From Emticicia agri (GTDB lineage Bacteria; Bacteroidota; Bacteroidia; Cytophagales; Spirosomataceae): a stretch of DNA of 64,000 nt. The translations under genes were made by a program, and so were the position numbers. The stretch lies in contig NZ_SEWF01000001.1 of the NCBI RefSeq assembly GCF_004168285.1, positions 1-64,000 of the forward strand. The letters run 5' to 3'. Positions within the stretch are counted from its first letter, which is position 1. Each line of letters opens with the position of its first letter. Shown one piece after another: positions 1 through 64,000 of the stretch. The notes below the pieces were generated by a model that did no database searches, was not told where the DNA came from, and worked only from the letters and a program-made list of their open reading frames with translations.

Positions 1-1122
1 CAGGATAGTACAGTGGGCAATTATCCTACCCGTCAGATGGATTTAGGCTACCTTCAAACCGGAAGCGATAATGGAGTATTAATACATAATGGTATTCTGA
101 CAGACAACCATTATGTACCTTTAGGCTTACCCATCCAAGAGTTCATACAAAGAGATAGGGATGATTATGGTAAACGTCATCAAAGACACCTGCGTCCTTT
201 TGAAGAAAAGGAGAGTGCTAAATGGATTGAAGCCATTGATTTTGCCCGTAAATATGGACGTAAAACGGGTATATCGGTTGTACAAGTAGCTGATAAAGAA
301 GCTGATGTGGCAGAGGTCTTCAATTATGCACTTACCCATCGACAACTCTTTATTATCAATGGCAGACATGACCGTAAACTCAAAAACAGTACTCAAACCC
401 TGAAGCCCTATTTGCAAAGTTTAACCCCTGGTGGGATTGTTGAACGTTCGCTCTTAGATGCCAAAGGCAAAGCACACCTATGTGAGTGTCAGATTACTTT
501 TGCAAAAGTTGACTTACAGGATTTAATTAAACCTATTTATGTACTCACCTTGCAGCAACTTCAACCTATCAAAGGACAAGACTTAGCCCATTGGATGATA
601 CTTACCAATGTGCCGGTAAAGACTTTAGCAGAGGCGGTAGCTATTATTGATACCTATACCCGCAGATGGACTACCTGTGAAGATTTTCATAAATGTCTCA
701 AAACGGGTTGTAGTATCCAACAAAGACAATTACAATCCCCACAAGCACTCTTTAATACCATCAGTCTATTGAGTTTAATAGCGATTGGTTTATTAAGAAC
801 AAGATATTTAGCTCTCAAAGAGCATGCCCAGAAGACGACTAATCATCTGATTAATGAATTACTCTCACAGGAGGAGTTAATGATGGCTGACATAGCTGCC
901 GATAAATATCTGATGCCTATTGACTTAACTTTTGCCCAGAAGCATACCAATTTATGGTTTATGCTGCTTTTAGCCAGGATGGGAGGGCATCAGGGTATCA
1001 AACAGGCTGGTATGCCCGGATGGCAAACAATCTGGAAAGGTTGGATTTATTTCCAGGCACTTGTTGATGGTCTCAATATGTCAAAGAACTTATTTTTACA
1101 AAAAAACCGTACTTATGGGTAA
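1..1122 (+). CDS. IS4-family (IS50/Tn5-like) transposase, 5' truncated by window edge
   Basis: DDE transposase of an insertion sequence. The reading frame is open from base 1, so the gene begins left of the window; a GTG at 13 is only the first internal start codon. The visible frame opens with Gln-Asp-Ser-Thr, matching the first catalytic Asp region of Tn5-type transposases. A second catalytic Asp lies in DKEADV (codon 292-294), and the YTRRW...CEDFHKCLKTG stretch (about 655-705) is the Y-R-E-K signature that carries the catalytic Glu. Seen: these motifs and a C-terminus of normal length. Known: this family moves by cut and paste and makes 9-bp target duplications. The stop codon lies inside a candidate terminal repeat, as in IS50. 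Whether the copy is intact cannot be judged without the left part. Confidence 0.88.
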   Translation, partial: QDSTVGNYPTRQMDLGYLQTGSDNGVLIHNGILTDNHYVPLGLPIQEFIQRDRDDYGKRHQRHLRPFEEKESAKWIEAIDFARKYGRKTGISVVQVADKEADVAEVFNYALTHRQLFIINGRHDRKLKNSTQTLKPYLQSLTPGGIVERSLLDAKGKAHLCECQITFAKVDLQDLIKPIYVLTLQQLQPIKGQDLAHWMILTNVPVKTLAEAVAIIDTYTRRWTTCEDFHKCLKTGCSIQQRQLQSPQALFNTISLLSLIAIGLLRTRYLALKEHAQKTTNHLINELLSQEELMMADIAADKYLMPIDLTFAQKHTNLWFMLLLARMGGHQGIKQAGMPGWQTIWKGWIYFQALVDGLNMSKNLFLQKNRTYG

Positions 1123-1129
1123 AACTCAC
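1111..1129. repeat. Candidate right terminal inverted repeat of the IS4-type element
   Basis: This 19-bp stretch, overlapping the transposase stop codon, matches the IS50 outer end (read inward to outward) at about 13 of 19 positions by eye, including ACTT, TAA and TCA. A related sequence starting CTTATGAGTAAAATT recurs at 1166-1180. The left end is outside the window, so pairing cannot be confirmed. Confidence 0.35.
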
Positions 1130-1244
1130 GTTATAATAGAGAAAAAATACTATATATCTCATTGGCTTATGAGTAAAATTCTATAAATTGAAACCGACTA
1201 ATTAAGTTAGAAACTTTAAAAAACCACGTAACCATCTACCTCAA

Positions 1245-2348
1245 ATGAGCTTTTTGAAAAAACTTTTCCTGAAAAAAGAAGCAAAAGAAACGCCTATTCA
1301 ATCATATGCAGATTTCTGGAACTGGTTTCAAATCCATGAGAAAGACTTTTTTGATGTAGTGAAGAATGGTGATTATATTGAAAAAGGCTTTTTCGACAAA
1401 CTGGGGCCTAAATTAGACGAACTGAAAGAAGGATATTATTATCTAACAGGGATGGAGAATGATGATACTGCCGAATTGATTATAACGGCAGAAGGAAATT
1501 TAAAGAACATTGTATTTGTAGAAGAGCTAATTGCTACTGCTCCTAACCTTAAAAACTGGAAATTTACCCCACTAAAACCACCTTTGGATATTAAAGATGT
1601 AAATATTGCAATGGCTGGATATGAATTTTGTGGTGATAATATTTATTTCTATGCTAACGAACTTCTTGAATACCCTGATGAAATTGATATAACAATTATC
1701 CATAATGATTATAATCAAGACAATCGAGATCAGATTGTCAATGGAGTTTATATATTTTTAGATAATTACTTAGGCGAACTTAATTTTATAACTGGTATTG
1801 ATGAAATCAGGTTTATTGAAAAATACAAAGCTGAAAAAGAACTCGTACCTATAAGCAAATTAAAAGACTTTTTAATCTGGCGAGAAAAAGAGTTTTTAGA
1901 AAAATATCAGGGTATTAGAAATGACAATGGTGCAGGTAACTATTCACTGATGGAAGCCAAACTTCAGAGTGGAAATATGCTCTTAGCAGTGATTAATACC
2001 GATTTATTGGATTGGGATAGTAAAGGCTCTCATCCTTGGATTGCCGTGTTAATTGTTCATTTTGACGCAGGTAATAATGGTATGCCTGATGATGACACAA
2101 TGGCTTTGCTCGAAGAAATAGAAGATAGTGTATTAGCAAACCTAAAGGATTTTGATGGCTACATTAATATTGGTCGTCAGACTGCAGATGGAACAAGAGA
2201 GATTTATTTTGCTTGTAAAGATTTCAGAAAACCCTCCCGAATATTCTTCGATATACAGAAAGCATATACTGATAGAATTAAAATAGAGTATGACATCTAT
2301 AAAGACAAATACTGGCAAAGTTTTGAAAGATTTAATACAGGATATTAA
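1245..2348 (+). CDS. DUF695-like protein of unknown function
   Basis: A 367-aa soluble protein with no signal peptide or membrane segment. The N-terminus is basic (MSFLKKLFLKKE), followed by an acidic alpha/beta region. The last ~60 residues (GRQTADGTREIYFACKDF...) resemble the DUF695 core, in which a short beta strand carrying G-R-x-T-x-x-G-x-R-E is followed by an aromatic-acidic patch. The first ~180 residues look like a separate domain; 'WNWFQIHEKDFF' is echoed by 'FLIWREKEFLEKY' near residue 205, so the protein may be an internal duplication. It sits immediately downstream of the IS end. The function of this family is not established and no partner gene is visible. Confidence 0.7.
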   Translation: MSFLKKLFLKKEAKETPIQSYADFWNWFQIHEKDFFDVVKNGDYIEKGFFDKLGPKLDELKEGYYYLTGMENDDTAELIITAEGNLKNIVFVEELIATAPNLKNWKFTPLKPPLDIKDVNIAMAGYEFCGDNIYFYANELLEYPDEIDITIIHNDYNQDNRDQIVNGVYIFLDNYLGELNFITGIDEIRFIEKYKAEKELVPISKLKDFLIWREKEFLEKYQGIRNDNGAGNYSLMEAKLQSGNMLLAVINTDLLDWDSKGSHPWIAVLIVHFDAGNNGMPDDDTMALLEEIEDSVLANLKDFDGYINIGRQTADGTREIYFACKDFRKPSRIFFDIQKAYTDRIKIEYDIYKDKYWQSFERFNTGY

Positions 2349-2547
2349 TTCATGACAATCATACAAAAGAAAGAGTAATACAATTACCCTAACTTTAGCA
2401 GATATAATTACTTTATCAAAAGGCAGCTTTTTTTGATTCCTGAAAGTATCCTTACTGAAAGCCACTAAACCCCTTTAGTTTCATAAATAATCCTCATTTT
2501 CAAGAATTAAAACTCCCATCTTCCACTCCTCACATCAAATTAAACCC

Positions 2548-2555
2548 TATCTTTG
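2548..2555 (+). promoter_or_regulatory. Candidate -7 box for the GH127 gene
   Basis: TATCTTTG matches the Bacteroidota -7 consensus TAnnTTTG exactly and lies 40 nt before the ATG at 2596. No clear -33 TTG element is seen at the expected spacing. Confidence 0.4.
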
Positions 2556-2595
2556 ACAGCACATAATTCAACCTCATATAACTTTAACCTAACGC

Positions 2596-4683
2596 ATGAA
2601 AAAGTATTTAATCGGCTTTGCTATAAGTACTGTTTTAGTAGCAAACAATGCCCTCGCACAAGCATCTGCCAATCAAATCACTAAAGTTACTAATGTAAAA
2701 ATCACCGATACTTTCTGGAAGCCGAAATTAGATTTATGGGCTACTACCACCGCCAACGATGTGCTGGATAAATTTGAAGCTAAAAACCTGGCTACGGCAG
2801 AAGAACGGGAGAAAAACAATGTCTTTAAAAATTTTGATGATGTAGCGCAAGGCAAAAAAGGCACAAACCACCACGCCGGACTACCCTGGTTTGATGGACT
2901 GGTGTATGAGTCGATACGTGGCATTGGCGATTTATTGAAACAACACCCCAACAAACAGGTCGAGGAACGCATTGATAAACTGATTGACCGGATTGAGAAA
3001 GCTCAACAGGCCGACCCTAATGGGTACATCAATACCTATACCGACCTGATGGAACCTACTCACCGTTGGGGAGATAATGGCGGTTTCTTACGCTGGCAAC
3101 ACGATGTATATAATGCAGGCATGTTGGTGGATGCAGGCGTGCATTACTATAAGTCTACCGGAAAAACCAAGTTATTGGAAGTAGCCACAAGGTTTGCCAA
3201 TTATATGAGTGCACTCATGGGACCTTCACCCAAAAGAAACATCGTTCCGGCGCACTCTGGCCCCGAAGAAGCCTTGATTGAACTATACTGGCTTTATAAG
3301 CAAAATCCTGATTTGAAAAACAAACTGAAAGTGCCTGTCAATGCCCAATCGTATTTTGACCTTGCTACTTTCTGGATAGAAAACCGGGGACGAAATACAG
3401 GCTATCCGCTATGGTTGAGTTGGGGGAATGATAAATCGGAAAAATGGATTAAAGACCAGCAATATAAAAATCAGGAGTTCGGCAAAGCCAACCGTCCGAC
3501 ATGGGGCGATTATGCACAGGATTCTATTCCGGTTTTTCAGCAAAAAACTATTGAAGGACACGCCGTAAGAGCCACCCTATTGGCTACAGGTATCACAGCC
3601 GCTGCTCTGGAAAATCACTCACCTGAATATATCCGTACGGCAAATGCACTGTGGAGCAATATGGTAGGCAAACGTATGTTTGTTACAGGCGGGGTGGGTG
3701 CTATCCACAACGATGAGAAATTCGGCCCGGATAATTTTTTACCTACCGATGCTTATTTAGAGACCTGTGCGGCCGTTGGCGCAGGTTTTTTCAGCCAGCG
3801 TATGAACGAACTGACAGGCGACGCCAACTATATGGACGAGTTTGAGCGTGTCATGTATAACAATGTACTCACGGGTATTTCGCTATCAGGCACCCAATAC
3901 ACCTATCAGAATCCGCTTAACTCTGACAAACATGCCCGTTGGGACTGGCATTCTTGCCCTTGTTGTCCGCCTATGTTTCTGAAAATCGTGTCGGCACTGC
4001 CTGAGTATATTTACAGTCAGGCATCTGAAAAACTCTATGTCAATCTGTTTGTGGGGAGTTCGGCCAATATAGAGGTAACCAAAGGCATTCAAACGACCAT
4101 TGAGCAAAAGACCAATTATCCGTGGAATGGCAAAGTAGACTTAAAAGTATCACCGGAAAAACAAAGCACCTTTACCTTATTAGTGCGCATTCCCGGCTGG
4201 GCGCAGAGCAAAGAAAATCCTTATAGTTTATACCATTCAGACATAAAAGCCCCTGTTAAACTCTCGGTAAACGGCAAAGCACAGGAGTTAACCATTAAAG
4301 ACGGCTATGCAGTGGTAAACAGAACATGGAAAAAAGGCGATGTGGTAACCTTAGAACTACCCATGCAACCCAGACTTATTACTGCCAATGCTAATGTAAG
4401 AGATTTAAAAGATAAAGTGGCTATTGCTTCAGGCCCAATTATTTACAGTCTCGAAAGCATTGACAATGCAGACCTCAGCCAATTGAAAATTATCAAAAGC
4501 GAATCACTGAAACTTGATTTTGAGCCACAGACTTTAAACGGTATCAATGTCATAAAAGGAGTAGCTACTGATGGTCAGTCAAAAAAACTATCATTTACTG
4601 CTATCCCCTACTACGCAGTAGGCAACAGAGAAAAGCAAGGGTATCGGGTCTGGATAGATGCTTTAGAGGTGGTGAAGAAGTGA
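2596..4683 (+). CDS. Secreted GH127 beta-L-arabinofuranosidase (DUF1680)
   Basis: Glycoside hydrolase predicted to release terminal beta-L-arabinofuranose from plant or glycoprotein arabinans. The signal peptide spans residues 1-22, ending ALA-QA, so the enzyme is exported. The (alpha/alpha)6 barrel covers about residues 30-470 and beta-sandwich domains follow to 695, a normal family length. The catalytic zinc-thiolate site is intact by comparison with Bifidobacterium HypBA1: E389-x-C391 corresponds to E338/C340, and the adjacent pair C456-C457 (in SCPCCPP) to C417/C418, where the first Cys is the nucleophile. No SusC/SusD pair or other glycoside hydrolase is adjacent, so it is not part of a visible polysaccharide utilisation locus. 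Substrate specificity is inferred from the family. Confidence 0.9.
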   Translation: MKKYLIGFAISTVLVANNALAQASANQITKVTNVKITDTFWKPKLDLWATTTANDVLDKFEAKNLATAEEREKNNVFKNFDDVAQGKKGTNHHAGLPWFDGLVYESIRGIGDLLKQHPNKQVEERIDKLIDRIEKAQQADPNGYINTYTDLMEPTHRWGDNGGFLRWQHDVYNAGMLVDAGVHYYKSTGKTKLLEVATRFANYMSALMGPSPKRNIVPAHSGPEEALIELYWLYKQNPDLKNKLKVPVNAQSYFDLATFWIENRGRNTGYPLWLSWGNDKSEKWIKDQQYKNQEFGKANRPTWGDYAQDSIPVFQQKTIEGHAVRATLLATGITAAALENHSPEYIRTANALWSNMVGKRMFVTGGVGAIHNDEKFGPDNFLPTDAYLETCAAVGAGFFSQRMNELTGDANYMDEFERVMYNNVLTGISLSGTQYTYQNPLNSDKHARWDWHSCPCCPPMFLKIVSALPEYIYSQASEKLYVNLFVGSSANIEVTKGIQTTIEQKTNYPWNGKVDLKVSPEKQSTFTLLVRIPGWAQSKENPYSLYHSDIKAPVKLSVNGKAQELTIKDGYAVVNRTWKKGDVVTLELPMQPRLITANANVRDLKDKVAIASGPIIYSLESIDNADLSQLKIIKSESLKLDFEPQTLNGINVIKGVATDGQSKKLSFTAIPYYAVGNREKQGYRVWIDALEVVKK

Positions 4684-4896
4684 TTTTTCTATCCTTCAAT
4701 CTTAAGCAGGTGTGTATGGGAAATAAGGGGATGTATGTACTATAAAAGTTTCTGAGTAAGTTATTTTTATCTTCAAAAATCGTTTAAACATATAGTTACT
4801 AATTCGTGAATAAGCTAAAACTTTCACTTATTTACTTCAATTATTTCAGCACTCAATTCAATTAATATCCTACCTCTGTAATTTTCTCAAAAATAA

Positions 4897-4946
4897 TTTG
4901 CGAAACCAGATAGTTGCATATATATTTGCAACCATATAGTTGCAAA
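4897..4946 (+). promoter_or_regulatory. Promoter and operator of the ArsR-type gene
   Basis: A -33 TTTG (4897-4900) is followed after 20 nt by TATATTTG (4921-4928), a perfect Bacteroidota promoter arrangement. A perfect inverted repeat, TTTGCAAC (4925-4932) and GTTGCAAA (4939-4946) with a 6-nt spacer, overlaps the -7 box and ends at the base before the ATG. A further ATAGTTGCA at 4910-4918 repeats one arm 26 bp upstream. The geometry suggests autorepression by blocking RNA polymerase, and a leader of only about a dozen bases. Confidence 0.65.
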
Positions 4947-5273
4947 ATGGAAACAAGAAGAGATATTTTTCAAGCAATAGTTGACCCGACAAGACGGGCA
5001 ATTATCACACTCATTGCTTTACAGGCAATGACACCCAACGCCATTGCCGAACACTTTGATACTACCAGGCAGGCTGTTTCAAAACATTTACGCATTCTGA
5101 CAGAGTGCGAATTAGTTACGCAGAAGCAACAAGGCCGAGAAATCTATTACCAACTTGAAATAGATAAAATGAAAGAAATAGACCAATGGCTGTCTCAATT
5201 CCGGGAGATTTGGGAGGCACGTTTTAATCAATTAGATGATGTATTAGCAACACTTAAAAACCTAAAAAAATGA
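4947..5273 (+). CDS. ArsR-family winged-helix transcriptional repressor
   Basis: A 108-aa ArsR/SmtB-type regulator. The fold is visible as [23 protein letters not shown] (helices 1-2), then the helix-turn-helix [21 protein letters not shown] and the wing [16 protein letters not shown]. No metal-binding CxC or His cluster is seen, which fits the non-metal branch that accompanies AHSA1/SRPBCC proteins. A TTG-initiated extension is possible in frame at 4914, but it would start inside the promoter, so ATG 4947 is chosen. The stop overlaps the next gene's start by 4 nt (ATGA), so translation is coupled. It probably represses its own operon through the palindrome at 4925-4946. Confidence 0.88.
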
Positions 5274-5776
5274 CATCAGCATTATTATTCGACTTTATCG
5301 TAGATAAAGAGAATAGAACGATTACCATTAAACGTGAGTTTGATTCTGACCTTGCATTGGTCTGGGAAGCATGGACGAACCCCGAGATTCTTGATAAATG
5401 GTATGCGCCAAAACCGTTCAGAGCTGAAACCCAGAAGATGGATTTCAGAGAAGGTGGTTTCTGGCACTATGCCATGATTAATCCGCAGGGTGAAAAGCAA
5501 GGGTATAGCCGTTACGACTACCAGAAGATTGAACCTGAGAAAACCATAATTGAATTGAGAGGATTCTGCGATGAAAACGGAACTGTCAACCCTAATTTTG
5601 CGCGTACTACCTGCTCTAATGATTTCAGCGAAGCAGATGGTAAAACATTAGTTACTATTCATGCCCAGTATGGCAGTGTAGAAACGCTTGAATTTATAGT
5701 GAAAAATGGTTTCATAGAAGGTATGTCGGCTTGTTTTGGTAACCTTGATGAATGGTTGGATACTTTGAAAAAATAG
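5270..5776 (+). CDS. AHSA1/SRPBCC-domain protein
   Basis: A 168-aa cytoplasmic protein of the START/Bet v1-like (AHSA1) family. Diagnostic residues are the N-terminal [33 protein letters not shown] and the C-terminal [22 protein letters not shown]. The family forms a hydrophobic-ligand cavity and is repeatedly found translationally coupled to ArsR repressors, as here; the physiological ligand is generally unknown. It ends just before a small GC-rich hairpin. The role is inferred from family and operon partner only. Confidence 0.85.
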
Positions 5777-5817
5777 CGTAAAACAAAGTCAGGTAGAAAT
5801 ATTTTTCTTTCTATCAA

Positions 5818-5843
5818 TTGCCCCTCAGCTTTAGCTGGGGGGA
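5818..5843. repeat. Short palindromic repeat (REP-like hairpin)
   Basis: CCCCTCAGCT and AGCTGGGGGG flank TT, giving a 10-bp stem with one mismatch. No T-run follows, so it is a poor intrinsic terminator. It resembles single arms of the paired-hairpin repeats elsewhere in the window. Confidence 0.4.
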
Positions 5844-5924
5844 ATGCAAAATTGTATTATCTAATTTGGTTAAAGCAGGTCTTGATTATTATGTTTTACT
5901 ATTAATTCAATAATTCACAATAGT

Positions 5925-6362
5925 ATGGACGTACAAGAACAAATCAACGACTATATTAACAGTCAACCTGAACCGAAACGTAGTGAGATGCAGGCGTTGC
6001 ACGAGCGCATACTTCAGCTATTACCAACAGGAAAATTGTGGTTTCTGGATGGGAAAGACAGCGATGGTAAAATTATTACTAACCCTACTATAGGGCATGG
6101 CTCTTATACCATACACTATGCTAATGGCACAACGAGAGAGTTTTTTCAAATTGGTTTGCTGGCAAACAAAACCGGAATTTCTGTACATATATTGGGTATA
6201 AAAGATAAGACCTACTTGCCCCAAACGTATGGGTCAATAATAGGTAAAGCAAGTGTAACCGGATATTGTATCAGGTTCAAAAGCCTGAAAGATATAAATA
6301 TTGATATACTTGAAGCAGCCATAAGATATGGCGTTGCGGCTCAGTCTGGCGACGATTCATGA
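5925..6362 (+). CDS. DUF1801-like protein
   Basis: A 145-aa cytoplasmic protein. The start MDVQEQINDYINSQPEPKRSEMQALHERILQLLP is typical of DUF1801/YdhG-type proteins (I-D-x-Y-I...P-x-x-R-x-x-x-x-x-L). The middle section carries the conserved small beta-sheet with the YTIHYANGTTREFFQIGL strand and ends CIRFKSLKDINIDILEAAIRYG. No catalytic residues are known for the family and the function is undefined. It stands alone, converging on the lysR-type gene with a 24-nt gap. Confidence 0.75.
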   Translation: MDVQEQINDYINSQPEPKRSEMQALHERILQLLPTGKLWFLDGKDSDGKIITNPTIGHGSYTIHYANGTTREFFQIGLLANKTGISVHILGIKDKTYLPQTYGSIIGKASVTGYCIRFKSLKDINIDILEAAIRYGVAAQSGDDS

Positions 6363-6386
6363 GAAAAAAAGACATTAAGCATAGGA

Positions 6387-7271
6387 CTATTCAAGATTTT
6401 TAGCGTGCATGCTTTTCAGAAGTTCATAGAATTTTTTCACTGCTTTTTTTTCATATACTTCTTTGATTGACAGAATCATGATACTTCGCTTCATGTTTTT
6501 TCCGTCAATTGGGATACCTACTACTTCAGGGTCGTTTACGCTGGTATCACTCAGAATAGTATGCCAATTACCTGTTTTTACGATTTCAAATAAAGTAGGA
6601 ATATCATTGATTTCCATACAGATATTCGGCTCCAAGTTTTCTTCGCCGAATGATTCCACAAAAAACTGAATGGTGCTATAGCCACTGAAAGGCAATGCCA
6701 ATGGCAGTTTTGCCACTTCGGTCAGCGATAGGCTTCTTCTGTTGGCCAGCAAAGATTTTTTAGCAGTTACCAGAACCATATTTGCTTTGAGCAGTGTCTG
6801 ACATTTCAGATGCGGCTCTTTGAGGTTTTCATGGAATGTCAGAATAAAATCAAAATGGTATAAATTGAGTTTTTCGAGCAGGTCTTTGGTAGTGCCAAAT
6901 ACCACCTGTATTTTGATATTGGGGTATTGTTTGGCAAACTCAATGAGTGTTCTGGCAAAAAGAATACGCATAGAGTAAATCACGCCGATAGTGATTTTTC
7001 CTGCATTAAGATTTTTTAAATCTTTCAGCACTAATAAACCTTCATTGGCTCTATTGATACTCTGCAAAGCATATTCACCAAATATTTCTCCGGCTTCAGT
7101 AAGGTTAATGCGTTTGCCGACACGATTAAATAACGGCACATGCAGTTCATCTTCTAACTGCTTGATTTGCTGTGAGAGGGTACTCTGGCTGATATTCAGC
7201 ATTTTTGCGGCTTCTGTAAAGTTCAGTAATTCTTTGGCTTTCAGAAAATATCTGAGTTGGCGTAGCTCCAT
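6387..7271 (-). CDS. LysR-family transcriptional regulator
   Basis: A 294-aa LTTR. The N-terminal winged helix-turn-helix covers residues 1-60 (MELRQLRYFLKAKELLNFTEAAKMLNISQSTLSQQIKQLE...). A linker helix and a two-lobed effector-binding domain of periplasmic-binding-protein fold follow (about 90-290). Length is normal. It is divergent from the EthD-like gene at 7398 with a 126-bp shared control region, the usual arrangement of an LTTR and its target. The inducer is not evident from sequence. Confidence 0.92.
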   Translation of the reverse strand: MELRQLRYFLKAKELLNFTEAAKMLNISQSTLSQQIKQLEDELHVPLFNRVGKRINLTEAGEIFGEYALQSINRANEGLLVLKDLKNLNAGKITIGVIYSMRILFARTLIEFAKQYPNIKIQVVFGTTKDLLEKLNLYHFDFILTFHENLKEPHLKCQTLLKANMVLVTAKKSLLANRRSLSLTEVAKLPLALPFSGYSTIQFFVESFGEENLEPNICMEINDIPTLFEIVKTGNWHTILSDTSVNDPEVVGIPIDGKNMKRSIMILSIKEVYEKKAVKKFYELLKSMHAKNLE

Positions 7272-7280
7272 ATTTCTAAA

Positions 7281-7347
7281 TCGGTTTTATCGATTGATTT
7301 TATCGAAAAATAGCGTTTTGCAAATATAGATACTGTTCTGATATTTG
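7281..7347 (+). promoter_or_regulatory. Divergent control region: candidate LysR sites and promoter of the EthD-like gene
   Basis: A promoter for the plus-strand gene is visible: TTTTG (7316-7320), 19-nt spacer, then GATATTTG (7340-7347), one mismatch from TAnnTTTG. Upstream, TTTTATCGA occurs twice in tandem, and the TCGAT/ATCGA arms at 7290-7294 and 7302-7306 form an inverted repeat with a 7-nt spacer, a plausible LysR box next to the regulator's own start. Confidence 0.5.
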
Positions 7348-7397
7348 TAGAATACAATTTCAAACAGAAAATTTTATTACTTAAAATCTAATCAATC

Positions 7398-7802
7398 ATG
7401 AATGTTAAACTTGTTTTATCGCTATTACTTTTTACCATCGGCTCTGCTGCATTCGGTCAGGAAAAGCCATCTGCTAAAGCTGAAAAAGGCTTGATTAAAA
7501 TATCGGTTATGTACCCTTATGCCGAAGGTAAAACCTTTAATATGGAGTATTATGAAACCAAACACATGCCTATGGTGGCAGGCTATTTAGGGGCAAATCT
7601 GGTTAAATACACCATCGAAAAAGGACTTGCCAGTGGTCTTCCTAACCAACCGTTGCCGTATATGGCTATCGGTACTTTTTATGTAAAAAGTCTTAGCGAG
7701 TATCAGGCAGCTGTAGGTCCGAACAGAGAAGCTATCAGGGCTGATTTCCCCAATTATACCAATGTTGCTCCGGTGATTCTGGTGAGTGAGGTAGTGAGGT
7801 GA
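7398..7802 (+). CDS. Secreted EthD-like ferredoxin-fold protein
   Basis: A 134-aa protein with a signal peptide (residues 1-20, ending AAFGQ). The rest is an EthD-like alpha+beta barrel: IKISVMYPYAEGKTFNMEYYETKHMPMV at the front, with the family's Y-x-x-x-H-x-P motif, and FYVKSLSEYQAAV in the centre. EthD family proteins are small dimers; some act in ether or quinone degradation, but most are uncharacterised. Export to the periplasm is unusual compared with the cytoplasmic family members I know. Control by the divergent LysR regulator is inferred. Confidence 0.82.
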   Translation: MNVKLVLSLLLFTIGSAAFGQEKPSAKAEKGLIKISVMYPYAEGKTFNMEYYETKHMPMVAGYLGANLVKYTIEKGLASGLPNQPLPYMAIGTFYVKSLSEYQAAVGPNREAIRADFPNYTNVAPVILVSEVVR

Positions 7803-7842
7803 GGGGGTTGATTTGCCAGTTTGGTTATTATCTTATGTTTGG

Positions 7843-7988
7843 CTAAAGCCAATTCAGGTATTTTCTCTTTTTACCCCCATTTGAAAATGAGGGACGCCGC
7901 GCGGGGCTATTGAAATAATATTTATTTAATCAATTGCCTCCATTTTTAAATGGAGGGTACTATATTGACATCATCTAATTGGCTTTAG
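7843..7988. repeat. Nested inverted-repeat element (about 146 bp, non-coding)
   Basis: Outer arms TAAAGCCAATT (7844-7854) and AATTGGCTTTA (7977-7987) are a perfect 11-bp inverted pair. Inside lies a second pair of small hairpins, a CCCCCATTT...AAATGAGGG type and CCTCCATTTTTAAATGGAGG, arranged face to face. Next to the first is the GC-rich islet GACGCCGCGCGGGGC, which recurs in the permease-array repeats. It looks like a non-autonomous repeat or MITE; no coding capacity is seen. Confidence 0.5.
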
Positions 7989-8075
7989 GTACTGTCTTAA
8001 AAAACAACAAAAAAGTATAATTTTTTTTATCTTTACAACCTCAAAAGAAGAAGTTCATTAAGAGCTTCATTCTGT

Positions 8076-8098
8076 GTAGCCCCGCTTGTCGGGGCTAC
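8076..8098. repeat. 23-bp perfect hairpin next to the IS110 remnant
   Basis: Arms GTAGCCCCG and CGGGGCTAC enclose CTTGT. There is no clear U-tract, so a dispersed palindromic repeat is more likely than a terminator. Confidence 0.45.
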
Positions 8099-8128
8099 GT
8101 GTTTATATAGGTAATTCTGGTCATATTT

Positions 8129-8344
8129 TTAGTCATTTTTCCATAGGGAAAAAATAAGTACCAGTAACTTTCTCTGGACAGCAACGTAGGCTTTCATTTT
8201 GATTTTTGTACGTTCAAAAACTCATTCAAATAGGTTGAGAAAAGGTGTTTGTTGGTACTTTATGACATTAAAAGCGGGCATAAATAAGGCTCTTCTAATG
8301 CGATGATTTCCTTTTTTAGAGATTTTGGCGGCCGCGTCTTTTTT
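8129..8344 (-). pseudogene. Remnant of an IS110-family transposase C-terminus
   Basis: Read on the minus strand from about 8344, the frame gives AAAKISKKGNHRIRRALFMPA, then FLNLFE, an in-frame TGA, then VFERTKIKMKAYVAVQRKLL and SLWKND before TAA at 8131-8129. The order ISKKGN-xx-IRRAL, the F-x-x-x-F run, then MKA-x-VA-x-x-RKLL is the C-terminal Transposase_20 signature of IS110/IS116/IS902 elements. The N-terminal DEDD domain is absent and there is an internal stop, so the copy is dead. It abuts the DUF1772 remnant at 8345. Confidence 0.75.
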
Positions 8345-8647
8345 ATGCTTACTCTTGCTTGGCAGTGATAGGTTTAGGCAAACTCAATGATGTAGAATAC
8401 CTGAAAGCCATGCAATCTATTAATAGAGAAATACAGAATTCTTAGTGCTAATAATGAAGCCATTCAAGCACAGAGAATAATATTTGAGAATACATGGAAT
8501 AGACTTAACCATGTCCGTACTATTTGTTCAGTTATTAGTGTTGTATTGTTAATCATTGGCTGCCTGTATCAATACAGACCAGTAAACAAAGCCAATCATT
8601 CCGCTATTACTATTCCTCAGAAAAACAATATCTGTATGCTTACTTAG
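8345..8647 (+). pseudogene. Remnant of a DUF1772 membrane protein gene with its centre deleted
   Basis: Two separated pieces of one family are visible. The first reads VIGLGKLNDVEYLKAMQSIN then REIQNS and stops (about 8365-8446); this is the GL-x-x-L-x-D-x-E-Y-L-x-A-MQ-x-IN-R motif after the first helix of DUF1772. In another frame, NNEAIQAQRIIFENTWNRLN then HVRTICSVISVVLLIIG (about 8450-8570, stop at 8645-8647) is the family's C-terminal R-x-x-FE-x-x-W-x-R-x-N-x-x-RT helix. The N-terminus and the central helices are gone. The left break coincides with the IS110 remnant. Confidence 0.7.
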
Positions 8648-8810
8648 GATAAAAATTGCTACTTGTTCAACCATCTGTTTTTATGATGAGCAAACCGTTT
8701 TTACCGAAAATAAACTGAGTACTGCCGTTCCTATATTCCTATTTCCATCTTCCTCATACACTAATTAGCTTTGTATCAGTAAGAAGCAGGAATTTATTTG
8801 TTTTGTAGCA

Positions 8811-8924
8811 ATGAGAACTCATTATGTAATAGCCGCACCAAAAAAGAAAAAGAATATCAAGAAATCAGGCTGGAGGGCAATAATTATCCGCCTTTCCTAT
8901 TGGTGGAGGAAGCAATTCAGATAA
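8811..8924 (+). CDS. Possible 37-aa basic small protein
   Basis: A short frame starting MRTHYVIAAPKKKKNIKK and ending YWWRKQFR, highly basic with paired aromatic residues. A perfect -7 box, TAGCTTTG, lies at 8766-8773, 38 nt upstream of the ATG, but no -33 element is seen. It converges on the histidine kinase stop with a 4-nt gap. It could equally be chance in a decayed region. Confidence 0.22.
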   Translation: MRTHYVIAAPKKKKNIKKSGWRAIIIRLSYWWRKQFR

Positions 8925-8928
8925 ACTG

Positions 8929-11900
8929 TTATTTTACCGATGCTAAAGGTAAGTCAATAAAAAACGTTGTACCACGGCCATCTTCGGTTTCAAACCAGAT
9001 ATTACCCCCGGCATGCTCTACCCCTCGGCGAGCCATCGCTAACCCTAAGCCTGAACCTCCGATTTTTGTTGTGAAATTTGGCAAAAATACTTTCTGACGG
9101 TGATTCTCCTGTATGCCTGAGCCATTATCCTGTATTTCAATAATTACTTTATCCTCTTCACTTTTATAAAGACGCAGATTAATGATGGGTCTTTTTCCGG
9201 CTTGAACTGACTGAATACCATTGATGATAAGGTTAGTAATAACCCGACTCATAAACTGGCGGTCGCCCACTACCCATGCTTCTTTTTCTTTGATATAGGC
9301 ATTTAAAGCAATTTTCTCATCTTCGGCATATAAATCGGCCGATTTCTGAATTAATGGTACTAAATCAAAAGTTTCATTGCGCGGCACAGGCATTTTGGCA
9401 AATTCTGAGAACGAATTGGCAATTTCGCTGATATTATCAATCTGCTCGGTCAATGAATTCAGGGCTCTTTCTATTCTTTCTTTCGCTTTTGGGTTGTCTA
9501 CAGTTAATGTACGCTGCAATTGCTGAATAGATAGCTTCATCGGTGTCAGCGGGTTTTTGATTTCGTGCGCTACCTGTTTGGCCATTTCCCGCCAGGCTGT
9601 TTGTTTTTCGCTTAACGAAAGTGCTACCTTACTCTCCTCTAATTTTTTCAACATCTTGTTATACTCTCGCATCAAAAGCCCGATTTCATCGTCCGAATTC
9701 CAGTCTAATCGTTCGTGTAATTTATCTAAATTTGTCTTTTTCAGTTTCTGTGCCACAATTCTCAATGGGTTCGTCAAGACATTAGAAGCGAAATAAGAGA
9801 TAATCAATAAAATCAGGAAAAGCCAGGTAAAGATATTCAAAATAGAAGCTACCACTTCTGTTACCTGATGGTCTAACACAGGCTTGGCATCAAAAAAAGG
9901 AATACCTATTACACCTAATGGCTTGCTATCCTGCCCTTTAATAAGCATATACGCTGTTTTGTAATTCAGGCTACCTAAGGTTTCTGTCAGTAATGCCTCG
10001 TTTTCCTTTTCTTCAATAATGCGTCGATAAGCTACCGGATTTATGAAATTAGAAATCAAGCCATACTCATACACCAACGGGCGTGTAGTCAGATTCAGTT
10101 TACCATCTAAATTATAAAGGTTTATATCTAACTTAGTATCATGTGCTAAATCGTTTATTTCTTGCTCTAAAAACGCTCGGCTCATGCGTTTCTGCGTAAA
10201 GTTCTCTAACTGGAGCTGAACAGTTGAAGTAATATTTTTGGTATTATCCAGATAGGCTTTTTCCTGATTATTTACAAAAGTTGAGTTAATTACGCTTAAT
10301 GTAATAATTACTACCAGCACCAGAGGCACTAAAAATGCGGCATTGAGATACAACTGAATTTTGGTAGAAAAATTGACATTCATATTTCTGAAGCTATACT
10401 TTAAAGTATAAAGCGACATCACAAATACAATACAAAGTACCGATAACAAAAATAGAAAGGAGAAATTGGGAAAGACACTCTGCCATATCTGGTATTTCGA
10501 CGAAATAACAATTTTACGGCCATTCTGCCCTATTTTACCTATATGATTGTAGTTATTTAACTCTACCCCTTTTTCATACAAATCTTTATTTTCTAACACC
10601 GATACCGGCAGTTTACGCATATAATTATAGTTGCCCGAGTTGAAAATCAATTGGTTTTTCTCGTCGTAAATGGCATAGCTGTAATTTTTGGTTTCTGGTG
10701 TTTGTGCAAATTTTTTATCCATCAATAATTCAGGATAAACACTCTCGGCAAACTCATCTCTCAGTTTCAATTCAAGCACCACATTACCTATCAGGGTATT
10801 ATTCTTGCTGACAGGAATAAACGCCACATATTGCTTAATGAAATTGTTGCCGATGTCGTCTATAAAAAACACATCCGGATTATTGGTTTTATATTCAGGC
10901 TTGCGGAAATTTTCTTCATAATAAGCCAGGTTATTGGCTCCTTCTGACAAATCTAAAGAATTGCCATTTTTATCAAATGCCATTACATCTGTATCGTACC
11001 TGTCAAAATATAAATCCAGATGTTTACTTTTCACAATCTGCTGGGTTTGTTCACGTGCAAGTGTAGCTCTTGCCAGGGCAGTACTGATGGCCGTATCTTT
11101 TTGCACGGTTTGAACAACCCTTGCTAATAGGCCCTCTCCTAACACATCATTCTCTGCCAGATACTTCTGTCCGAATTTCAGTTTATCAAAAAAGTCTTTC
11201 TTCTGCTCTTCATGATAAATAACAAACATGGCTATAAACGCAAAAACAAAAGCCCCAGTAAAAAAATAAATGGTTGTTCTATATTTGAAATTATAAAAGA
11301 ATCTTGGAAATCTATTGGCATATATCAATAAGAAATAAAACCCGACCACCAGATATATCCAACGGAACTGGTCTATAAGACTGATAGCTGCCAGGCCTAT
11401 CAATGTGCCTATTAACCACTTGACAACAGCCATTCTAAAGTCTTTATTGAGCCTTAAAAAAAGGCTGCAAAGCAAATGATTAATCAGAAAGAATATAATT
11501 GACAGAATAATATAAAACAGCAGACTGGCAATTTTAAGGGACGAAAATGAAATAGTCAGCGCAAGATCTAAAGTAAACTGCGATTTTTCGTAAACACTAC
11601 ACAAGTTTCTGAAAAACAGACTTGTAATACCAATAGAAGTAGCCACAAGTACTACTGATATAATACTCTGAAATATTTTGGGAGTCTTGGAAAGATTAAA
11701 GTAAGTATTTGACCGATAGAAAAAAGTAACCAGATACCCTACCAATATAAATACAACAATCGCATTAAGCAACATATCGCCGAGCGATGGTGCTAAAGCA
11801 CTGATGGTTAAAAACTTGGGATTGAAGAGGTTTGACTCATAGACAATAAAAGGGATGCTATTAGATAGCATCATCAGCCGAATGAAAATCAGGTAAGCAG

Positions 11901-12654
11901 CCAACAAAGCAAAGGCTCGCCCGAACTGATGTATCTTTATCAGATTAGCAATCCATAAAGCAATATAAACCCCCAGTAAAAGAATACTGATGGCTAATAG
12001 AAAAAGCGTATTGCTCGGGATATTGGAGTTAGCAAGTTTTTCTACCTGCGGCGGAATAACTGAGAACAGGAAATGGGATTTATCATCAGTAATATTCAGA
12101 AACGATGCTTTACTTGCCTGCTCTGATACCTGTTGTGGTTCGGTTGAGAAAATTTTATGGTTATAGCCATTGTGCAGATAATCGTTTTCGTTGTGGAATT
12201 TGCGATAAAGATTAATCAGTGAGAAAATCTCTATCTTACCTCCTTTGTCTCCGAATCTAATTGTGTTAACAATGTATTTACTATTGTCGGTACTTAAAAG
12301 CCTTGTTTCTACATTACTGATTAATTGCTGATAGGTAGGCACAAAGCGATGGTCTGACCAATACAATAATTGCCCATTACGAAAAATATAATAAGGATAA
12401 ACCGTTACGGCCTCAAAGTTCAGAAATGTGCTTTCAGGGGCTTTCTGATACTTTGTACCAATGCTGAATAGTTCATCTTTAGACCGCACAATTTCAGTCT
12501 TTATTCTTTCTCTGATAGCATTTACATAGTGTTCCTGTGATGCCCTGGGGGCATTTTTCTCAAATAAAAAGAAATTCAGGGCAGCAGTGATAGCAAATAC
12601 TATAGAGAGAATAAGGAAGAGATGTTTCTTTAATAACTTCAAATCCATGTTCAC
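8929..12654 (-). CDS. Large multi-pass membrane sensor histidine kinase (NtrY-like)
   Basis: A 1241-aa sensor kinase. Order: TM helix (about 11-30); extracytoplasmic domain (to about 210); a block of roughly seven helices (about 215-480); a second extracytoplasmic sensor region (about 500-745); two more helices near 750-815; a third extracytoplasmic segment; a TM helix near 960-985; a HAMP-like linker (LTNPLRIVAQKLKKTNLDKL); then the kinase core. The H-box is VAHEIKNPLTPMKL with phospho-acceptor H1030, the N-box NLIINGIQSV, the G1 box DNGSGI and the G2 box GGSGLGLAM. The core is complete. 'EIKNPLTPMKL' is typical of NtrY-type kinases. No response regulator is adjacent, so it is an orphan here. 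The signal is unknown. Confidence 0.92.
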   Translation of the reverse strand: MNMDLKLLKKHLFLILSIVFAITAALNFFLFEKNAPRASQEHYVNAIRERIKTEIVRSKDELFSIGTKYQKAPESTFLNFEAVTVYPYYIFRNGQLLYWSDHRFVPTYQQLISNVETRLLSTDNSKYIVNTIRFGDKGGKIEIFSLINLYRKFHNENDYLHNGYNHKIFSTEPQQVSEQASKASFLNITDDKSHFLFSVIPPQVEKLANSNIPSNTLFLLAISILLLGVYIALWIANLIKIHQFGRAFALLAAYLIFIRLMMLSNSIPFIVYESNLFNPKFLTISALAPSLGDMLLNAIVVFILVGYLVTFFYRSNTYFNLSKTPKIFQSIISVVLVATSIGITSLFFRNLCSVYEKSQFTLDLALTISFSSLKIASLLFYIILSIIFFLINHLLCSLFLRLNKDFRMAVVKWLIGTLIGLAAISLIDQFRWIYLVVGFYFLLIYANRFPRFFYNFKYRTTIYFFTGAFVFAFIAMFVIYHEEQKKDFFDKLKFGQKYLAENDVLGEGLLARVVQTVQKDTAISTALARATLAREQTQQIVKSKHLDLYFDRYDTDVMAFDKNGNSLDLSEGANNLAYYEENFRKPEYKTNNPDVFFIDDIGNNFIKQYVAFIPVSKNNTLIGNVVLELKLRDEFAESVYPELLMDKKFAQTPETKNYSYAIYDEKNQLIFNSGNYNYMRKLPVSVLENKDLYEKGVELNNYNHIGKIGQNGRKIVISSKYQIWQSVFPNFSFLFLLSVLCIVFVMSLYTLKYSFRNMNVNFSTKIQLYLNAAFLVPLVLVVIITLSVINSTFVNNQEKAYLDNTKNITSTVQLQLENFTQKRMSRAFLEQEINDLAHDTKLDINLYNLDGKLNLTTRPLVYEYGLISNFINPVAYRRIIEEKENEALLTETLGSLNYKTAYMLIKGQDSKPLGVIGIPFFDAKPVLDHQVTEVVASILNIFTWLFLILLIISYFASNVLTNPLRIVAQKLKKTNLDKLHERLDWNSDDEIGLLMREYNKMLKKLEESKVALSLSEKQTAWREMAKQVAHEIKNPLTPMKLSIQQLQRTLTVDNPKAKERIERALNSLTEQIDNISEIANSFSEFAKMPVPRNETFDLVPLIQKSADLYAEDEKIALNAYIKEKEAWVVGDRQFMSRVITNLIINGIQSVQAGKRPIINLRLYKSEEDKVIIEIQDNGSGIQENHRQKVFLPNFTTKIGGSGLGLAMARRGVEHAGGNIWFETEDGRGTTFFIDLPLASVK

Positions 12655-12700
12655 TAATTTATTCTCGGGGAAAACTAATCGAAAACCATGCCAAAACCAA

Positions 12701-12979
12701 TCAGTCTTTCAGAATTACAAAGCCCATTCCGGCTTCAGTTTGTGTGTAGTCTATCTTTACGCCTATCAGATACATCAGATGTTTGCGGTCTATTACTACC
12801 TTTACGCCATCTACTTCATATACCTCATCCTGTTCGGTAGCTTTATCTAATCCTAAAAGGTAATTTGCAGAACAAGCCCCGCCTTTCAAACCTATTCTTA
12901 AAGCGTATCCGTCCGGAACTTGTGGCGAATTCAGTGTTTTACTAATTTCTTCTTTTGCTATTTCTGTAAATACTATCAT
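12701..12979 (-). CDS. IscA/HesB-type Fe-S protein lacking the C-terminal CGC
   Basis: A 92-aa A-type carrier-like protein starting MIVFTEIAKEEI. The first conserved cysteine is present (GGACSANYLL, C36), and the sheet VKVVIDRKHLMYLIGVKIDYT matches the family. However, the chain ends GFVILKD, just before the place where IscA/ErpA/SufA carry the CGCG ligand pair. Reading past the stop finds no lost CGC, so this is a short form rather than a frameshift. ATG 12979 is chosen because the -7 box at 13010-13017 makes earlier starts (up to 13012) untranscribed. Classical Fe-S delivery is doubtful; a storage or scaffold role is inference. Confidence 0.75.
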   Translation of the reverse strand: MIVFTEIAKEEISKTLNSPQVPDGYALRIGLKGGACSANYLLGLDKATEQDEVYEVDGVKVVIDRKHLMYLIGVKIDYTQTEAGMGFVILKD

Positions 12980-13009
12980 CTGTTTCAGCACGTTATTCAT
13001 CAGCATCAA

Positions 13010-13017
13010 CAAAAATA
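13010..13017 (-). promoter_or_regulatory. Candidate -7 box for the IscA-like gene
   Basis: On the minus strand this reads TATTTTTG, matching TAnnTTTG, 30 nt before ATG 12979. Confidence 0.4.
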
Positions 13018-13054
13018 ATCACACTTTCATTACATTCGCTAATGGAGTAATGTA

Positions 13055-13062
13055 TAATTTTG
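13055..13062 (+). promoter_or_regulatory. Candidate -7 box for the DUF7935-like gene
   Basis: TAATTTTG matches TAnnTTTG, 29 nt before ATG 13092. It is divergent from the -7 box at 13010-13017, so the two genes share a compact promoter region. Confidence 0.4.
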
Positions 13063-13091
13063 CACCACAAGATTCTGAAAAAAGAAAGATA

Positions 13092-13616
13092 ATGGCCTTA
13101 TTGACCGAATTACTAAAAATTCTTATACCTGTAGCAGCCGTTTTGTATGGCATGTACCTAACTGTTCAGACTTTTTTACAAAAACAGTTTGAGCAGAAAC
13201 AATTAGAAATCAAGCAAAAAAATTCAGAACTCGTTACCCCTCTGCGTTTACAGGCTTACGAACGCATGACCCTGTTTTTAGAACGCATCACCCCCAATAA
13301 TCTATTGGTAAGATTAGGCAATAGTGGTATGCAGGTACTTGATTTTCAGCAATTACTATTAAGAGAAATCAGAGAAGAATTTAATCATAACCTTTCGCAA
13401 CAAGTCTATCTTTCGCACGAAGCCTGGGAAAAAATCCGTCAGGCGATGAATGAAGTCGTAGCTTTGCTGAATACCTCAGCCGGAGACCTGGCTACTGATG
13501 CTCCTGCCATTGATTTATCGAAGCGGGTTTTTGAGCGGGTAATCACTGAAAATAAACAACCAACTACTGATGCGTTGAAATTTCTGAAAGAAGAAATTCA
13601 GACTATGTTTATGTAG
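13092..13616 (+). CDS. DUF7935-like membrane-anchored protein
   Basis: A 174-aa protein with one N-terminal transmembrane helix (about residues 5-25, ELLKILIPVAAVLYGMYLTV) followed by a cytoplasmic helical region. The PLRLQAYERMTLFLERITPNNLLVRL and EEFNHNLSQQVYLSHEAWEKI blocks are the conserved core of this Bacteroidota family. An upstream in-frame ATG at 13050 lies before the -7 box, so MALLTELL at 13092 is preferred. No biochemical role is known for the family. The 3' end overlaps the convergent DUF421 gene by 8 nt. Confidence 0.75.
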   Translation: MALLTELLKILIPVAAVLYGMYLTVQTFLQKQFEQKQLEIKQKNSELVTPLRLQAYERMTLFLERITPNNLLVRLGNSGMQVLDFQQLLLREIREEFNHNLSQQVYLSHEAWEKIRQAMNEVVALLNTSAGDLATDAPAIDLSKRVFERVITENKQPTTDALKFLKEEIQTMFM

Positions 13617-14127
13617 TAGCATTAGGGTTCTGCAAGGTTTTATGTATACGTTTGCGGCGTGATTTTGTCTTAAAATCATCGGTCAATACGCTTATGTTAC
13701 CGTCCACCTCTAACATGGCCAAATCAACATCTTCTATTCGTTCAATGCCATGTTCTCTGATGGCGGCTTCAAGTTCGGCATGTGTAAAACCTGCTATCAT
13801 TACGTTTTTTTCCTGTACAGCACCCTTATAAATGAGCATCATAGGTTGCCCTTGTATCAGCCTGCCAATAGAGTCATATCTGCCTATCAGCTTTTTCAGA
13901 ATAAAATTGGCTATAAACAAGCCTCCTGCGGCTGTCAGCCCTCCTATTAATGAGTTATCAGGGCCTACCATTGCATTTTGTACGGCATTGCTGATAAGCA
14001 AGATAAAAACCAGGTCAATCACCGATAGCTGGGCTAATTCTTATTTACCAAACAGCCTGATGGCAAAAATCATAAACAGGTAAACAGCTACCGCACGCAA
14101 CATTAAGCCTAAATAATAATCCATCAT
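13609..14127 (-). pseudogene. DUF421 (YetF-like) membrane protein gene interrupted by one in-frame stop
   Basis: The frame starts ATG 14127 (MMDYYLGLMLRAVAVYLF..., a TM helix), reaches IRLFGK, hits TAA at 14043-14041, then continues without a frame change into ELAQLSVIDLVFILLISNAV. In intact DUF421 proteins this site reads GK(K/R)EL, so a single AAA-to-TAA change explains it. The rest is normal: a second helix (about 13930-13980), then the basic cytoplasmic YetF domain ending KTLQNPNATT. Restored length would be about 171 aa, usual for the family. Either a real nonsense mutation or a sequence error; re-initiation at GTG 14022 would lose the first helix. Confidence 0.75.
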
Positions 14128-14303
14128 CTGATAAACTTATAGTATAGTCAAATTTAGCAAAACTTTTGTGTCTGAAAAAATCGTAAAACAATCTTCTTTA
14201 TCGTCTCTCTTTTATTGTTTTTTGTCGCTATTTTTATTAATGTTGAGTATGATTAAGGCATAGACGCAACCAACATATCATTTTTTGCGTATTCACATCA
14301 GTT

Positions 14304-14888
14304 ATGGTAAATCATTTGCCTGATAGTCCGGAAGAATTACTTATTGCAAGTGTGAAGGGTGACCGAAAAAGCCAGGAAAGGCTTTATAGGCTCTTCTATG
14401 GCTTTGCTATGGGGGTTTGTTTACGGTATAACCAGAATCGTGAAGAAGCATTAGAAATCGTGAACGATAGCTTTATGAAAGTGTTTACCAAAGGCGAGCA
14501 ATATGATGCCAGCGGACGGCACTCGTCTTATCCTTTTAAAGCATGGTTCAGAAGAATTATCGTCAACACAGCGTTAGATTATTACAGGAGTCAACAAAAA
14601 CACTATTTCCACGAAAATCTTGATGAAGCATACGACGTTTCTTCAACCGAAAGTAATGCTTTGAGCCAACTGAATCATGACGAACTAATGGAGCTCGTAC
14701 AACGATTACCTTCAGGTTACCGAATGGTATTCAACCTGTTTGTAATTGATGGGTTCTCGCACGAAGAAATAGCACAGCAACTACAAATTTCGGTAGGAAC
14801 ATCAAAATCAAATTTATCAAGGGCACGGGAAGCACTCCGAAAAATGATTATGAAAATTGAGGGTGCATTAACTGACAATAAAAATTAG
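14304..14888 (+). CDS. ECF-type RNA polymerase sigma factor
   Basis: A 194-aa sigma-70 family factor with only regions 2 and 4. Region 2 is visible as RLFYGFAMGVCLRYNQNREE then ALEIVNDSFMKVF (core binding and -10 recognition), continuing to FKAWFRRIIVNTALDYYR. Region 4 holds the HTH GFSHEEIAQQLQISVGTSKSNLSRAREAL. It is followed after 33 nt by a protein with an anti-sigma-like N-terminus, which suggests a sigma/regulator pair. The gene has its own 180-nt upstream region. Target genes are not identifiable here. Confidence 0.93.
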   Translation: MVNHLPDSPEELLIASVKGDRKSQERLYRLFYGFAMGVCLRYNQNREEALEIVNDSFMKVFTKGEQYDASGRHSSYPFKAWFRRIIVNTALDYYRSQQKHYFHENLDEAYDVSSTESNALSQLNHDELMELVQRLPSGYRMVFNLFVIDGFSHEEIAQQLQISVGTSKSNLSRAREALRKMIMKIEGALTDNKN

Positions 14889-14921
14889 CAGGCTTTCTGT
14901 AGCAGAAGCCGTTTAAATAAA

Positions 14922-16568
14922 ATGAGCAAAAACTTACATGATTTATCAGATGAAGAGTTTGATGACCTTTTCAGAGATGCTGCTGAAAAGTCGGACATCG
15001 GCTTTGACCCTGAAGCATGGAACAAAATGAGTCAAAAACTTGATACGGCTTCTTCGCCTCCGTCAAGCTCGAAAAAAGGAGGTAATTCATTGAAAAAATG
15101 GGGATTACCTGGTATAATTCTATTGTTATTACTGATTACAGGTACTTACTTTATGGTAAGAAAACCTTCAGGAGTAGTAGCAGAAACAAATGCAAAAGCT
15201 AAAGAAAATTCGGTAAAGCAAGCAGGTAAGGTTGTAGAAAAAGATGTAGCAACAGATAAAGTAGGTACAGAGAAGCAGGAAAATGCCAAAGAAACGGCCA
15301 TTGAAAATGGTAAAGTTCAGCCAGAAAAAACAATAGATACTGATAGTCAGAACGATACCAAAAAGACTAATGAAGCATTAAAATCTATAGATAAGGTAGC
15401 CGATAAATCAGCAAAGACATTTTCACCAAAAACCAATCAGAATCAGGAAAAGAATAATAGAGATTTAACTTCGACTACCCAATCATCTAATCAAGCTGAA
15501 ACAAACGCTGTTAAAAGTTCCAAAAAGCCAGCCATCGCCTCAGCAGATAAAAAAGCTGATGATAAAAGTGATACTTATGAAACTGGCAAAAATTCTAACG
15601 ATGAGTTGAAGCCTGCAAGTGTAAAAAATGCCAAAGTTTCTAAATATAAACTAAGAAGTAAACCACAATTAACTGCTTTACCGGAAGAACAAGTTAATAG
15701 TACCAAAATAGGTATTGATAATACCAAGCAGGCCTCTGCAACTAAAACTGATACTATTGGGTCAACTAATGAAATTGATGGTAGCTTGAAACCTATTACA
15801 CAGAATCAGACTTTAACGGTCGATTCGGCAGAAACCATTGATAAAATGCAATGGACAACTGTGAGGATGCTACCTGCCCATCAACCTAAGTTTGAGGTTC
15901 ATTTAAGACTGCCTGATGTTTATTATGTAGAAAATCTGCTTCAAGGCCGTATAGTCAGTCTTATGAACAACTCAGCATTCAAAACAGGACTTAGTTTACG
16001 TGTAGCCTTATCACCGGATTTAAGTTTTATCCCATCAAACAAGATATTTAAAGTAGGTAATAACTGGGCTGCAATTGTCGAATATCGTTTCAATAATCGT
16101 TTGAGTGTCCAGACAGGTGTGATTCGTTCGATGAAGTACTATGGCGCACTGCCAAGCCAATATGAATGGAATGCGTACTGGACCATGCCATCGCCCCTGA
16201 AGGATATTGATGCAACCTGCAAAATGTTAGACATTCCATTGAATGTACGATATGATATTTCACAAAAGCCGAATAGTCGCTGGTTTGTAGGCGGTGGATT
16301 TACCAGTTATATAATGTTGAAGGAAGAATATCGTTATAACTATGAAAATCCTTATGACCCGAATATCAAGCGTACCAGTTGGGAAGGCAAAACAGGAGCC
16401 TATCCGTTTAGTGTGTTAAATCTGTCAATGGGATACGAACATCAGCTTTTCAGACGTTTAACTTTTCAGGCGGAGCCATTTTATAAAGCTCCTTTAGGAA
16501 AGATAGGCTACGGGAAAGTCAGGTTGGCAACAGCAGGGGTATTTTTCTCTGTTAAATATCCTTTTTAG
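14922..16568 (+). CDS. Trans-envelope anti-sigma-like protein with C-terminal outer-membrane barrel-like domain
   Basis: A 548-aa protein in three parts. Residues 1-60 are acidic and cytoplasmic (DLSDEEFDDLFRDAAEKSD), as in Bacteroidota anti-sigma-like proteins encoded after ECF sigma genes. A single TM helix follows at about 64-83 (WGLPGIILLLLLITGTYFMV). Residues 90-310 are a low-complexity Lys/Asn/Thr/Ala-rich stretch with no fold apparent. Residues 310-548 resemble a PorT-type beta-barrel, with alternating aromatic strands (SLRVALSPDLSF, AAIVEYRFNNRLSVQTGV, LNLSMGYEHQLF) and a terminal Phe. Inference: it links the inner and outer membranes and may transmit envelope state to the sigma factor. 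The barrel could instead be periplasmic. Confidence 0.75.
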   Translation: MSKNLHDLSDEEFDDLFRDAAEKSDIGFDPEAWNKMSQKLDTASSPPSSSKKGGNSLKKWGLPGIILLLLLITGTYFMVRKPSGVVAETNAKAKENSVKQAGKVVEKDVATDKVGTEKQENAKETAIENGKVQPEKTIDTDSQNDTKKTNEALKSIDKVADKSAKTFSPKTNQNQEKNNRDLTSTTQSSNQAETNAVKSSKKPAIASADKKADDKSDTYETGKNSNDELKPASVKNAKVSKYKLRSKPQLTALPEEQVNSTKIGIDNTKQASATKTDTIGSTNEIDGSLKPITQNQTLTVDSAETIDKMQWTTVRMLPAHQPKFEVHLRLPDVYYVENLLQGRIVSLMNNSAFKTGLSLRVALSPDLSFIPSNKIFKVGNNWAAIVEYRFNNRLSVQTGVIRSMKYYGALPSQYEWNAYWTMPSPLKDIDATCKMLDIPLNVRYDISQKPNSRWFVGGGFTSYIMLKEEYRYNYENPYDPNIKRTSWEGKTGAYPFSVLNLSMGYEHQLFRRLTFQAEPFYKAPLGKIGYGKVRLATAGVFFSVKYPF

Positions 16569-16611
16569 AGTGTATATTGGTACACAAATTGCTATTTTTG
16601 AATAAAAAATC

Positions 16612-17172
16612 ATGCTCATGAAAAAGATTCTCTTATTAATAACGCTTATTACAGGTAGTTATAACTCATTTGCACAGGAAACCAAAGCTCCCAAGCAAGC
16701 CAAAGAAATACAATGGATAAGCCTGCAAGAGGCGTATATGCGTACCCAAAAAGAACCAAGAAAAACTATCGTTGATGTATATACGGCGTGGTGCGGATGG
16801 TGTAAGGTTATGGATAAACAAACTTACACCAATCCGGATGTGATTGATTACCTGAATAAAAACTACTATATGGTAAAGTTGGACGCAGAAACACGTCAGG
16901 AAATAGTAGTGGGAGGCACAAAATATGTGTTTGACGAGAGCAGCAGAACCAATCAGGCAGCTATTGCATTACTACAAGGTAAATTGAGTTATCCTACTAC
17001 GGTTTTTCTTGATGCCCAGTACAATATGATTCAGCCTTTGCCCGGCTATCTTGATGCGAAGGCCTTTCATCAGATTATCACCTTTATCGGAGGTGATAAT
17101 TATAAGAAAGAGCCTTTTGAGCAATACAAGGAGGGCACTTATAAAGAAACTTTTAAAGGTACTAAATTATAG
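16612..17172 (+). CDS. Exported thioredoxin-fold protein
   Basis: A 186-aa thioredoxin-like protein with a signal peptide (to about residue 22, NSFAQE). The redox motif is W-C-G-W-C in VDVYTAWCGWCKVMDKQTY, the DUF255/thioredoxin_7 type, followed by the cis-Pro strand YPTTVFLDAQYNMI and PLPGYLDAKAFHQII. Predicted periplasmic thiol-disulfide exchange. Two Met codons are two residues apart (16612 and 16618); either could start it. It is 43 nt after the anti-sigma-like gene and may be co-transcribed. The stem-loop at 17208-17232 probably ends the unit. Confidence 0.88.
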   Translation: MLMKKILLLITLITGSYNSFAQETKAPKQAKEIQWISLQEAYMRTQKEPRKTIVDVYTAWCGWCKVMDKQTYTNPDVIDYLNKNYYMVKLDAETRQEIVVGGTKYVFDESSRTNQAAIALLQGKLSYPTTVFLDAQYNMIQPLPGYLDAKAFHQIITFIGGDNYKKEPFEQYKEGTYKETFKGTKL

Positions 17173-17207
17173 TCGATAGCATAAATTGTTTTGAGTTCAA
17201 CGGACGT

Positions 17208-17244
17208 GCTGAATCTAACTGAAAGGTTCAGCTCGTTTTGTTTT
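17208..17244 (+). terminator. Stem-loop with T-rich tail after the thioredoxin gene
   Basis: Arms GCTGAATC (17208-17215) and GGTTCAGC (17225-17232) pair with one G-T, followed by CTCGTTTTGTTTTTATT. Confidence 0.55.
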
Positions 17245-17286
17245 TATTCATGACTATAATTTGTTGTTGCAAAGATACGAAGCGGG

Positions 17287-17336
17287 TATTTACGCTCATA
17301 GCGTAAAAATACGCAATTCATTAGGGGTTTTTACGC
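17287..17336 (-). promoter_or_regulatory. Cluster of GCGTA-type repeats
   Basis: On the minus strand GCGTAAAAA (from 17336) and GCGTATTTT (from 17314) are 22 bp apart, with a third copy, GCGTAAATA, from 17295. On the plus strand CATAGCGTAAAAATAC (17297-17312) nearly repeats the sequence at 20503-20518. The 22-bp period fits a two-site regulator such as a LytTR protein, but no promoter-facing gene is obvious in this convergent gap (17173-17506). Confidence 0.35.
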
Positions 17337-17456
17337 ATTGAACTTATCAGAAATTGGTAAAACGTGCTTTTGGCGCACTCATACAGAGAAGATTTATTGC
17401 TTACTTATGACTACAGAACAGGCTTTAAGTAACAATACCATAACATTATAAAACAA

Positions 17457-17493
17457 AAAACCCGATAAAGAGAGACGCTTTATCGGGTTTTTA
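17457..17493. terminator. Bidirectional intrinsic terminator
   Basis: AAAAACCCGATAAAG pairs with CTTTATCGGGTTTTT around a short loop. A- and T-runs on either side let it work in both directions. It lies 14 nt past the MFS gene stop and also closes the plus-strand side. Confidence 0.85.
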
Positions 17494-17506
17494 TTGTTTC
17501 TAAATA

Positions 17507-18766
17507 TTACTCCTCTAAGAAATCTAAGTCTTTTCCGTGTGTTTCCGGTATAGTCAGGGTTGAATAAAACCCAATGGCAAAGCACAATGCCCCTACAATT
17601 GCTCCGGACATAACTACGCCTTGACTCGGTTTAAATAAATTAAAGAGAAAAGTCATAATTACTACTGTGCCACGCACCATATTCGGTACAGTTGTGGCTG
17701 CAGTAGCTCTCAGGTTTGTACCAAATTGTTCGGCACCTACGGTAACGAACATGGCCCAATAGCCTGTTCCTAACCCCCACCAACAGCAGATGGCATACAG
17801 CATATTGGCACTTTTTACACCGCCCGAAAACAAGAAAAACAATACGCCTATCAGTGCAAAAGACATCATAGCCGCAATGGCTTTTTTACGGGAGTGGAAC
17901 CAATGGCTAATAAGGCCGCTGAACAAATCACCAACCGAAATACCAACATAAGCCCACATAATGGCTAAACCCGGGTCAACTTTTTCGGTTATACCCATTG
18001 CTTCACCAAACTCATTGCTGAAATAGGTAAGAATACCAATACAAAACCAGGTCGGAAGCCCTATTCCTATACATTTGATATATTTCGTAAATCGGTCCCA
18101 GCTATTAAAAAAGGCAAAGAAATTACCCCTTTCTACATGTTTTTTGTTCACTACATCTTTATAGATTCCTGATTCGATAACACCTACCCGAAGCAGTAAA
18201 AGAGCAATACCCAAAGCACCACCTACCAGATAGGCAATTGTCCAGTCGCCTGAAAGTTTCACTGTAAAAGTAGCAACCACCGCACCAAGCAAACCAATAC
18301 CTGCCACTAAAGAAGTACCAATGGCACGTAGATTCTTGGGTAATACCTCAGATACAAGCGTAATACCTGCGCCTAATTCCCCAGCTAATCCTATACCTGC
18401 AATAAAACGAAGCCATTTATAAGCCTCTACTTTATCCATAAAAGTAATATGAGGAATAAGTCCACAGGCAATATTAGCCAATGAATAAGTAATAATAGAA
18501 CCGAAAAGTACTGAAAGCCTGCCTTTCTTGTCGCCTAACACACCCCATAAAACGCCACCAATCAGGAGTCCAATCATCTGATAGCTGATAATCTTTGCGC
18601 CTATTTTTGAAATTTCGTCCTTCGTAGAAAGTCCGAGACTTTCAAGGCTTTGCACACGCACAATACCAAATAATTGAAGGTCATAGATGTCAACAAAATA
18701 ACCAAGTGCGGCAACAATTACAGGAAGACTAAAAAGATATTGCAAGGTAGTTTTTTCTTGCTTCAT
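17507..18766 (-). CDS. MFS transporter
   Basis: A 419-aa inner-membrane transporter of the major facilitator superfamily with about 12 predicted helices. The signature loop 2-3 motif is GVLWGVLGDKKGRLSVL, and the helix-4 region reads RFIAGIGLAGELGAGITLVSEVLPKNLRAIGTSLVAG, close to the sugar/metabolite-H+ symporter branches. A central cytoplasmic loop (VIESGIYKDVVNKKHVERG) separates the halves. It is transcribed alone, since a strong terminator (18815-18850) separates it from the upstream DUF1080 gene. The substrate cannot be assigned from sequence. Confidence 0.9.
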   Translation of the reverse strand: MKQEKTTLQYLFSLPVIVAALGYFVDIYDLQLFGIVRVQSLESLGLSTKDEISKIGAKIISYQMIGLLIGGVLWGVLGDKKGRLSVLFGSIITYSLANIACGLIPHITFMDKVEAYKWLRFIAGIGLAGELGAGITLVSEVLPKNLRAIGTSLVAGIGLLGAVVATFTVKLSGDWTIAYLVGGALGIALLLLRVGVIESGIYKDVVNKKHVERGNFFAFFNSWDRFTKYIKCIGIGLPTWFCIGILTYFSNEFGEAMGITEKVDPGLAIMWAYVGISVGDLFSGLISHWFHSRKKAIAAMMSFALIGVLFFLFSGGVKSANMLYAICCWWGLGTGYWAMFVTVGAEQFGTNLRATAATTVPNMVRGTVVIMTFLFNLFKPSQGVVMSGAIVGALCFAIGFYSTLTIPETHGKDLDFLEE

Positions 18767-18814
18767 AGTGTTTAGGTAAATTTGATAGTTATTTAGGTTT
18801 GGTAAGGTTTCATA

Positions 18815-18850
18815 AAACAGGTCGGATAATACTATCCGACCTGTTTTTAT
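18815..18850 (-). terminator. Intrinsic terminator after the DUF1080 gene
   Basis: AAAACAGGTCGGAT pairs with ATCCGACCTGTTTT, with A/T runs on both sides. Confidence 0.85.
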
Positions 18851-18860
18851 AGCGGGTATA

Positions 18861-19469
18861 TCAGAGTTCTTTCACAACAATATTCTTCCATCTTACTTTA
18901 ATTCCGCCACCGCTATGAATTTGTAGTGCCAGAATACCATCTCTTTCGCCAATCTTAGGGTCATCTAATTTAATCATTTCAGTTCCGTTCAGAATAGTAG
19001 TTACTACATTATCTACTACCCTTACAGTCATGGTATTCCACTCACCCATTTTCAAGGCTTTATCTTTTTCAGGGTCTGGTTTAATTATCCAACCACGACC
19101 ATGAGACTCATAAATACCGCCTGTATTATGGCCGGGAGGGGCTACTTCTGCCTGCCAGCCTGTAATGGTAGTACCGGCAATTGATGAATGAAAAAATACA
19201 CCACTATTGCCATTGGCTTCCTGTTTAAAATCAAGGGTCAGTTCAAAATTCTTGAATTTCTTTTCTGTACCTAAATAACCGTATTGTTTGTCGGGTCCGC
19301 TTTCACATACTAAAATACCATCTTCTACATACCATTTTTCAGTACCATATACCACCCATCCGGTCAGATCTTTGCCATTAAAAAGTTTTTGTCCTTTGCT
19401 TTTTTGTGCAAAACTTAAAGTTGAAATCAATAATAAAGTAATAGTCAGGAAACGAAGTTTTGTTTTCAT
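18861..19469 (-). CDS. Secreted DUF1080 (3-keto-disaccharide hydrolase-like) protein
   Basis: A 202-aa protein with signal peptide MKTKLRFLTITLLLISTLSFAQ. The rest is one jelly-roll domain of the DUF1080 family: LFNGKDLTGWVVYGTEKWYVEDGIL at the start, then NFELTLDFKQEANGNSGVFFHS, GIYESHGRGW, GEWNTMTVRV and GILALQIHSGGGIKVRWKNIVVKEL, the family's H-x-x-G...V-x-F-R/W-N-I ending. Members cleave 3-keto-glycosides or act as lectin-like modules. No 3-dehydrogenase partner is adjacent. Periplasmic location and sugar metabolism role are inferred. Confidence 0.88.
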   Translation of the reverse strand: MKTKLRFLTITLLLISTLSFAQKSKGQKLFNGKDLTGWVVYGTEKWYVEDGILVCESGPDKQYGYLGTEKKFKNFELTLDFKQEANGNSGVFFHSSIAGTTITGWQAEVAPPGHNTGGIYESHGRGWIIKPDPEKDKALKMGEWNTMTVRVVDNVVTTILNGTEMIKLDDPKIGERDGILALQIHSGGGIKVRWKNIVVKEL

Positions 19470-19545
19470 TTTGAATAGAGTTTATTTACTGTTACAAAGA
19501 AAAGATAAATTTCTTATCTTGCATCACCAAGCAAAAACTATTTCT

Positions 19546-20289
19546 ATGATAAAGCGGATATTCAGCATTTTTCTTTTGTCATTTTCTCTTTTAAGTTCCT
19601 TTTCTTTTGCACAGAATTCATTGTCGAAAGAAACTTTTGATGGATTAATCAATAACAAAATTCCTATTTTAATGACCCTTACTTTCGATGATAACCTTAT
19701 CTACGGAACGTTGGTCTATAAAAGAGTAGGACAAGCCATTAAAATAGTAGGTTCTTTAGAAAATGGCAATGTGTTACTGCATGAGTTCGATTCTAAAACA
19801 GAAGTAACAGGCGTTTATTACGGCACAAAAAAAGGCGATGAAATTACAGGCTTCTGGTCAAAGCCTAACAGCGAAAAAGAAATGAGTTTTAGTCTGAAAA
19901 AGGCTTCAGAAATTAAAATAGAATCTGCTCCTATCAACACCACCGGAACTTATAACTATAGTTTTGGCAAAGAAGGAGGAACGGGTAGCTTATACGTAAA
20001 CCAGATTAGCAAAGATAAAATCATTGTTGAAATGCAGTCGCTCAGAGGCGCACCAAGTTATAACCAGGCTATTATTGAAAAAACCACCCTCAAACTCAAC
20101 GGAAATCAGGCCTTGTATGAAAACAATGAGTTTGGCAAATGTAAACTAAAAATCATTTTCTTTGAGGGTGGCGCTACCATTGTATACCAGGACGAAGCCT
20201 TTGAGTGTGGATTTGGTAATGCCGCAACCGTAGCGGGAAATTATCTGAAATATGATAGTAAAGTGCCCAAGTTTGAAAAGCAGGATTGA
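19546..20289 (+). CDS. Secreted protein of unknown function
   Basis: A 247-aa protein with a clear signal peptide (MIKRIFSIFLLSFSLLSSFSFAQ). The frame stays open upstream to 19288, but that part is antisense to the DUF1080 gene, so the signal-peptide Met at 19546 is the start. The mature part is beta-rich and repetitive: YGTLVYKRVGQAIKIVGSLENG and GTGSLYVNQISKDKIIVEMQSL resemble two lobes of a lipocalin-like or calycin fold. Two cysteines (GKCKLKI, AFECGFG) could form a disulfide. I do not recognise a named family. It ends 58 nt before a strong terminator. Confidence 0.75.
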   Translation: MIKRIFSIFLLSFSLLSSFSFAQNSLSKETFDGLINNKIPILMTLTFDDNLIYGTLVYKRVGQAIKIVGSLENGNVLLHEFDSKTEVTGVYYGTKKGDEITGFWSKPNSEKEMSFSLKKASEIKIESAPINTTGTYNYSFGKEGGTGSLYVNQISKDKIIVEMQSLRGAPSYNQAIIEKTTLKLNGNQALYENNEFGKCKLKIIFFEGGATIVYQDEAFECGFGNAATVAGNYLKYDSKVPKFEKQD

Positions 20290-20347
20290 TTGATAAAGTC
20301 GCCCTGATTTCTCCGGATATTACTTCCCGAAATATGTTTACAAATAA

Positions 20348-20383
20348 TGCCCCAATCTCATCAATAAGATTGGGGCAGATTTT
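20348..20383 (+). terminator. Intrinsic terminator
   Basis: TGCCCCAATCT pairs with AGATTGGGGCA across an 8-nt loop, followed by GATTTTT. Confidence 0.85.
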
Positions 20384-20484
20384 TACAGGTAATTACATCC
20401 ATTTTATGGATTTGTTCATGGCTATAAAGTTTTCGTATGAAAAATTTATAGGGCAAAGGTAATCATAATGTGTGTTGTATTTTA

Positions 20485-20518
20485 GCGTAAAAAGTCCCGA
20501 ATCATAGCGTAGAAATAC
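20485..20518 (+). promoter_or_regulatory. Direct-repeat operator candidate (GCGTA motif)
   Basis: GCGTAAAAA (20485) and GCGTAGAAA (20507) are 22 bp apart, the same spacing as at 17336/17314. The pair lies 42-75 nt before the NTF2-like gene, a normal place for an activator site. The two-turn spacing of direct repeats is LytTR-like; this identification is inference. Confidence 0.4.
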
Positions 20519-20559
20519 TTAAATTCTATACATTTCAAACAATTAAACTAAAAAACCTG

Positions 20560-21015
20560 ATGAAAAAACTATTTACTATCTTATTCTTAGCAATCTCCGT
20601 ATCCTCTTTTGCACAAACTGACGAAGAGCAAATCAAAGCCAGTATCAATCAGGTTTTTGATGGTATGCGCAAAAATGATACGACACTTATCCGCCAAGTA
20701 TTACACCCTTCATGTTTTCTGAAATCAATCGGGAAAAATAAAAACGGAGAGGTAAAACTACAGGAAGACCAGATCATTGATTGGTTGAAATCAGTCGGCA
20801 CCAAACGTGAAGGGGTAATATTAGATGAAAGGTTATTGTCTTACGACATAAAAATTGATGCTGAAATGGCTATGGCCTGGACTCCCTATGAATTATATGT
20901 GAGCGATAGATTTATTCATTGTGGTGTGGATTTGTTTACGCTGATGAAAACCGATAAAGGCTGGAAAATCGTAGGCATCGTTGACACACGTCATAAGGAT
21001 AATTGTAAGAAATAA
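20560..21015 (+). CDS. Secreted NTF2/SnoaL-like protein
   Basis: A 151-aa protein with signal peptide MKKLFTILFLAISVSSFAQ. The mature part is a cone-shaped alpha+beta NTF2-like fold: EEQIKASINQVFDGMRKNDTTLIRQVLHPSC, EDQIIDWL, MAMAWTPYELYVSDRFIHCGVDLFTLMKTDKGWKIVGIVDTRH. The pattern fits the putative lumazine-binding/DUF4440-like group of nuclear transport factor 2 proteins. The terminal HKDNCKK carries a Cys that may pair with an earlier one. Such proteins bind small ligands or act as accessory folds; the ligand is unknown. It is followed after 46 nt by the SMP-30-like gene. Confidence 0.82.
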   Translation: MKKLFTILFLAISVSSFAQTDEEQIKASINQVFDGMRKNDTTLIRQVLHPSCFLKSIGKNKNGEVKLQEDQIIDWLKSVGTKREGVILDERLLSYDIKIDAEMAMAWTPYELYVSDRFIHCGVDLFTLMKTDKGWKIVGIVDTRHKDNCKK

Positions 21016-21061
21016 CATTATTGAACGTTAATTGTTTTTTATAGAAATAGTAAAACCTGCC

Positions 21062-21961
21062 ATGAAAAAGATGATTATCATTGTAGTAGCACTATTGAAT
21101 GCTACCTACATTTTTGCTCAGAAGAATATTTTTATTGCCTCTGACTTAACCAAAGAAGGCGAATTTACTAATAATTGCGAAGGGCCATCGGTAGATAAAG
21201 ATGGGAATATCTATGCCGTAAATATTAATCAGGATGGTACTATTGCTAAAGTTACGCCCGATGGTAAAACGGCTGTTTTTCTGACCTTACCCAATGGAAG
21301 TGTAGGCAATGGCATTCGTTTTGGAGCAGAAAATATCTTTTTTGTGGCTGATTACACACAACACAATGTGCTGAAAGTTGACCTGAAAACCAAACAGGTA
21401 AGTGTATTGGCACACGTTCCAACCATGAATCAGCCGAATGACTTGGCTATTATGAGCAATGGTACTGTTTTTTGCAGCGACCCCAACTGGAAAGAAAGCA
21501 CCGGACAAATCTGGAAAGTAACTCAGGACGGTAAAGCAGAATTATTAGTAAAAGACATGGGTACAACCAACGGCATTGAGGTTAGTCCTGACGAGAAAAT
21601 ATTGTATGTGAACGAGTCGGTACAGAAAAATGTATGGGCTTTTGATATTACGCCACAGGGCACATTAACCAATAAGCGACTACTGATAAAATTTGAAGAA
21701 GGCGGCATGGACGGTATGCGGTGCGATGCTGAGGGAAATCTATATATAACCCGTCATGGGCTGGGTATTATAGATATTGTTTCACCACAAGGTAAGTTGA
21801 TACAAAATGTAAAAATGAAAGGTAAGCTGACTTCGAATATCTGCTTTGGTGGTAAAGATGGCAAAACCTGCTATGTAACCCTACAAGACCGCAAATGTCT
21901 GGAAACCTTCCGCAGTATTAATCCGGGTAGAGAGTGGAAGATGATGCGGAAGTTTAAGTAG
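21062..21961 (+). CDS. Secreted SMP-30/gluconolactonase-like beta-propeller
   Basis: A 299-aa exported protein (signal peptide MKKMIIIVVALLNATYIFAQ). Starting at ATG 21062 rather than an upstream in-frame codon at 21032 puts the signal peptide at the N-terminus. The body is a six-bladed propeller of the SMP-30/gluconolactonase/LRE family. Conserved blades include NNCEGPSVDKDGNIYAVN (metal-binding Glu), MNQPNDLAIMSNGTVFCSDPNW (metal-binding Asn and Asp), TTNGIEVSPDEKILYVNES (metal-binding Asn and Asp) and GMDGMRCDAEGNLYI. A divalent-metal-dependent lactonase acting on sugar lactones is likely. It is probably co-transcribed with the NTF2-like gene. Confidence 0.88.
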   Translation: MKKMIIIVVALLNATYIFAQKNIFIASDLTKEGEFTNNCEGPSVDKDGNIYAVNINQDGTIAKVTPDGKTAVFLTLPNGSVGNGIRFGAENIFFVADYTQHNVLKVDLKTKQVSVLAHVPTMNQPNDLAIMSNGTVFCSDPNWKESTGQIWKVTQDGKAELLVKDMGTTNGIEVSPDEKILYVNESVQKNVWAFDITPQGTLTNKRLLIKFEEGGMDGMRCDAEGNLYITRHGLGIIDIVSPQGKLIQNVKMKGKLTSNICFGGKDGKTCYVTLQDRKCLETFRSINPGREWKMMRKFK

Positions 21962-22009
21962 GTATTAAATGAGTTTTGTCAGGTAATACACCCCTCTATA
22001 ACTCACCTT

Positions 22010-22582
22010 TCAAAGCTCAATTAACTGCCTGGCCTGTTTTTCCAGAAAAGCCTTGTAGATATCAGCGGTTTTTTTGGCATTGGTATAGGCATTAATCTCA
22101 TCAGTTTGTCTTGGATTAAAGTCTTTTCCATCAAAATAATCCCATATTTTTCCCAGTTTTATACGTAAGCCTAAAACATCTGTCTGCATATAACTCAATA
22201 CATCATTCAGATGCCCCAAGCCATTCGCATTTCCTTGTACACCCGAGGAAACACCTACTAAGGCTGCTTTTTTGTAGTGAAAGCTATCGGGATAGCGTAA
22301 TCCATCAAGAAATGTCTTCAGAACGCCCGGGAAAGAGCCATTGTATTCGGGTACAATGAAAACAAATTTAGTGGTTGTATCTACTATTTTCTGAAACTCA
22401 TTAAATAATTCGTTCTTACCTGAATTATGGTATAATGCAGAAAAAGCAAAATCTTCCGGTAAGTCGGATAAATCTATAATCTGACTTTCTGCACCTAATG
22501 ATTCTAACAATTGCTTATAATATAAACCGATTTTTTTTGAAATTGAATTATGCCGATTGGTGCCAATGATTACTCCTATCAT
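22010..22582 (-). CDS. NADPH-dependent FMN reductase
   Basis: A 190-aa flavodoxin-fold reductase. The FMN-phosphate loop is GTNRHNSISKKIG near the N-terminus, and the isoalloxazine-contacting signature PEYNGSFPGVLKTFLDGL is intact, as is the ALVGVSSGVQGNANGLGHL strand-turn. ATG 22582 (MIGVIIGTNR) is preferred over 22606 because the fold begins directly there. It is predicted to reduce FMN, quinones or azo compounds with NAD(P)H in the cytoplasm. It is divergent from the AlkD-like gene. Confidence 0.9.
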   Translation of the reverse strand: MIGVIIGTNRHNSISKKIGLYYKQLLESLGAESQIIDLSDLPEDFAFSALYHNSGKNELFNEFQKIVDTTTKFVFIVPEYNGSFPGVLKTFLDGLRYPDSFHYKKAALVGVSSGVQGNANGLGHLNDVLSYMQTDVLGLRIKLGKIWDYFDGKDFNPRQTDEINAYTNAKKTADIYKAFLEKQARQLIEL

Positions 22583-22684
22583 TTTAGAGAAAATTATTAA
22601 AAACAAGTCAAAGAATTAATCCTTTGGCTCTACTTGTATGCTATCTATTATTATCTTTAACAAAAAAAACCTTAAATCGTTTCA

Positions 22685-23431
22685 ATGAACGAACTCATTT
22701 CAGAATTACAGGCCATAGCGAATCCTGAACGGGCTAAAGCATCTGCCTGGTTTTTCAAAACTGGGAAAGGGCAATATGGAGAAGGTGATGTTTTTATAGG
22801 TATTTCTGCACCAGACCTGCGTGCTATTTGTAAAAAATACAATTCATTACCCTTAGAAGATTTACAGGTTTTGCTCAACGACCCTATTCATGAATACCGC
22901 ATGGCGGCATTGATGATTCTGGTAAGTCAGATAAAAAAAGCCAAAGGAGATACCCAAAAACGTATTTATGATTTTTATCTGAAAAACACGCAGCAAATCA
23001 ATAACTGGGATTTAGTTGATGCTTCGGCCCGTGATATTGTAGGTTACTACCTATATGACAAAGACAGGGAAATATTATATGACATGGCTCGTACCAATCA
23101 TCTCTGGACCCAACGTATAGCCATTATTGCCACTTGGTATTTTATCAATAAAAATCAATATGAAGAAACTTTCCGTATTGCCGAAATATTGCTTTCACAC
23201 AAACATGATTTGATTCATAAGGCTGTAGGCTGGATGCTAAGAGAGATTTGGAAGAAGGAAAAGGCAAGCGGAATAGAGGTCATACAAGTGGAACAGTTTT
23301 TAAAGAAAAATATCGGTAAAATACCAAGAACGGCGCTTCGATACAGCATTGAAAAAATGACAGAAGAGCGGAGGAAGTATTTTATGACATTGCCCCCTGC
23401 CCCTAAAGGGGTGCTTTTAAAACCTAATTAA
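22685..23431 (+). CDS. AlkD-like DNA alkylation repair glycosylase
   Basis: A 248-aa HEAT-like-repeat protein that removes N3/N7-alkylated bases. Typical features are WFFKTGKGQYGEGDVFIGISAPDLR near the start, NNWDLVDASARDIVGYYL (with the catalytic Asp in W-D-L-V-D), LWTQRIAIIATWYFI, and LIHKAVGWMLREIWKK. The last 14 residues (LPPAPKGVLLKPN region) are encoded by a GC-rich palindromic repeat arm at 23393-23414, so the natural C-terminus has been replaced or extended by a repeat. The class V aminotransferase gene follows after 15 nt. Confidence 0.9.
   Translation: MNELISELQAIANPERAKASAWFFKTGKGQYGEGDVFIGISAPDLRAICKKYNSLPLEDLQVLLNDPIHEYRMAALMILVSQIKKAKGDTQKRIYDFYLKNTQQINNWDLVDASARDIVGYYLYDKDREILYDMARTNHLWTQRIAIIATWYFINKNQYEETFRIAEILLSHKHDLIHKAVGWMLREIWKKEKASGIEVIQVEQFLKKNIGKIPRTALRYSIEKMTEERRKYFMTLPPAPKGVLLKPN
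23393..23414. repeat. Type-A repeat arm inside the 3' end of the AlkD-like gene
   Basis: The sequence runs CCCCCTGCCCC, TAAA, GGGGTGC, the same hairpin arm (CCCCTAAAGGGG core with a CCCC lead) found between the permease genes. Here it is translated in frame. Confidence 0.6.
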
Positions 23432-23446
23432 AATTATTTTTCATCA

Positions 23447-24709
23447 ATGAACAAACGTCAGTTTATTAAAACATTTGCTGCTACGGGTTTGGCTGTTCCT
23501 GCTTTTGGGAAGGGTTTTGAAAAAGCCTTAGCTAAAGTACAATTGCAAACACCCGAAGAAGCGGCAAAGAATTATGACTTCTGGTTAGAAATCCGGAGTG
23601 CCTATAAAATCAAGCCTGATTATATAAATCTTGAAAACGGCTACTATTGTTTTACGCCGCAGGTAACTCTACAAAATTTTATTGGGCATGTAGAGGAGAT
23701 TAATTTTCAGGGGTCTTATTATATGCGTACCAGACAGTTTGATGATAAAGCTGAAATCAGAAAAAAATTAGCTGCATTGGCAGGCTGCTCTCACGAAGAA
23801 CTAATCGTTACGCGCAATACTACCGAATCATTAGATACTGTCATTGCCGGTATAGACTGGAAAGCAGGCGATGAAGCCGTAATGGCCGAACAGGATTATG
23901 GTGCCATGTTGGATATGTTTAAATTACAGGCTCGCCGTTATGGTATTGTAAACAAAATTATTTCAGTACCTAATCACCCGGCATCTGATGAAGAGATAGT
24001 TTCTATTTATGAGAAAGCCATCACACCTAAAACCCGATTGCTCATGGTTTGCCACATGATTAATATTACGGGACATATACTGCCTATCAGGAAAATATGC
24101 GATATGGCGCATAGCAAGGGTGTGGAAGTAATGGTTGATGGTGCGCATGCTTTTGCCCATATCAACTATAAAATCAGTGATTTAGGATGTGATTATTACG
24201 GGAGTAGCTTACATAAGTGGTTAAGCGTGCCATTGGGTACAGGTATTCTGTATGTGAAGAAAGATAAAATTGCTAAACTCTGGCAAATGTTTGGCGATAT
24301 GGGTTATAAAGATGACGACATCAGAAAACTGAATCATACAGGCACAAACCCTGTACATACAGATTTAACTATTGCCGATGCTATTAGTTTCTACGAACAA
24401 ATTGGCAGAGACCGCAAGGAAGCACGTTTAAGATACTTGCAGGAATACTGGACAAAACAGGTAAGAAATATTCCGAATATAGTGCTGAATACCCCTGCCG
24501 AAAGCCATCGGGCTTGTGGCATAGCCAATGTAGGTATTAAGACCATGAAACCTGCCGACCTTGCCAAAACTCTGTTAGAAAAATATAAAATCTGGACAGT
24601 AGCTATTGACTCTCCTACAGTAAAAGGGTGCAGAATTACCCCTAATATCTATACGACAACTACTGAACTGGATACTTTTGTGCAGGCATTAAAAGTTTTA
24701 TCGGCCTAA
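23447..24709 (+). CDS. Class V aminotransferase / cysteine desulfurase-like PLP enzyme
   Basis: A 420-aa fold-type I PLP enzyme. The N-terminus (MNKRQFIKTFAATGLAVPAFG) looks like an export signal of Tat type, but the twin Arg is Lys-Arg, so export is uncertain. Key residues: cofactor-contacting TRNTTESLDTV, the aspartate strand VMVDGAHAFAHINY, and the Schiff-base lysine K257 in SSLHKWLSVPLGTGI. The C-terminal small domain reaches residue 420. Similarity is closest to isopenicillin N epimerase-like proteins, a broad class, so the substrate is unassigned. It is downstream of the AlkD-like gene and ends at a strong hairpin. Confidence 0.88.
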   Translation: MNKRQFIKTFAATGLAVPAFGKGFEKALAKVQLQTPEEAAKNYDFWLEIRSAYKIKPDYINLENGYYCFTPQVTLQNFIGHVEEINFQGSYYMRTRQFDDKAEIRKKLAALAGCSHEELIVTRNTTESLDTVIAGIDWKAGDEAVMAEQDYGAMLDMFKLQARRYGIVNKIISVPNHPASDEEIVSIYEKAITPKTRLLMVCHMINITGHILPIRKICDMAHSKGVEVMVDGAHAFAHINYKISDLGCDYYGSSLHKWLSVPLGTGILYVKKDKIAKLWQMFGDMGYKDDDIRKLNHTGTNPVHTDLTIADAISFYEQIGRDRKEARLRYLQEYWTKQVRNIPNIVLNTPAESHRACGIANVGIKTMKPADLAKTLLEKYKIWTVAIDSPTVKGCRITPNIYTTTTELDTFVQALKVLSA

Positions 24710-24715
24710 AAAAAT

Positions 24716-24738
24716 GCCCACGATTTACTCGTGGGCTT
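24716..24738. terminator. Bidirectional terminator between convergent genes
   Basis: GCCCACGA pairs with TCGTGGGC across TTTAC, with an A-run before and TT after. Confidence 0.75.
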
Positions 24739-24772
24739 ATACCAATAGCAATCACCAGCAGATACGGATAAT

Positions 24773-26020
24773 CTATTTTCTAACTTTTACTATTACTTTC
24801 GCATCAACGTCGTTTACTGTTTTAGACTGTACTTCTATCCGACTTTCGCTTATACCCCTTTCTAATAAAACACCTTGTAAAGCATAGGCACGGTCTTCAC
24901 TTAAAGTACCACCACTACTTTGTGAGCCTCCGGCAATGGTAATTTTAGCTTTTGAATTACTCTTCAAAAACTTTACCAAATCATTCACATCTCCTCTGTT
25001 ACTGATTTCAGCACTCCCTTTTCTGAAATTAAGGTTTGGCAAAGCAATCCACGAAGTACTGTTTTGCAATTCACTACTCAAAGAACCTGTATTAGAACTA
25101 CTATTAGTTACAGGTTTAGATTCAATGGCAGGTAAATCTGCTTTTTTAGTATCCACTTTTGTATCGGCAGGCTTAGGTTCTATCTTCTCTACCGGAGCCG
25201 TAATGGTCAAAGTATCTTTTGGCACTACACTAAAGGCAGAGGTATCAGGCGTTACAGTAGCCATCGAATCAGCCGCAGGTAAAACCTGAGCCTGATTATC
25301 CTGCTGTTTTTTATATTTAAAAACATAAAACAAAATTGCAATCAGAACCAAACCTAATAAAACCCAGGGAATCCAGACGGCAGGACCGCCACCGGGATTA
25401 TTGTTAGGATTTGGATTGGCATTTTTTTCTTTCTCTTTTTTCTTTTCTTTGGCCTGCTCTTTAGCCGTTTTTTTATCAACAGGCTCTTCTTTCGTAATCA
25501 GTTTGTTAATCAGCACAGGCGGTAGTGCTGCCAATACGGCATCTCTTTGTTCGTTTAATAATTTTATCAGACCCGAAACACCCATCCCCTCTCTGGCAAT
25601 TACTTTTCCCAAAGCACCCAGCACCAGAGGCGTTGCCAAGCCTACCAGAGACGAAGCAGAAGTTTTACGGATATTACTTAACGACGAAATCGTTTCAACA
25701 ATCCCATTGCTTTTGTTGCCTAAGAAATGATTGAAGATATTTGTACCAATGGTAATCAACAATTGTGTTTTATCGAAGTTTCCTAAAAGATTAGGCAAAT
25801 CGTCAAGAATTTCGCCTGTATGCCCTCCGTCTTTTAGCACGTCCATCACTTTACCTGCACTTTCTTCTGTAGTAGTATGCTGGATTATACCCCCAAGCAC
25901 TGTAGGAACGGTTTTATCTAAAGCAAGGCTGATATTCTCGGGATGCTCTCCCAAAAAATTGCTAACTTTTTCAATAACCGAATCTGTCAGTTTATCTTTT
26001 ATCAGTCCAATTATATTCAT
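24773..26020 (-). CDS. DUF937-domain membrane protein with C-terminal OmpA-like domain
   Basis: A 415-aa protein. The N-terminal ~175 residues (MNIIGLIKDKLTDSVIEKVSNFLG..., VPTVLGGIIQHTT, LVGLATPLVLGALGKVI) match the DUF937 fold. A charged Lys/Glu linker (EEPVDKKTAKEQAKEKKKEK) leads into one TM helix (about WIPWVLLGLVLIAILFYVF). A Pro/Thr-rich linker then reaches an OmpA-like domain (about 330-415: FRKGSAEISNRGDVNDLVKFL..., AITI-like strand, LSEDRAYALQGVLLERGI). The frame extends to 26089, but ATG 26020 begins the conserved domain. Predicted to sit in the inner membrane with the OmpA part touching peptidoglycan. DUF937 function is not established. Confidence 0.85.
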   Translation of the reverse strand: MNIIGLIKDKLTDSVIEKVSNFLGEHPENISLALDKTVPTVLGGIIQHTTTEESAGKVMDVLKDGGHTGEILDDLPNLLGNFDKTQLLITIGTNIFNHFLGNKSNGIVETISSLSNIRKTSASSLVGLATPLVLGALGKVIAREGMGVSGLIKLLNEQRDAVLAALPPVLINKLITKEEPVDKKTAKEQAKEKKKEKEKNANPNPNNNPGGGPAVWIPWVLLGLVLIAILFYVFKYKKQQDNQAQVLPAADSMATVTPDTSAFSVVPKDTLTITAPVEKIEPKPADTKVDTKKADLPAIESKPVTNSSSNTGSLSSELQNSTSWIALPNLNFRKGSAEISNRGDVNDLVKFLKSNSKAKITIAGGSQSSGGTLSEDRAYALQGVLLERGISESRIEVQSKTVNDVDAKVIVKVRK

Positions 26021-26324
26021 ACAAATCGTGTTCTCGTGGTAGCTAAAATTAAAGTCCGGGATAGTATCATAACAGGTATAGTTTTGCAAAAACTATGCCC
26101 AAAATTAAGGCTTTTTTAAAAAAAACTTATCCGCTTACTAACAAAACGTAAAAGCAAAGCAGCTATTTTCTGTTTTATAAGGTTTATGTCAGTCAGTATA
26201 ATTTAAGAGTAAAAGTATCGCACATTCAGGAGTAAAATATTATCATTCAAGAATATAATATAACTTTTTAAAGAATTTTACAATATAAACAACTGATAGT
26301 CATACAATTATGATTTTTATAATA

Positions 26325-26332
26325 TAATTTTG
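26325..26332 (+). promoter_or_regulatory. Candidate -7 box for the isoamylase-early-set gene
   Basis: TAATTTTG matches TAnnTTTG, 17 nt before the ATG at 26350. No TTG at -33 is evident. Confidence 0.4.
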
Positions 26333-26349
26333 TTGCGAAAATCAAACTA

Positions 26350-26664
26350 ATGCACAAAATGGCACTTGTAAAACAATTTTCTAAAACCAAATCAGTTTGT
26401 AAAGTTACGTTCACGCTACCTTCAGAAGTTGTTAATGAAGCTAAGAAAGTAGCCCTTGTAGGTGAGTTCAACGATTGGAACTCAACAGCTACTTTGTTGA
26501 AGAAACAAAAAGATGGTCAATATAAAGCTTCAGTAGAACTTCCAATCGGTTCAGAATTCCAATTCCGTTATTTATTGGATGGTACTAACTGGATTAATGA
26601 TGAAGCTGCTGACAAATATGTGGCTAACGGATTCACTACAGACAACTCGGTAGTTGTATTGTAA
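26350..26664 (+). CDS. Small isoamylase-early-set (CBM48/AMPK beta-like) protein
   Basis: A 104-aa single-domain protein. The immunoglobulin-like early-set fold is clear: KVTFTLPSEVVNEAKKVALVGEFNDWN, then the glycogen-contacting GEFNDWNS and FQFRYLLDGTNWINDEAADKYV. In this family the G-x-F-N-x-W and Y-x-x-D-G-x-W-x-x-D patterns bind alpha-glucan or act as a structural module of branching enzymes. No catalytic domain is attached. ATG 26359 (MALV) is an alternative start. It probably binds glycogen or regulates a partner in the cytoplasm; this is inference. Confidence 0.85.
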   Translation: MHKMALVKQFSKTKSVCKVTFTLPSEVVNEAKKVALVGEFNDWNSTATLLKKQKDGQYKASVELPIGSEFQFRYLLDGTNWINDEAADKYVANGFTTDNSVVVL

Positions 26665-26693
26665 TCAGCGCATAGCTCGCAAAAAGAAATTAG

Positions 26694-26725
26694 AAAGCCC
26701 GGAACTTTATTGTCCGGGCTTTTTC
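26694..26725. terminator. Bidirectional intrinsic terminator
   Basis: AAAGCCCGGA pairs with TCCGGGCTTT, followed by TT, between the convergent isoamylase-early-set and Dabb genes. Confidence 0.85.
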
Positions 26726-26733
26726 ATACACTA

Positions 26734-27024
26734 TCAGCGTAGTTCGTAGTCTAATTCCAGAAAGCCTTCTACATTGGCTAACCAGTATTGCTCTACAAAT
26801 GCGACGTGGTCGGGGTGAGTATTATATTTCTCGTAGAGGTCTCTATTGGCAAAATCCATAAACAAGCCATAATCAAACGAACTATGAGCGCTTGTTTGTT
26901 TATAACATACAAAATTCTCTACTCCTTCTATAGATGCTAATTTATTTACGGCAGTAAAGAATATCTGCTCTTCAGCCGACCCAACCGGGTACTTTAACTT
27001 AAATACAACTGAATGTCTTATCAT
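26734..27024 (-). CDS. Dabb (stress-responsive alpha/beta barrel) protein
   Basis: A 96-aa dimeric ferredoxin-like domain: MIRHSVVFKLKYPVGSAEEQIFF at the start, then FDYGLFMDFANRDLYEKYNTHPDHVAFVEQYW. The conserved H-P-x-H-x-x-F-V turn is present. Dabb proteins range from polyketide cyclases to stress proteins of unknown activity. It stands alone after the ThuA fusion gene on the same strand; the 98-nt gap holds AATGATTG/CAATCATT arms, so transcription is probably separate. Confidence 0.85.
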   Translation of the reverse strand: MIRHSVVFKLKYPVGSAEEQIFFTAVNKLASIEGVENFVCYKQTSAHSSFDYGLFMDFANRDLYEKYNTHPDHVAFVEQYWLANVEGFLELDYELR

Positions 27025-27122
27025 TTCTTCTTAAATGAGTGAATGAATGATTGAGTGATTTAGTGATTAAAACATTGAATATTAATAATAAAAGTCAATC
27101 ATTCACTTCTGACTACTATTGA

Positions 27123-30100
27123 TTAGTCAAATTTCAATGTTTTAAACTTAATTAAGTTATCACTTGGTTTATCATGCTTAACTCCCATAATATATAAATC
27201 TCTGAAACCTTCTACAGGTTTTTCTAATTTGCTTTCTACCCATTTCATTTTACCCCAGCCCTCAGTCGGGCTAAAGGTGGCTCTGGCAATCACAGGCCCT
27301 GCAACAGAATTTTCTCTCACTTCTATCACGCCCGATTTATCCATCGAAGCATACTCAAAACTAATGGTTTTAATATTAGTTAAATCTATATTCTTAAATA
27401 CCAGATATGCTTTAGAAGGACCCTGACGAAGTTCGCCCCAGTCAAACACAAAACCCGGGTGTCTGTCAGCATCCATTGCTCTTAATTGATGGTAGCGTAA
27501 ACGTGTAATATCTTCTGCTTTTTCAGGTTTGGCACCTGTTGCACCATTATCCACATAAGCTGCCTTAATGGTATAATAACCAGTAGTTTTGTTTTCAAGA
27601 TGTTCTTTCAGAGGCAGAATACCATTTGCTCCGATAGATTTAAAGTTTTTGTTAGGGTCGTTGATAGCTAAAATATACTTTACCATTTCGTCGGCATCCT
27701 GAGGCGATATTTGTGGATGTGCACTCATCACATGCACAGTACCCCAGCTACCACCCCCTCCTTCAATAATCTTTTTCGACAGAGTTTTGATAGTTTTATT
27801 ATCACCACTACCATATTTTTTTGAAATATCGAGGAACGACGGGCCGACAGATTTCTTATCAACTGTATGGCAGGCCTTACAATCGCTTGCATCAACTAAT
27901 GTTTTACCTAAAGACCCCAACTCTATTTTAGAACCTGATTTAGCACCTGAAACAGGCTGATAAGGGTTCGGGTAATAGTTATATTCTACCTTACGTTTTT
28001 TGGCATTAATTACCTTATCTTCTGCATCGTTTACTGACACAGTATATTCGAAAGGTGCATTATCCCAATAAAAAGATTTATTCTTTTTGGCATTAATAGC
28101 CACTACCGGAACAGCATTGCCTACCCTCACGTTCAAGGTATCTGTACCTGTTTTTCCGGCGGCATCTTTTACTAAAAATATTACTTTATAATTACCGTTT
28201 TTGGTAAAGGTATGCGTGTACATAGGTTTATCAGCAGGTAATTTAGTACCGTTGATATACCATTCATAACTTAGTTTATCATCAAAGTCTAAATCTACTC
28301 CCCTACCCGACAAACGCAGTTTCAAAGGTGCTTTACCAGCCCATTCTTTATATTGCGGCACGTCTCTTATTTCAGAGGTAATAAACGACTCTTTTTGTTT
28401 CTTAGCCGCCATCACAGTGTCAACAATGCTCGCTATGGCTTGCGGTGCTCTGTTGTCATAGTTATATTCTATTTTTACCAAACGGGCATCTGTATTATCT
28501 GCCCCATAAACCGAACCGTATTCTAATACATACATAATACCCTCTTTGCTGAAAGCCAAATCTATCGGGCGTCTGAAATCACCTTTGGTTGGCATAAAAG
28601 GCTCTGTTTTTACATAATCCTCATTTGTATCAAACCTGGTTGCCAGCATCCAGTTTCTCATCCAGTCGAAGATAAATAAAGCCCCATCATAATACTTAGG
28701 TATTTTGTTTTTGGCAGTTGAGGCTTCATTATATGTATAAAATTCACCTGCCATTGCACTGCGGCCACCTGTACCCAATTCAGGAAAATCAGGCGATAAC
28801 GCATACGGATACCATAACATTGGCGGCGTAGCCGGAGGTAATTCTTTCAGACCCGTATTATTCGGCGAATTATTCACAGGTTTTTTAGGATCGTAATTCT
28901 GGCCGGGTTTTCCGGTTTCAAAGTCCCATTCGGCATAGGCGTAGTTGTTGCCCACAAAATAAGGCCAACCATAATTACCCGGTTTCTTTGCCTGATTAAA
29001 TTCATCGTATCCTCTCGGACCTCTTGGGCTATCTTCGCCTGCATCAGGGCCAATTTCGCCCCAATAGATGGTTCCCGTTTTTGGATTAATAGCAATTCTG
29101 TATGGGTTACGGCAACCCATAGCGTAGATTTCCGGCCTGGTATTCTCTTGCCCTATCTCAAACATATTTCCTTTCGGAATCGTATAAGTTCCGTCAGGCT
29201 GTGGATGAATACGTAGAATTTTACCTTTGAAATCGTTGGTATTCGCCGCCGAACGTTGCGCATCCATCGGATAATATTGTGGGTCTTTACGTTCATCAAT
29301 AGGTGCATAGCCATTAGATGGGAAAGGAGTAGTACCATCTCCGGTCGATAAAATCAGGTTGCGGTCTTTATCAAAAGCTAATGACCCGCCGTGATGCGAA
29401 CCACTATTGATTTGCACAGGCACTTTCAGCAATATTTTTTCAGAAGCCAGATCAATTTCATCTTTAGCCGAAAGCGTAAATCTTGACAAATTAAAATAAA
29501 TAGGTTCTCCTTCAATCGGTGGCGAATAGTAGAGGTACATCCATCGGTTGGTATCAAAATCAGGGTCAAGCGTAATACCAATTACTCCTGTTCCGCCTTT
29601 CATTACCACCGGAAAACGATGAATGAGTTTGAACTGATTGGTTTTAGTGTCAAAAACAGAGAGATTCCCTGCTAATTCGGTCATATACACTTTTCCACTA
29701 TTAGATACTGCCAGTTCCATAGGGTTATTCAAATCATTCACCAGCACTGTTTTTTCAAATCTGTTTTCTTCGGGCACGGTTTTCGAATAGGCTTTTGAAT
29801 AATCTAAAGGTTTGGCCTCTCCTATCGCATAATTTATACCTCCTAACAAGTGTTTCAGAAACAAAGGCTCTGAGAAACTTTCATCGGCATGTCCACCTCC
29901 GGTAAAGAAAGACCTGCCTCCATCAAATTCATGATACCAGGCAATCGGATGATTGCCGCCATTTGTACCACCGTCATAGGTGCTTTCATCGAGATAAGCT
30001 AAAGGTTTTATATTTCTATAAATAGATTTATAGTTATACCATTCATCAGTCCGTTCCCAGGAATCAGGCAAATGACTGGTTGAAATATGCGACTTATCCG

Positions 30101-30563
30101 TTACGAGTACGGTTGCTTTTCTGACATTTGAATTATTAGGATGGCTCTCAAAATAAGCCCCTACCAACTGTCCGTACCAGGGCCATTCATATTCTGTATC
30201 AGCAGCCGAGTGAATACCCACAAAACCACCTCCGGCCTGAATATATCTTTCAAAGGCTGCCTGTTGGTCGTTATTAAGAATATTGCCCGTAGTGGAGTTG
30301 AAAATAACGGCATTATATTTCTTGAGATTTTCATCAGTGAAATCATCAGAATTTTCTGAAATATCAACACCAAAATTATTCTCTTGTCCAAGCTTTTTAA
30401 TGGCTTCTTTGCCAAAAGGAATGCTTGAGTGCCGCCAGCCTTTTGTTTTAGAAAATACTAAAACTCTTTTTTGTTGAGCCGATACGCCATGAGGAATGAG
30501 CGCGGTAAACAGGGCACAAATAGCCCATAAACTGAAAAAAAATCTTTTCGCAGGTTGTTTCAT
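27123..30563 (-). CDS. Secreted ThuA / PQQ-type sugar dehydrogenase / PKD / cytochrome c fusion enzyme
   Basis: A 1146-aa exported multidomain protein (signal peptide to about residue 29, GVSAQQ). Residues 32-245 are a ThuA-like (class I glutamine amidotransferase fold) domain (RVLVFSKTKGWRHSSIPFG, FVGIHSAADTEYEW, HPIAWYHEF). Residues 265-700 form a six-bladed propeller of the glucose/sorbosone dehydrogenase family (GVIGITLDPDFDTNRWMYLYYS, GSHHGGSLAFDKD). Residues 770-860 are a PKD-like module. Residues 885-965 are a monohaem cytochrome c with C895-x-x-C898-H899 and a candidate Met ligand near 950 (HVMSAHPQIS). The remainder is a CBM6-like beta-sandwich. Electron flow from sugar oxidation to the haem is likely; substrate unknown. 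No neighbour forms a pathway with it. Confidence 0.9.
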   Translation of the reverse strand: MKQPAKRFFFSLWAICALFTALIPHGVSAQQKRVLVFSKTKGWRHSSIPFGKEAIKKLGQENNFGVDISENSDDFTDENLKKYNAVIFNSTTGNILNNDQQAAFERYIQAGGGFVGIHSAADTEYEWPWYGQLVGAYFESHPNNSNVRKATVLVTDKSHISTSHLPDSWERTDEWYNYKSIYRNIKPLAYLDESTYDGGTNGGNHPIAWYHEFDGGRSFFTGGGHADESFSEPLFLKHLLGGINYAIGEAKPLDYSKAYSKTVPEENRFEKTVLVNDLNNPMELAVSNSGKVYMTELAGNLSVFDTKTNQFKLIHRFPVVMKGGTGVIGITLDPDFDTNRWMYLYYSPPIEGEPIYFNLSRFTLSAKDEIDLASEKILLKVPVQINSGSHHGGSLAFDKDRNLILSTGDGTTPFPSNGYAPIDERKDPQYYPMDAQRSAANTNDFKGKILRIHPQPDGTYTIPKGNMFEIGQENTRPEIYAMGCRNPYRIAINPKTGTIYWGEIGPDAGEDSPRGPRGYDEFNQAKKPGNYGWPYFVGNNYAYAEWDFETGKPGQNYDPKKPVNNSPNNTGLKELPPATPPMLWYPYALSPDFPELGTGGRSAMAGEFYTYNEASTAKNKIPKYYDGALFIFDWMRNWMLATRFDTNEDYVKTEPFMPTKGDFRRPIDLAFSKEGIMYVLEYGSVYGADNTDARLVKIEYNYDNRAPQAIASIVDTVMAAKKQKESFITSEIRDVPQYKEWAGKAPLKLRLSGRGVDLDFDDKLSYEWYINGTKLPADKPMYTHTFTKNGNYKVIFLVKDAAGKTGTDTLNVRVGNAVPVVAINAKKNKSFYWDNAPFEYTVSVNDAEDKVINAKKRKVEYNYYPNPYQPVSGAKSGSKIELGSLGKTLVDASDCKACHTVDKKSVGPSFLDISKKYGSGDNKTIKTLSKKIIEGGGGSWGTVHVMSAHPQISPQDADEMVKYILAINDPNKNFKSIGANGILPLKEHLENKTTGYYTIKAAYVDNGATGAKPEKAEDITRLRYHQLRAMDADRHPGFVFDWGELRQGPSKAYLVFKNIDLTNIKTISFEYASMDKSGVIEVRENSVAGPVIARATFSPTEGWGKMKWVESKLEKPVEGFRDLYIMGVKHDKPSDNLIKFKTLKFD

Positions 30564-30833
30564 TGTAGTAGGTCAAATAGATAGAATTCAAATATAATTA
30601 TTTCCTGTTAAAACTATCCTGTTTTAAGATAATTCAGAATAATTCTGCGATGAAAAACCATAAGTACCTTATAAATAATAGACCCTCCCATAATTTAACC
30701 ATATTTTCTTCTAAATAGATAATAACTTGCAAAGACTGAAATTTGTATTTAAACTTATAATGAAATCTGGTAAAAGCCATATGGGTTGATACACTTTTAA
30801 CTACTTTTGATGTAGCAATAAGCATTCAGACTT

Positions 30834-31562
30834 ATGATTGATAACGAAACCCCAAGGCTCTCAAGACTTACGGCCCTTATTACTTTTTTGCAAACAAAAC
30901 GGCTGGTTACTTCTACTGAATTAGCTAAAAAATTTAATGTAAGTGTCAGAACTATTTACCGTGACATCAGAGCTTTGGAGTTATCGGGCATACCCATTTG
31001 CACAGAAGAGGGCAAGGGGTATTCGTTAGTAGAAGGCTTTGTTTTAGCTCCTGTCATGTTTACAGAATCAGAAGCCAATGCCTTGATTACAGCCGAACAA
31101 TTGGTTCTGAAAAACAGTGATACTTCTTTTATCAAAAATTATCAGGATGCACTTATTAAAGTAAAGGCTGTATTACGCACCAATACCAAAGAAAAAGCCC
31201 GTATACTCGCCGAGAGAATTGTGTATAGAAATAATTCAGGTCAGGGTTCGCCAAGTCATTATTTATCACTTATTCAATTGGCACTTACCAACTTTACGCC
31301 TATCCGTATTGCTTACGTCTCGCAAGAAAATACCTCAACCGAAAGAGTAGTAGAGCCTTTTGCTTTGTACAATACACAGGAAAACTGGGTGCTGATTGCT
31401 TACTGTCGGTTAAGGAAAGAAAACCGCTCATTCAGGTTAGACCGCATACAGGCATTAGAAACCTTAACCGAGAGATTCCAACCACAGAACATCAGTTTGC
31501 AGGATTACTTTGAATCAGTAAGAAAAATATATTTCAATACCCCTGACATACCGCTGTCCTGA
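30834..31562 (+). CDS. YafY-type HTH/WYL transcriptional regulator
   Basis: A 242-aa regulator. The N-terminal DeoR/HTH_11 winged helix spans about residues 8-65 (LTALITFLQTKRLVTSTELAKKFNVSVRTIYRDIRALE), and the C-terminal WYL domain about 135-215 (IRIAYVSQENTSTERVVEPFALYNTQENWVLIAYCRLRKENRSFRLDRI). WYL domains bind nucleotides or small ligands. It heads a plus-strand unit with the GyrI-like gene (39-nt gap) and the DUF1801 gene (1-nt gap). It is divergent from the ThuA fusion gene across 270 nt. TACTTTTG at 30802-30809 is a possible -7 box. Confidence 0.9.
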   Translation: MIDNETPRLSRLTALITFLQTKRLVTSTELAKKFNVSVRTIYRDIRALELSGIPICTEEGKGYSLVEGFVLAPVMFTESEANALITAEQLVLKNSDTSFIKNYQDALIKVKAVLRTNTKEKARILAERIVYRNNSGQGSPSHYLSLIQLALTNFTPIRIAYVSQENTSTERVVEPFALYNTQENWVLIAYCRLRKENRSFRLDRIQALETLTERFQPQNISLQDYFESVRKIYFNTPDIPLS

Positions 31563-31601
31563 AGGGCAGATACTTTTGCTTATCATTAAAAAAGCAATAA
31601 C

Positions 31602-32060
31602 ATGCAGCTAACAACCATTCCTTCTTTTGCCTTTATAGGCCTGAGTATCCGAACAACCAACGAAAACCAACAAGCTATGCAGGATATACCTGCTTTATGG
31701 GCCCGATTCTTTACAGAGAACACATTGGCTAAAATCCCTGATAAAGTAGATGACATGCTTTATTGTATCTACACAGATTACGAAAAAGACCATACTAAGC
31801 CTTATACCACGCTTTTAGGCTGCAAAGTAGAAAGCCTTGATAATATTCCTGATGGATTGACAGGCAGATTAATCAATGGTGGCATTTATACCACTTTTAC
31901 TGCCCAAGGCAATATAAATGAGGGAATTGTGATACAGGAGTGGATAAAAATATGGAACAGTGATATAAACCGAGCCTATACAGCCGATATAGAGGTATAT
32001 GGCGCAAAAGCCCAGAACCCCGAAAAGGCTGAAATAGCCATACTCATTGCTATTCAATAA
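31602..32060 (+). CDS. GyrI-like / AraC effector-binding domain protein
   Basis: A 152-aa stand-alone SHS2-fold domain. It shows the family's FAFIGLSIRTTNENQQAMQDIPALWARFF start, YCIYTDYEKDHTKPYTTLLGC in the centre, the IPDGLTGRLINGGIYTTF strand, then WIKIWNSDINRAYTADIEVYG. Such proteins bind hydrophobic drugs or modulate AraC-type regulators or gyrase. Its position directly after a WYL regulator suggests ligand capture within the same small operon, which is inference. It overlaps nothing and is followed by the DUF1801 gene after 1 nt. Confidence 0.87.
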   Translation: MQLTTIPSFAFIGLSIRTTNENQQAMQDIPALWARFFTENTLAKIPDKVDDMLYCIYTDYEKDHTKPYTTLLGCKVESLDNIPDGLTGRLINGGIYTTFTAQGNINEGIVIQEWIKIWNSDINRAYTADIEVYGAKAQNPEKAEIAILIAIQ

Positions 32061-32061
32061 T

Positions 32062-32430
32062 ATGTTGTACCCCATAGATAATTATTTTGAACAACAGAAC
32101 GAACCTACCAGAAGTTGTCTGCTTTTTCTGAGGTCATCTATCCTGAAACACGACCCTGATATAACAGAAACATGGAAATACAAAATGCCTGTGTATTGCT
32201 ACAAAGGCAAAATGTTGTGTTATTTATGGATACATAAAAAATATAAAAGCAATGGTGTTCCTCTGCCTTATATGGGCATTATTGACGGCAACAGGATAGA
32301 TGAACCGGATTTAATTAAAGAAGACAGAGCCAGAATGAAAATTCTACTCATTGACCCGCATGAGGATATTGCTGTTGAAAGAATTGACAGGCTTCTGACA
32401 ATGATGTTACAATTGAGGCAGAGTCTTTAA
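32062..32430 (+). CDS. DUF1801-like small protein
   Basis: A 122-aa cytoplasmic protein (MLYPIDNYFEQQNEPTRSCLLFLRSSIL...). The TWKYKMPVYCYKGKMLCYLWIHKK block with W-K-Y-x-x-P-x-Y is the DUF1801/YdeI-type signature, and the C-terminus is helical. An earlier in-frame ATG at 32047 overlaps the upstream gene; ATG 32062, 1 nt after its stop, is preferred. It is the second DUF1801-type protein in the window, unlike the first (5925) in sequence. Function unknown. Confidence 0.78.
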   Translation: MLYPIDNYFEQQNEPTRSCLLFLRSSILKHDPDITETWKYKMPVYCYKGKMLCYLWIHKKYKSNGVPLPYMGIIDGNRIDEPDLIKEDRARMKILLIDPHEDIAVERIDRLLTMMLQLRQSL

Positions 32431-32436
32431 ATTTAA

Positions 32437-32491
32437 AACTCCACACCAGACTTTTCATACTGAAAATGCCATGATGTGGAGTTAATCTATT
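32437..32491. terminator. Terminator between convergent units
   Basis: AACTCCACA (32437-32445) and TGTGGAGTT (32475-32483) form a perfect 9-bp stem, followed by a T-rich stretch. It separates the WYL operon from the end of the permease array. Confidence 0.65.
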
Positions 32492-32528
32492 TTTTTACTT
32501 TCTACTTGTTTCGTTTTCCTTTCTCCAT

Positions 32529-34961
32529 TTACTCCGTTTTCAAAGATTTTACCGGATTCATCAGGGCTGCTTTGATGGATTGGAAACTGATGGTAACAAA
32601 GGCAATAAGAACGGCCATGATTCCGGCTAAAGCGAATATCCACCAGGCTATTTCAGTCTTATAGGCAAAATCCTGCAACCAACTGTGCATGAAATAATAC
32701 GCCACAGGCGATGCCACCAGCAAGGCAATCAGAACCAGTTTTAAAAGGTCTTTTGAAAGCAAAAGGATAATGCCGGGAACAGTAGCCCCTAAAACCTTGC
32801 GGATACCGATTTCTTTGGTACGTTGCTGAACAATATAGCTTACCAACCCTAATAAACCCATACAGGCAATCAGAATCCCTAAAAATGAGAATATCCAGAA
32901 TACCTGTTGAGAAACCTTTTCATTTCTGTATAATTCAGCCAAATCGGCATCTAAGAACGCATAATTAAAGGGTTGCTCAGGTAAGAACTTCTTCCAAGTC
33001 TGTTGCAATTGCCCTACCACCGACTGAAAGTCAGGTGTATTAATTCTCACACCTATCAAATTGCTTGTGCGGGCAAAAAAGCGGTCATTCACAATAAACA
33101 AAGGCGTAATTTTCTGATGCAACGAAGAAAAATGAAAATCTTTTACCACACCTACTATGGTATAAGTTACTTCCGGCCCATCGCCTTGAACAAAATTATC
33201 CGGGCTGAATATTTTCTGTCCGATAGGGTTCTTTAGCCTTAAAGCCTTAACAGCCTCCTGATTCAGAATGATTGACAATGAATCATTAAATTCTCTATTA
33301 AAAAATCTTCCCTCTGCTGTTTCCATATTCAGGGTTTGCAGATAACCTTCATCAGCAACCATACCCTTACCTGTTACGGTCTCTTTCTCTCCTCCCTTAC
33401 GGAAACTAATACCAAAGAAATTTTCCTGACCCGGTTCGGCACTTGTTCCGCCTACTTTTTCAACACCTGTAATTTTCTGTACTTCGTCTTTAAACACCTG
33501 TGTACGGTTGCCCAAAAAACCTGCTCCTCTTAAATGAATCACAAAATCTTTTGAGTAGCCTAATTCTTTGTTCTGAATATAATTCAATTGCCGATACACT
33601 ACCAGCGTACTGATAATGAGAATAATGGAAATAGAGAACTGAAAAACCACCAATCCGTTGCGCAAAGCATGACCTTGCTTTTTGGAAGTAAACTTGCCCT
33701 TTAATACCTGTATGGGTTGGAACGAAGATAAAACACCTGCCGGATACATACCAGCCATTAAGCCTACTGTTATTGATAAAATCAATAGTAATGGGATGGT
33801 TTTCCAGGTAAAAAAATTGTCTAATACCAGGGTTTTATTGGCCAGATTATTAAAGGATGGCAGTACCAAAACCACTATCAGGACAGCAACAAATAAACTT
33901 GTTACACTTAACAGGATAGATTCTGTCAGAAACTGAATAGATAACTGTGACTTGGTTGAGCCTAATGTTTTGCGGATACCTACTTCTTTGGCTCTTTCGG
34001 TTGAACGAGCCGTAGCTAAATTCATAAAATTGATGCAGGCAATCAACAACACAAAAACAGCAATCACCATAAAAATGTATACCAAATTCCTGCTCCCGTT
34101 AGCTCCTAACTCGGCTTCTAAATGAGACTCCAAATGAATACTTTGTAAGGGTTGCAGGAAATAAAAATAACCATTTCCTGCTTTCAGGTAATCATTAAAT
34201 GATACACCGAAAGTTCGTTGAACTTCGCCAGCGGCATATTTTTCAACAATAGCCGGAAATTTTGCCTGTACCTGCTCCGGTGAGGTATGAGGTTTTAATA
34301 ATAGATAAGTGGTGGCGGCAAAATTGATATGGTTGGTTGCCTCAGCAAAACGAATACCTTTGACTGAGTTTAAAAAATCGAACTGAAAATGGGCATTTTT
34401 GGGCATATCAGCACAAATACCTGTTACCTGCACTTTAGGTCCTTGAACAAATTCAAGGTATTTACCCATCGCATTGGTTGTTCCAAAATAACGTTTGGCT
34501 GTGCTTTCTGTTAATACAACAGTATTTGGGGCTAATAATGCTTTCTCCGGATTGCCATAAATCATTGGTAATTGAAATACCTTAAAGAAATTGGAGTCGG
34601 CAAACAGCACATTATTTTCTTCCAATATCTGATTATTATGTCTGATAAGCGTTCCACCACCATTATTAAAGATTCTGACAGTTTCTTCTACCTCAGGCAA
34701 CTCTTTTTTTACCGATTGGGCATACGAAGGTGGAATAATGGCATACTTGGTTGACCTTCCGGGATAAATTCTTTCCAGAGACATTCGGTAGACTCTATCG
34801 CCATTCTTCCAGAATTTATCATAACTCAATTCATCAAATACAAACATCAGAATCAGGATACAGGAAGCCATCCCTATTGAAAGACCTGTGATGTTAATGA
34901 GGGTTTGCAGTTTGTTTTTTAACAAACTACGCCAGGCAATTTTTAAGTAGTTACGTATCAT
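32529..34961 (-). CDS. ABC transporter permease P12 (duplicated MacB/FtsX type)
   Basis: An 810-aa inner-membrane permease. Architecture, shared by all twelve array members: MacB_PCD periplasmic domain, FtsX-type helices, then the same again, for about eight helices (here TM1 21-43, TM2-4 about 291-405, TM5 437-455, TM6-8 about 690-797). Each half carries a coupling-helix motif K-E-(V/I)-G-(I/V)-R-K, here RAKEVGIRKTLGS and QRTKEIGIRKVLGA, the surface expected to touch an ATPase. Both halves are thus in one chain, like a fused LolC/LolE pair. No ATPase is encoded nearby. This is the only member besides P1 with its own strong control region (35064-35171). The last residues, MNPVKSLKTE, are near-universal in the array. 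Substrate unknown. Confidence 0.93.
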   Translation of the reverse strand: MIRNYLKIAWRSLLKNKLQTLINITGLSIGMASCILILMFVFDELSYDKFWKNGDRVYRMSLERIYPGRSTKYAIIPPSYAQSVKKELPEVEETVRIFNNGGGTLIRHNNQILEENNVLFADSNFFKVFQLPMIYGNPEKALLAPNTVVLTESTAKRYFGTTNAMGKYLEFVQGPKVQVTGICADMPKNAHFQFDFLNSVKGIRFAEATNHINFAATTYLLLKPHTSPEQVQAKFPAIVEKYAAGEVQRTFGVSFNDYLKAGNGYFYFLQPLQSIHLESHLEAELGANGSRNLVYIFMVIAVFVLLIACINFMNLATARSTERAKEVGIRKTLGSTKSQLSIQFLTESILLSVTSLFVAVLIVVLVLPSFNNLANKTLVLDNFFTWKTIPLLLILSITVGLMAGMYPAGVLSSFQPIQVLKGKFTSKKQGHALRNGLVVFQFSISIILIISTLVVYRQLNYIQNKELGYSKDFVIHLRGAGFLGNRTQVFKDEVQKITGVEKVGGTSAEPGQENFFGISFRKGGEKETVTGKGMVADEGYLQTLNMETAEGRFFNREFNDSLSIILNQEAVKALRLKNPIGQKIFSPDNFVQGDGPEVTYTIVGVVKDFHFSSLHQKITPLFIVNDRFFARTSNLIGVRINTPDFQSVVGQLQQTWKKFLPEQPFNYAFLDADLAELYRNEKVSQQVFWIFSFLGILIACMGLLGLVSYIVQQRTKEIGIRKVLGATVPGIILLLSKDLLKLVLIALLVASPVAYYFMHSWLQDFAYKTEIAWWIFALAGIMAVLIAFVTISFQSIKAALMNPVKSLKTE

Positions 34962-35063
34962 AGCCCCTAACCCCTGAAGGGGTATTTAATAATAAAAAAT
35001 GGTTAAAATCTTAGAATAAAAGTTGGTGTGATTCAATCCGTAATTGTTTCATAAATATACTCC

Positions 35064-35171
35064 CTCAAAAAACATACCTAAACCAATAAACGGTTGACTA
35101 TCAATATATTACTTCAACACACAAAGTTATAATCCGTCCACAAGTGGACAATTTGTGTACGGCAGCGTACA
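35064..35171 (-). promoter_or_regulatory. Control region of P12: tandem palindromes plus sigma-54-like element
   Basis: Two palindromes, CGTCC...GGACA (35135-35150) and TGTACG...CGTACA (35156-35171), start 21 bp apart. Downstream on the minus strand is the block GTAATATATTGAT (about 35100-35112), then AGGTATG and TTGA forming GG-N10-GA (GG 35078-35077, GA 35066-35065). Every element lies at the same spacing, within 1-2 bp, as in the region before P1. The design fits enhancer-binding-protein sites upstream of a -24/-12 promoter, although the -12 is GA, not GC. Confidence 0.55.
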
Positions 35172-35228
35172 AGGGTATAGAGAAGAGAAAAAGGCTAATA
35201 CAAAAACGAAGATTATAAGGTAAAAAGA

Positions 35229-35268
35229 GAAAGGAACAGGGAAAAGTATACTTTTCCCTGTTCCTTTC
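35229..35268. terminator. 40-bp perfect palindrome after P11 (likely terminator)
   Basis: The axis lies between 35248 and 35249; arms GAAAGGAACAGGGAAAAGTA and TACTTTTCCCTGTTCCTTTC match at all 20 positions. On the minus strand it starts 12 nt after the P11 stop and is followed by CTCTTTTTA. It should end upstream transcription and insulate P12. Confidence 0.7.
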
Positions 35269-35280
35269 CCCTTTCTCTAC

Positions 35281-37674
35281 CTACTCTGACTTTAAAGATT
35301 GCACCGGATTCATTAATGCTGCTCTTATGGCCTGATACAATACTGTCAGCAATGCAATACTTATGGCCAGCACACCTGCCACTACAAATATACTTGCGCC
35401 AATATCTGTTTTATAGGCAAAGCCTTGCAGCCAGTTGTTCATAAAATAATAGGCAATCGGGAAGGCAATACCATTGGCAATTAAAACCAAACGGATAAAG
35501 TCTTTGGACAATAGCCCTACAATATTGCTTATGCTTGCACCCAATACTTTTCTGATACCAATTTCTTTCACTTTTTGCTCGGCGGTAAAGGTAATCAGGC
35601 CAAACAATCCCATACAGGCAATCAGAATAGCCACACCTGTAAAACCTGCAAAAAGGCTTCCCATGCGTTGTTCAGAGCGATACTGTTTGTTAAAGGCATC
35701 GTCTAAGAAATAATAATCAAAAGGCACATCTGCTTCATATTTTTCATAAACTTTTCCGATAGATGCCAGTTTTTGTTGCAGGTCTGCTTTAGGGTCTATC
35801 CTCAGATAAAGGGTACGTAGTTGGGTGGTATCTTTTACTACCATTAATAGCATACCATCTATTTTCTGCTGAAGAGAAGTAAAATTAAAGTCTTTGAGTA
35901 CCCCCACTATTTCTTTTCTTGTTCCTGCCAAATTCAGGTTCTGACCAATAGGTTTTTCAGTTATTTTCAGTTTTTCAACAGCCGTTTCGTTTATCACAAT
36001 TTTATCGTTGCCCAAAGCTAACTGTTCGATATTGGCAGGCTTCACTTTCCAGTCTAATTGCAGAATTTTCAGAAAACCTTCATCTACTTCCATATTATTG
36101 ATGCTTACATCTTCATTAGTAGTCGGGGTTTTAGTAAAATACATATTCCAACCTCCTGTAAACATAGATAATGACGAAGCACCTACCTGTTGAATACCTG
36201 CTTCACGTTTTAAATCCTGCCTTAGTGCTACGGTGTGTTTGCGGGCTTCACTTGAGAGCGGCAATACTAATACCTGCTCTTTATTCATCCCTATTTTTTT
36301 GGTTTGCAGGTAATTTAATTGCTTCTGCACCACCATACTACAAATAATCATGACAACCGATGCCATAAACTGAAATACAATAAAAACCCGACGAAGACTA
36401 ACACCATGATTACCTGAAGCAAACTTACCTTTCAGTACCTGTATAGGTGAAAATTTTGATAAAAGTAAAGCCGGATAACTACCTGCCACTAAAGCTGTAA
36501 AAATCAGTAAACCTAAAAGAATACTTAAAAACAACGGACTTGTAATAAAGGAGTCGTCAATATTCAGGTTAAGCAGATTGTAGAAAGGCTGTTTTAAAGT
36601 CTGAAACAAGAGCAAAGCCAGTATAAAAGAAATCAGGCTCACTATGATAGACTCTCCATAAAACTGTGTAGCCAGATGCTTACGGTTAGCTCCCAGCACT
36701 TTACGAACGCCCACTTCTTTTACTCTGACTGTAGCGCGTGCCGTTGTCAGGCTCATATAATTGATAAGCGCCAGAAGCAGTACAATTCCGGCAACAATCA
36801 AGAAAATAGAAACATATTTAGTATTCGAAAAATCACCCCAGTTATTGCCTAAATGGGTTTCCAGAAAAGGTAACAACAGATATGTTGAATGGGATGTAAG
36901 GCCATTATTCTCATCTTTGGTAAGTACCTTTGGGATAACTTTTTCAACTCGGGTAACCGACTCAGGTTTGTTGAGTAAGAAGTAGGTTTCATAGCTTCCT
37001 GTTCCTACTAAATCATCTGTCTCATACATTTGCCCTCTGTCACGTTTCATCAGGGCATCAAAGGTTGATAAGGAACCAATAAAATCGAAATCAAGGGTAG
37101 AATTGGTAGGTAGTTTTTTGAAAACCCCCGTAACCCTAAGCACATCTTTTTTATTATAAGTAATGGTTTTACCTACCGGGTCTGCATTACCAAAATACTT
37201 ACGGGCCATTTCTTCGTTAAGCACTACTGTATTAGGTTCAGACAAAACCGTTCCCTTATTACCTTGCAGAAGCTCTATGGAAAAAAGATTAAATAACGAA
37301 GGCTCAGAGAAATAGAATTTACGCTCAAAAAACTGATGATTTTCGTCAGATTTAATCACGAGGTCATTCTGAAAAGACTGGCTGATGCGTGCATAATCTA
37401 CTACTTCCGGGTTAGCCCGCTTCACGGCATTCCCAAAGTTTTTTGATACCAGATTAAACTGTACTTCATTAGAACCAAACTTCATTTTTATCAGCGTATG
37501 AAAAATATTTTCCCCTTTCTGATGGAATTTGTCATAGCTTAACTCATGCGACACATAGAGCAGAATCAACATACAAACGGCCATACCAATAGCCAGTCCT
37601 GCAATGTTGATAATACTGAAAATCTTGTTTTTCAGTAAGTTTCTGAAGGCGATTTTGATGTAGTTTTTAAGCAT
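35281..37674 (-). CDS. ABC transporter permease P11
   Basis: A 797-aa permease counted from MLKNYIKIAFRNLL (ATG 37674); the frame continues to 37752 through the intergenic repeat, but the paralogues all start at this M-(L/I)-(K/R)-N-Y motif. Coupling motifs are VRVKEVGVRKVLGANRKHL in the first half and QKVKEIGIRKVLGASISNI in the second, both canonical. Helix 1 is followed by VSHELSYDKFHQKG, the H/D-E-L-S-x-D-x-F-H box just outside the membrane. It ends MNPVQSLKSE. The gap to P10 holds a type-A repeat, and a 40-bp palindrome follows its stop. Confidence 0.93.
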   Translation of the reverse strand: MLKNYIKIAFRNLLKNKIFSIINIAGLAIGMAVCMLILLYVSHELSYDKFHQKGENIFHTLIKMKFGSNEVQFNLVSKNFGNAVKRANPEVVDYARISQSFQNDLVIKSDENHQFFERKFYFSEPSLFNLFSIELLQGNKGTVLSEPNTVVLNEEMARKYFGNADPVGKTITYNKKDVLRVTGVFKKLPTNSTLDFDFIGSLSTFDALMKRDRGQMYETDDLVGTGSYETYFLLNKPESVTRVEKVIPKVLTKDENNGLTSHSTYLLLPFLETHLGNNWGDFSNTKYVSIFLIVAGIVLLLALINYMSLTTARATVRVKEVGVRKVLGANRKHLATQFYGESIIVSLISFILALLLFQTLKQPFYNLLNLNIDDSFITSPLFLSILLGLLIFTALVAGSYPALLLSKFSPIQVLKGKFASGNHGVSLRRVFIVFQFMASVVMIICSMVVQKQLNYLQTKKIGMNKEQVLVLPLSSEARKHTVALRQDLKREAGIQQVGASSLSMFTGGWNMYFTKTPTTNEDVSINNMEVDEGFLKILQLDWKVKPANIEQLALGNDKIVINETAVEKLKITEKPIGQNLNLAGTRKEIVGVLKDFNFTSLQQKIDGMLLMVVKDTTQLRTLYLRIDPKADLQQKLASIGKVYEKYEADVPFDYYFLDDAFNKQYRSEQRMGSLFAGFTGVAILIACMGLFGLITFTAEQKVKEIGIRKVLGASISNIVGLLSKDFIRLVLIANGIAFPIAYYFMNNWLQGFAYKTDIGASIFVVAGVLAISIALLTVLYQAIRAALMNPVQSLKSE

Positions 37675-37679
37675 AGAAC

Positions 37680-37810
37680 TCCTAACCGTGCGACGGTCGC
37701 CCCTAAAGAGGGACTTTTTTAAAGTTAGAAAATATGTATCCTTTTCCCCCAATTGTAAATTCTTGCGTAAGCAACTCCCCTTTAGGGACGGTCCGCCGCG
37801 CGGCCGGGGG
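37680..37810. repeat. Type-A intergenic repeat, copy b (P10/P11 gap)
   Basis: Left arm altered by a GC islet (CCGTGCGACGGTCG before CCCCTAAAG); right arm TGCGTAAGCAACTCCCCTTT followed by a second islet, ACGGTCCGCCGCGCGGC, before CGGGGG. Both islets are absent from the simpler copy d. Confidence 0.75.
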
Positions 37811-37815
37811 CGCTT

Positions 37816-40251
37816 TTATTCACTTTTCAACGATTTCACCGGATTCATCAGGGCGGCCCTGATGGTTTGATAGCTGATGGTCAATAAAGCAATTGTTAAG
37901 GCTGTAATGCCTGCCAGGGCAAATACCCACCATTTAAGCTCAATATGATAGGCAAAATTCTGCAACCAGTTGTGCATAGCCCACCAGGCAAGCGGAAAGG
38001 CTACTACTGCTGCTATCAATACTAATTTTACAAAATCTTTAGTCAGAATGATAATAATGCTGCTGATACTTGCGCCTAATACCTTACGGATGCCCACTTC
38101 TTTGATACGTTGTTCGGCCGCATAGGTAGCCAGCCCAAATAAACCTAAACACGCAATCAGAATAGTCAAGATAGCTACAATCAGAAAGATGGTTTGTTGT
38201 ATCTGGTCTTGCTGATAAAATAGCTCCCATTGTTTGTCTAAAAAATGGTACTCAAACAAATGGTCGGCATCTATGCTATGCAGAATATTATTCATTTGCT
38301 TAAGCGTTTCAGCAATATTATCCGAATTAACTCTACTACTGAAATAGTCGATATTCTGAAACGGATTATTACGGAAACCCAACACCATAGGCGAAACCGA
38401 CTGGTGTAGAGACTGAAAGTTGAAATCCTTGACAATGCCTACTACTCTTACATTAAATGATTTATCTAACCTCTCAACACTACCCCCAAAATCAATGCTT
38501 GGGATTTCAATCACCTGGTCTGATACCTGTGTAATGCCTAATTGTTTGGCGGCAGTCTCGTTAATGATAACAGCCGTAGAGTCTCCATTACCGGCATTTG
38601 CAAAATTTCTTCCTTTTAGCAACTCTATATCGTAGGTTTTCAGAAACTGGTCATCAATCCCCAAAAAATACATATCTCTTCCCTCTAATGAAGTGATAGT
38701 TTCGTTTTTCACCCGCACTTTTACTAAGTTTTTCCACTCACCTGGCACACGTGAACTAACCGAAACCTCTTTTACCTGCGATAACTTGGCAAACTCTCTC
38801 TTGATGGTTTCGGCACCACGTCTTACTTTTCCGCTATTAATATCTACTATCACCAGTTGGTCTTTCTTAAAACCCATATCTTTGGTATCTACATACTTCA
38901 TTTGCAGATAGACAATAGTGGTAGCTATTATCATAAAAATAGACAATGAAAACTGGAATACAACCAATATACGACGAATTGAGAGGTTACTTTTGCCTAC
39001 ATTGATTTTATTTTTCAGTAATAAAATAGGCCTGATACGAGACTGAAACAAAGCCGGATATATGCCAGACATGAGACTGGCTACTATTACTACGATTACA
39101 ACACCTATCCAGATACGATAATCAGTATTAAAATTCAGCGTTAGTTCTTTATGCGTAAAATTATTGAAATAAGGCAATAGTGCCTGCACAAACAATAGGG
39201 CTATCAATAACGCCATAAGAGTAACCAGAAATGCCTCAGCAATAAACTGTTTAATCAGGTTTTCACGGGTTGCACCTGCTGTTTTGCGTACGCCTATTTC
39301 TCTGGCACGATTGGCAAATCTGGCAGTAGTCAGATTCATATAATTGATACAGGCAATAACTAATACAAAAACTGCGAGTATAGCAAATACATAAATATAG
39401 GTAAGGTTGCCTCCTGATGCTCCCTCAAAATCGTTTGAGTAAAAATGAATGTCTTTTATCGGCTGAAGCGAATAGGTATACTTGTCTTTTTCTTCCGGTG
39501 AGCGTTTAGATTTTATTAACTGGTTGAGTTTTGCCTCCAGATTGTTGGTTTCAGCTTTTTCATCAAGCAGAAAATAGGTAACGAAGCTATCAGAACTCCA
39601 GTCTGTTCTGACAAAATCACGGAAACGCTGCCCATTGATACTTGACTCTGAAAAAAGGAGATTGAATGAGATATGTGAATTGACAGGAATATCTTTCAGA
39701 ATGGCAGTAATGGTATAAGGAATCGAATCTCTGTCAACCTTGATGGCTTTTCCGATAACATTGGCCGTATTGAAATACTTCATAGCCGATTCTTCTGTCA
39801 GAACTACTGAATATGGCGCAGTTAAGGCTGTTTTTCTGTCTCCGGCTATCAGGTCAAAATCAAATATTTCTAAAAATTCATTACTCGCAAACGACAGGTC
39901 TTCGTAAAAAACATTGGTATTTTCAAGAGTACCTACATTGGTTCTGCCAGCACCTGTATATCTTGCTATTTTCTTAATTTCAGGAAAAGTAGTTTTTCCG
40001 GTTTCTGAAATCTGATAAGCAACGCTTGCTACTTTAGCCTCTTTGCCTTCGGCAGACACCTTTTTATTTACTACTCTGTAGATATTTGCAGCTTGCGAAT
40101 GAAAACTGTCAAAAGTCAGTTCATCAAAAATATATAAGGCAATCAGCAAAAAGCTGGTTAACCCAACTGTTAAACCAAAGATGTTAATAAAAGAGAACAC
40201 CTTATGTCTCATCAGATTTCTCCAGGCGATTTTAAAGTAGTTTTTAAGCAT
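37816..40251 (-). CDS. ABC transporter permease P10
   Basis: An 811-aa permease. The first coupling helix is the most deviant among the middle genes, NRAREIGVRKTAGATRENL (Arg for Lys before E, and TAG for VLG); the second, QRIKEVGIRKVLGASISSI, is standard. The IFDELTFDSFHSQA box follows helix 1. The first periplasmic domain carries YSVVLTEESAMKYFNTANVIG, matching the 'VVL-x-E-x-x-A-x-K-Y-F' strand of MacB_PCD. TM5 is VVFQFSLSIFMIIATTIVYLQ. It ends MNPVKSLKSE. It lies between two type-A repeats, the upstream one (toward P9) carrying the MITE. Confidence 0.93.
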   Translation of the reverse strand: MLKNYFKIAWRNLMRHKVFSFINIFGLTVGLTSFLLIALYIFDELTFDSFHSQAANIYRVVNKKVSAEGKEAKVASVAYQISETGKTTFPEIKKIARYTGAGRTNVGTLENTNVFYEDLSFASNEFLEIFDFDLIAGDRKTALTAPYSVVLTEESAMKYFNTANVIGKAIKVDRDSIPYTITAILKDIPVNSHISFNLLFSESSINGQRFRDFVRTDWSSDSFVTYFLLDEKAETNNLEAKLNQLIKSKRSPEEKDKYTYSLQPIKDIHFYSNDFEGASGGNLTYIYVFAILAVFVLVIACINYMNLTTARFANRAREIGVRKTAGATRENLIKQFIAEAFLVTLMALLIALLFVQALLPYFNNFTHKELTLNFNTDYRIWIGVVIVVIVASLMSGIYPALFQSRIRPILLLKNKINVGKSNLSIRRILVVFQFSLSIFMIIATTIVYLQMKYVDTKDMGFKKDQLVIVDINSGKVRRGAETIKREFAKLSQVKEVSVSSRVPGEWKNLVKVRVKNETITSLEGRDMYFLGIDDQFLKTYDIELLKGRNFANAGNGDSTAVIINETAAKQLGITQVSDQVIEIPSIDFGGSVERLDKSFNVRVVGIVKDFNFQSLHQSVSPMVLGFRNNPFQNIDYFSSRVNSDNIAETLKQMNNILHSIDADHLFEYHFLDKQWELFYQQDQIQQTIFLIVAILTILIACLGLFGLATYAAEQRIKEVGIRKVLGASISSIIIILTKDFVKLVLIAAVVAFPLAWWAMHNWLQNFAYHIELKWWVFALAGITALTIALLTISYQTIRAALMNPVKSLKSE

Positions 40252-40254
40252 AAA

Positions 40255-40611
40255 CCCCTAACCCCTAAAGGGGGACTTTTTTAAAGTTAGAGAATAGTTT
40301 TTTCATAATTCTTATCCGCCCTTTAAGCTATTTCGCACGAAAATTTGACTTTACAAATTTTCGTGCGTAAGCAACTCCCCTTTAGGCAGGCTTGATTGGT
40401 TCTAAAAAAAGTGAACAGAAAAATGTAAAACAGAAAAATGTAAAAGTTACTTTTTGCCAAATAATATCGCAGCGGCGCACCGTTCCAATTTTTACGGTTT
40501 ACTTTTACAGCAACGGCTGTCGCATTTTACATTTTACATTTTGCGGTTTTTCGATTAAAATTAGAACCAATCAAGCCTGCCCTTTAGGGGTCGGGCGGAC
40601 GCTGCGCGGGG
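40255..40611. repeat. Type-A intergenic repeat, copy c, split by a MITE (P9/P10 gap)
   Basis: Left arm ACCCCTAACCCCTAAAGGGG at 40255-40276, then the usual GACTTTTTTAAAGTTAG. The right arm begins GTGCGTAAGCAACTCCCCTT (about 40363), is broken at 40386 by the 193-bp insertion, and resumes at 40580 with the islet GGACGCTGCGCGGGGCG. Without the insertion it matches the other copies. Confidence 0.75.
40387..40579. mobile_element. 193-bp MITE with 19-bp perfect TIRs and 9-bp target duplication
   Basis: The left end CAGGCTTGATTGGTTCTAA is the exact reverse complement of the right end (40561-40579). CCCTTTAGG occurs immediately before (40378-40386) and after (40580-40588), while copies without the insertion have it once. 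The interior holds further inverted runs (AAAATGTAAAA left, TTTTACATTTT right) and a short GC-rich patch; no ORF is present. It is a non-autonomous element mobilised in trans by an unidentified transposase; a 9-bp duplication is typical of, but not exclusive to, IS4-type enzymes. Confidence 0.88.
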
Positions 40612-40616
40612 CGCTT

Positions 40617-43055
40617 TTACTCCGTCTTCAACGATTTCACCGGATTCATCAAAGCCGATTTAATCGCCTGATAGCTTACTGTCAGGATAGCAATCAGAAT
40701 AGCAATAACACCTGCCAGCGCAAATACCCACCATTCAATATCAATGCGATAAGTAAAATCTGTGAGCCATTTATTCATCAGCCAATACGCCACCGGACTG
40801 GCTATAATTAAGGCTATGGCTACCAATTTAATAAAGTCTTTGGTTAAAAGCGTAGTAATACTCAGCACCGATGCCCCTAATACCTTACGGATACCCACTT
40901 CTTTGGTACGTTGCTCTGAAATATAGGTTACCAGACCAAACAAGCCCAGACAGGCAATCAATACAGTAAGAATAGCAAACGTAATAGCTATTTTACCCAC
41001 TCTTTGTTCGGCACGATACATCTGGTCAAAACTTTCATCTAAAAAATTATAGCTGAAAGGCATCTCAGGTGCCATTGCTCTGTATTTCTTCTCTATTTCA
41101 TTTACCAGACCTTTCAAATCATCAGTACGTACTTTAAACGCCATCGTCCAGTCGCTTCTGCCTAAGCGCATACTTAAGGGTCCTATGGTTTCGTGCATAG
41201 AAGAAAAATGGAAGTTTTCAACCACCCCAACTATCTCATAGTATTTAGTCTGACCTGAATTAGGAGGCCCGTCTGAAGTATATAATTTTTTCCCTATCGG
41301 GTTTTCATAACCTAAAATCTTCGCCGCCGCTTCATTGATGAGAATACCACTTGAATCGGAGCCAAAACTTCTGGAAAAATTTCTACCTTTAACAACCTTC
41401 ATACCCAACGTAGGAATATAGTCATAATCTACCCTCCAGACCTGCATATTAAAGCCATTTTTCATATCCATTACCGCCTCTTTAGAAAAACTGTTATCGT
41501 TGCGGGAAGAATTAGACACAGGCAAATAGCCTGCATTTGTGCCATTTTGTACACCTGTCAGTTTCATTACTTCGTTTCTGAATGATTCTGATTTCTGCCC
41601 TAAGGCATCTGTGCCATTAACCACTAAAATCTGGTCTTTATTAAAACCCACATTTTTGGTCTGGATATAGTCTAACTGACGATAAACAATGATGGTGCTT
41701 ATAACGAGGAAGATGGAAGTAAAAAACTGAAAAGTTACCAGGGCATTACGGAAATTACTTTTCTGGAATCCGGCATTTACTTTACCTTTCAATACAACAA
41801 TTGGTCTGAATGATGAAAGGAAAAATGCCGGATAATATCCTGCCAGAATACCTACCGCAACAGGTAGTAGTACTAAGAAAGGCAAGGTTTTTAAAGCGAA
41901 TAAAGAACCAAAATTGAATGATTTGGCTGCCAGGTCATTAAAATAAGGCAAGATAGCCCAGGTTAACAATAAAGCTACTAAAAAGGCCAGATAGCTCATT
42001 AAGGTTGATTCGGCCATAAACTGACTTATCAAAGTACCCTTTCCGGTACCTAAAACCTTGCGGATACCTACTTCTTTAGCCCGATTAGCCGAACGAGCCG
42101 TACTCAGATTCATGAAGTTGATACACGCTAACAGTAATACAAACAAGGCTACTGCCGAGAAGATATACACGTACTGGATATTTCCGTTCACGTCTAATTC
42201 AGGAAATCTATCCGATTTCAGATGAATATCTGTCAGCGGTATCAGGCTATATTCCAGTTTATTACCCGATTTTCTGAATTCTTCTATGCTTTTTACCTGC
42301 ATAAATTCACTGGCCTGCGGAACTACGTATTTAACAATTACCTGCTCCAGTTTTTTCTCAAAAGCCTTGGCATCAGTCCCCTTTCTCAGCACTATATAGG
42401 TATGAAAATTATGGCTCAGGAAATTCCCGAATCCATAATCCACATTGTCCATCGAAAATAGCATATCAAAATGGAAATGTGAATTCTTCGGAATATCTTT
42501 TATTACTGCCGTAATGTTATACTGTGTTTTTTCCTGAATCCCTACTTCAATACTCTTGCCCAGTACATCTGTTGTGCCAAAATACTTTTTTGCAGTGCTC
42601 TCGCTAATCACAACCGTATTAGGTTGGTCTAAAGCTGTTTTGGGATTACCTGCTATTACAGGTAGAGTAAACACATCAAAAAGAGTAGAGTCGGCATACA
42701 CGACATTATTTTCTGAAATATATTCGTTGCCTTTTTTAACAAATTTAGAACCCTCACTGGCATAGAATCTTACAAATTGTTCTACTTCGGGATAATCTTT
42801 TTTTAAAACTGCTCCTGCCGGGTCGGCACTCACAGCCAGTCGTAAATCAGTACCTCCAAATCGGATATCGGCTTGCAGGCGATAAATCCGGTCAGCTTTT
42901 TCGTGGAATCTGTCATAGCTGAGTTCGTCAATCACATATAGTCCTATCAGTATAAAACTGCTAAAGCCAATGGCTAACCCTGAAATGTTAATGAGCGAAA
43001 ATGTTTTGTTTTTCAACAAATTCCGCCAGGCGATTTTTAAGTAATTGCGTATCAT
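40617..43055 (-). CDS. ABC transporter permease P9
   Basis: An 812-aa permease starting MIRNYLKIAWRNLLKNKTFS. Box after helix 1: VIDELSYDRFHEKADRIYRL. Coupling helices NRAKEVGIRKVLGTGKGTL and QRTKEVGIRKVLGASVLSI are both intact, so both halves could bind an ATPase. The periplasmic domain includes NTVVISESTAKKYFGTTDVLG and HFHFDMLFSMDNVDYGFGNF. By eye it groups with P6 and P12 (shared YISEN/ILEENNVxxADSxFF and PLTDIHLxS features). It ends MNPVKSLKTE. The gap to P8 is a clean, uninserted type-A repeat. Confidence 0.93.
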   Translation of the reverse strand: MIRNYLKIAWRNLLKNKTFSLINISGLAIGFSSFILIGLYVIDELSYDRFHEKADRIYRLQADIRFGGTDLRLAVSADPAGAVLKKDYPEVEQFVRFYASEGSKFVKKGNEYISENNVVYADSTLFDVFTLPVIAGNPKTALDQPNTVVISESTAKKYFGTTDVLGKSIEVGIQEKTQYNITAVIKDIPKNSHFHFDMLFSMDNVDYGFGNFLSHNFHTYIVLRKGTDAKAFEKKLEQVIVKYVVPQASEFMQVKSIEEFRKSGNKLEYSLIPLTDIHLKSDRFPELDVNGNIQYVYIFSAVALFVLLLACINFMNLSTARSANRAKEVGIRKVLGTGKGTLISQFMAESTLMSYLAFLVALLLTWAILPYFNDLAAKSFNFGSLFALKTLPFLVLLPVAVGILAGYYPAFFLSSFRPIVVLKGKVNAGFQKSNFRNALVTFQFFTSIFLVISTIIVYRQLDYIQTKNVGFNKDQILVVNGTDALGQKSESFRNEVMKLTGVQNGTNAGYLPVSNSSRNDNSFSKEAVMDMKNGFNMQVWRVDYDYIPTLGMKVVKGRNFSRSFGSDSSGILINEAAAKILGYENPIGKKLYTSDGPPNSGQTKYYEIVGVVENFHFSSMHETIGPLSMRLGRSDWTMAFKVRTDDLKGLVNEIEKKYRAMAPEMPFSYNFLDESFDQMYRAEQRVGKIAITFAILTVLIACLGLFGLVTYISEQRTKEVGIRKVLGASVLSITTLLTKDFIKLVAIALIIASPVAYWLMNKWLTDFTYRIDIEWWVFALAGVIAILIAILTVSYQAIKSALMNPVKSLKTE

Positions 43056-43057
43056 AA

Positions 43058-43163
43058 TACCCCTAGCCCCTAAAGGGGGACTTTTTAAAGTTAGAAAATA
43101 TGTTTCCTTTTCTCCCTATTGTAAACTCGTGCGTAAGCAACTCCCCTTTAGGGGTCGGGGGTA
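43058..43163. repeat. Type-A intergenic repeat, copy d (P8/P9 gap; reference copy)
   Basis: The simplest copy. Left arm TACCCCTAGCCCC-TAAA-GGGGGAC, spacer beginning TTTTTAAAGTTAGAAAATAT, right arm CTCGTGCGTAAGCAACTCCC running into CTTTAGGGGTCGGGGGTAC. The two arms are inverted copies of one another, each itself a small hairpin (CCCCTAAAGGGG). Confidence 0.82.
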
Positions 43164-43166
43164 CTT

Positions 43167-45614
43167 TTACTCGGTCTTCAAAGATTTTACCGGATTCATC
43201 AAGGCTGCTTTGATTGACTGGAAGCTGATGGTAATGAGGGCAATAATCAGTGCCGAAATACCTGCTATCAGGAATACCCACCATTGTATATTGATACGGC
43301 TGGCAAAGTCCTGTAGCCATTGGTTCATGACTGCCCATGCAAGCGGGAAAGCAATTAGTGAGGCGATGATGACTAATTTCAGAAAATCTTTAGAGAGTAA
43401 TACCACAATGCTTGAAACACTTGCACCTAATACTTTACGTACCCCAATCTCTTTGGTACGTTGCAAGACATTATAAGAAGATAGGCCTAATAAGCCCAAA
43501 CAGGCCACAAAAATGGCTAACATGGCAAAAAAGCCGAATACTTTTCCGAATAGAATATCTGATTTATATTGTCGGTCGAAATGCTTGTCAAGGAAGAAAT
43601 AATTAAATGGGTCGTTTGGGAAATAACGATTCCATAGTCCCTGCACTTCTGCTAAAGTACCGCTTACATCATCTGTTCTGAGTTTGATTGAATGAAAGCC
43701 GCCATTCTGCAGATTTATTCTCGCAACCATCGGATTAACTGCTCTTTTCAAACTTTCCTGATGAAAATCTGCCATTACACCAATCACCGTTACGGTGTCA
43801 CCCCCTACTACTACTTTTTCACTGATAGCCTTCTGTGCATTTTCTATCCCTAATGCTTTTACAGCAGACTCATTTAATAGTATGTTTTTCCGATGCTGGT
43901 CTTCACCGAATTTTTCAGAGAAAGCCCTGCCTGCTACCATTTTCATATCGTAGGCCGGAACAAAGTCATAGTCCATCGACATGATATACATGGTTGTATT
44001 AAATTCTTTCGGTTTACGCATCCATCTTGCCCCATTAGTCCAGTAAACTTCATCACCCGGAACCGTAGAAGACAAGGTAATATTTTCAGCACCTTTTAGT
44101 TTAAGCACATCATTCTTGAAAGGCTTGAATGAAGCCTGAAATAAAGAATCCCGTACAGAACTGGCTCCTTCAAGTACAAGTGTCTGAGCAATATCAAGTC
44201 CCAGTTTCTGATTACGCATGTACTTTATCTGCTGATATACCACAATGGTGCCGATAATTAAGGCTATAGAAGCCGAAAACTGAGAAACAATGAGTATCCG
44301 ACGCATAGAAACACCCCCTGTGAGTTTTGGCATGATGCCTTTTAGAACAATAATCGGTTTTATGCCTGACATCACAAATGCCGGATACATACCCGAAAGG
44401 AAAGTACCTGCTACAAATACCAATAACATCATGAGCCAGAAACCTACATTATTACTAAAGCTGAAACTGATTTGCTGCCCCAGAAAATTACTGAAATAAG
44501 GCATGGCAAAATAAGAAACCGTAAAAGCAAGTACCAATGCAGAAAGATTAAGAATCAGACTTTCCATCATGAATTGCCCTACTAACTGCTCTCTTAATGC
44601 GCCCATTACCTTACGCACACCAACTTCTTTGGCACGCTCTAACGAACGGGCAGTTGCCAGATTAATGTAGTTAGTCCAGGCAATAGCCAGTATAAAGAAG
44701 GCAATCAGAAATAACCATGATACAGCCTGCCCATTCCCATTCACCTCAGCCTCCTGATTAAAGTTAGCATACAGGTGAATATCTGTCATAGGCATCAGAT
44801 AGGCCTCTGTCCGGCGATTGCTCTTGGGGTCTCTTTTGGAGTTAATGTATCTATCGCACAAATCCTGCATTTTTGCTTGTACCTGTGCTATGGTAGCGTC
44901 GGGGCGTAGTTTAAAATAGGTATAGAAATCGTACCAGCCCCAGGCAGTTTCCGTAGAATTTTCAGTATCTCCTGTCTCTTTAAGAAACTTTCCCAATGTA
45001 CTGTAAGATACCAGATACTCGATTATCAGGTGAGAATTGGCAGGATAGTCTTTAAACACACCCGTAACCTCAAAAGCACGTGGGTTACCCATGCCACTCA
45101 CTTTTAATACTTTACCAATGGGGTTTTCATCTGCAAAATATTTTTTAGCGTAGCTTTCTGACAGAATAATCTTTTCAGGGGCATTAAGAGCTGTAGCCGG
45201 ATTACCCTTTAGCATGGGTATGGTAAATATTTTCAACATAGAAGGGTCGGCAAAGTACCCTTTCTGCTCATTGAATTTGACATTCCGTGCTTCATTGGTC
45301 AACAATAAATTGGCATCAATCAGGCGACCTGCTTCTTCAATCTCCGGAAACTCTTTTTTCATCGTCGGGGCAAATGCCGGAAAAACCGTAGCCGATTTCC
45401 AGAGCAGTTTCCCCTCGCTGTAATTGTCTATACGTAAGCGGGCAATGCGGTCGGCATCGTCATGAAACTGGTCGAAACCACGTTCATAATTTACATATTG
45501 CAGAATCAGCAAACAGCAAGTCATCCCAATAGCCAAGCCGAAGATATTCAGCAAAGTAAATCCTTTTCTTTTAAAAAGGTTTCTTAAAGCGATTTTTAGA
45601 TAGTTACGTAGCAT
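43167..45614 (-). CDS. ABC transporter permease P8
   Basis: An 815-aa permease, the longest of the set. The box after helix 1 is changed to LQYVNYERGFDQFHDDADRI (no D-E-L-S). First coupling helix ERAKEVGVRKVMGALREQL, second QRTKEIGVRKVLGASVSSI. The second periplasmic domain has an expanded loop (VLEGASSVRDSLFQASFKPF). TM2 reads VSWLFLIAFFILAIAWTNYI, where most paralogues have IAC-I-N; this Trp is shared with P3 (LIAWFNYI). It ends MNPVKSLKTE. It follows P7 after a compound type-A repeat. Confidence 0.93.
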   Translation of the reverse strand: MLRNYLKIALRNLFKRKGFTLLNIFGLAIGMTCCLLILQYVNYERGFDQFHDDADRIARLRIDNYSEGKLLWKSATVFPAFAPTMKKEFPEIEEAGRLIDANLLLTNEARNVKFNEQKGYFADPSMLKIFTIPMLKGNPATALNAPEKIILSESYAKKYFADENPIGKVLKVSGMGNPRAFEVTGVFKDYPANSHLIIEYLVSYSTLGKFLKETGDTENSTETAWGWYDFYTYFKLRPDATIAQVQAKMQDLCDRYINSKRDPKSNRRTEAYLMPMTDIHLYANFNQEAEVNGNGQAVSWLFLIAFFILAIAWTNYINLATARSLERAKEVGVRKVMGALREQLVGQFMMESLILNLSALVLAFTVSYFAMPYFSNFLGQQISFSFSNNVGFWLMMLLVFVAGTFLSGMYPAFVMSGIKPIIVLKGIMPKLTGGVSMRRILIVSQFSASIALIIGTIVVYQQIKYMRNQKLGLDIAQTLVLEGASSVRDSLFQASFKPFKNDVLKLKGAENITLSSTVPGDEVYWTNGARWMRKPKEFNTTMYIMSMDYDFVPAYDMKMVAGRAFSEKFGEDQHRKNILLNESAVKALGIENAQKAISEKVVVGGDTVTVIGVMADFHQESLKRAVNPMVARINLQNGGFHSIKLRTDDVSGTLAEVQGLWNRYFPNDPFNYFFLDKHFDRQYKSDILFGKVFGFFAMLAIFVACLGLLGLSSYNVLQRTKEIGVRKVLGASVSSIVVLLSKDFLKLVIIASLIAFPLAWAVMNQWLQDFASRINIQWWVFLIAGISALIIALITISFQSIKAALMNPVKSLKTE

Positions 45615-45616
45615 AA

Positions 45617-45827
45617 TACCCCTAACCCCTAAAGGGGGACTTTTAAAAGATTTGAAAAATTATACCCAAGCCCTTAACAGAGAACTTTCTAAAATTAGAT
45701 ACTATTTATTTGCAGTCCCTAACCTCTAAAGGGGGGCGTTTAAAAGATGATTTTTTTTACTGCGTATAAAGCAATTACTCATGCGTAAGCAACTCCCCTT
45801 TAGGGACGGTCCGCCGCGCGGTCGGGG
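45617..45827. repeat. Type-A intergenic repeat, copy e, compound (P7/P8 gap)
   Basis: Left arm TACCCCTAACCCCTAAAGGG, then a diverged spacer, then a second left-type arm CCCTAACCTCTAAAGGGGGG at about 45717-45737, then right arm CTCATGCGTAAGCAACTCCC with the islet ACGGTCCGCCGCGCGGTC. It looks like one repeat nested beside or inside another. Confidence 0.7.
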
Positions 45828-45828
45828 G

Positions 45829-48219
45829 TTATTCCGTTTTTAATGATTTTACAGGATTTGCTAACGCTGCCTTAATTGCCTGATAGCTTACTGTAAGCAA
45901 AGTAACAATTAATGCCACTACAAGCACTAATAAGAATACACCAACACCAATTTCGATTTTATAGGTATAGTCCTTCAACCATTCTTTCATTCCATACCAG
46001 GCTATAGGTGAGGCAATGGCACAAGAGATTACTATCAGCTTCACAAAGTCTTTTGAAAGTAAGCCCCATAGATTGGCTACACTGGCGCCTAATACTTTTC
46101 TTACACCAATTTCTTTTTTGCGTTGTTCAGCCATAAATGAAGCCAAGCCAAACAATCCTAAGCAGGAGATAAAGATGGCTAATACTGAAATGATAGCGGC
46201 TAAATTGCCAATCAGTTCTTCGTAATTGAATTTTCTTAAGTATTCGCTATCGGCGAACTTATAGGCAAACGGGAAGCCCGGATTGTATTTATCAAAAACA
46301 GGCTGAATGCGTTTGATGGCGTCGGCGCTTGAAACATTCGGGTTGATTCTTATATTAATAAAATTTACCCAATCTTTCTCAAAAACAATAGTCAAAGGCC
46401 TGATGTCGCGGTAAGGAGACTCCATCATGACATCGGATACCACCCCTACTATCCGGCGGTCTTGACCATTCCATTTCACCATTTCTCCTACCGGATGTTT
46501 CAATCCCATGCGTTTAACGGCCGCCTCATTTAGAATTACTCCTGTAGAATCAGTCGAAAATTCTTTAGAAAAATCCCGACCTTCTTTTAATTTAACCCCT
46601 ATTGTCTTTACATAATCAAAATTGGTAGCGATGGTATTAAAAATAGCTGATTTGTCTTCGGGAGTTGAGCCTTTCCACTCCCAACCGCTATTATTACTAT
46701 AGATGTCGGTTGGAGGAGAATTAGTTTTACAAATAGAAGATACCACGCCAGATGCAGCCAATTCGTTTTGAACTGACTGAAAATTATCACCCAGGTCTTT
46801 AGACCATTCTACTGAAATAAGCCCTTTACTATTAAATCCTATCGGACGGTTCTTGGCATGCTGTATTTGTTGATAGATAATTACGGTACCAATCATCAAT
46901 ACAATTGAGAAGGTAAACTGTATTACTACCAGAATTTTGCGAGGTAATGAGGCATTCTTACCCACATGAACACCGCCCTTGAGGATTTTGACAGGGTTAA
47001 AAGAGGATAGATAAAGCGCAGGATAACTTCCGGCTAATAAGCCTGTAAATAGGGTAAAACCTAAAATAATTGCCCAAAAAACAGGATTGTCAAACTGAAT
47101 GGTCATCAGTTTTTCGGTCAGTTTATTAAAATAAGGCAACGAAAGAGCTACTAATAGAAAGGCTACTACCAAAGCCAGAAACGCAATCAGAATAGATTCG
47201 CTCAAAAACTGGCCGACTAATTGTGTACGGGCCGAACCAACAGCTTTACGAACACCTACTTCTTTGGCACGCTTTTCTGAACGAGCTGTACTCAGATTCA
47301 TGAAATTGATACAGGCAATAACCAAAACGAAAATACCGAAAATACCAAAGAGTCTTACATATTTGATGAATCCACCTGATGGTTTTCCATCAGTAAAATC
47401 TGAATATAAACGCCATTCCGACATTGAGTGAATGAAAACCTCCGGTTTAATGCTTTTTTGCATTAGCTCATTATCTTTAAAATGGTCTAATACCACATTC
47501 TTGATTTTAGCATTCGTTTTTTCAGGAGTCACACCATCTTTCAACTGTACGTAAGTTTGGTGCGAATTGTTACCCCAGTTCGTTTTATGAAATTTAGCAA
47601 TCCAATCATAAATTTTTTCCTGTAAATGCCAGGGTAATAGGTAATCATACTGAAGCGTGGCATTTTTAGGTTGTTTTTCTACTACAGCTGTTACTTTCAG
47701 ATTCATTGTATTATCTACTCTCACCACCTTGCCAACAGGGTCTTGTTTACCAAAAAGTGCTTCGGCCGTTTCCTCAGTCAATACAATAGAATAAGGTTCT
47801 TTCAATGGGTCTTTATCGCCATTTTTAATCTTTAATGAGAACATATCAATGGCATCCTGGCCAATAAAGTGCCCATACTTCAAAAATTTTTGATTACCAA
47901 CTACCAACGAGCGTGTACTACCCCAGTCGCACATAGCTACTGCCTTGAAATCGGGGTATTTAGATTTTAACTCTTCTCCCATCGGATAAGGTAAAGCCTC
48001 TTGCGTACCTCTGCGTCCATCAAAAGTCTGGTGCATTTTAACCTGATAAAGGGTAGCATAATTAGCATGGTGCTTATTGGCCGACAACTCGTCGTTTATC
48101 CAGAGACCAATCATCATGGCAACTGCCATACCTACGGCAAGGCCAAAGACATTAATAAACGAGTAAACTTTGCTCTTGGCAAGGTTTCTCCAGGCGATTT
48201 TCAAGTAATTGCGAATCAT
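45829..48219 (-). CDS. ABC transporter permease P7
   Basis: A 796-aa permease. It shares a distinct first domain with P4 and P5 (FINxxGLxVGMxVAxxIGLWxxDELS, then HxNY and the PMG/PLG block before E/A-L; Y-SIVLTEETAEALFGKQDPVG) and a second coupling helix FMAEQRKKEIGVRKVLGASV. The first coupling helix, EKRAKEVGVRKAVGSARTQL, has the K-A-(V/I)-G-S form of this subgroup. TM5: VVIQFTFSIVLMIGTVIIYQQIQHAKNRPIG. It ends NPVKSLKTE with Ala for Met before NPV. Its upstream gap (48220-48539) lacks a type-A repeat and holds the permease relic. Confidence 0.93.
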   Translation of the reverse strand: MIRNYLKIAWRNLAKSKVYSFINVFGLAVGMAVAMMIGLWINDELSANKHHANYATLYQVKMHQTFDGRRGTQEALPYPMGEELKSKYPDFKAVAMCDWGSTRSLVVGNQKFLKYGHFIGQDAIDMFSLKIKNGDKDPLKEPYSIVLTEETAEALFGKQDPVGKVVRVDNTMNLKVTAVVEKQPKNATLQYDYLLPWHLQEKIYDWIAKFHKTNWGNNSHQTYVQLKDGVTPEKTNAKIKNVVLDHFKDNELMQKSIKPEVFIHSMSEWRLYSDFTDGKPSGGFIKYVRLFGIFGIFVLVIACINFMNLSTARSEKRAKEVGVRKAVGSARTQLVGQFLSESILIAFLALVVAFLLVALSLPYFNKLTEKLMTIQFDNPVFWAIILGFTLFTGLLAGSYPALYLSSFNPVKILKGGVHVGKNASLPRKILVVIQFTFSIVLMIGTVIIYQQIQHAKNRPIGFNSKGLISVEWSKDLGDNFQSVQNELAASGVVSSICKTNSPPTDIYSNNSGWEWKGSTPEDKSAIFNTIATNFDYVKTIGVKLKEGRDFSKEFSTDSTGVILNEAAVKRMGLKHPVGEMVKWNGQDRRIVGVVSDVMMESPYRDIRPLTIVFEKDWVNFINIRINPNVSSADAIKRIQPVFDKYNPGFPFAYKFADSEYLRKFNYEELIGNLAAIISVLAIFISCLGLFGLASFMAEQRKKEIGVRKVLGASVANLWGLLSKDFVKLIVISCAIASPIAWYGMKEWLKDYTYKIEIGVGVFLLVLVVALIVTLLTVSYQAIKAALANPVKSLKTE

Positions 48220-48425
48220 AATTTTTTAGTTAATGAAAAAGAGTGAAAAGGAAAAATCTTAAGCAAATTTTCCATTCAGTCCTTTTTCATCTTTTATGTT
48301 TAAAGTAATATCTTTTACTATAAATAAGATGCGAAAAACAGTCGTCACGTTGCAGAAATCCAGCACATTTTTACACTGACACTCAGTTATTCTATTTCAA
48401 CAAACCGGCTATTCTTTTCTGCAAC

Positions 48426-48482
48426 CTATTCTGTTTTTAAACTCATTACCGTATTTATCAATGCGCTTTTAATTGCCTGCTG
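48426..48482 (-). pseudogene. Relic of a lost permease: last 18 codons and stop
   Basis: On the minus strand the sequence encodes QQAIKSALINTVMSLKTE then TAG, clearly the QAIKAALMNPVKSLKTE tail that ends the array genes, with a few substitutions (P to T, K to M). Nothing upstream matches a permease; the P6 stop (48540) lies only 57 nt away. In the rest of this 320-nt gap I see only an imperfect G/A-rich inverted stretch (about 48236-48296) and, next to P6, the type-B CGTTTTCCTTTCTCC sequence. Confidence 0.8.
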
Positions 48483-48539
48483 AAAGAACCCGTTAAAAGA
48501 AATTTTTCCGTTTTCCTTGCTCCGTTTTCCTTTCTCCAA

Positions 48540-50960
48540 TCATTCTGTTTTCAAACTCTTTATCGGATTCATCAAAGCGGCTTTGATGGCCTGAAAACTA
48601 ATTGTGACTAACGCTACTGCAATAGCACTAACACCTGCCAGTACAAATACAGGCCAGTTAATATCTACTTTATAAGCAAAGTCCTGTAGCCATTTATCCA
48701 TTCCCCAATAACCTAATGGAAAGGCAATTAAACAGGCTATCAGAATTAACTTCACGAAATCTATAGAAAGTAAAATCACAATCTGAGATACATTGGCGCC
48801 TAATACTTTGCGGATGCCTATTTCTTTGATGCGTTGTTCGGCCGTGAAGGTGGCCAAACCAAACAATCCTAAGCAGGCGATAAAAATAGTAAGCCCAGTG
48901 AATATGCCTAAAATGACCCCGGTTTTTTGTTCGGCCATATAGGTTTTATTGAAAAATTCATCAAGAAAACCATAATCAAAGGGCTCTTCTACTTTAAATG
49001 CAGCCCATTGGCTTTTCATGTCTTTCAGTAATGTTGGAATATCCTGTGCTTTAACCTTGACAATCAACCCCGAATTGTTTTCAAGAACCATCACCAATGG
49101 AGCAATTTCCTCATGCAATGACCTGAAATGAAAATCCTTTACGACGCCAATCACTTTATAGGCTTTCTTATTCCCCTGATTATCAATAAATCTATTGATG
49201 GTATGCCCTACGGCATCTTTCCCCCAACCATAAATTTTAGCGACTGTCTCATTGATAATTACTCCTGATGAATCTGTAGCAAATTCTTTTGAAAAATTGC
49301 GCCCACTTACCAATTCCATGCCCATTGTCGGAATATATTGGTCATCGACCTGATAGATAATGGTTCTTCTATTCTGATTTACTTTTTCGTCAGGATATGT
49401 CCCTGACATATTGTTATTGGTAGGCCCGACAGGCAGATAGCCTGAAACAGTAACATTGAGTACTCTGGGGTCTTTCATAAGCTGGTCTCTGAAAATTAGT
49501 TCGTTTTGACCTAATGCCCATGAGTTTCTCAAAACTAATAACTGGTCTTTATTGTAGCCAAGTTTCTTGCTTTGAATATAGGCTAATTGCTGATAAACGA
49601 TAGTAGTGCCAATAATAAGGGCAATGGAAATCATAAACTGAAAAACCACCAAGCCACTTCTTAAACCTATGGTTTTGCCTGCTGCCATAAACTTGCTTTT
49701 CAGAACCGAAGCAGGCTTGAATGAAGAGAGGAAGAACGCAGGATAACTACCTGCCAACAGGCTTACTAATAAGCCAAATAAAACAAGGCCAGTGATTACA
49801 AGCGGATAATTATTGAATTGCAGAATTAATTCTTTACCCGATAAATCATTAAATAACGGTAAAGCTATTTTAACTATTACCAAGGCCAATAACAGTGCAA
49901 AGAATGTCAGCATAACCGACTCTAACAGAAACTGTCCTATTAATTCATATTTAACAGAGCCTAATACTTTTCTGATACCCACTTCTTTGGCACGTTTAGA
50001 AGCTCCGGCCGTAGAAAGATTCATGAAGTTGATACAGGCAATCAGTATCATAAAGATGGCAATTGCACCAAATATATAGACATAGCGCACATCTCCGCCC
50101 GGCTCAATACTGACACTAAAATCAGAGTGAAGATGAATATCTGTTAAAGGCTGTAAATGGAATCTGATATCATTACCTTTTTTTCTGAATTCGCTTAAGG
50201 TTACGCCCAAAGCTTTTTGTAATTGAGGAGCCACATATTTTTCGACTACCAGTGGCAGTTTGGATTCAAGTTTTTGATAGTCTTGTCCTTTGCGTAACAG
50301 CAGATAAGAGAAATAATTAGACTCCATCCAACTGGTACCTTTGGCATCTTCCAGGCTGGTCATTGAACCAAACAAATCAAAATGAAAATGTGAATTGGCA
50401 GGTACTTTCTCAATGACACCTGTTACTTTATATACCTGTTTCCAGTCCTTAAAGGTCAACACTTTGCCAATAGGGTCTTCATTACCAAAGTATTTGTTGG
50501 CCATTGCCTGAGTAATTACTACTGTATTCGGTTCAAGCAAAGCAGTTTTCGCATCTCCCTTGATAAGCGGGAGCGTGAATATCTGAAAGAAGTTAGCATC
50601 AACGTAAGCCAGATTTCCATCTTTGAATGTTTTTTCGCCGACTACGATTTTATGGTAGCCATAGGTTCTTAGTCGTGTAGCATCTTCTACTTCTTGATAA
50701 TCGTTTTTGAGGGTAGAAGCTGTCGGGGCCATAGTTACAGCTTCTTTCATCTCTTCCCCATTAATCATTCCTTTAAAAACCACACGTACAATCCTGTCTG
50801 CCTTTTCATTGTATCGGTCAAAACTTAATTCATCCTGCACAAAAAGCATGATAATCAGGCAGGTAGCAATGCCAATAGCTAATCCCAATACATTGATAGC
50901 AGAAAAAACCTTGTTTTTTACAAGGTTACGAAATGCGATTTTTAAGTAATTTTTTATCAT
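48540..50960 (-). CDS. ABC transporter permease P6
   Basis: An 806-aa permease (MIKNYLKIAFRNLVKNKVFS). Box: VQDELSFDRYNEKADRIVRV, with Tyr-Asn for the usual Phe-His. The first coupling helix is SKRAKEVGIRKVLGSVKYEL preceded by STAGA instead of STARS; the second is QRIKEIGIRKVLGANVSQI. The Lys before D-F is Ile (LLSIDFVKL) where others have SKDF. TM7-8 GYWGMDKWLQDFAYKVDINW. It ends MNPIKSLKTE. Downstream its gap contains the permease relic, so P6 was once followed by a further permease or a partial duplicate. Confidence 0.93.
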   Translation of the reverse strand: MIKNYLKIAFRNLVKNKVFSAINVLGLAIGIATCLIIMLFVQDELSFDRYNEKADRIVRVVFKGMINGEEMKEAVTMAPTASTLKNDYQEVEDATRLRTYGYHKIVVGEKTFKDGNLAYVDANFFQIFTLPLIKGDAKTALLEPNTVVITQAMANKYFGNEDPIGKVLTFKDWKQVYKVTGVIEKVPANSHFHFDLFGSMTSLEDAKGTSWMESNYFSYLLLRKGQDYQKLESKLPLVVEKYVAPQLQKALGVTLSEFRKKGNDIRFHLQPLTDIHLHSDFSVSIEPGGDVRYVYIFGAIAIFMILIACINFMNLSTAGASKRAKEVGIRKVLGSVKYELIGQFLLESVMLTFFALLLALVIVKIALPLFNDLSGKELILQFNNYPLVITGLVLFGLLVSLLAGSYPAFFLSSFKPASVLKSKFMAAGKTIGLRSGLVVFQFMISIALIIGTTIVYQQLAYIQSKKLGYNKDQLLVLRNSWALGQNELIFRDQLMKDPRVLNVTVSGYLPVGPTNNNMSGTYPDEKVNQNRRTIIYQVDDQYIPTMGMELVSGRNFSKEFATDSSGVIINETVAKIYGWGKDAVGHTINRFIDNQGNKKAYKVIGVVKDFHFRSLHEEIAPLVMVLENNSGLIVKVKAQDIPTLLKDMKSQWAAFKVEEPFDYGFLDEFFNKTYMAEQKTGVILGIFTGLTIFIACLGLFGLATFTAEQRIKEIGIRKVLGANVSQIVILLSIDFVKLILIACLIAFPLGYWGMDKWLQDFAYKVDINWPVFVLAGVSAIAVALVTISFQAIKAALMNPIKSLKTE

Positions 50961-50963
50961 AAT

Positions 50964-51103
50964 GTACCCCTAGCCCCTAAAGGGGGACTTTTTTAAAGTT
51001 AGATAATATACTTCTCGGCTCCAGTTGGTAATTCATAACCTGAGCAATTACTCATGCGAAAGCAATTCCCCTTTAGGGGTCGGGCGGACGCCGCGCGGGG
51101 CTC
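50964..51103. repeat. Type-A intergenic repeat, copy g (P5/P6 gap)
   Basis: Left arm TACCCCTAGCCCCTAAAGGG, spacer GACTTTTTTAAAGTTAGATA, right arm CTCATGCGAAAGCAATTCCC, then GGGCGGACGCCGCGCGGGGC islet. The sequence between the arms is unlike copy d. Confidence 0.78.
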
Positions 51104-51106
51104 CAA

Positions 51107-53527
51107 TTATTCCGTTTTCAAACTCTTTATCGGATTCATCAAAGCGGCTTTTACAGCCTGATAACTAACCGTTAATAACGTAATACCCAAAGCCCCCATG
51201 CCTGTTACTACAAAAATCCACCATGATATTTCGGTGTGATAATTATATTTTATCAACCATTGATTCATGAAATAATAAGCTATGGGTGCCGCAATCATAC
51301 AGGAGATAATAACCAGCACTACAAAGTCTTTCGATAGCATACTCCACAAACTGCCAATGCTTGCGCCTAATACTTTGCGGATACCAATTTCTTTGGTGCG
51401 TTGTTCGGCCACAAAAGAGGCCAGCCCAAACAGGCCTAAGCATGAGATAAAAATGGCCAACAATGCAAAGAAGGTGGCTAATTTACCAATACGCTCTTCC
51501 TGACTGAATTTTTTACCATATTCCTGATCTACAAATTTGTAATCAAACAAGGCAGATGGTACTATTTTGTTAAATACTGCTTCTATTTTTGGTAGCGCTT
51601 CACTGGCACTTACATCTGGTTTCATCTTGATTATCATCTGGCTGACATCTGCGTACTTAGGGTCCAGAAAATAGAAAGAACGCTTTACAGGCTCATACGG
51701 CGACTGCATCACCAAATCTTTTACCACCCCGATAATCTGCCAGCTTTTGTTCGCTCCTTCATCTGCATTCGTAATAAATTCACCAACAGGATTTTTAAGA
51801 CCTAAGTATTTTGCTGCTGTTTCATTGATAACTATCGCATTAGAGTCTGTTGCGAATGCGCGGGAGAAGTCGCGGCCTTCTTTAATTTTCCAGTCAACTA
51901 ATTTACCAAAATCATGGGTTACGTTGATTACTGCAAAATCAGAGGCTAATTCAGGGTCTTTGCCTTTCCAGTTGTATCCTCCGGCATTACTCCATATCTC
52001 GGTCAATGGGCTTGAAGAGAGCGCCAGGTTTTCTACTATGCCTGTATTTATCAACTCTGTCTTTATCACATCCTGCTTGCCCTGATAATTCGGGTCATTC
52101 AATGATACTTTAATTAAGCCTTCTCTGTTATAGCCTACAGGTCTGTTACGGGCATGCTTAATCTGCTGATACACCACAATAGTTCCTACAATCAGCACTA
52201 CCGAAACTGTAAACTGCACAACCACTAAAACTTTACGAGGTAATGAAGAAAAGCGACCTAACTTGAAAGTACCTTTCAGCACTTTAACAGGCTGAAAAGA
52301 TGACAGATAGAATGCCGGATAAATACCCGCCATACCTGCTGTAAATACAATAAATGCCAGGCTGATTGCCCAGAAAACAGGATTAGTAAACGGAACCGAC
52401 ATATCTTTATCTGCCAGATTATTAAACCAGGGCAATGTCAACAACACGAAGCCAATAGCTATGACAAAAGCTAATAAAACCACCAAGAAAGATTCGCTGA
52501 GAAACTGTTGAATCAACTGACTTCTGACAGAACCAATGGCTTTACGAATACCTACTTCTTTGGCACGCTTTTCAGAGCGGGCAGTACTCAGATTCATGAA
52601 ATTGATACAAGCCAACAATAAAACGAATATACCCACAATACCAAATAGCCATACAAAAGTGATACGCCCGCCTGCTACCTTACCATCTTTAAATTCTGAA
52701 TATAAATGCCATTGTTTCATAGGGTATAAGAAGATACCCGGGTTATATTTCCGCCACTCGTCTGCTATCTGTTTAGGTGCATTTTTATTATAAAAATCTT
52801 TTAAAGCTACATTTGCCTGCTCAACCGATACGTTAGGTTGTGTTTGCACATATACATTAAATGAGCTGTTCTCCCATTGGTTTTCACAGGCTTTTACCCA
52901 ATCGTTTGAAGACACCCATAATGACCACGGTGAGAAAAATTGTACCTCCCTGAAACGGTTGTTTTTGGGCAGATCTTCGTACACGCCTCTCACCACAACA
53001 TCCATGCGGTTGTCTATTTTCAGATTTTTGTTCAGCGGGTCCTCATTGCCAAAAATAGCTTCTGCAGTAGATTTTGAAAGAATAACCGAATGTGGGTCTT
53101 GCAACGAAGCCCCTGAACCTTTCAGCATTTTCAATGATAGCATCTCTATCACATCTCCATCAATAAATTCGCCCCTCTTGGGGTACTTATTGTTGTCAGA
53201 AGAAAGTGTATAATCGCCTACCCAAAAGGCTAACAATACGTGTTTGAAATAATGCTTATAATTATTTTTTAATGAAGTACCTAACGGAAATTGCAGCGCA
53301 GGGCCACTTCTGGTAATACCTGTATTAGGGTCTGTGCTGATATTGCGAATCTGCGCAATAGAATCATAGTTTTTATGAGATTTATTGTAAGATAACTCGT
53401 CATAAATCCAAAGTCCAATCAGTATAGCTACCGACATACCTACGGATAATCCACCGATATTGATGAATGAATAAACCTTATTTTTAGTAAGATTTCTGAA
53501 TGCGATTTTGAAATAATTGATTAACAT
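51107..53527 (-). CDS. ABC transporter permease P5
   Basis: An 806-aa permease, visibly the closest relative of P4: both start M-L-(I/L)-NYFKIAFRNLTKNKVY and share GGLxVGMSVAxLIGLWxYDELSxN, EMLSLKMLKGS, IKEGRDFS/VAGRDFS and EERIGKLA/EQRIGQLS segments along the whole chain. Coupling helices are EKRAKEVGIRKAIGSVRSQL and QRTKEIGIRKVLGASIGSL. The first periplasmic domain carries QWHLYSEFKDGKVAGGRITF before TM2. It ends MNPIKSLKTE. P4 and P5 are probably a recent tandem duplication. Confidence 0.93.
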   Translation of the reverse strand: MLINYFKIAFRNLTKNKVYSFINIGGLSVGMSVAILIGLWIYDELSYNKSHKNYDSIAQIRNISTDPNTGITRSGPALQFPLGTSLKNNYKHYFKHVLLAFWVGDYTLSSDNNKYPKRGEFIDGDVIEMLSLKMLKGSGASLQDPHSVILSKSTAEAIFGNEDPLNKNLKIDNRMDVVVRGVYEDLPKNNRFREVQFFSPWSLWVSSNDWVKACENQWENSSFNVYVQTQPNVSVEQANVALKDFYNKNAPKQIADEWRKYNPGIFLYPMKQWHLYSEFKDGKVAGGRITFVWLFGIVGIFVLLLACINFMNLSTARSEKRAKEVGIRKAIGSVRSQLIQQFLSESFLVVLLAFVIAIGFVLLTLPWFNNLADKDMSVPFTNPVFWAISLAFIVFTAGMAGIYPAFYLSSFQPVKVLKGTFKLGRFSSLPRKVLVVVQFTVSVVLIVGTIVVYQQIKHARNRPVGYNREGLIKVSLNDPNYQGKQDVIKTELINTGIVENLALSSSPLTEIWSNAGGYNWKGKDPELASDFAVINVTHDFGKLVDWKIKEGRDFSRAFATDSNAIVINETAAKYLGLKNPVGEFITNADEGANKSWQIIGVVKDLVMQSPYEPVKRSFYFLDPKYADVSQMIIKMKPDVSASEALPKIEAVFNKIVPSALFDYKFVDQEYGKKFSQEERIGKLATFFALLAIFISCLGLFGLASFVAEQRTKEIGIRKVLGASIGSLWSMLSKDFVVLVIISCMIAAPIAYYFMNQWLIKYNYHTEISWWIFVVTGMGALGITLLTVSYQAVKAALMNPIKSLKTE

Positions 53528-53529
53528 AA

Positions 53530-53665
53530 TACACCCCTAGCCCCTAAAGGGGGACTTTTTAAAAGTTTTACAATTTGTATTCTATTCCCCTTTAAATTGT
53601 ATTGCACGAAAAATCTATCTTAAAAACTTCTCATGCGTAAGCAACTACCCTTTAGAGTCGGGGGT
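53530..53665. repeat. Type-A intergenic repeat, copy h (P4/P5 gap)
   Basis: Left arm ACCCCTAGCCCCTAAAGGGG; right arm CTCATGCGTAAGCAACTACC then CTTTAGAGTCGGGGG, carrying substitutions (A for C in the CCCC run, A for G in GGGG), so it is a decaying copy. Confidence 0.75.
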
Positions 53666-53668
53666 CTT

Positions 53669-56080
53669 TTAGTCCGTTTTTAGTGATTTCACTGGATTCA
53701 TTAAAGCGGCTTTAATAGCCTGATAGCTTACTGTTAACAGCGTGAGCATTAATGCTCCTGCCCCTGCTGCGGCAAAAACCCACCACGAAAGCTCGGTGTG
53801 ATAAGTGTATTTTTCCAGCCAGTTATTCATAAAATAATAGCCTATGGGTGCCGCTATCAGGCATGAAATGATAACCAATAGCACAAAGTCTTTAGATAAC
53901 ATTTGCCAGAGATTGGTTACACTTGCCCCTAAAACCTTGCGGATACCAATTTCTTTAGTGCGTTGTTCGGCTACAAAAGAGGCTAAACCAAAAAGCCCGA
54001 GACAAGAGATGAAAATAGCCAGAATAGCAAATAGCGCAGATAATTGACCAATACGCTGTTCCTGAGAGAATTTTTTATTATATACATCATCTACAAATTT
54101 ATAATCAAAAGAAGCTGAAGGTACCAGTTTGTGGAATACCGCTTCTATTTTAGGTAAAGCTTCGGTTGGGCTGACAGTAGGCTTAATGCGCATGGTCATT
54201 TGTTTAGAACCCTTGTTAAAATCTAAAAAGTAAAATGAGCCATTGATTTCGTCGTAGGGAGACTGGATAACCATATCTTTGGTTACACCTACTATCTGCC
54301 ATACAAATTTACCATCTTCAGTTCTGATGTATTCACCGATAGGGTTTTTCAAGCCTATATGTCTGGCAGCAGCTTCATTCAGGATTACGCCTGCCGAATC
54401 AGTTTTATAATCATCAGAAAAATCACGACCTGCTACTACTTTCCAGTTGAGCATTTTGCCAAAATCGGCCGTTACTCTGAATTTATTAAAGCTCGATGGA
54501 GTCTCAGGTGCTTTGCCTTTCCAGGTAAAACCGCTTGACCTGTTAGAGATAGAAGTTAAAGTACTATTGGAAAGTGCTACATCTGATACTACACCCGAAT
54601 TCATCAATTCACTTTTGAACAAATCATACTTGCCTGCGTAATTGGGGTCGTTTAAACTGATAGTAACTAAACCGTCCTGACTATAACCAACCGGACGATT
54701 TTTGGCATGCTGAATTTGTTGGTAAACTACCAATGTGCCTATAATCATCACTACTGAAACCGTGAACTGCACTACCACTAATACTTTGCGGGGAACTGCC
54801 GCAAAACGACCTGTTTTAAAAGTACCTTTAAGTACCTTGATAGGCTGAAAAGAAGATAAATATAAAGCAGGATAAAGACCTGTAAGGATACCTGTTAAGG
54901 CAACAAAGGCCATACCCGCTATCCAGAAATACAGATTGGTAAATGGCAAAGCAATGTCTTTATCTGACAATTCATTAAACCAGCCCAAAGACAAAACCAA
55001 TATAATACATGAAATTACAAATGAGACTAATACGATGAGAAACGACTCGCTGAAAAACTGACTTACCAACTGGCTACGAACAGAACCAATGGCTTTGCGG
55101 ATACCTACTTCTTTAGCACGTTTTTCTGAACGGGCAGTACTCAGATTCATAAAATTGATAGACGCCAGCAAGAGCACAAAAACACCAATAATACCAAAAA
55201 GCCAGACAAAAGTAATGCGTCCCCCGGTAGGTCGGCCATCCGTAAAGTCTGAATACAGATGCCATTGCTTCATAGGATGCACAAATATTTCAGGCTTATA
55301 GGCCTTTATTATTGTATAGAAATCTTTGGGAGAATTTTTAGCATAAAAATCTTTCAGACCAGCCTGCGCTGTTTCAAGGCTAACATTTGGTTGCAATTCT
55401 ACATAAAGCCCAAAAGAAGTATTATCCCAGGAAGTTACATTTTCTTTTACCCATTCATTTGAGGCCACAAATAAGGCCCAGGGCGTAAAAAACTGTACCT
55501 CAGCAAAGCGTGAGTTCTTAGGAATATCTTCATAGACACCTGTTACTTTTACATCAGTTTTATTATCAATCTTAAGACTCTGGTTAATTGGGTCGGCACT
55601 ACCAAATATAGCCTTAGCCGTAGATTCTGACAGAACAATTGAATGAAGGTCTTTTAAACCGTCATACGAACCTTTCAGCATTTTCAAAGAAAGCATTTCA
55701 AGAATACCCGGCTCAACAAAATGCCCTCTTCTGCTCAGATTTTTCTCGCCCACTTTTAATGTATATTCTTCTACTGCCCACGAAGTAAGCACTTTGCTGA
55801 ACAGATGTTTGTAATTCTCTCTCAAAGCCGTACCCATCGGAATCTGCATATGAGGGCTACCCTCAATTACTCCGGTAGATGGTTCGGTAGAAATAGAGCG
55901 TATCTGTCCTATTCTGTCATAATTCTTATGATATTGATTAAAACTCAATTCGTCATACATCCATAGTCCAATCAGCATGGCTACCGACATACCTACGGCC
56001 AATCCACCGATATTGATGAATGAATAAACCTTATTTTTAGTAAGATTTCTGAATGCGATTTTGAAATAGTTTAAAAGCAT
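53669..56080 (-). CDS. ABC transporter permease P4
   Basis: An 803-aa permease paired with P5. Coupling helices EKRAKEVGIRKAIGSVRSQL (same as P5) and QRTKEIGIRKVLGASVTNL. It is the only member ending SLKTD; all others end in Glu. Differences from P5 concentrate in the first periplasmic domain (residues 60-280), where ligand or partner contact is expected, while helices and the cytoplasmic motifs are nearly unchanged. Its upstream gap (56081-56169) lacks a type-A repeat and has a G/A-rich imperfect hairpin instead. Confidence 0.93.
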   Translation of the reverse strand: MLLNYFKIAFRNLTKNKVYSFINIGGLAVGMSVAMLIGLWMYDELSFNQYHKNYDRIGQIRSISTEPSTGVIEGSPHMQIPMGTALRENYKHLFSKVLTSWAVEEYTLKVGEKNLSRRGHFVEPGILEMLSLKMLKGSYDGLKDLHSIVLSESTAKAIFGSADPINQSLKIDNKTDVKVTGVYEDIPKNSRFAEVQFFTPWALFVASNEWVKENVTSWDNTSFGLYVELQPNVSLETAQAGLKDFYAKNSPKDFYTIIKAYKPEIFVHPMKQWHLYSDFTDGRPTGGRITFVWLFGIIGVFVLLLASINFMNLSTARSEKRAKEVGIRKAIGSVRSQLVSQFFSESFLIVLVSFVISCIILVLSLGWFNELSDKDIALPFTNLYFWIAGMAFVALTGILTGLYPALYLSSFQPIKVLKGTFKTGRFAAVPRKVLVVVQFTVSVVMIIGTLVVYQQIQHAKNRPVGYSQDGLVTISLNDPNYAGKYDLFKSELMNSGVVSDVALSNSTLTSISNRSSGFTWKGKAPETPSSFNKFRVTADFGKMLNWKVVAGRDFSDDYKTDSAGVILNEAAARHIGLKNPIGEYIRTEDGKFVWQIVGVTKDMVIQSPYDEINGSFYFLDFNKGSKQMTMRIKPTVSPTEALPKIEAVFHKLVPSASFDYKFVDDVYNKKFSQEQRIGQLSALFAILAIFISCLGLFGLASFVAEQRTKEIGIRKVLGASVTNLWQMLSKDFVLLVIISCLIAAPIGYYFMNNWLEKYTYHTELSWWVFAAAGAGALMLTLLTVSYQAIKAALMNPVKSLKTD

Positions 56081-56093
56081 AGTAGTGGGTTAA

Positions 56094-56168
56094 AGGAAAA
56101 TGGAGAACGGAGAAAGAAACATACAAGCATAGATTTTACTTCCTCCGTGTTCCTTTCTCCTTTTTTCC
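56094..56168. repeat. Type-B intergenic sequence, imperfect hairpin (P3/P4 gap)
   Basis: A G/A-rich arm (GGAGAACGGAGAAAG, about 56102-56116) faces a C/T-rich arm (CTCCGTGTTCCTTTCTCC, 56143-56160). A related C/T-rich sequence CGTTTTCCTTTCTCC also lies just downstream of P6 and P12, and a looser form after P11. Confidence 0.45.
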
Positions 56169-56169
56169 G

Positions 56170-58599
56170 TTATTCTGTTTTTAATGATTTAACCGGATTT
56201 ACGAGTGCTGCCCTGATTGCCTGATAACCCACAGTAAGTAAGGCTACTACGATGGCACCTAAGCCTGACGCTGCAAAAATCCACCATGATATATCTACCT
56301 TGTACTCAAAGTTTTCTAACCATTGAGTCATCAGATAATAAGCAACCGGGCTTGCAATGGCAATTGAAATAAGCACTAATTTCAGGAAGTCTTTACTTAG
56401 CAATGCCGTGATACCTAATACGCCCGCGCCCAATACTTTTCTGATACCTACTTCTTTTGTCCGGTTTTCGGTAGTAAAAGTCGCTAATCCGAAAAGACCT
56501 AAGCAGGCAATCACAATAGCCCAGATAGATGAGGTAGTGAATATTCTGCTGTATTGCTGCTCGGTAAGGTATTGCTTATTGAAATTCTCGTTCACAAAGA
56601 AGTATTCATAAGGATTACCCGGAAAATTAGCTTTATAAATTTTTTCAAGGCTTGCGATTTTATCCTGCATTTTATCAGGCGTAAGTCTTACCGTAAAATA
56701 GACTGATGAGTTTTGTGGGTAGAAGATAATAGGGTCTATGGCCTTTTGTACTCCCTGATGGTGGTAGTTTTTTACTACCCCGATAATCTCTAATGGTCTT
56801 TCGTCCCACTGAATACGTTTGTTTACTGCTTCTTCTGCCGAAGCAAAACCTAAAGACTGTATGGCCTGTTCGTTAAGCAATATTTTGCTATTTTTATTCC
56901 ATTCCACATTACATTCGGCCGCAGTAAAGTTTCTGCCAGCTTTTAAATCAATCTCATAGGTTTTCAGGAATCGGTCTCCGATAAGGGCAAAAGAATAGGT
57001 TTTCAACTCGTCGTCGGGTTTTGATTTCGGTTGCGTAAACCCTGAGGTGGTGAAATTATACCAACCACTTGGAACACTACCTGAGGCACAATAGTCTTTT
57101 ACAAAACTTTGTTGTGAAAGGCCGTCAATAAAAGCCGTTTTACGTACCTTATAAGTACTATCCTGACCTACTTCAGGCCCTTTAATAACCAGTAACTGGT
57201 TGGTATTCATGCCTAAGTTTTTGTTTTGCATGAAGTGCAACTGGCGGTATATTAGAACCGTACCTAAAATAAGCATGATAGAAATACTGAACTGCGAAAC
57301 CACCAAGGCTTTGCGTAAGAATATCCCTTTCGATTGTTTGCCTAATTTTCCTTTCAGTGTTTCAATCGGATTGAAGTTTGATAAAACCAGGGCAGTTAAA
57401 GCCCCTGAAAGGATTGAACCGATAAGCAGTAAGCCTAAACCGACAATAGAAACCGACGAAAACTGAATAGTTTTAACAGATAATTCCTTACCAATCAGTT
57501 CATTGAATAAGGGTTGGAATGAATAGATGAAAAACATAGACAGCCCCAGACCCAATAAATTCACTAAGATTGACTCTCCTAAAAACTGTGCAATCAGGTT
57601 CATCTGGGTAGCACCTATTACTTTTCTAACTCCCACTTCATTGGCTCTTTTCAAAGAATTGGCTGTTGATAGGTTAATATAATTAAACCATGCAATCAGC
57701 AATATCAGGAAGGCAATACCACCCAGCATATATACGTATTTCAGATTGCCGGTTGTCTGATAATTATCATTCAAAGAGGAAGCTAAATGTACGTTACCTA
57801 ATGGTTGTAAACGAAACCGAATACCATCATTTTCTTTACCCAATTTTTTGCGCAAAGCAGATAGTTTGTTCTCAAATGTTTTGGGGTCAACACCATTATT
57901 AAGCTGGAAATAAGTATTGATGTATTGCGAATCAAGATTTGTCAGTAAAGCCCAGTCGTTGCCTTTCAGATAGCCAGGGTTTTTCATGGTTTCCAAGGAA
58001 AACACCATATCGTATCTGATGTCTGAATTATCAGACATATCGGCAAAAACTCCTTCAATGGTATGCGTTGACTGTCCGAACTGGTTATTTAAGGTGAGTA
58101 CCTGCCCCATTGGATTATCATTACCAAAATATTTTTTAGCAGTTGCTGCTGATAGAAAAACGGTGTTTGGTTTATTAAGCGCTTTGGCATCACCTATTAC
58201 TAAAGGAAAAGTGAAAAACTCAAAGAAATTCCCTTCTGCAAAGCCAATATTTGATTCACGGAAAGGTTCGCCATTGGTATTTGCTCTTTTTACTACTCCT
58301 TTAGATACACCTGACTCAAATCGGCAGAAATCTTTAATTTCAGGAAAATTTTCTTTGGCTTTCAATGCCCAACCGGGTTCTATTTCTGTCCAGGTTACCC
58401 CATGAATATCTTCATTCAGTAAACGATAGGTACTTGATAGGTTTTTATGAAAATGATTAACGCTTTTCTCCAGACTGATGTATTCCAGAATGAATAAAAA
58501 AGCAGTAATACCCATAGCCAAACCAACAATATTGATAAAGCTATACACCTTGTTACGAACAAGATTTCTAAAGGCGATTTTTAAATAATTGCGTATCAT
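56170..58599 (-). CDS. ABC transporter permease P3
   Basis: An 809-aa permease counted from MIRNYLKIAFRNLVRNKVY (ATG 58599); a GTG two codons earlier (58605) is not needed. It has the most altered box after helix 1, LEYISLEKSVNHFHKNLSST, with no D-E-L-S. The first coupling helix is LKRANEVGVRKVIGATQMNL, where Asn replaces Lys before E; the second is NRTKEVGIRKVLGAGVLGI. TM2 has LIAWFNYI like P8. Such substitutions on the ATPase-facing side may mark a changed partner. It ends VNPVKSLKTE. Confidence 0.92.
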   Translation of the reverse strand: MIRNYLKIAFRNLVRNKVYSFINIVGLAMGITAFLFILEYISLEKSVNHFHKNLSSTYRLLNEDIHGVTWTEIEPGWALKAKENFPEIKDFCRFESGVSKGVVKRANTNGEPFRESNIGFAEGNFFEFFTFPLVIGDAKALNKPNTVFLSAATAKKYFGNDNPMGQVLTLNNQFGQSTHTIEGVFADMSDNSDIRYDMVFSLETMKNPGYLKGNDWALLTNLDSQYINTYFQLNNGVDPKTFENKLSALRKKLGKENDGIRFRLQPLGNVHLASSLNDNYQTTGNLKYVYMLGGIAFLILLIAWFNYINLSTANSLKRANEVGVRKVIGATQMNLIAQFLGESILVNLLGLGLSMFFIYSFQPLFNELIGKELSVKTIQFSSVSIVGLGLLLIGSILSGALTALVLSNFNPIETLKGKLGKQSKGIFLRKALVVSQFSISIMLILGTVLIYRQLHFMQNKNLGMNTNQLLVIKGPEVGQDSTYKVRKTAFIDGLSQQSFVKDYCASGSVPSGWYNFTTSGFTQPKSKPDDELKTYSFALIGDRFLKTYEIDLKAGRNFTAAECNVEWNKNSKILLNEQAIQSLGFASAEEAVNKRIQWDERPLEIIGVVKNYHHQGVQKAIDPIIFYPQNSSVYFTVRLTPDKMQDKIASLEKIYKANFPGNPYEYFFVNENFNKQYLTEQQYSRIFTTSSIWAIVIACLGLFGLATFTTENRTKEVGIRKVLGAGVLGITALLSKDFLKLVLISIAIASPVAYYLMTQWLENFEYKVDISWWIFAASGLGAIVVALLTVGYQAIRAALVNPVKSLKTE

Positions 58600-58605
58600 A
58601 CACAC

Positions 58606-58736
58606 CCCTAGCCCCTAAAGGGGGACTTTTTTAAAAGTTAGAAAATATGCCCCAACCGCGCGACGGTCGCCCTAAAAGGGGAGTAAAAAATAAGATGCTA
58701 CTCATGCGAAAGAAGCTCCCCTTTAGGGGCGGGGGC
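58606..58736. repeat. Type-A intergenic repeat, copy j (P2/P3 gap)
   Basis: Left arm ACCCCTAGCCCCTAAAGGGG; a GC islet CAACCGCGCGACGGTCGCCC sits near 58653-58674; right arm CTCATGCGAAAGAAGCTCCC then CTTTAGGGGCGGGGGC. The islet here is in the middle, not at the right end as in copy b. Confidence 0.75.
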
Positions 58737-58738
58737 TT

Positions 58739-61132
58739 TTACTCCGTCTTTAATGATTTCACCGGATTTACCAATGCTGCTCTGATGGCCTGATAACTGA
58801 CAGTTAACAAAGCAATCAGTAAAGAAATAATAGCCGACCCGACAAATACCCACCAATGTACTTCTACTTTGTAGGCAAAGTTTTGTAGCCAGTTATTCAT
58901 TAAAACTATTGCTACTGGTATGGCTATTACTGCTGCTATGATTACCAGTTTTAAAAAATCTTTGTTCAATAAAAGGAAGATAGAAGTAATACTTGCGCCT
59001 AATACTTTTCTTACTCCGATTTCTTTCACCCTTTGTTGGGCAGTAAAGGCAGCCAGGCCGAATAATCCCAGACAAGCCAATAGCACAGAGATGAAAGCAA
59101 AATTGAGTGACAGAGTTCCCTGTTTTTGTTCTGCTTGGTATTGACGGGCAAAATTCTCATTCAGAAAATTGATTTCAATAGGGTTTATTTTGTCAAACTC
59201 ACGATACGTTTTTTCAATATGAGCTAATGCTTCTTTAGTTTTTGAAGTATTAATTTTCACATACAGATTATCTTCCATGCTTGCTTGTGGTGGCATAATC
59301 AATACTACAGGTTCTACTTTATGTTGTAAAGAATACGTATGAAAATCTTTAAATACACCTATTATTTTTCGTTCGACTGTAGTTTCATTATTAATTTTTA
59401 CCTGCATTCTTTTGCCTATTGGGTTCGAGAAACCTAATTGTTTCATCAAGGTCTCATTGATAAGTGCTGCATCGGTAATAGCACTTGGCTTATTCTCTGA
59501 AAAATTTTCACCCAACTTCATCTTAATATCCATTGTTGGTACAAATGAGGCATTTACCATCAGTTCTTGTACTACAGTAGAATTGGTAGAAATAGAGCCA
59601 TCTGACTTTTCAAAATAGTAAGGTATTTGACCCAGATTATTATTCCCAATCGGATTGCCCGCAGTTGCTACATTTTCTATCAGAGGGTTTTTCATTAATT
59701 GTTCTCTTAAAGCGGCAACTTTCGAGCGTAGATTTCTATCGTCAATGTGGATAGTTAGTACTTGTTGTCTATTGAAACCCAGGTCTTTGCTGGCTGAAAA
59801 CCTCAATTGCTGATAGATAATCCAAGCTCCGGCAATCAAAACCATAGTCGCTACAAATTGAAATACAACCAATGATTTCCTGAAAATAACGCTTTGATTC
59901 AAATTGCCAGAAAGACCCTTTAAGGCCAAAACAATTTTGAATCTCGAAATAAAGAAAGCCGGATAACTGCCACTCAAAAAACCAACAAACAAACTGAAAA
60001 GAGCGAAAGTAGCAATTGAATTACCAACACCAAATCTATCTATACTTAAAGATTTATCTGCTAATTGATTGAAAAAAGGAAGCAACGCAGTTATTAAAAA
60101 GACTGAAACAATGGAAGCGATGATACTAAGTGTAATTGCTTCAACAATGAACAAACCCATTAAATCGGTTTGAGTAGAGCCTATTGCCTTGCGTACACCT
60201 ACCTCACGGGTGCGTAAACCTGCTCTGGCAGTAGCCAGATTCATATAGTTGATAATAGCAATAATCAGTATCAAACCTGCCAATGCCATAAATAAATACA
60301 CACGGCTGATAGAGCTATTGGCGCTTACTTCGTATTGAAGATTAGAATGTAAATGAATATCAAGTAGTGGTTGCAGTTCCATTTTATAAGAAACTACAGG
60401 CATTTCTTTTAAAATAGTTTTTTGCGCAAAGGCAGGGAATTTTGCCTCTAATTTGCTTTTATCTACACCATCGCTCAAAAGCAAATAAGTATATAAATTA
60501 GAATCTTGCCAGCCTGCTGTAAAGTTAGTCGGCAATGAACGTAAGCCTTCAAATTGTAAATGTGAATTACTTGGGGTATCCTTTATGACACCCGTAACCT
60601 TATTGGTTACTGTTTTATCAAATACAACGCTCTGATTCAAAGCTTTCTGCGCATTACCAAATATTTTATTTGCCAACGATTCTGTAATAACAATGGTATT
60701 TGGCTCTGAAAGCGCCGTTTTTGGATTGCCTGCTACGAAAGGAAAGGTAAATACCTCAAAAGCATTTCTATCAGCGAAAAGAATATTACCTGCTTTAACA
60801 GTCTTATCTCTAAAAGTGATAACTCCCCCACCTTCGGGTGCAATTCTAACGGCCTCTTTTATCTCCGGAAATTCTGTTTTCAATGCCGGAGCAAAGGCTG
60901 CTGAGGTAACTGCATGATGTGCTTCTCCCCCTTCCCATTCGGCATGATGCACTAATCGAACTATATGGTCTCCTTTTGCATGAAAACTATCAAAACTTAA
61001 TTCATCAGCTACATATAAGGCAATCAGGCAAAAGACCGTAAAACCTACAGCCAAGCCCCCGATATTGATGAATGAATAAACCTTGTTTTTAACAAGATTA
61101 CGAATGGCGATTTTTAAATAGTTTCGTATCAT
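58739..61132 (-). CDS. ABC transporter permease P2
   Basis: A 797-aa permease. Box VADELSFDSFHAKGDHIVRL. The first coupling helix is LRTREVGVRKAIGSTQTDL, with Arg for Lys before E; the second, QRVKEIGVRKVLGASITSI, is canonical. The first periplasmic domain opens with a His/Glu-rich patch (HHAEWEGGEAHHAVTS, around residues 63-78), which could bind a metal; this is a possibility seen only here. TM5: VVFQFVATMVLIAGAWIIYQQ. It ends VNPVKSLKTE. It lies between type-A copies j and k. Confidence 0.93.
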   Translation of the reverse strand: MIRNYLKIAIRNLVKNKVYSFINIGGLAVGFTVFCLIALYVADELSFDSFHAKGDHIVRLVHHAEWEGGEAHHAVTSAAFAPALKTEFPEIKEAVRIAPEGGGVITFRDKTVKAGNILFADRNAFEVFTFPFVAGNPKTALSEPNTIVITESLANKIFGNAQKALNQSVVFDKTVTNKVTGVIKDTPSNSHLQFEGLRSLPTNFTAGWQDSNLYTYLLLSDGVDKSKLEAKFPAFAQKTILKEMPVVSYKMELQPLLDIHLHSNLQYEVSANSSISRVYLFMALAGLILIIAIINYMNLATARAGLRTREVGVRKAIGSTQTDLMGLFIVEAITLSIIASIVSVFLITALLPFFNQLADKSLSIDRFGVGNSIATFALFSLFVGFLSGSYPAFFISRFKIVLALKGLSGNLNQSVIFRKSLVVFQFVATMVLIAGAWIIYQQLRFSASKDLGFNRQQVLTIHIDDRNLRSKVAALREQLMKNPLIENVATAGNPIGNNNLGQIPYYFEKSDGSISTNSTVVQELMVNASFVPTMDIKMKLGENFSENKPSAITDAALINETLMKQLGFSNPIGKRMQVKINNETTVERKIIGVFKDFHTYSLQHKVEPVVLIMPPQASMEDNLYVKINTSKTKEALAHIEKTYREFDKINPIEINFLNENFARQYQAEQKQGTLSLNFAFISVLLACLGLFGLAAFTAQQRVKEIGVRKVLGASITSIFLLLNKDFLKLVIIAAVIAIPVAIVLMNNWLQNFAYKVEVHWWVFVGSAIISLLIALLTVSYQAIRAALVNPVKSLKTE

Positions 61133-61135
61133 ATG

Positions 61136-61262
61136 ACCCCTAACCCCTAAAGGGGGATTTTTTTAAAGTGTAGATAATACTTTGCTCAACTCCCTATTTG
61201 CTTACCATTTATGCACATATTAAACTCGTGCGTAAGCAATTCCCCTTTAGGGGTTAGGGGTA
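61136..61262. repeat. Type-A intergenic repeat, copy k (P1/P2 gap)
   Basis: Left arm ACCCCTAACCCCTAAAGGGG, spacer GATTTTTTTAAAGTGTAGAT, right arm CTCGTGCGTAAGCAATTCCC then CTTTAGGGGTTAGGGGTA, without a GC islet. Because its right arm ends TTAGGGG, the two arms are a nearly perfect inverted pair here. Confidence 0.8.
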
Positions 61263-61264
61263 TT

Positions 61265-63658
61265 TTACTCACTCCTCAACGATTTCATCGGGTTCATCAA
61301 AGCGGCTTTGATTACCTGATAGCCTACTGTTAAAGCGGCAACCACAAACGTTGAAGCAATAGCTAATATAAATACGTCGATTTTGATCTCAATCTTGAAC
61401 TTAAAATCCTGTAGCCAGCTATTCATTAACCACCAGGCAAGTGGTGCGGCTACTAAAAAAGCAATCATAATCAGGCGGGAAAACTCTTTTCCGAAAATCC
61501 AGATAATACTGCCAATGCTGCTGCCTAATACTTTTCTGATACCTATTTCTTTGGTTTTTTGTGTAACCATAAAAGAAACCAGCCCATACAAACCTAAACA
61601 ACCAATGAAAATAGCAATACCTGAAAAAGCCTGTATCAGTTTAAGCATAATGCTTTCGGTTTCGTAAAACTCAGCAATGCTTTCATCTAAAAACTGGTAC
61701 TCATAAATCTGGTCAGGGTGTGCTTGTGTCCATATCTTTTCTACCGAAGCAAGCGTTGCCTGAGCATTGGCCATATTCAGTTTGAGTCCGTAACTATCAT
61801 AATTTTCAGCTAATGTAGTAATACAAACCGGGTTAATTTCTTCATGGAAAGAGCGGTCATGAAAATCTTTCACCACACCTACAATCGGCCCGCTACTATT
61901 ACCGCCATTCATTGATACATTTTTACCGATAACTTCCTGTGGGGATTTGAGGTTAAGCTTGCGAACAAATGTTTCATTTACCAGACATTCTCTCATACTA
62001 TCGGCAGGAAAAATATTTCTTCCTGCTACTAATTCGAGGTCAAAGGTTGAAAGATATTGTTCATCTGCTGATTTTACATTTACTCTGAACACCTCGTCTT
62101 CGGCACGATTGTCGAATTTTACTGAAGTACTCCAGTTTGAATTTGAAGCAGGTGCTCTGAAAAATAAAGAAGTCTTTTCAACCCCACTTAAAGCCGCAAA
62201 CTGATTTTTAAGTGTTTTTTGCTTATTCAAATCTGTACCTGAAGCTATCGGAACAGTAACAATGGCATCTTTCTGAAAACCAAGGTCTGACTGTTGCGCG
62301 TATTTCATCTGATTGGCAATAATCACCATGCCGATAATCAATACCTGAGAAATAGCAAACTGGGTAATAATAAGTGTACGTCGTGTGTTAAAACCACCTA
62401 CATTTTGTTGAGATAGTTTTCCTTTAAGAGCGAGAACAGGCTGAAACCCGGCCAATATAAGACCGGGATAAGACCCAGAAAATAAAGTAACTACTACAAT
62501 TAATGAGACAATGAAAAGCATTAGCTGCCAATCACTGACCAGATTAATACTGATTTGAGAACTGAACCAGGTGTTTACGTATGGCAGAGCCACATAAGCT
62601 AATAGAATAGCAACCATAGCCCCAAGAATGCTTATCAGACTTGTTTCAGAGATAAATTGCCAGAAAAGCTGCATTCTTACACTACCCAATACTTTTCTTA
62701 CACCTACTTCTTTCGAACGTTTTAATGCCTGTGCCGTAGCCAGATTAATGAAATTAACACAAGCAGTAATAATCAGGAATAATCCGATAAATGACAATAC
62801 CCAGAGATTTTTCTTATCCATAGGGCCGCTATAACGGGCATCGAAGTGCATTTCAGCCAATGGCTGGAATTTATAATGGTGTACGTTTTTGGATGTTGGA
62901 CGATATTTTTTTACATAAGCAGGCATCACTTTTTCAACCTGTGCAGGCGATATACCCGGACGAAGCAAGACAAAGCATTGCATCGAACTGAAAATACCTC
63001 CCCATGAATCATCGCTGGCAGCCCATTCATTATAAGATTTTAAAGTAGGATAAGAAGTATAGATTTCTGTTCTTCTGTCAGTATTGGCAGGCAGGTCTTT
63101 TAATATACCTGTAACTTTAAACTCAATGCGGTTATCTAATTTAAAAGTTTTGTTAATCGGATTTTCATCGCCAAAGTATTTTTTAGCAGCTTTTTCAGTC
63201 ATGATTGCCGTATTAGGTTCGCTCAAGACTGTTTTTTTGTCGCCTTGTAAAAGTGGATAGTTAAAGATTTCAAAAAATTCGGGTTCTGTGAAAGCTACGC
63301 CCTCTTCATCTTTAAATTTCTTGATTTCGTTGCCTTGTTTTACTGTAATCAACTGATCGTCGAAAGTACAGATTCGTGCCACTTTTTCACCAAAAGTATA
63401 ATCATTCCTGAATGCTTTGCCCAGTGGATTAGGTACACTGAAACTATAGCTGATGTTATCTCGGTGTTGCTCTGTAACGATGCGATAAATACGGTCAGAA
63501 TTGTTGTGGAAATTGTCGAAGCTCAGGTGGTGTTTTACCAATGCGAAAATAAGGATTCCGCAACTCATACTTAAGGCTAACCCCAAAACATTAATTGAAG
63601 CATAAACTTTATTTCGTTGCAGATTCCTTATTGCGATTTTTAAATAGTTCTTCAACAT
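61265..63658 (-). CDS. ABC transporter permease P1 (first gene of the array)
   Basis: A 797-aa permease and the promoter-proximal member. It is divergent in the box after helix 1 (LVKHHLSFDNFHNNS) and ends MNPMKSLRSE rather than SLKTE. Coupling helices LKRSKEVGVRKVLGSVRMQL and QKTKEIGIRKVLGSSIGSI. TM5 region: IITQFAISQVLIIGMVIIANQ. The second half lacks the K-D-F of most members (IFGKEFSRLIM). It lies 37 nt downstream of a sigma-54-like element (63695-63710). If the array is co-transcribed, it starts here. Confidence 0.93.
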   Translation of the reverse strand: MLKNYLKIAIRNLQRNKVYASINVLGLALSMSCGILIFALVKHHLSFDNFHNNSDRIYRIVTEQHRDNISYSFSVPNPLGKAFRNDYTFGEKVARICTFDDQLITVKQGNEIKKFKDEEGVAFTEPEFFEIFNYPLLQGDKKTVLSEPNTAIMTEKAAKKYFGDENPINKTFKLDNRIEFKVTGILKDLPANTDRRTEIYTSYPTLKSYNEWAASDDSWGGIFSSMQCFVLLRPGISPAQVEKVMPAYVKKYRPTSKNVHHYKFQPLAEMHFDARYSGPMDKKNLWVLSFIGLFLIITACVNFINLATAQALKRSKEVGVRKVLGSVRMQLFWQFISETSLISILGAMVAILLAYVALPYVNTWFSSQISINLVSDWQLMLFIVSLIVVVTLFSGSYPGLILAGFQPVLALKGKLSQQNVGGFNTRRTLIITQFAISQVLIIGMVIIANQMKYAQQSDLGFQKDAIVTVPIASGTDLNKQKTLKNQFAALSGVEKTSLFFRAPASNSNWSTSVKFDNRAEDEVFRVNVKSADEQYLSTFDLELVAGRNIFPADSMRECLVNETFVRKLNLKSPQEVIGKNVSMNGGNSSGPIVGVVKDFHDRSFHEEINPVCITTLAENYDSYGLKLNMANAQATLASVEKIWTQAHPDQIYEYQFLDESIAEFYETESIMLKLIQAFSGIAIFIGCLGLYGLVSFMVTQKTKEIGIRKVLGSSIGSIIWIFGKEFSRLIMIAFLVAAPLAWWLMNSWLQDFKFKIEIKIDVFILAIASTFVVAALTVGYQVIKAALMNPMKSLRSE

Positions 63659-63694
63659 AGCTTTTTCATAATTTTGTATTATACATTCTAATTA

Positions 63695-63799
63695 TCTAAA
63701 GCCATGCCAAAAACACAAAATATTGATAATCAATATATTACAACCAAACACTAAAATTATTCTGTCCGTTTTCGGACGACTTTCGTACGTTGACGGACA
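63695..63799 (-). promoter_or_regulatory. Control region of P1: tandem palindromes plus sigma-54-like element
   Basis: Palindromes at 63763-63778 (TGTCCG, four bases, CGGACG) and 63784-63799 (CGTACG, four bases, CGGACA) start 21 bp apart. Next, on the minus strand, is GTAATATATTGAT (63741-63729), and then TTGGCATGGCTTTAGA (63710-63695), with GG-N10-GA where sigma-54 promoters have GG-N10-GC. The layout repeats that before P12 almost base for base. It implies one enhancer-binding regulator controls both ends of the array. Confidence 0.58.
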
Positions 63800-63900
63800 A
63801 GGATTTTCATATTGGTTCTCTCTGACATTTATACATCATTTTATGTATTCTGTACAGCGATTTGTGTAGTATAACCGAAATCCGTTTTTCTCTGACACCT

Positions 63901-63917
63901 TTGATGCCTGTTTTGCA
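63901..63917 (+). promoter_or_regulatory. Possible -24/-12 element for the divergent gene
   Basis: TTGATGCCTGTTTTGCA has a good TTTTGCA -12 element and a weak -24 (GA for GG), 37 nt before ATG 63955. The palindromes at 63763-63799 lie 100-140 bp upstream and could serve both directions. Confidence 0.3.
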
Positions 63918-63954
63918 CTAAAATTATTAATCAGCTAAAAACTTTCAGCCAATC

Positions 63955-64000
63955 ATGCAATTAAAATCACCAGCTTCCGACTCAGTATTTGATAAAAAAT
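63955..64000 (+). CDS. Start of an unidentified gene, cut by window edge
   Basis: ATG at 63955 opens MQLKSPASDSVFDKK and runs off the window with no stop. Fifteen residues are too few for family assignment. It is divergent from P1 and shares its upstream region, so it may belong with the permease array (for example as an adaptor or ATPase), but that is a guess. No signal peptide is seen in the visible residues. Confidence 0.55.
   Translation, partial: MQLKSPASDSVFDKK

Follow-up and report, generated by a model that had tools for sequence, protein, structure and literature searches.

The question raised by this locus is how a long row of membrane permeases, with no ATPase among them, might be powered. 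The window, by which is meant the whole stretch of 64,000 nucleotides analysed (the beginning of contig C1 of the Emticicia agri genome), contains twelve consecutive open reading frames on the minus strand, of 796–823 aa, between positions 32,529 and 63,658, named here P1 to P12. A preliminary description of the window took these to be an array without ATPase or adaptor, dependent on a single ATPase supplied in trans to many permeases, with periplasmic domains that differ so as to give substrate or partner diversity. The best explanation of the data set out below is that the array probably supplies the permeases for a tripartite exporter of MacAB-TolC type, modular in build and controlled by sigma54, in which one engine is combined with exchangeable permeases; the observations that lead to this reading are of gene content, core architecture, a shared promoter block, co-occurrence and conservation.

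The array and its core locus

As first described, none of the twelve genes is visibly broken, and the same holds for all 21 genes of the larger array to which they belong. Two FtsX and two MacB_PCD stretches are found in each of the ten permeases scanned with Pfam (P1–P8, P11 and P12), none of which has a match to ABC_tran. The coupling-helix motifs, said earlier to be recognisable in both halves of every gene, are both present by a strict pattern in 11 of the 12 permeases, the pattern missing the first half of P10, where RANEVGVRK stands at the motif position. The row of twelve on one strand is real, but the window cuts it: the array runs on, on the same strand, through P13–P21 as far as C1:90,129, making 21 permeases in total. 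Its single interruption, between P12 and P13, is a group of plus-strand genes at 63,955–67,186, namely one open reading frame, a histidine kinase, a LytTR response regulator and a META-domain protein.

An ATPase gene adjoining the array just outside the window was looked for, and is there. Indeed, both an ABC ATPase (A1) and a HlyD adaptor, which the preliminary description held to be missing, sit at the 5′ end of the array (Table 1). In other words, for the E. agri array the ATPase is encoded in cis. A1 is the best PF00005 match of the genome (9.4e-37), falls short of the LolD cut-off (TIGR02211, 223.7 against 307.75 bits) and is identical in sequence in Emticicia sp. BO119, and the adaptor passes the cut-off of the RND_mfp family (TIGR01730, 145.1 against 94.9 bits). 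In the E. agri genome there is no histidine kinase beside the putative sigma54 regulator.

Table 1. Coordinates of the permeases and promoter blocks in the window, and of the core locus beyond it; E values refer to the profile R1 described in the text
Feature	Position	Strand	Description
P1	32529..34961	-	810 aa, duplicated FtsX/MacB-type permease; own promoter block
Promoter block of P1	35058..35171	-	two palindromes, 55 bp, −24/−12-like site; R1 E 3.1e-14
P2	35281..37752	-	823-aa permease; TTG start as listed
P3	37816..40251	-	811-aa permease
P4	40617..43055	-	812-aa permease
P5	43167..45614	-	815-aa permease
P6	45829..48219	-	796-aa permease
P7	48540..50960	-	806-aa permease; predicted structure pLDDT 86.3, pTM 0.82
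P8	51107..53527	-	806-aa permease
P9	53669..56080	-	803-aa permease
P10	56170..58605	-	811-aa permease; GTG start as listed
P11	58739..61132	-	797-aa permease
P12	61265..63658	-	797-aa permease; first gene of a putative P12–P2 transcription unit
Promoter block of P12	63688..63799	-	two palindromes, 53 bp, −24/−12-like site; R1 E 2.1e-18
P13–P21, ATPase, adaptor, regulator	C1:67,355-93,991		beyond the window
A1, ABC ATPase	C1:90,285-90,962		225 aa; directly upstream of P21
HlyD adaptor	C1:91,019-92,269		416 aa; upstream of A1
Sigma54-dependent response regulator (putative)			450 aa; divergent from the adaptor, at the array head

A shared promoter block

A plain scan for −24/−12 sites upstream of each array gene gave a clear result only before the adaptor gene, with a score of 20 of 25; the sites that came next (19, at P14 and P15) lie within coding sequence. 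The promoter signal emerged once palindromes were added to the scan. In the block, a pair of palindromes (TGTMCG-N4-CGGACA, one of them frequently degenerate), set about 22 bp apart, is followed by a −24/−12-like site of the form TGGCAY-N5-TTG, which is altered in some blocks. The distance from palindrome to −24 element is 52–55 bp in 11 of 12 blocks and 64 bp in the block on contig C36. The consensus of the sigma54 −12 element contains TTGC, instead of which TTTGT is often found here. Of the 45 upstream regions scanned, 12 hold a block, scoring 37.8–45 where the others score 26–32, and these blocks stand ahead of the adaptor–ATPase operon, P13, P12, P1 and eight unlinked permease loci; the exception among the remaining regions is the front of the regulator gene, where a score of 41.0 comes from the adaptor palindromes read in reverse, with a spacing of 89 bp.

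The E. agri genome contains 42 double permeases. Half of them (21) belong to the array; of the 21 others, one (on C14) is split into two overlapping reading frames. Half-size permeases on C7, C9:22,083, C22, C28, C43 and C71 are excluded from this count. When contiguous same-strand downstream genes are included, 36 of the 42 lie under a block by position, the six without one being at C1:250k, C2:221k, C53, C8, C5 and C101. At six of the unlinked loci (C2:197k, C52, C9, C36, C53 and C14) a similar gene of about 110–130 aa lies directly upstream. The only one of these scanned, on C52, is over the Pfam PadR cut-off and under that of TIGR03433, and permease prefix domain 2 (NF038404) is over its cut-off in both of the prefix-bearing permeases scanned (C52 and C36).

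Twelve E. agri sites, picked for lying upstream of permeases, were used to build a sequence-only profile, R1, such that its independent matches are those in other genomes and one on contig C24. Within E. agri, where the best 150 candidates were scored, R1 finds 13 strong sites (E ≤ 3.1e-14), which are the 12 training sites and C24:55,511. Downstream of the last of these are genes for a further ATPase (A2) and for a TolC-like outer-membrane protein (OEP, PF02321, 3e-49); it is by way of the promoter, therefore, that a candidate for the missing outer-membrane partner was reached. No core or permease gene was recognised at a weak match, C30:15,995 (E 0.0036). In the other genomes, all 51 R1 matches with E ≤ 1e-8, with neighbours taken from mapped loci or from the coordinates of permease and ATPase matches, lie ahead of permease, PadR–permease, adaptor–ATPase or A2–TolC genes, another gene sitting before A2–TolC in four of them. 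This pattern is not followed by three weaker matches inspected in genome G014 (1.8e-8 to 7e-6) or by one in G008 (3.1e-5). These have no recognised permease or core gene downstream, and one of them precedes an ATPase-like reading frame. The −24/−12 site, the upstream palindromes, a regulator of apparently enhancer-binding type and an RpoN in the genome are features of a sigma54 regulon, and the shared control logic that had been suggested for the array finds its likely form in sigma54-like promoters with tandem palindromes.

A proposed single engine for many permeases

The sharing of one ATPase by permeases at many loci has to be weighed against a stricter reading in which A1 serves only its own transcription unit (P14–P21, perhaps the whole array) and the unlinked permeases use other ATPases, for instance the MacB-like one on contig C28 or LolD, or no ATPase at all. 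We judge this stricter reading unlikely. In its favour, A1 and the adaptor are linked to the array in all seven same-genus genomes mapped. The order at the head (regulator and promoter, adaptor, A1, permeases) is the same in G000, G001, G002, G003, G004, G007 and G008, with 21, 26, 25, 14, 15, 7 and 6 permeases, respectively, in the stretches read. Moreover, other type VII ATPases are encoded in the E. agri genome, and one of them, with its own half-size permease, lies about 1.5 kb from the C9 permeases, past a gene on the opposite strand; near the other unlinked permease loci, there is no PF00005 match in the stretches read. In G015, two permeases are followed by A2 (at G015 C1:3,772,657) behind one promoter block, apparently as one operon, and one PadR–permease unit is divergent from a C28-type locus. 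In G012 and G014 a lone permease adjoins an ATPase gene, and no adaptor was recognised in the vicinity, such that some members of the family use other ATPases.

Against this stand arrays of 12 consecutive permeases in G011 and of 14 and about 12 in G015 (the last of these with two split permeases), where the sequence read shows neither ATPase nor adaptor. Each of these two genomes has the adaptor, A1 and one permease at another place. Among the best 80 of 418 A1 loci, taken from named genomes, 19 combine adaptor, permeases, A2 and TolC in a single run. Most of these runs are from Chitinophaga, and most are divergent from a regulator and a histidine kinase. In four further Chitinophaga loci (L111, L124, L125 and L146) the core holds adaptor, A1, A2 and TolC and zero permeases, and double permeases are found on other contigs of the same genomes (14, 12, 9 and 10, respectively). 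In these four genomes (G018–G021) no ATPase matching A1 at E ≤ 1e-50 lies within about 33 kb of the permeases.

The unlinked permeases also share the promoter block with the core in the three genomes tested (G011, G015 and G018). In G018, the genome of L111, where all 14 listed permeases were compared with shuffles of 600–700-base stretches, the core and 11 of the 14 carry a block that outscores all of 900 dinucleotide shuffles, with two others borderline (L227, 32.5; L228, 31.5) and one (L225) negative. One of the 11, L229, passed only on the whole stretch, the region first taken having apparently begun inside the gene.

Co-occurrence points in the same direction. Among 156 genomes of the order, in each of which the best 18 ATPase and best 5 ADOP candidates were scored, all 52 with an A1 at E ≤ 1e-103 have permeases of the ADOP type, at least four in 44 of them. 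Where the A1 match lies between 1e-84 and 1e-103 (21 genomes), seven genomes have no such permease, nine have one, two have two to four and three have at least five. The 83 genomes in which no A1 reaches 1e-84 comprise 69 with no such permease, 13 with a single one and one with three. The 14 genomes with permeases but no A1 at this level, and the seven with an intermediate A1 but no permease, count against the sharing of A1. Fisher's test gives p 7e-27 for 44/8 against 3/101, a figure that ignores the relatedness of the genomes. Within the genus itself, G006, G009 and G010 lack a close A1 (45% identity at best) and have one weak ADOP match each (~1e-32), at variance with the stricter reading in that they do have LolD-like ATPases; RpoN is present in all three, and no R1 match in them is better than 0.015.

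One engine common to many permeases would therefore appear well supported by sequence comparison. The proposal of a single ATPase acting in trans does not hold for the E. agri array, where A1 is at the head, but the general idea of sharing is supported elsewhere by the arrays of G011 and G015, with no ATPase in the stretches read, the permease-free Chitinophaga cores, the common block and the co-occurrence of A1 with permeases.

Two unlike ATPases

The two ATPases differ in a conserved manner. A1 is canonical, all 79 of the sequences aligned having LSGGQQQR and GNLD, and A2 has LSGGQQQL in 33 of 33, with the D-loop aspartate replaced by His (29) or Gln (4), or by Asn in the A2 of G011 and G015. 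In a FastTree phylogeny of selected sequences, to which the G015 A2 does not belong, A2 forms its own clade beside A1. In the 18-genome set, all ten genomes with an A1 of at least 70% identity also have an A2 of this kind, and neither is present in the six genomes without an ATPase of more than 48% identity (G006, G009, G010, G013, G016 and G017). Such conserved asymmetry is what would be expected, on this hypothesis, if a heterodimer sat on a fused permease whose halves differ from each other. It is conceivable, if somewhat short of an even chance, that the two unlike ATPases form an asymmetric engine common to some 40 fused permeases, the unlike halves of which dock an A1–A2 heterodimer. Were this so, the permease bank would compete for one engine, making it the export counterpart of the shared-module logic of the ECF systems.

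In ECF transporters of group II, one ATPase module serves several specificity modules. Likewise, MsmK is described as one ATPase that is common to several importer modules (PMC4519317). The parallel of both with the E. agri system is conceptual, since these are importers, and homology is not claimed.

Relation to known systems

The closest family by profile is ADOP (TIGR03434), the best NCBIfam family of the ten permeases scanned (P1–P10). The likeness extends to full length, the best stretch running from model position 5–6 to 802–803 of 803 in seven of the ten, with the match split into two or three stretches in P2, P5 and P7, and to the PadR-prefix variants among the unlinked E. agri members. 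The scores, at 265–309 bits, are nevertheless below the cut-off of 622.3, a cut-off that no permease exceeds in any of 18 genomes. The ‘orphan’ of the ADOP name presumably means that there is no ATPase nearby, and in this regard the E. agri array differs, having an ATPase and an adaptor at its head. A core engine and a common promoter are proposed here for permeases otherwise termed orphan. The darobactin exporter (DarB, DarC and DarD; NF038008, NF038010 and NF038007) provides the best NCBIfam matches of A1 and the adaptor, and its subunits are the second-best match for each of the same ten permeases, but all of these fall below cut-off (286 of 375, 195 of 450 and 96–182 of 700 bits), and darobactin clusters reportedly have one permease as opposed to the dozens found here.

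In structural terms, the AlphaFold model of P7 matches YbbAP, MacB, LolCDE and BceAB (Foldseek), and the traits of the type VII ABC superfamily are all to be seen, namely an FtsX-type membrane domain, a large periplasmic domain and the coupling helix. YbbAP (PMC12646458) is the best match (9ge7, E 1.1e-18; also 9ge6) and likewise has a permease chain of about 800 residues, albeit with a TM-score to P7 of 0.41–0.45 and with marginal matches of the permeases to the YbbP family, and we know of no shared permease bank for YbbAP. MacAB-TolC, a type VII ABC exporter (PMC5985334), has in common with the present system an adaptor, a TolC-like duct and the MacB_PCD and FtsX domains, and here the adaptor and TolC-like partner have a promoter block in common. 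It differs in that the E. agri system has a separate ATPase, a fused duplicate permease and many permeases per engine.

The same superfamily prompts a second alternative, which we hold to be as unlikely as a strictly local A1, in which the permeases are mechanotransmitters or envelope sensors of the FtsX or Bce kind and the TolC and adaptor serve only some of them. Type VII proteins include FtsEX and BceAB, the latter being among the structural matches of P7, and two-component genes are interspersed with the permeases. What speaks for export instead is that the block heads the TolC-like gene too, and that in 19 of the 80 loci examined the genes for adaptor, ATPase, permeases and TolC stand together. 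Single permeases may have non-transport roles in spite of this linkage to TolC.

Age and divergence of the permeases

Recent selfish or neutral tandem amplification into mostly redundant copies, suggested by head-to-tail genes with repeated intergenic elements, is highly improbable and is rejected on orthology, given that the best in-genome paralogues of the array genes are 31–65% identical against 81–97% for the orthologues in G001, which are reciprocal and collinear for 19 of the 21 genes, with omega at 0.019–0.071 per gene in these 19 pairs. In G002, 20 of the 21 have orthologues, 84–97% identical. The omega values are rough owing to high dS (0.64–1.75 against G001, and not computable in 8 of 13 pairs with G003). 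By these comparisons, the permeases are old and maintained.

Mean identity among the 21 paralogues is 25–26% in the periplasmic parts, 38–39% in the middle membrane segments and 53–54% in the first and last membrane segments, the domain borders having been set by eye before the P7 model, with which they roughly agree. The earlier proposal that periplasmic domains provide the diversity of the array is thus in keeping with the divergence between paralogues. Between species the same domains are under purifying selection, with omega at 0.045–0.052, and positive selection on them, or diversification of this sort, was not seen.

A proposed mechanism and its implications

The following sequence of events may be envisaged. 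A signal from the envelope would activate the NtrC-type sigma54 regulator beside the core, which would turn on core and permeases together via the tandem palindromes and −24/−12 promoters. The engine would be encoded once, as A1 and the adaptor at the array head and A2 and the TolC-like protein on C24, and some 40 fused permeases, of which 21 belong to the array and the others lie dispersed in the genome, would take turns on it, competing for limited engines. Each permease would bind the shared ATPase or ATPases through its two conserved coupling helices, and its own periplasmic domains would face a particular substrate or partner. The substrate would then pass from the periplasm or membrane to the shared adaptor–TolC duct, as it does with MacB. 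As to what is exported, peptides, lipids or other envelope-active compounds are guesses made by analogy with MacB-type exporters (PMC5985334).

Type VII exporters, ADOP permeases and ATPases shared by importers are already known. An exporter with a shared engine, dozens of permeases and one sigma54-like regulon was not found in the literature searched, which was mostly without subscription papers. Genome annotations in Bacteroidota contain duplicated ‘orphan’ permeases by the dozen, as in Dyadobacter, where the description lists 28 and 33 RAST-annotated ADOP copies ‘of unknown function’ and leaves their power source unstated (PMC11573002). The present analysis offers candidates for the ATPases, the adaptor, the outer-membrane channel and the regulator that such permeases have been missing, and the promoter signature assigns unlinked genes to the system.

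Hairpin elements and inserted genes within the permease array

Many of the gaps between consecutive permeases of the array are occupied by a hairpin element, the ends of which are CCCCTAAAGGGG and CCCCTTTAGGGGNTAGGGG, and three examples of which are listed in the table below. When at most one mismatch is allowed, 38 copies of the element are found in the whole genome, 15 of these being in the array, where a start codon lies 2–6 nt past the right end of the element in 12 of the 21 upstream gaps. Folding of three hairpin gaps was compared with that of 200 shuffles of each; two gaps beat all 200 of their shuffles and the remaining one beat 196.

Examples of gaps occupied by the hairpin element
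Feature	Position	Strand	Location
Hairpin element gap	43,056-43,166	-	window, between permeases
Hairpin element gap	50,961-51,106	-	window, between permeases
Hairpin element gap	61,133-61,264	-	window, between permeases

The permeases P12 and P13 are separated by inserted genes for a histidine kinase, a LytTR regulator and a META-domain protein (C1:63,955-67,186, the first part of which falls within the window). Related kinases occupy the matching position in G001 and G002; none was recognised there in G003.

Related loci elsewhere

At L043 (C14:46,786-49,484), the coding region of a permease that is preceded by a PadR-like gene is broken into two ORFs, 739 and 174 aa long, that overlap each other; this may reflect either an inactivated copy or a sequencing error. 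A distinct MacAB-TolC-like locus, L167 (C28:50,178-59,925), contains genes for HlyD, a TolC-like protein, a canonical ATPase, two half-size permeases, a sigma54 regulator and a histidine kinase, with a weak match (2e-4) to the promoter-block profile R1 upstream.

In four compared genomes, an additional gene or genes stand between the promoter block and the pair formed by the second ABC ATPase and its TolC-like protein: in G008 (L209) and G004 (L211) the gene is assigned by Pfam to DUF5916 (825-826 aa), while the 859-aa ORF of G007 (L214) and the two ORFs of G005 (L212) are placed by position.

Finally, the genome encodes a second sigma54 DNA-binding-domain protein (G000:C30:23,124), counterparts of which are present in G001, G003 and G011; G006, G009, G010, G015, G018 and G023 each have a single sigma54 DNA-binding-domain protein.
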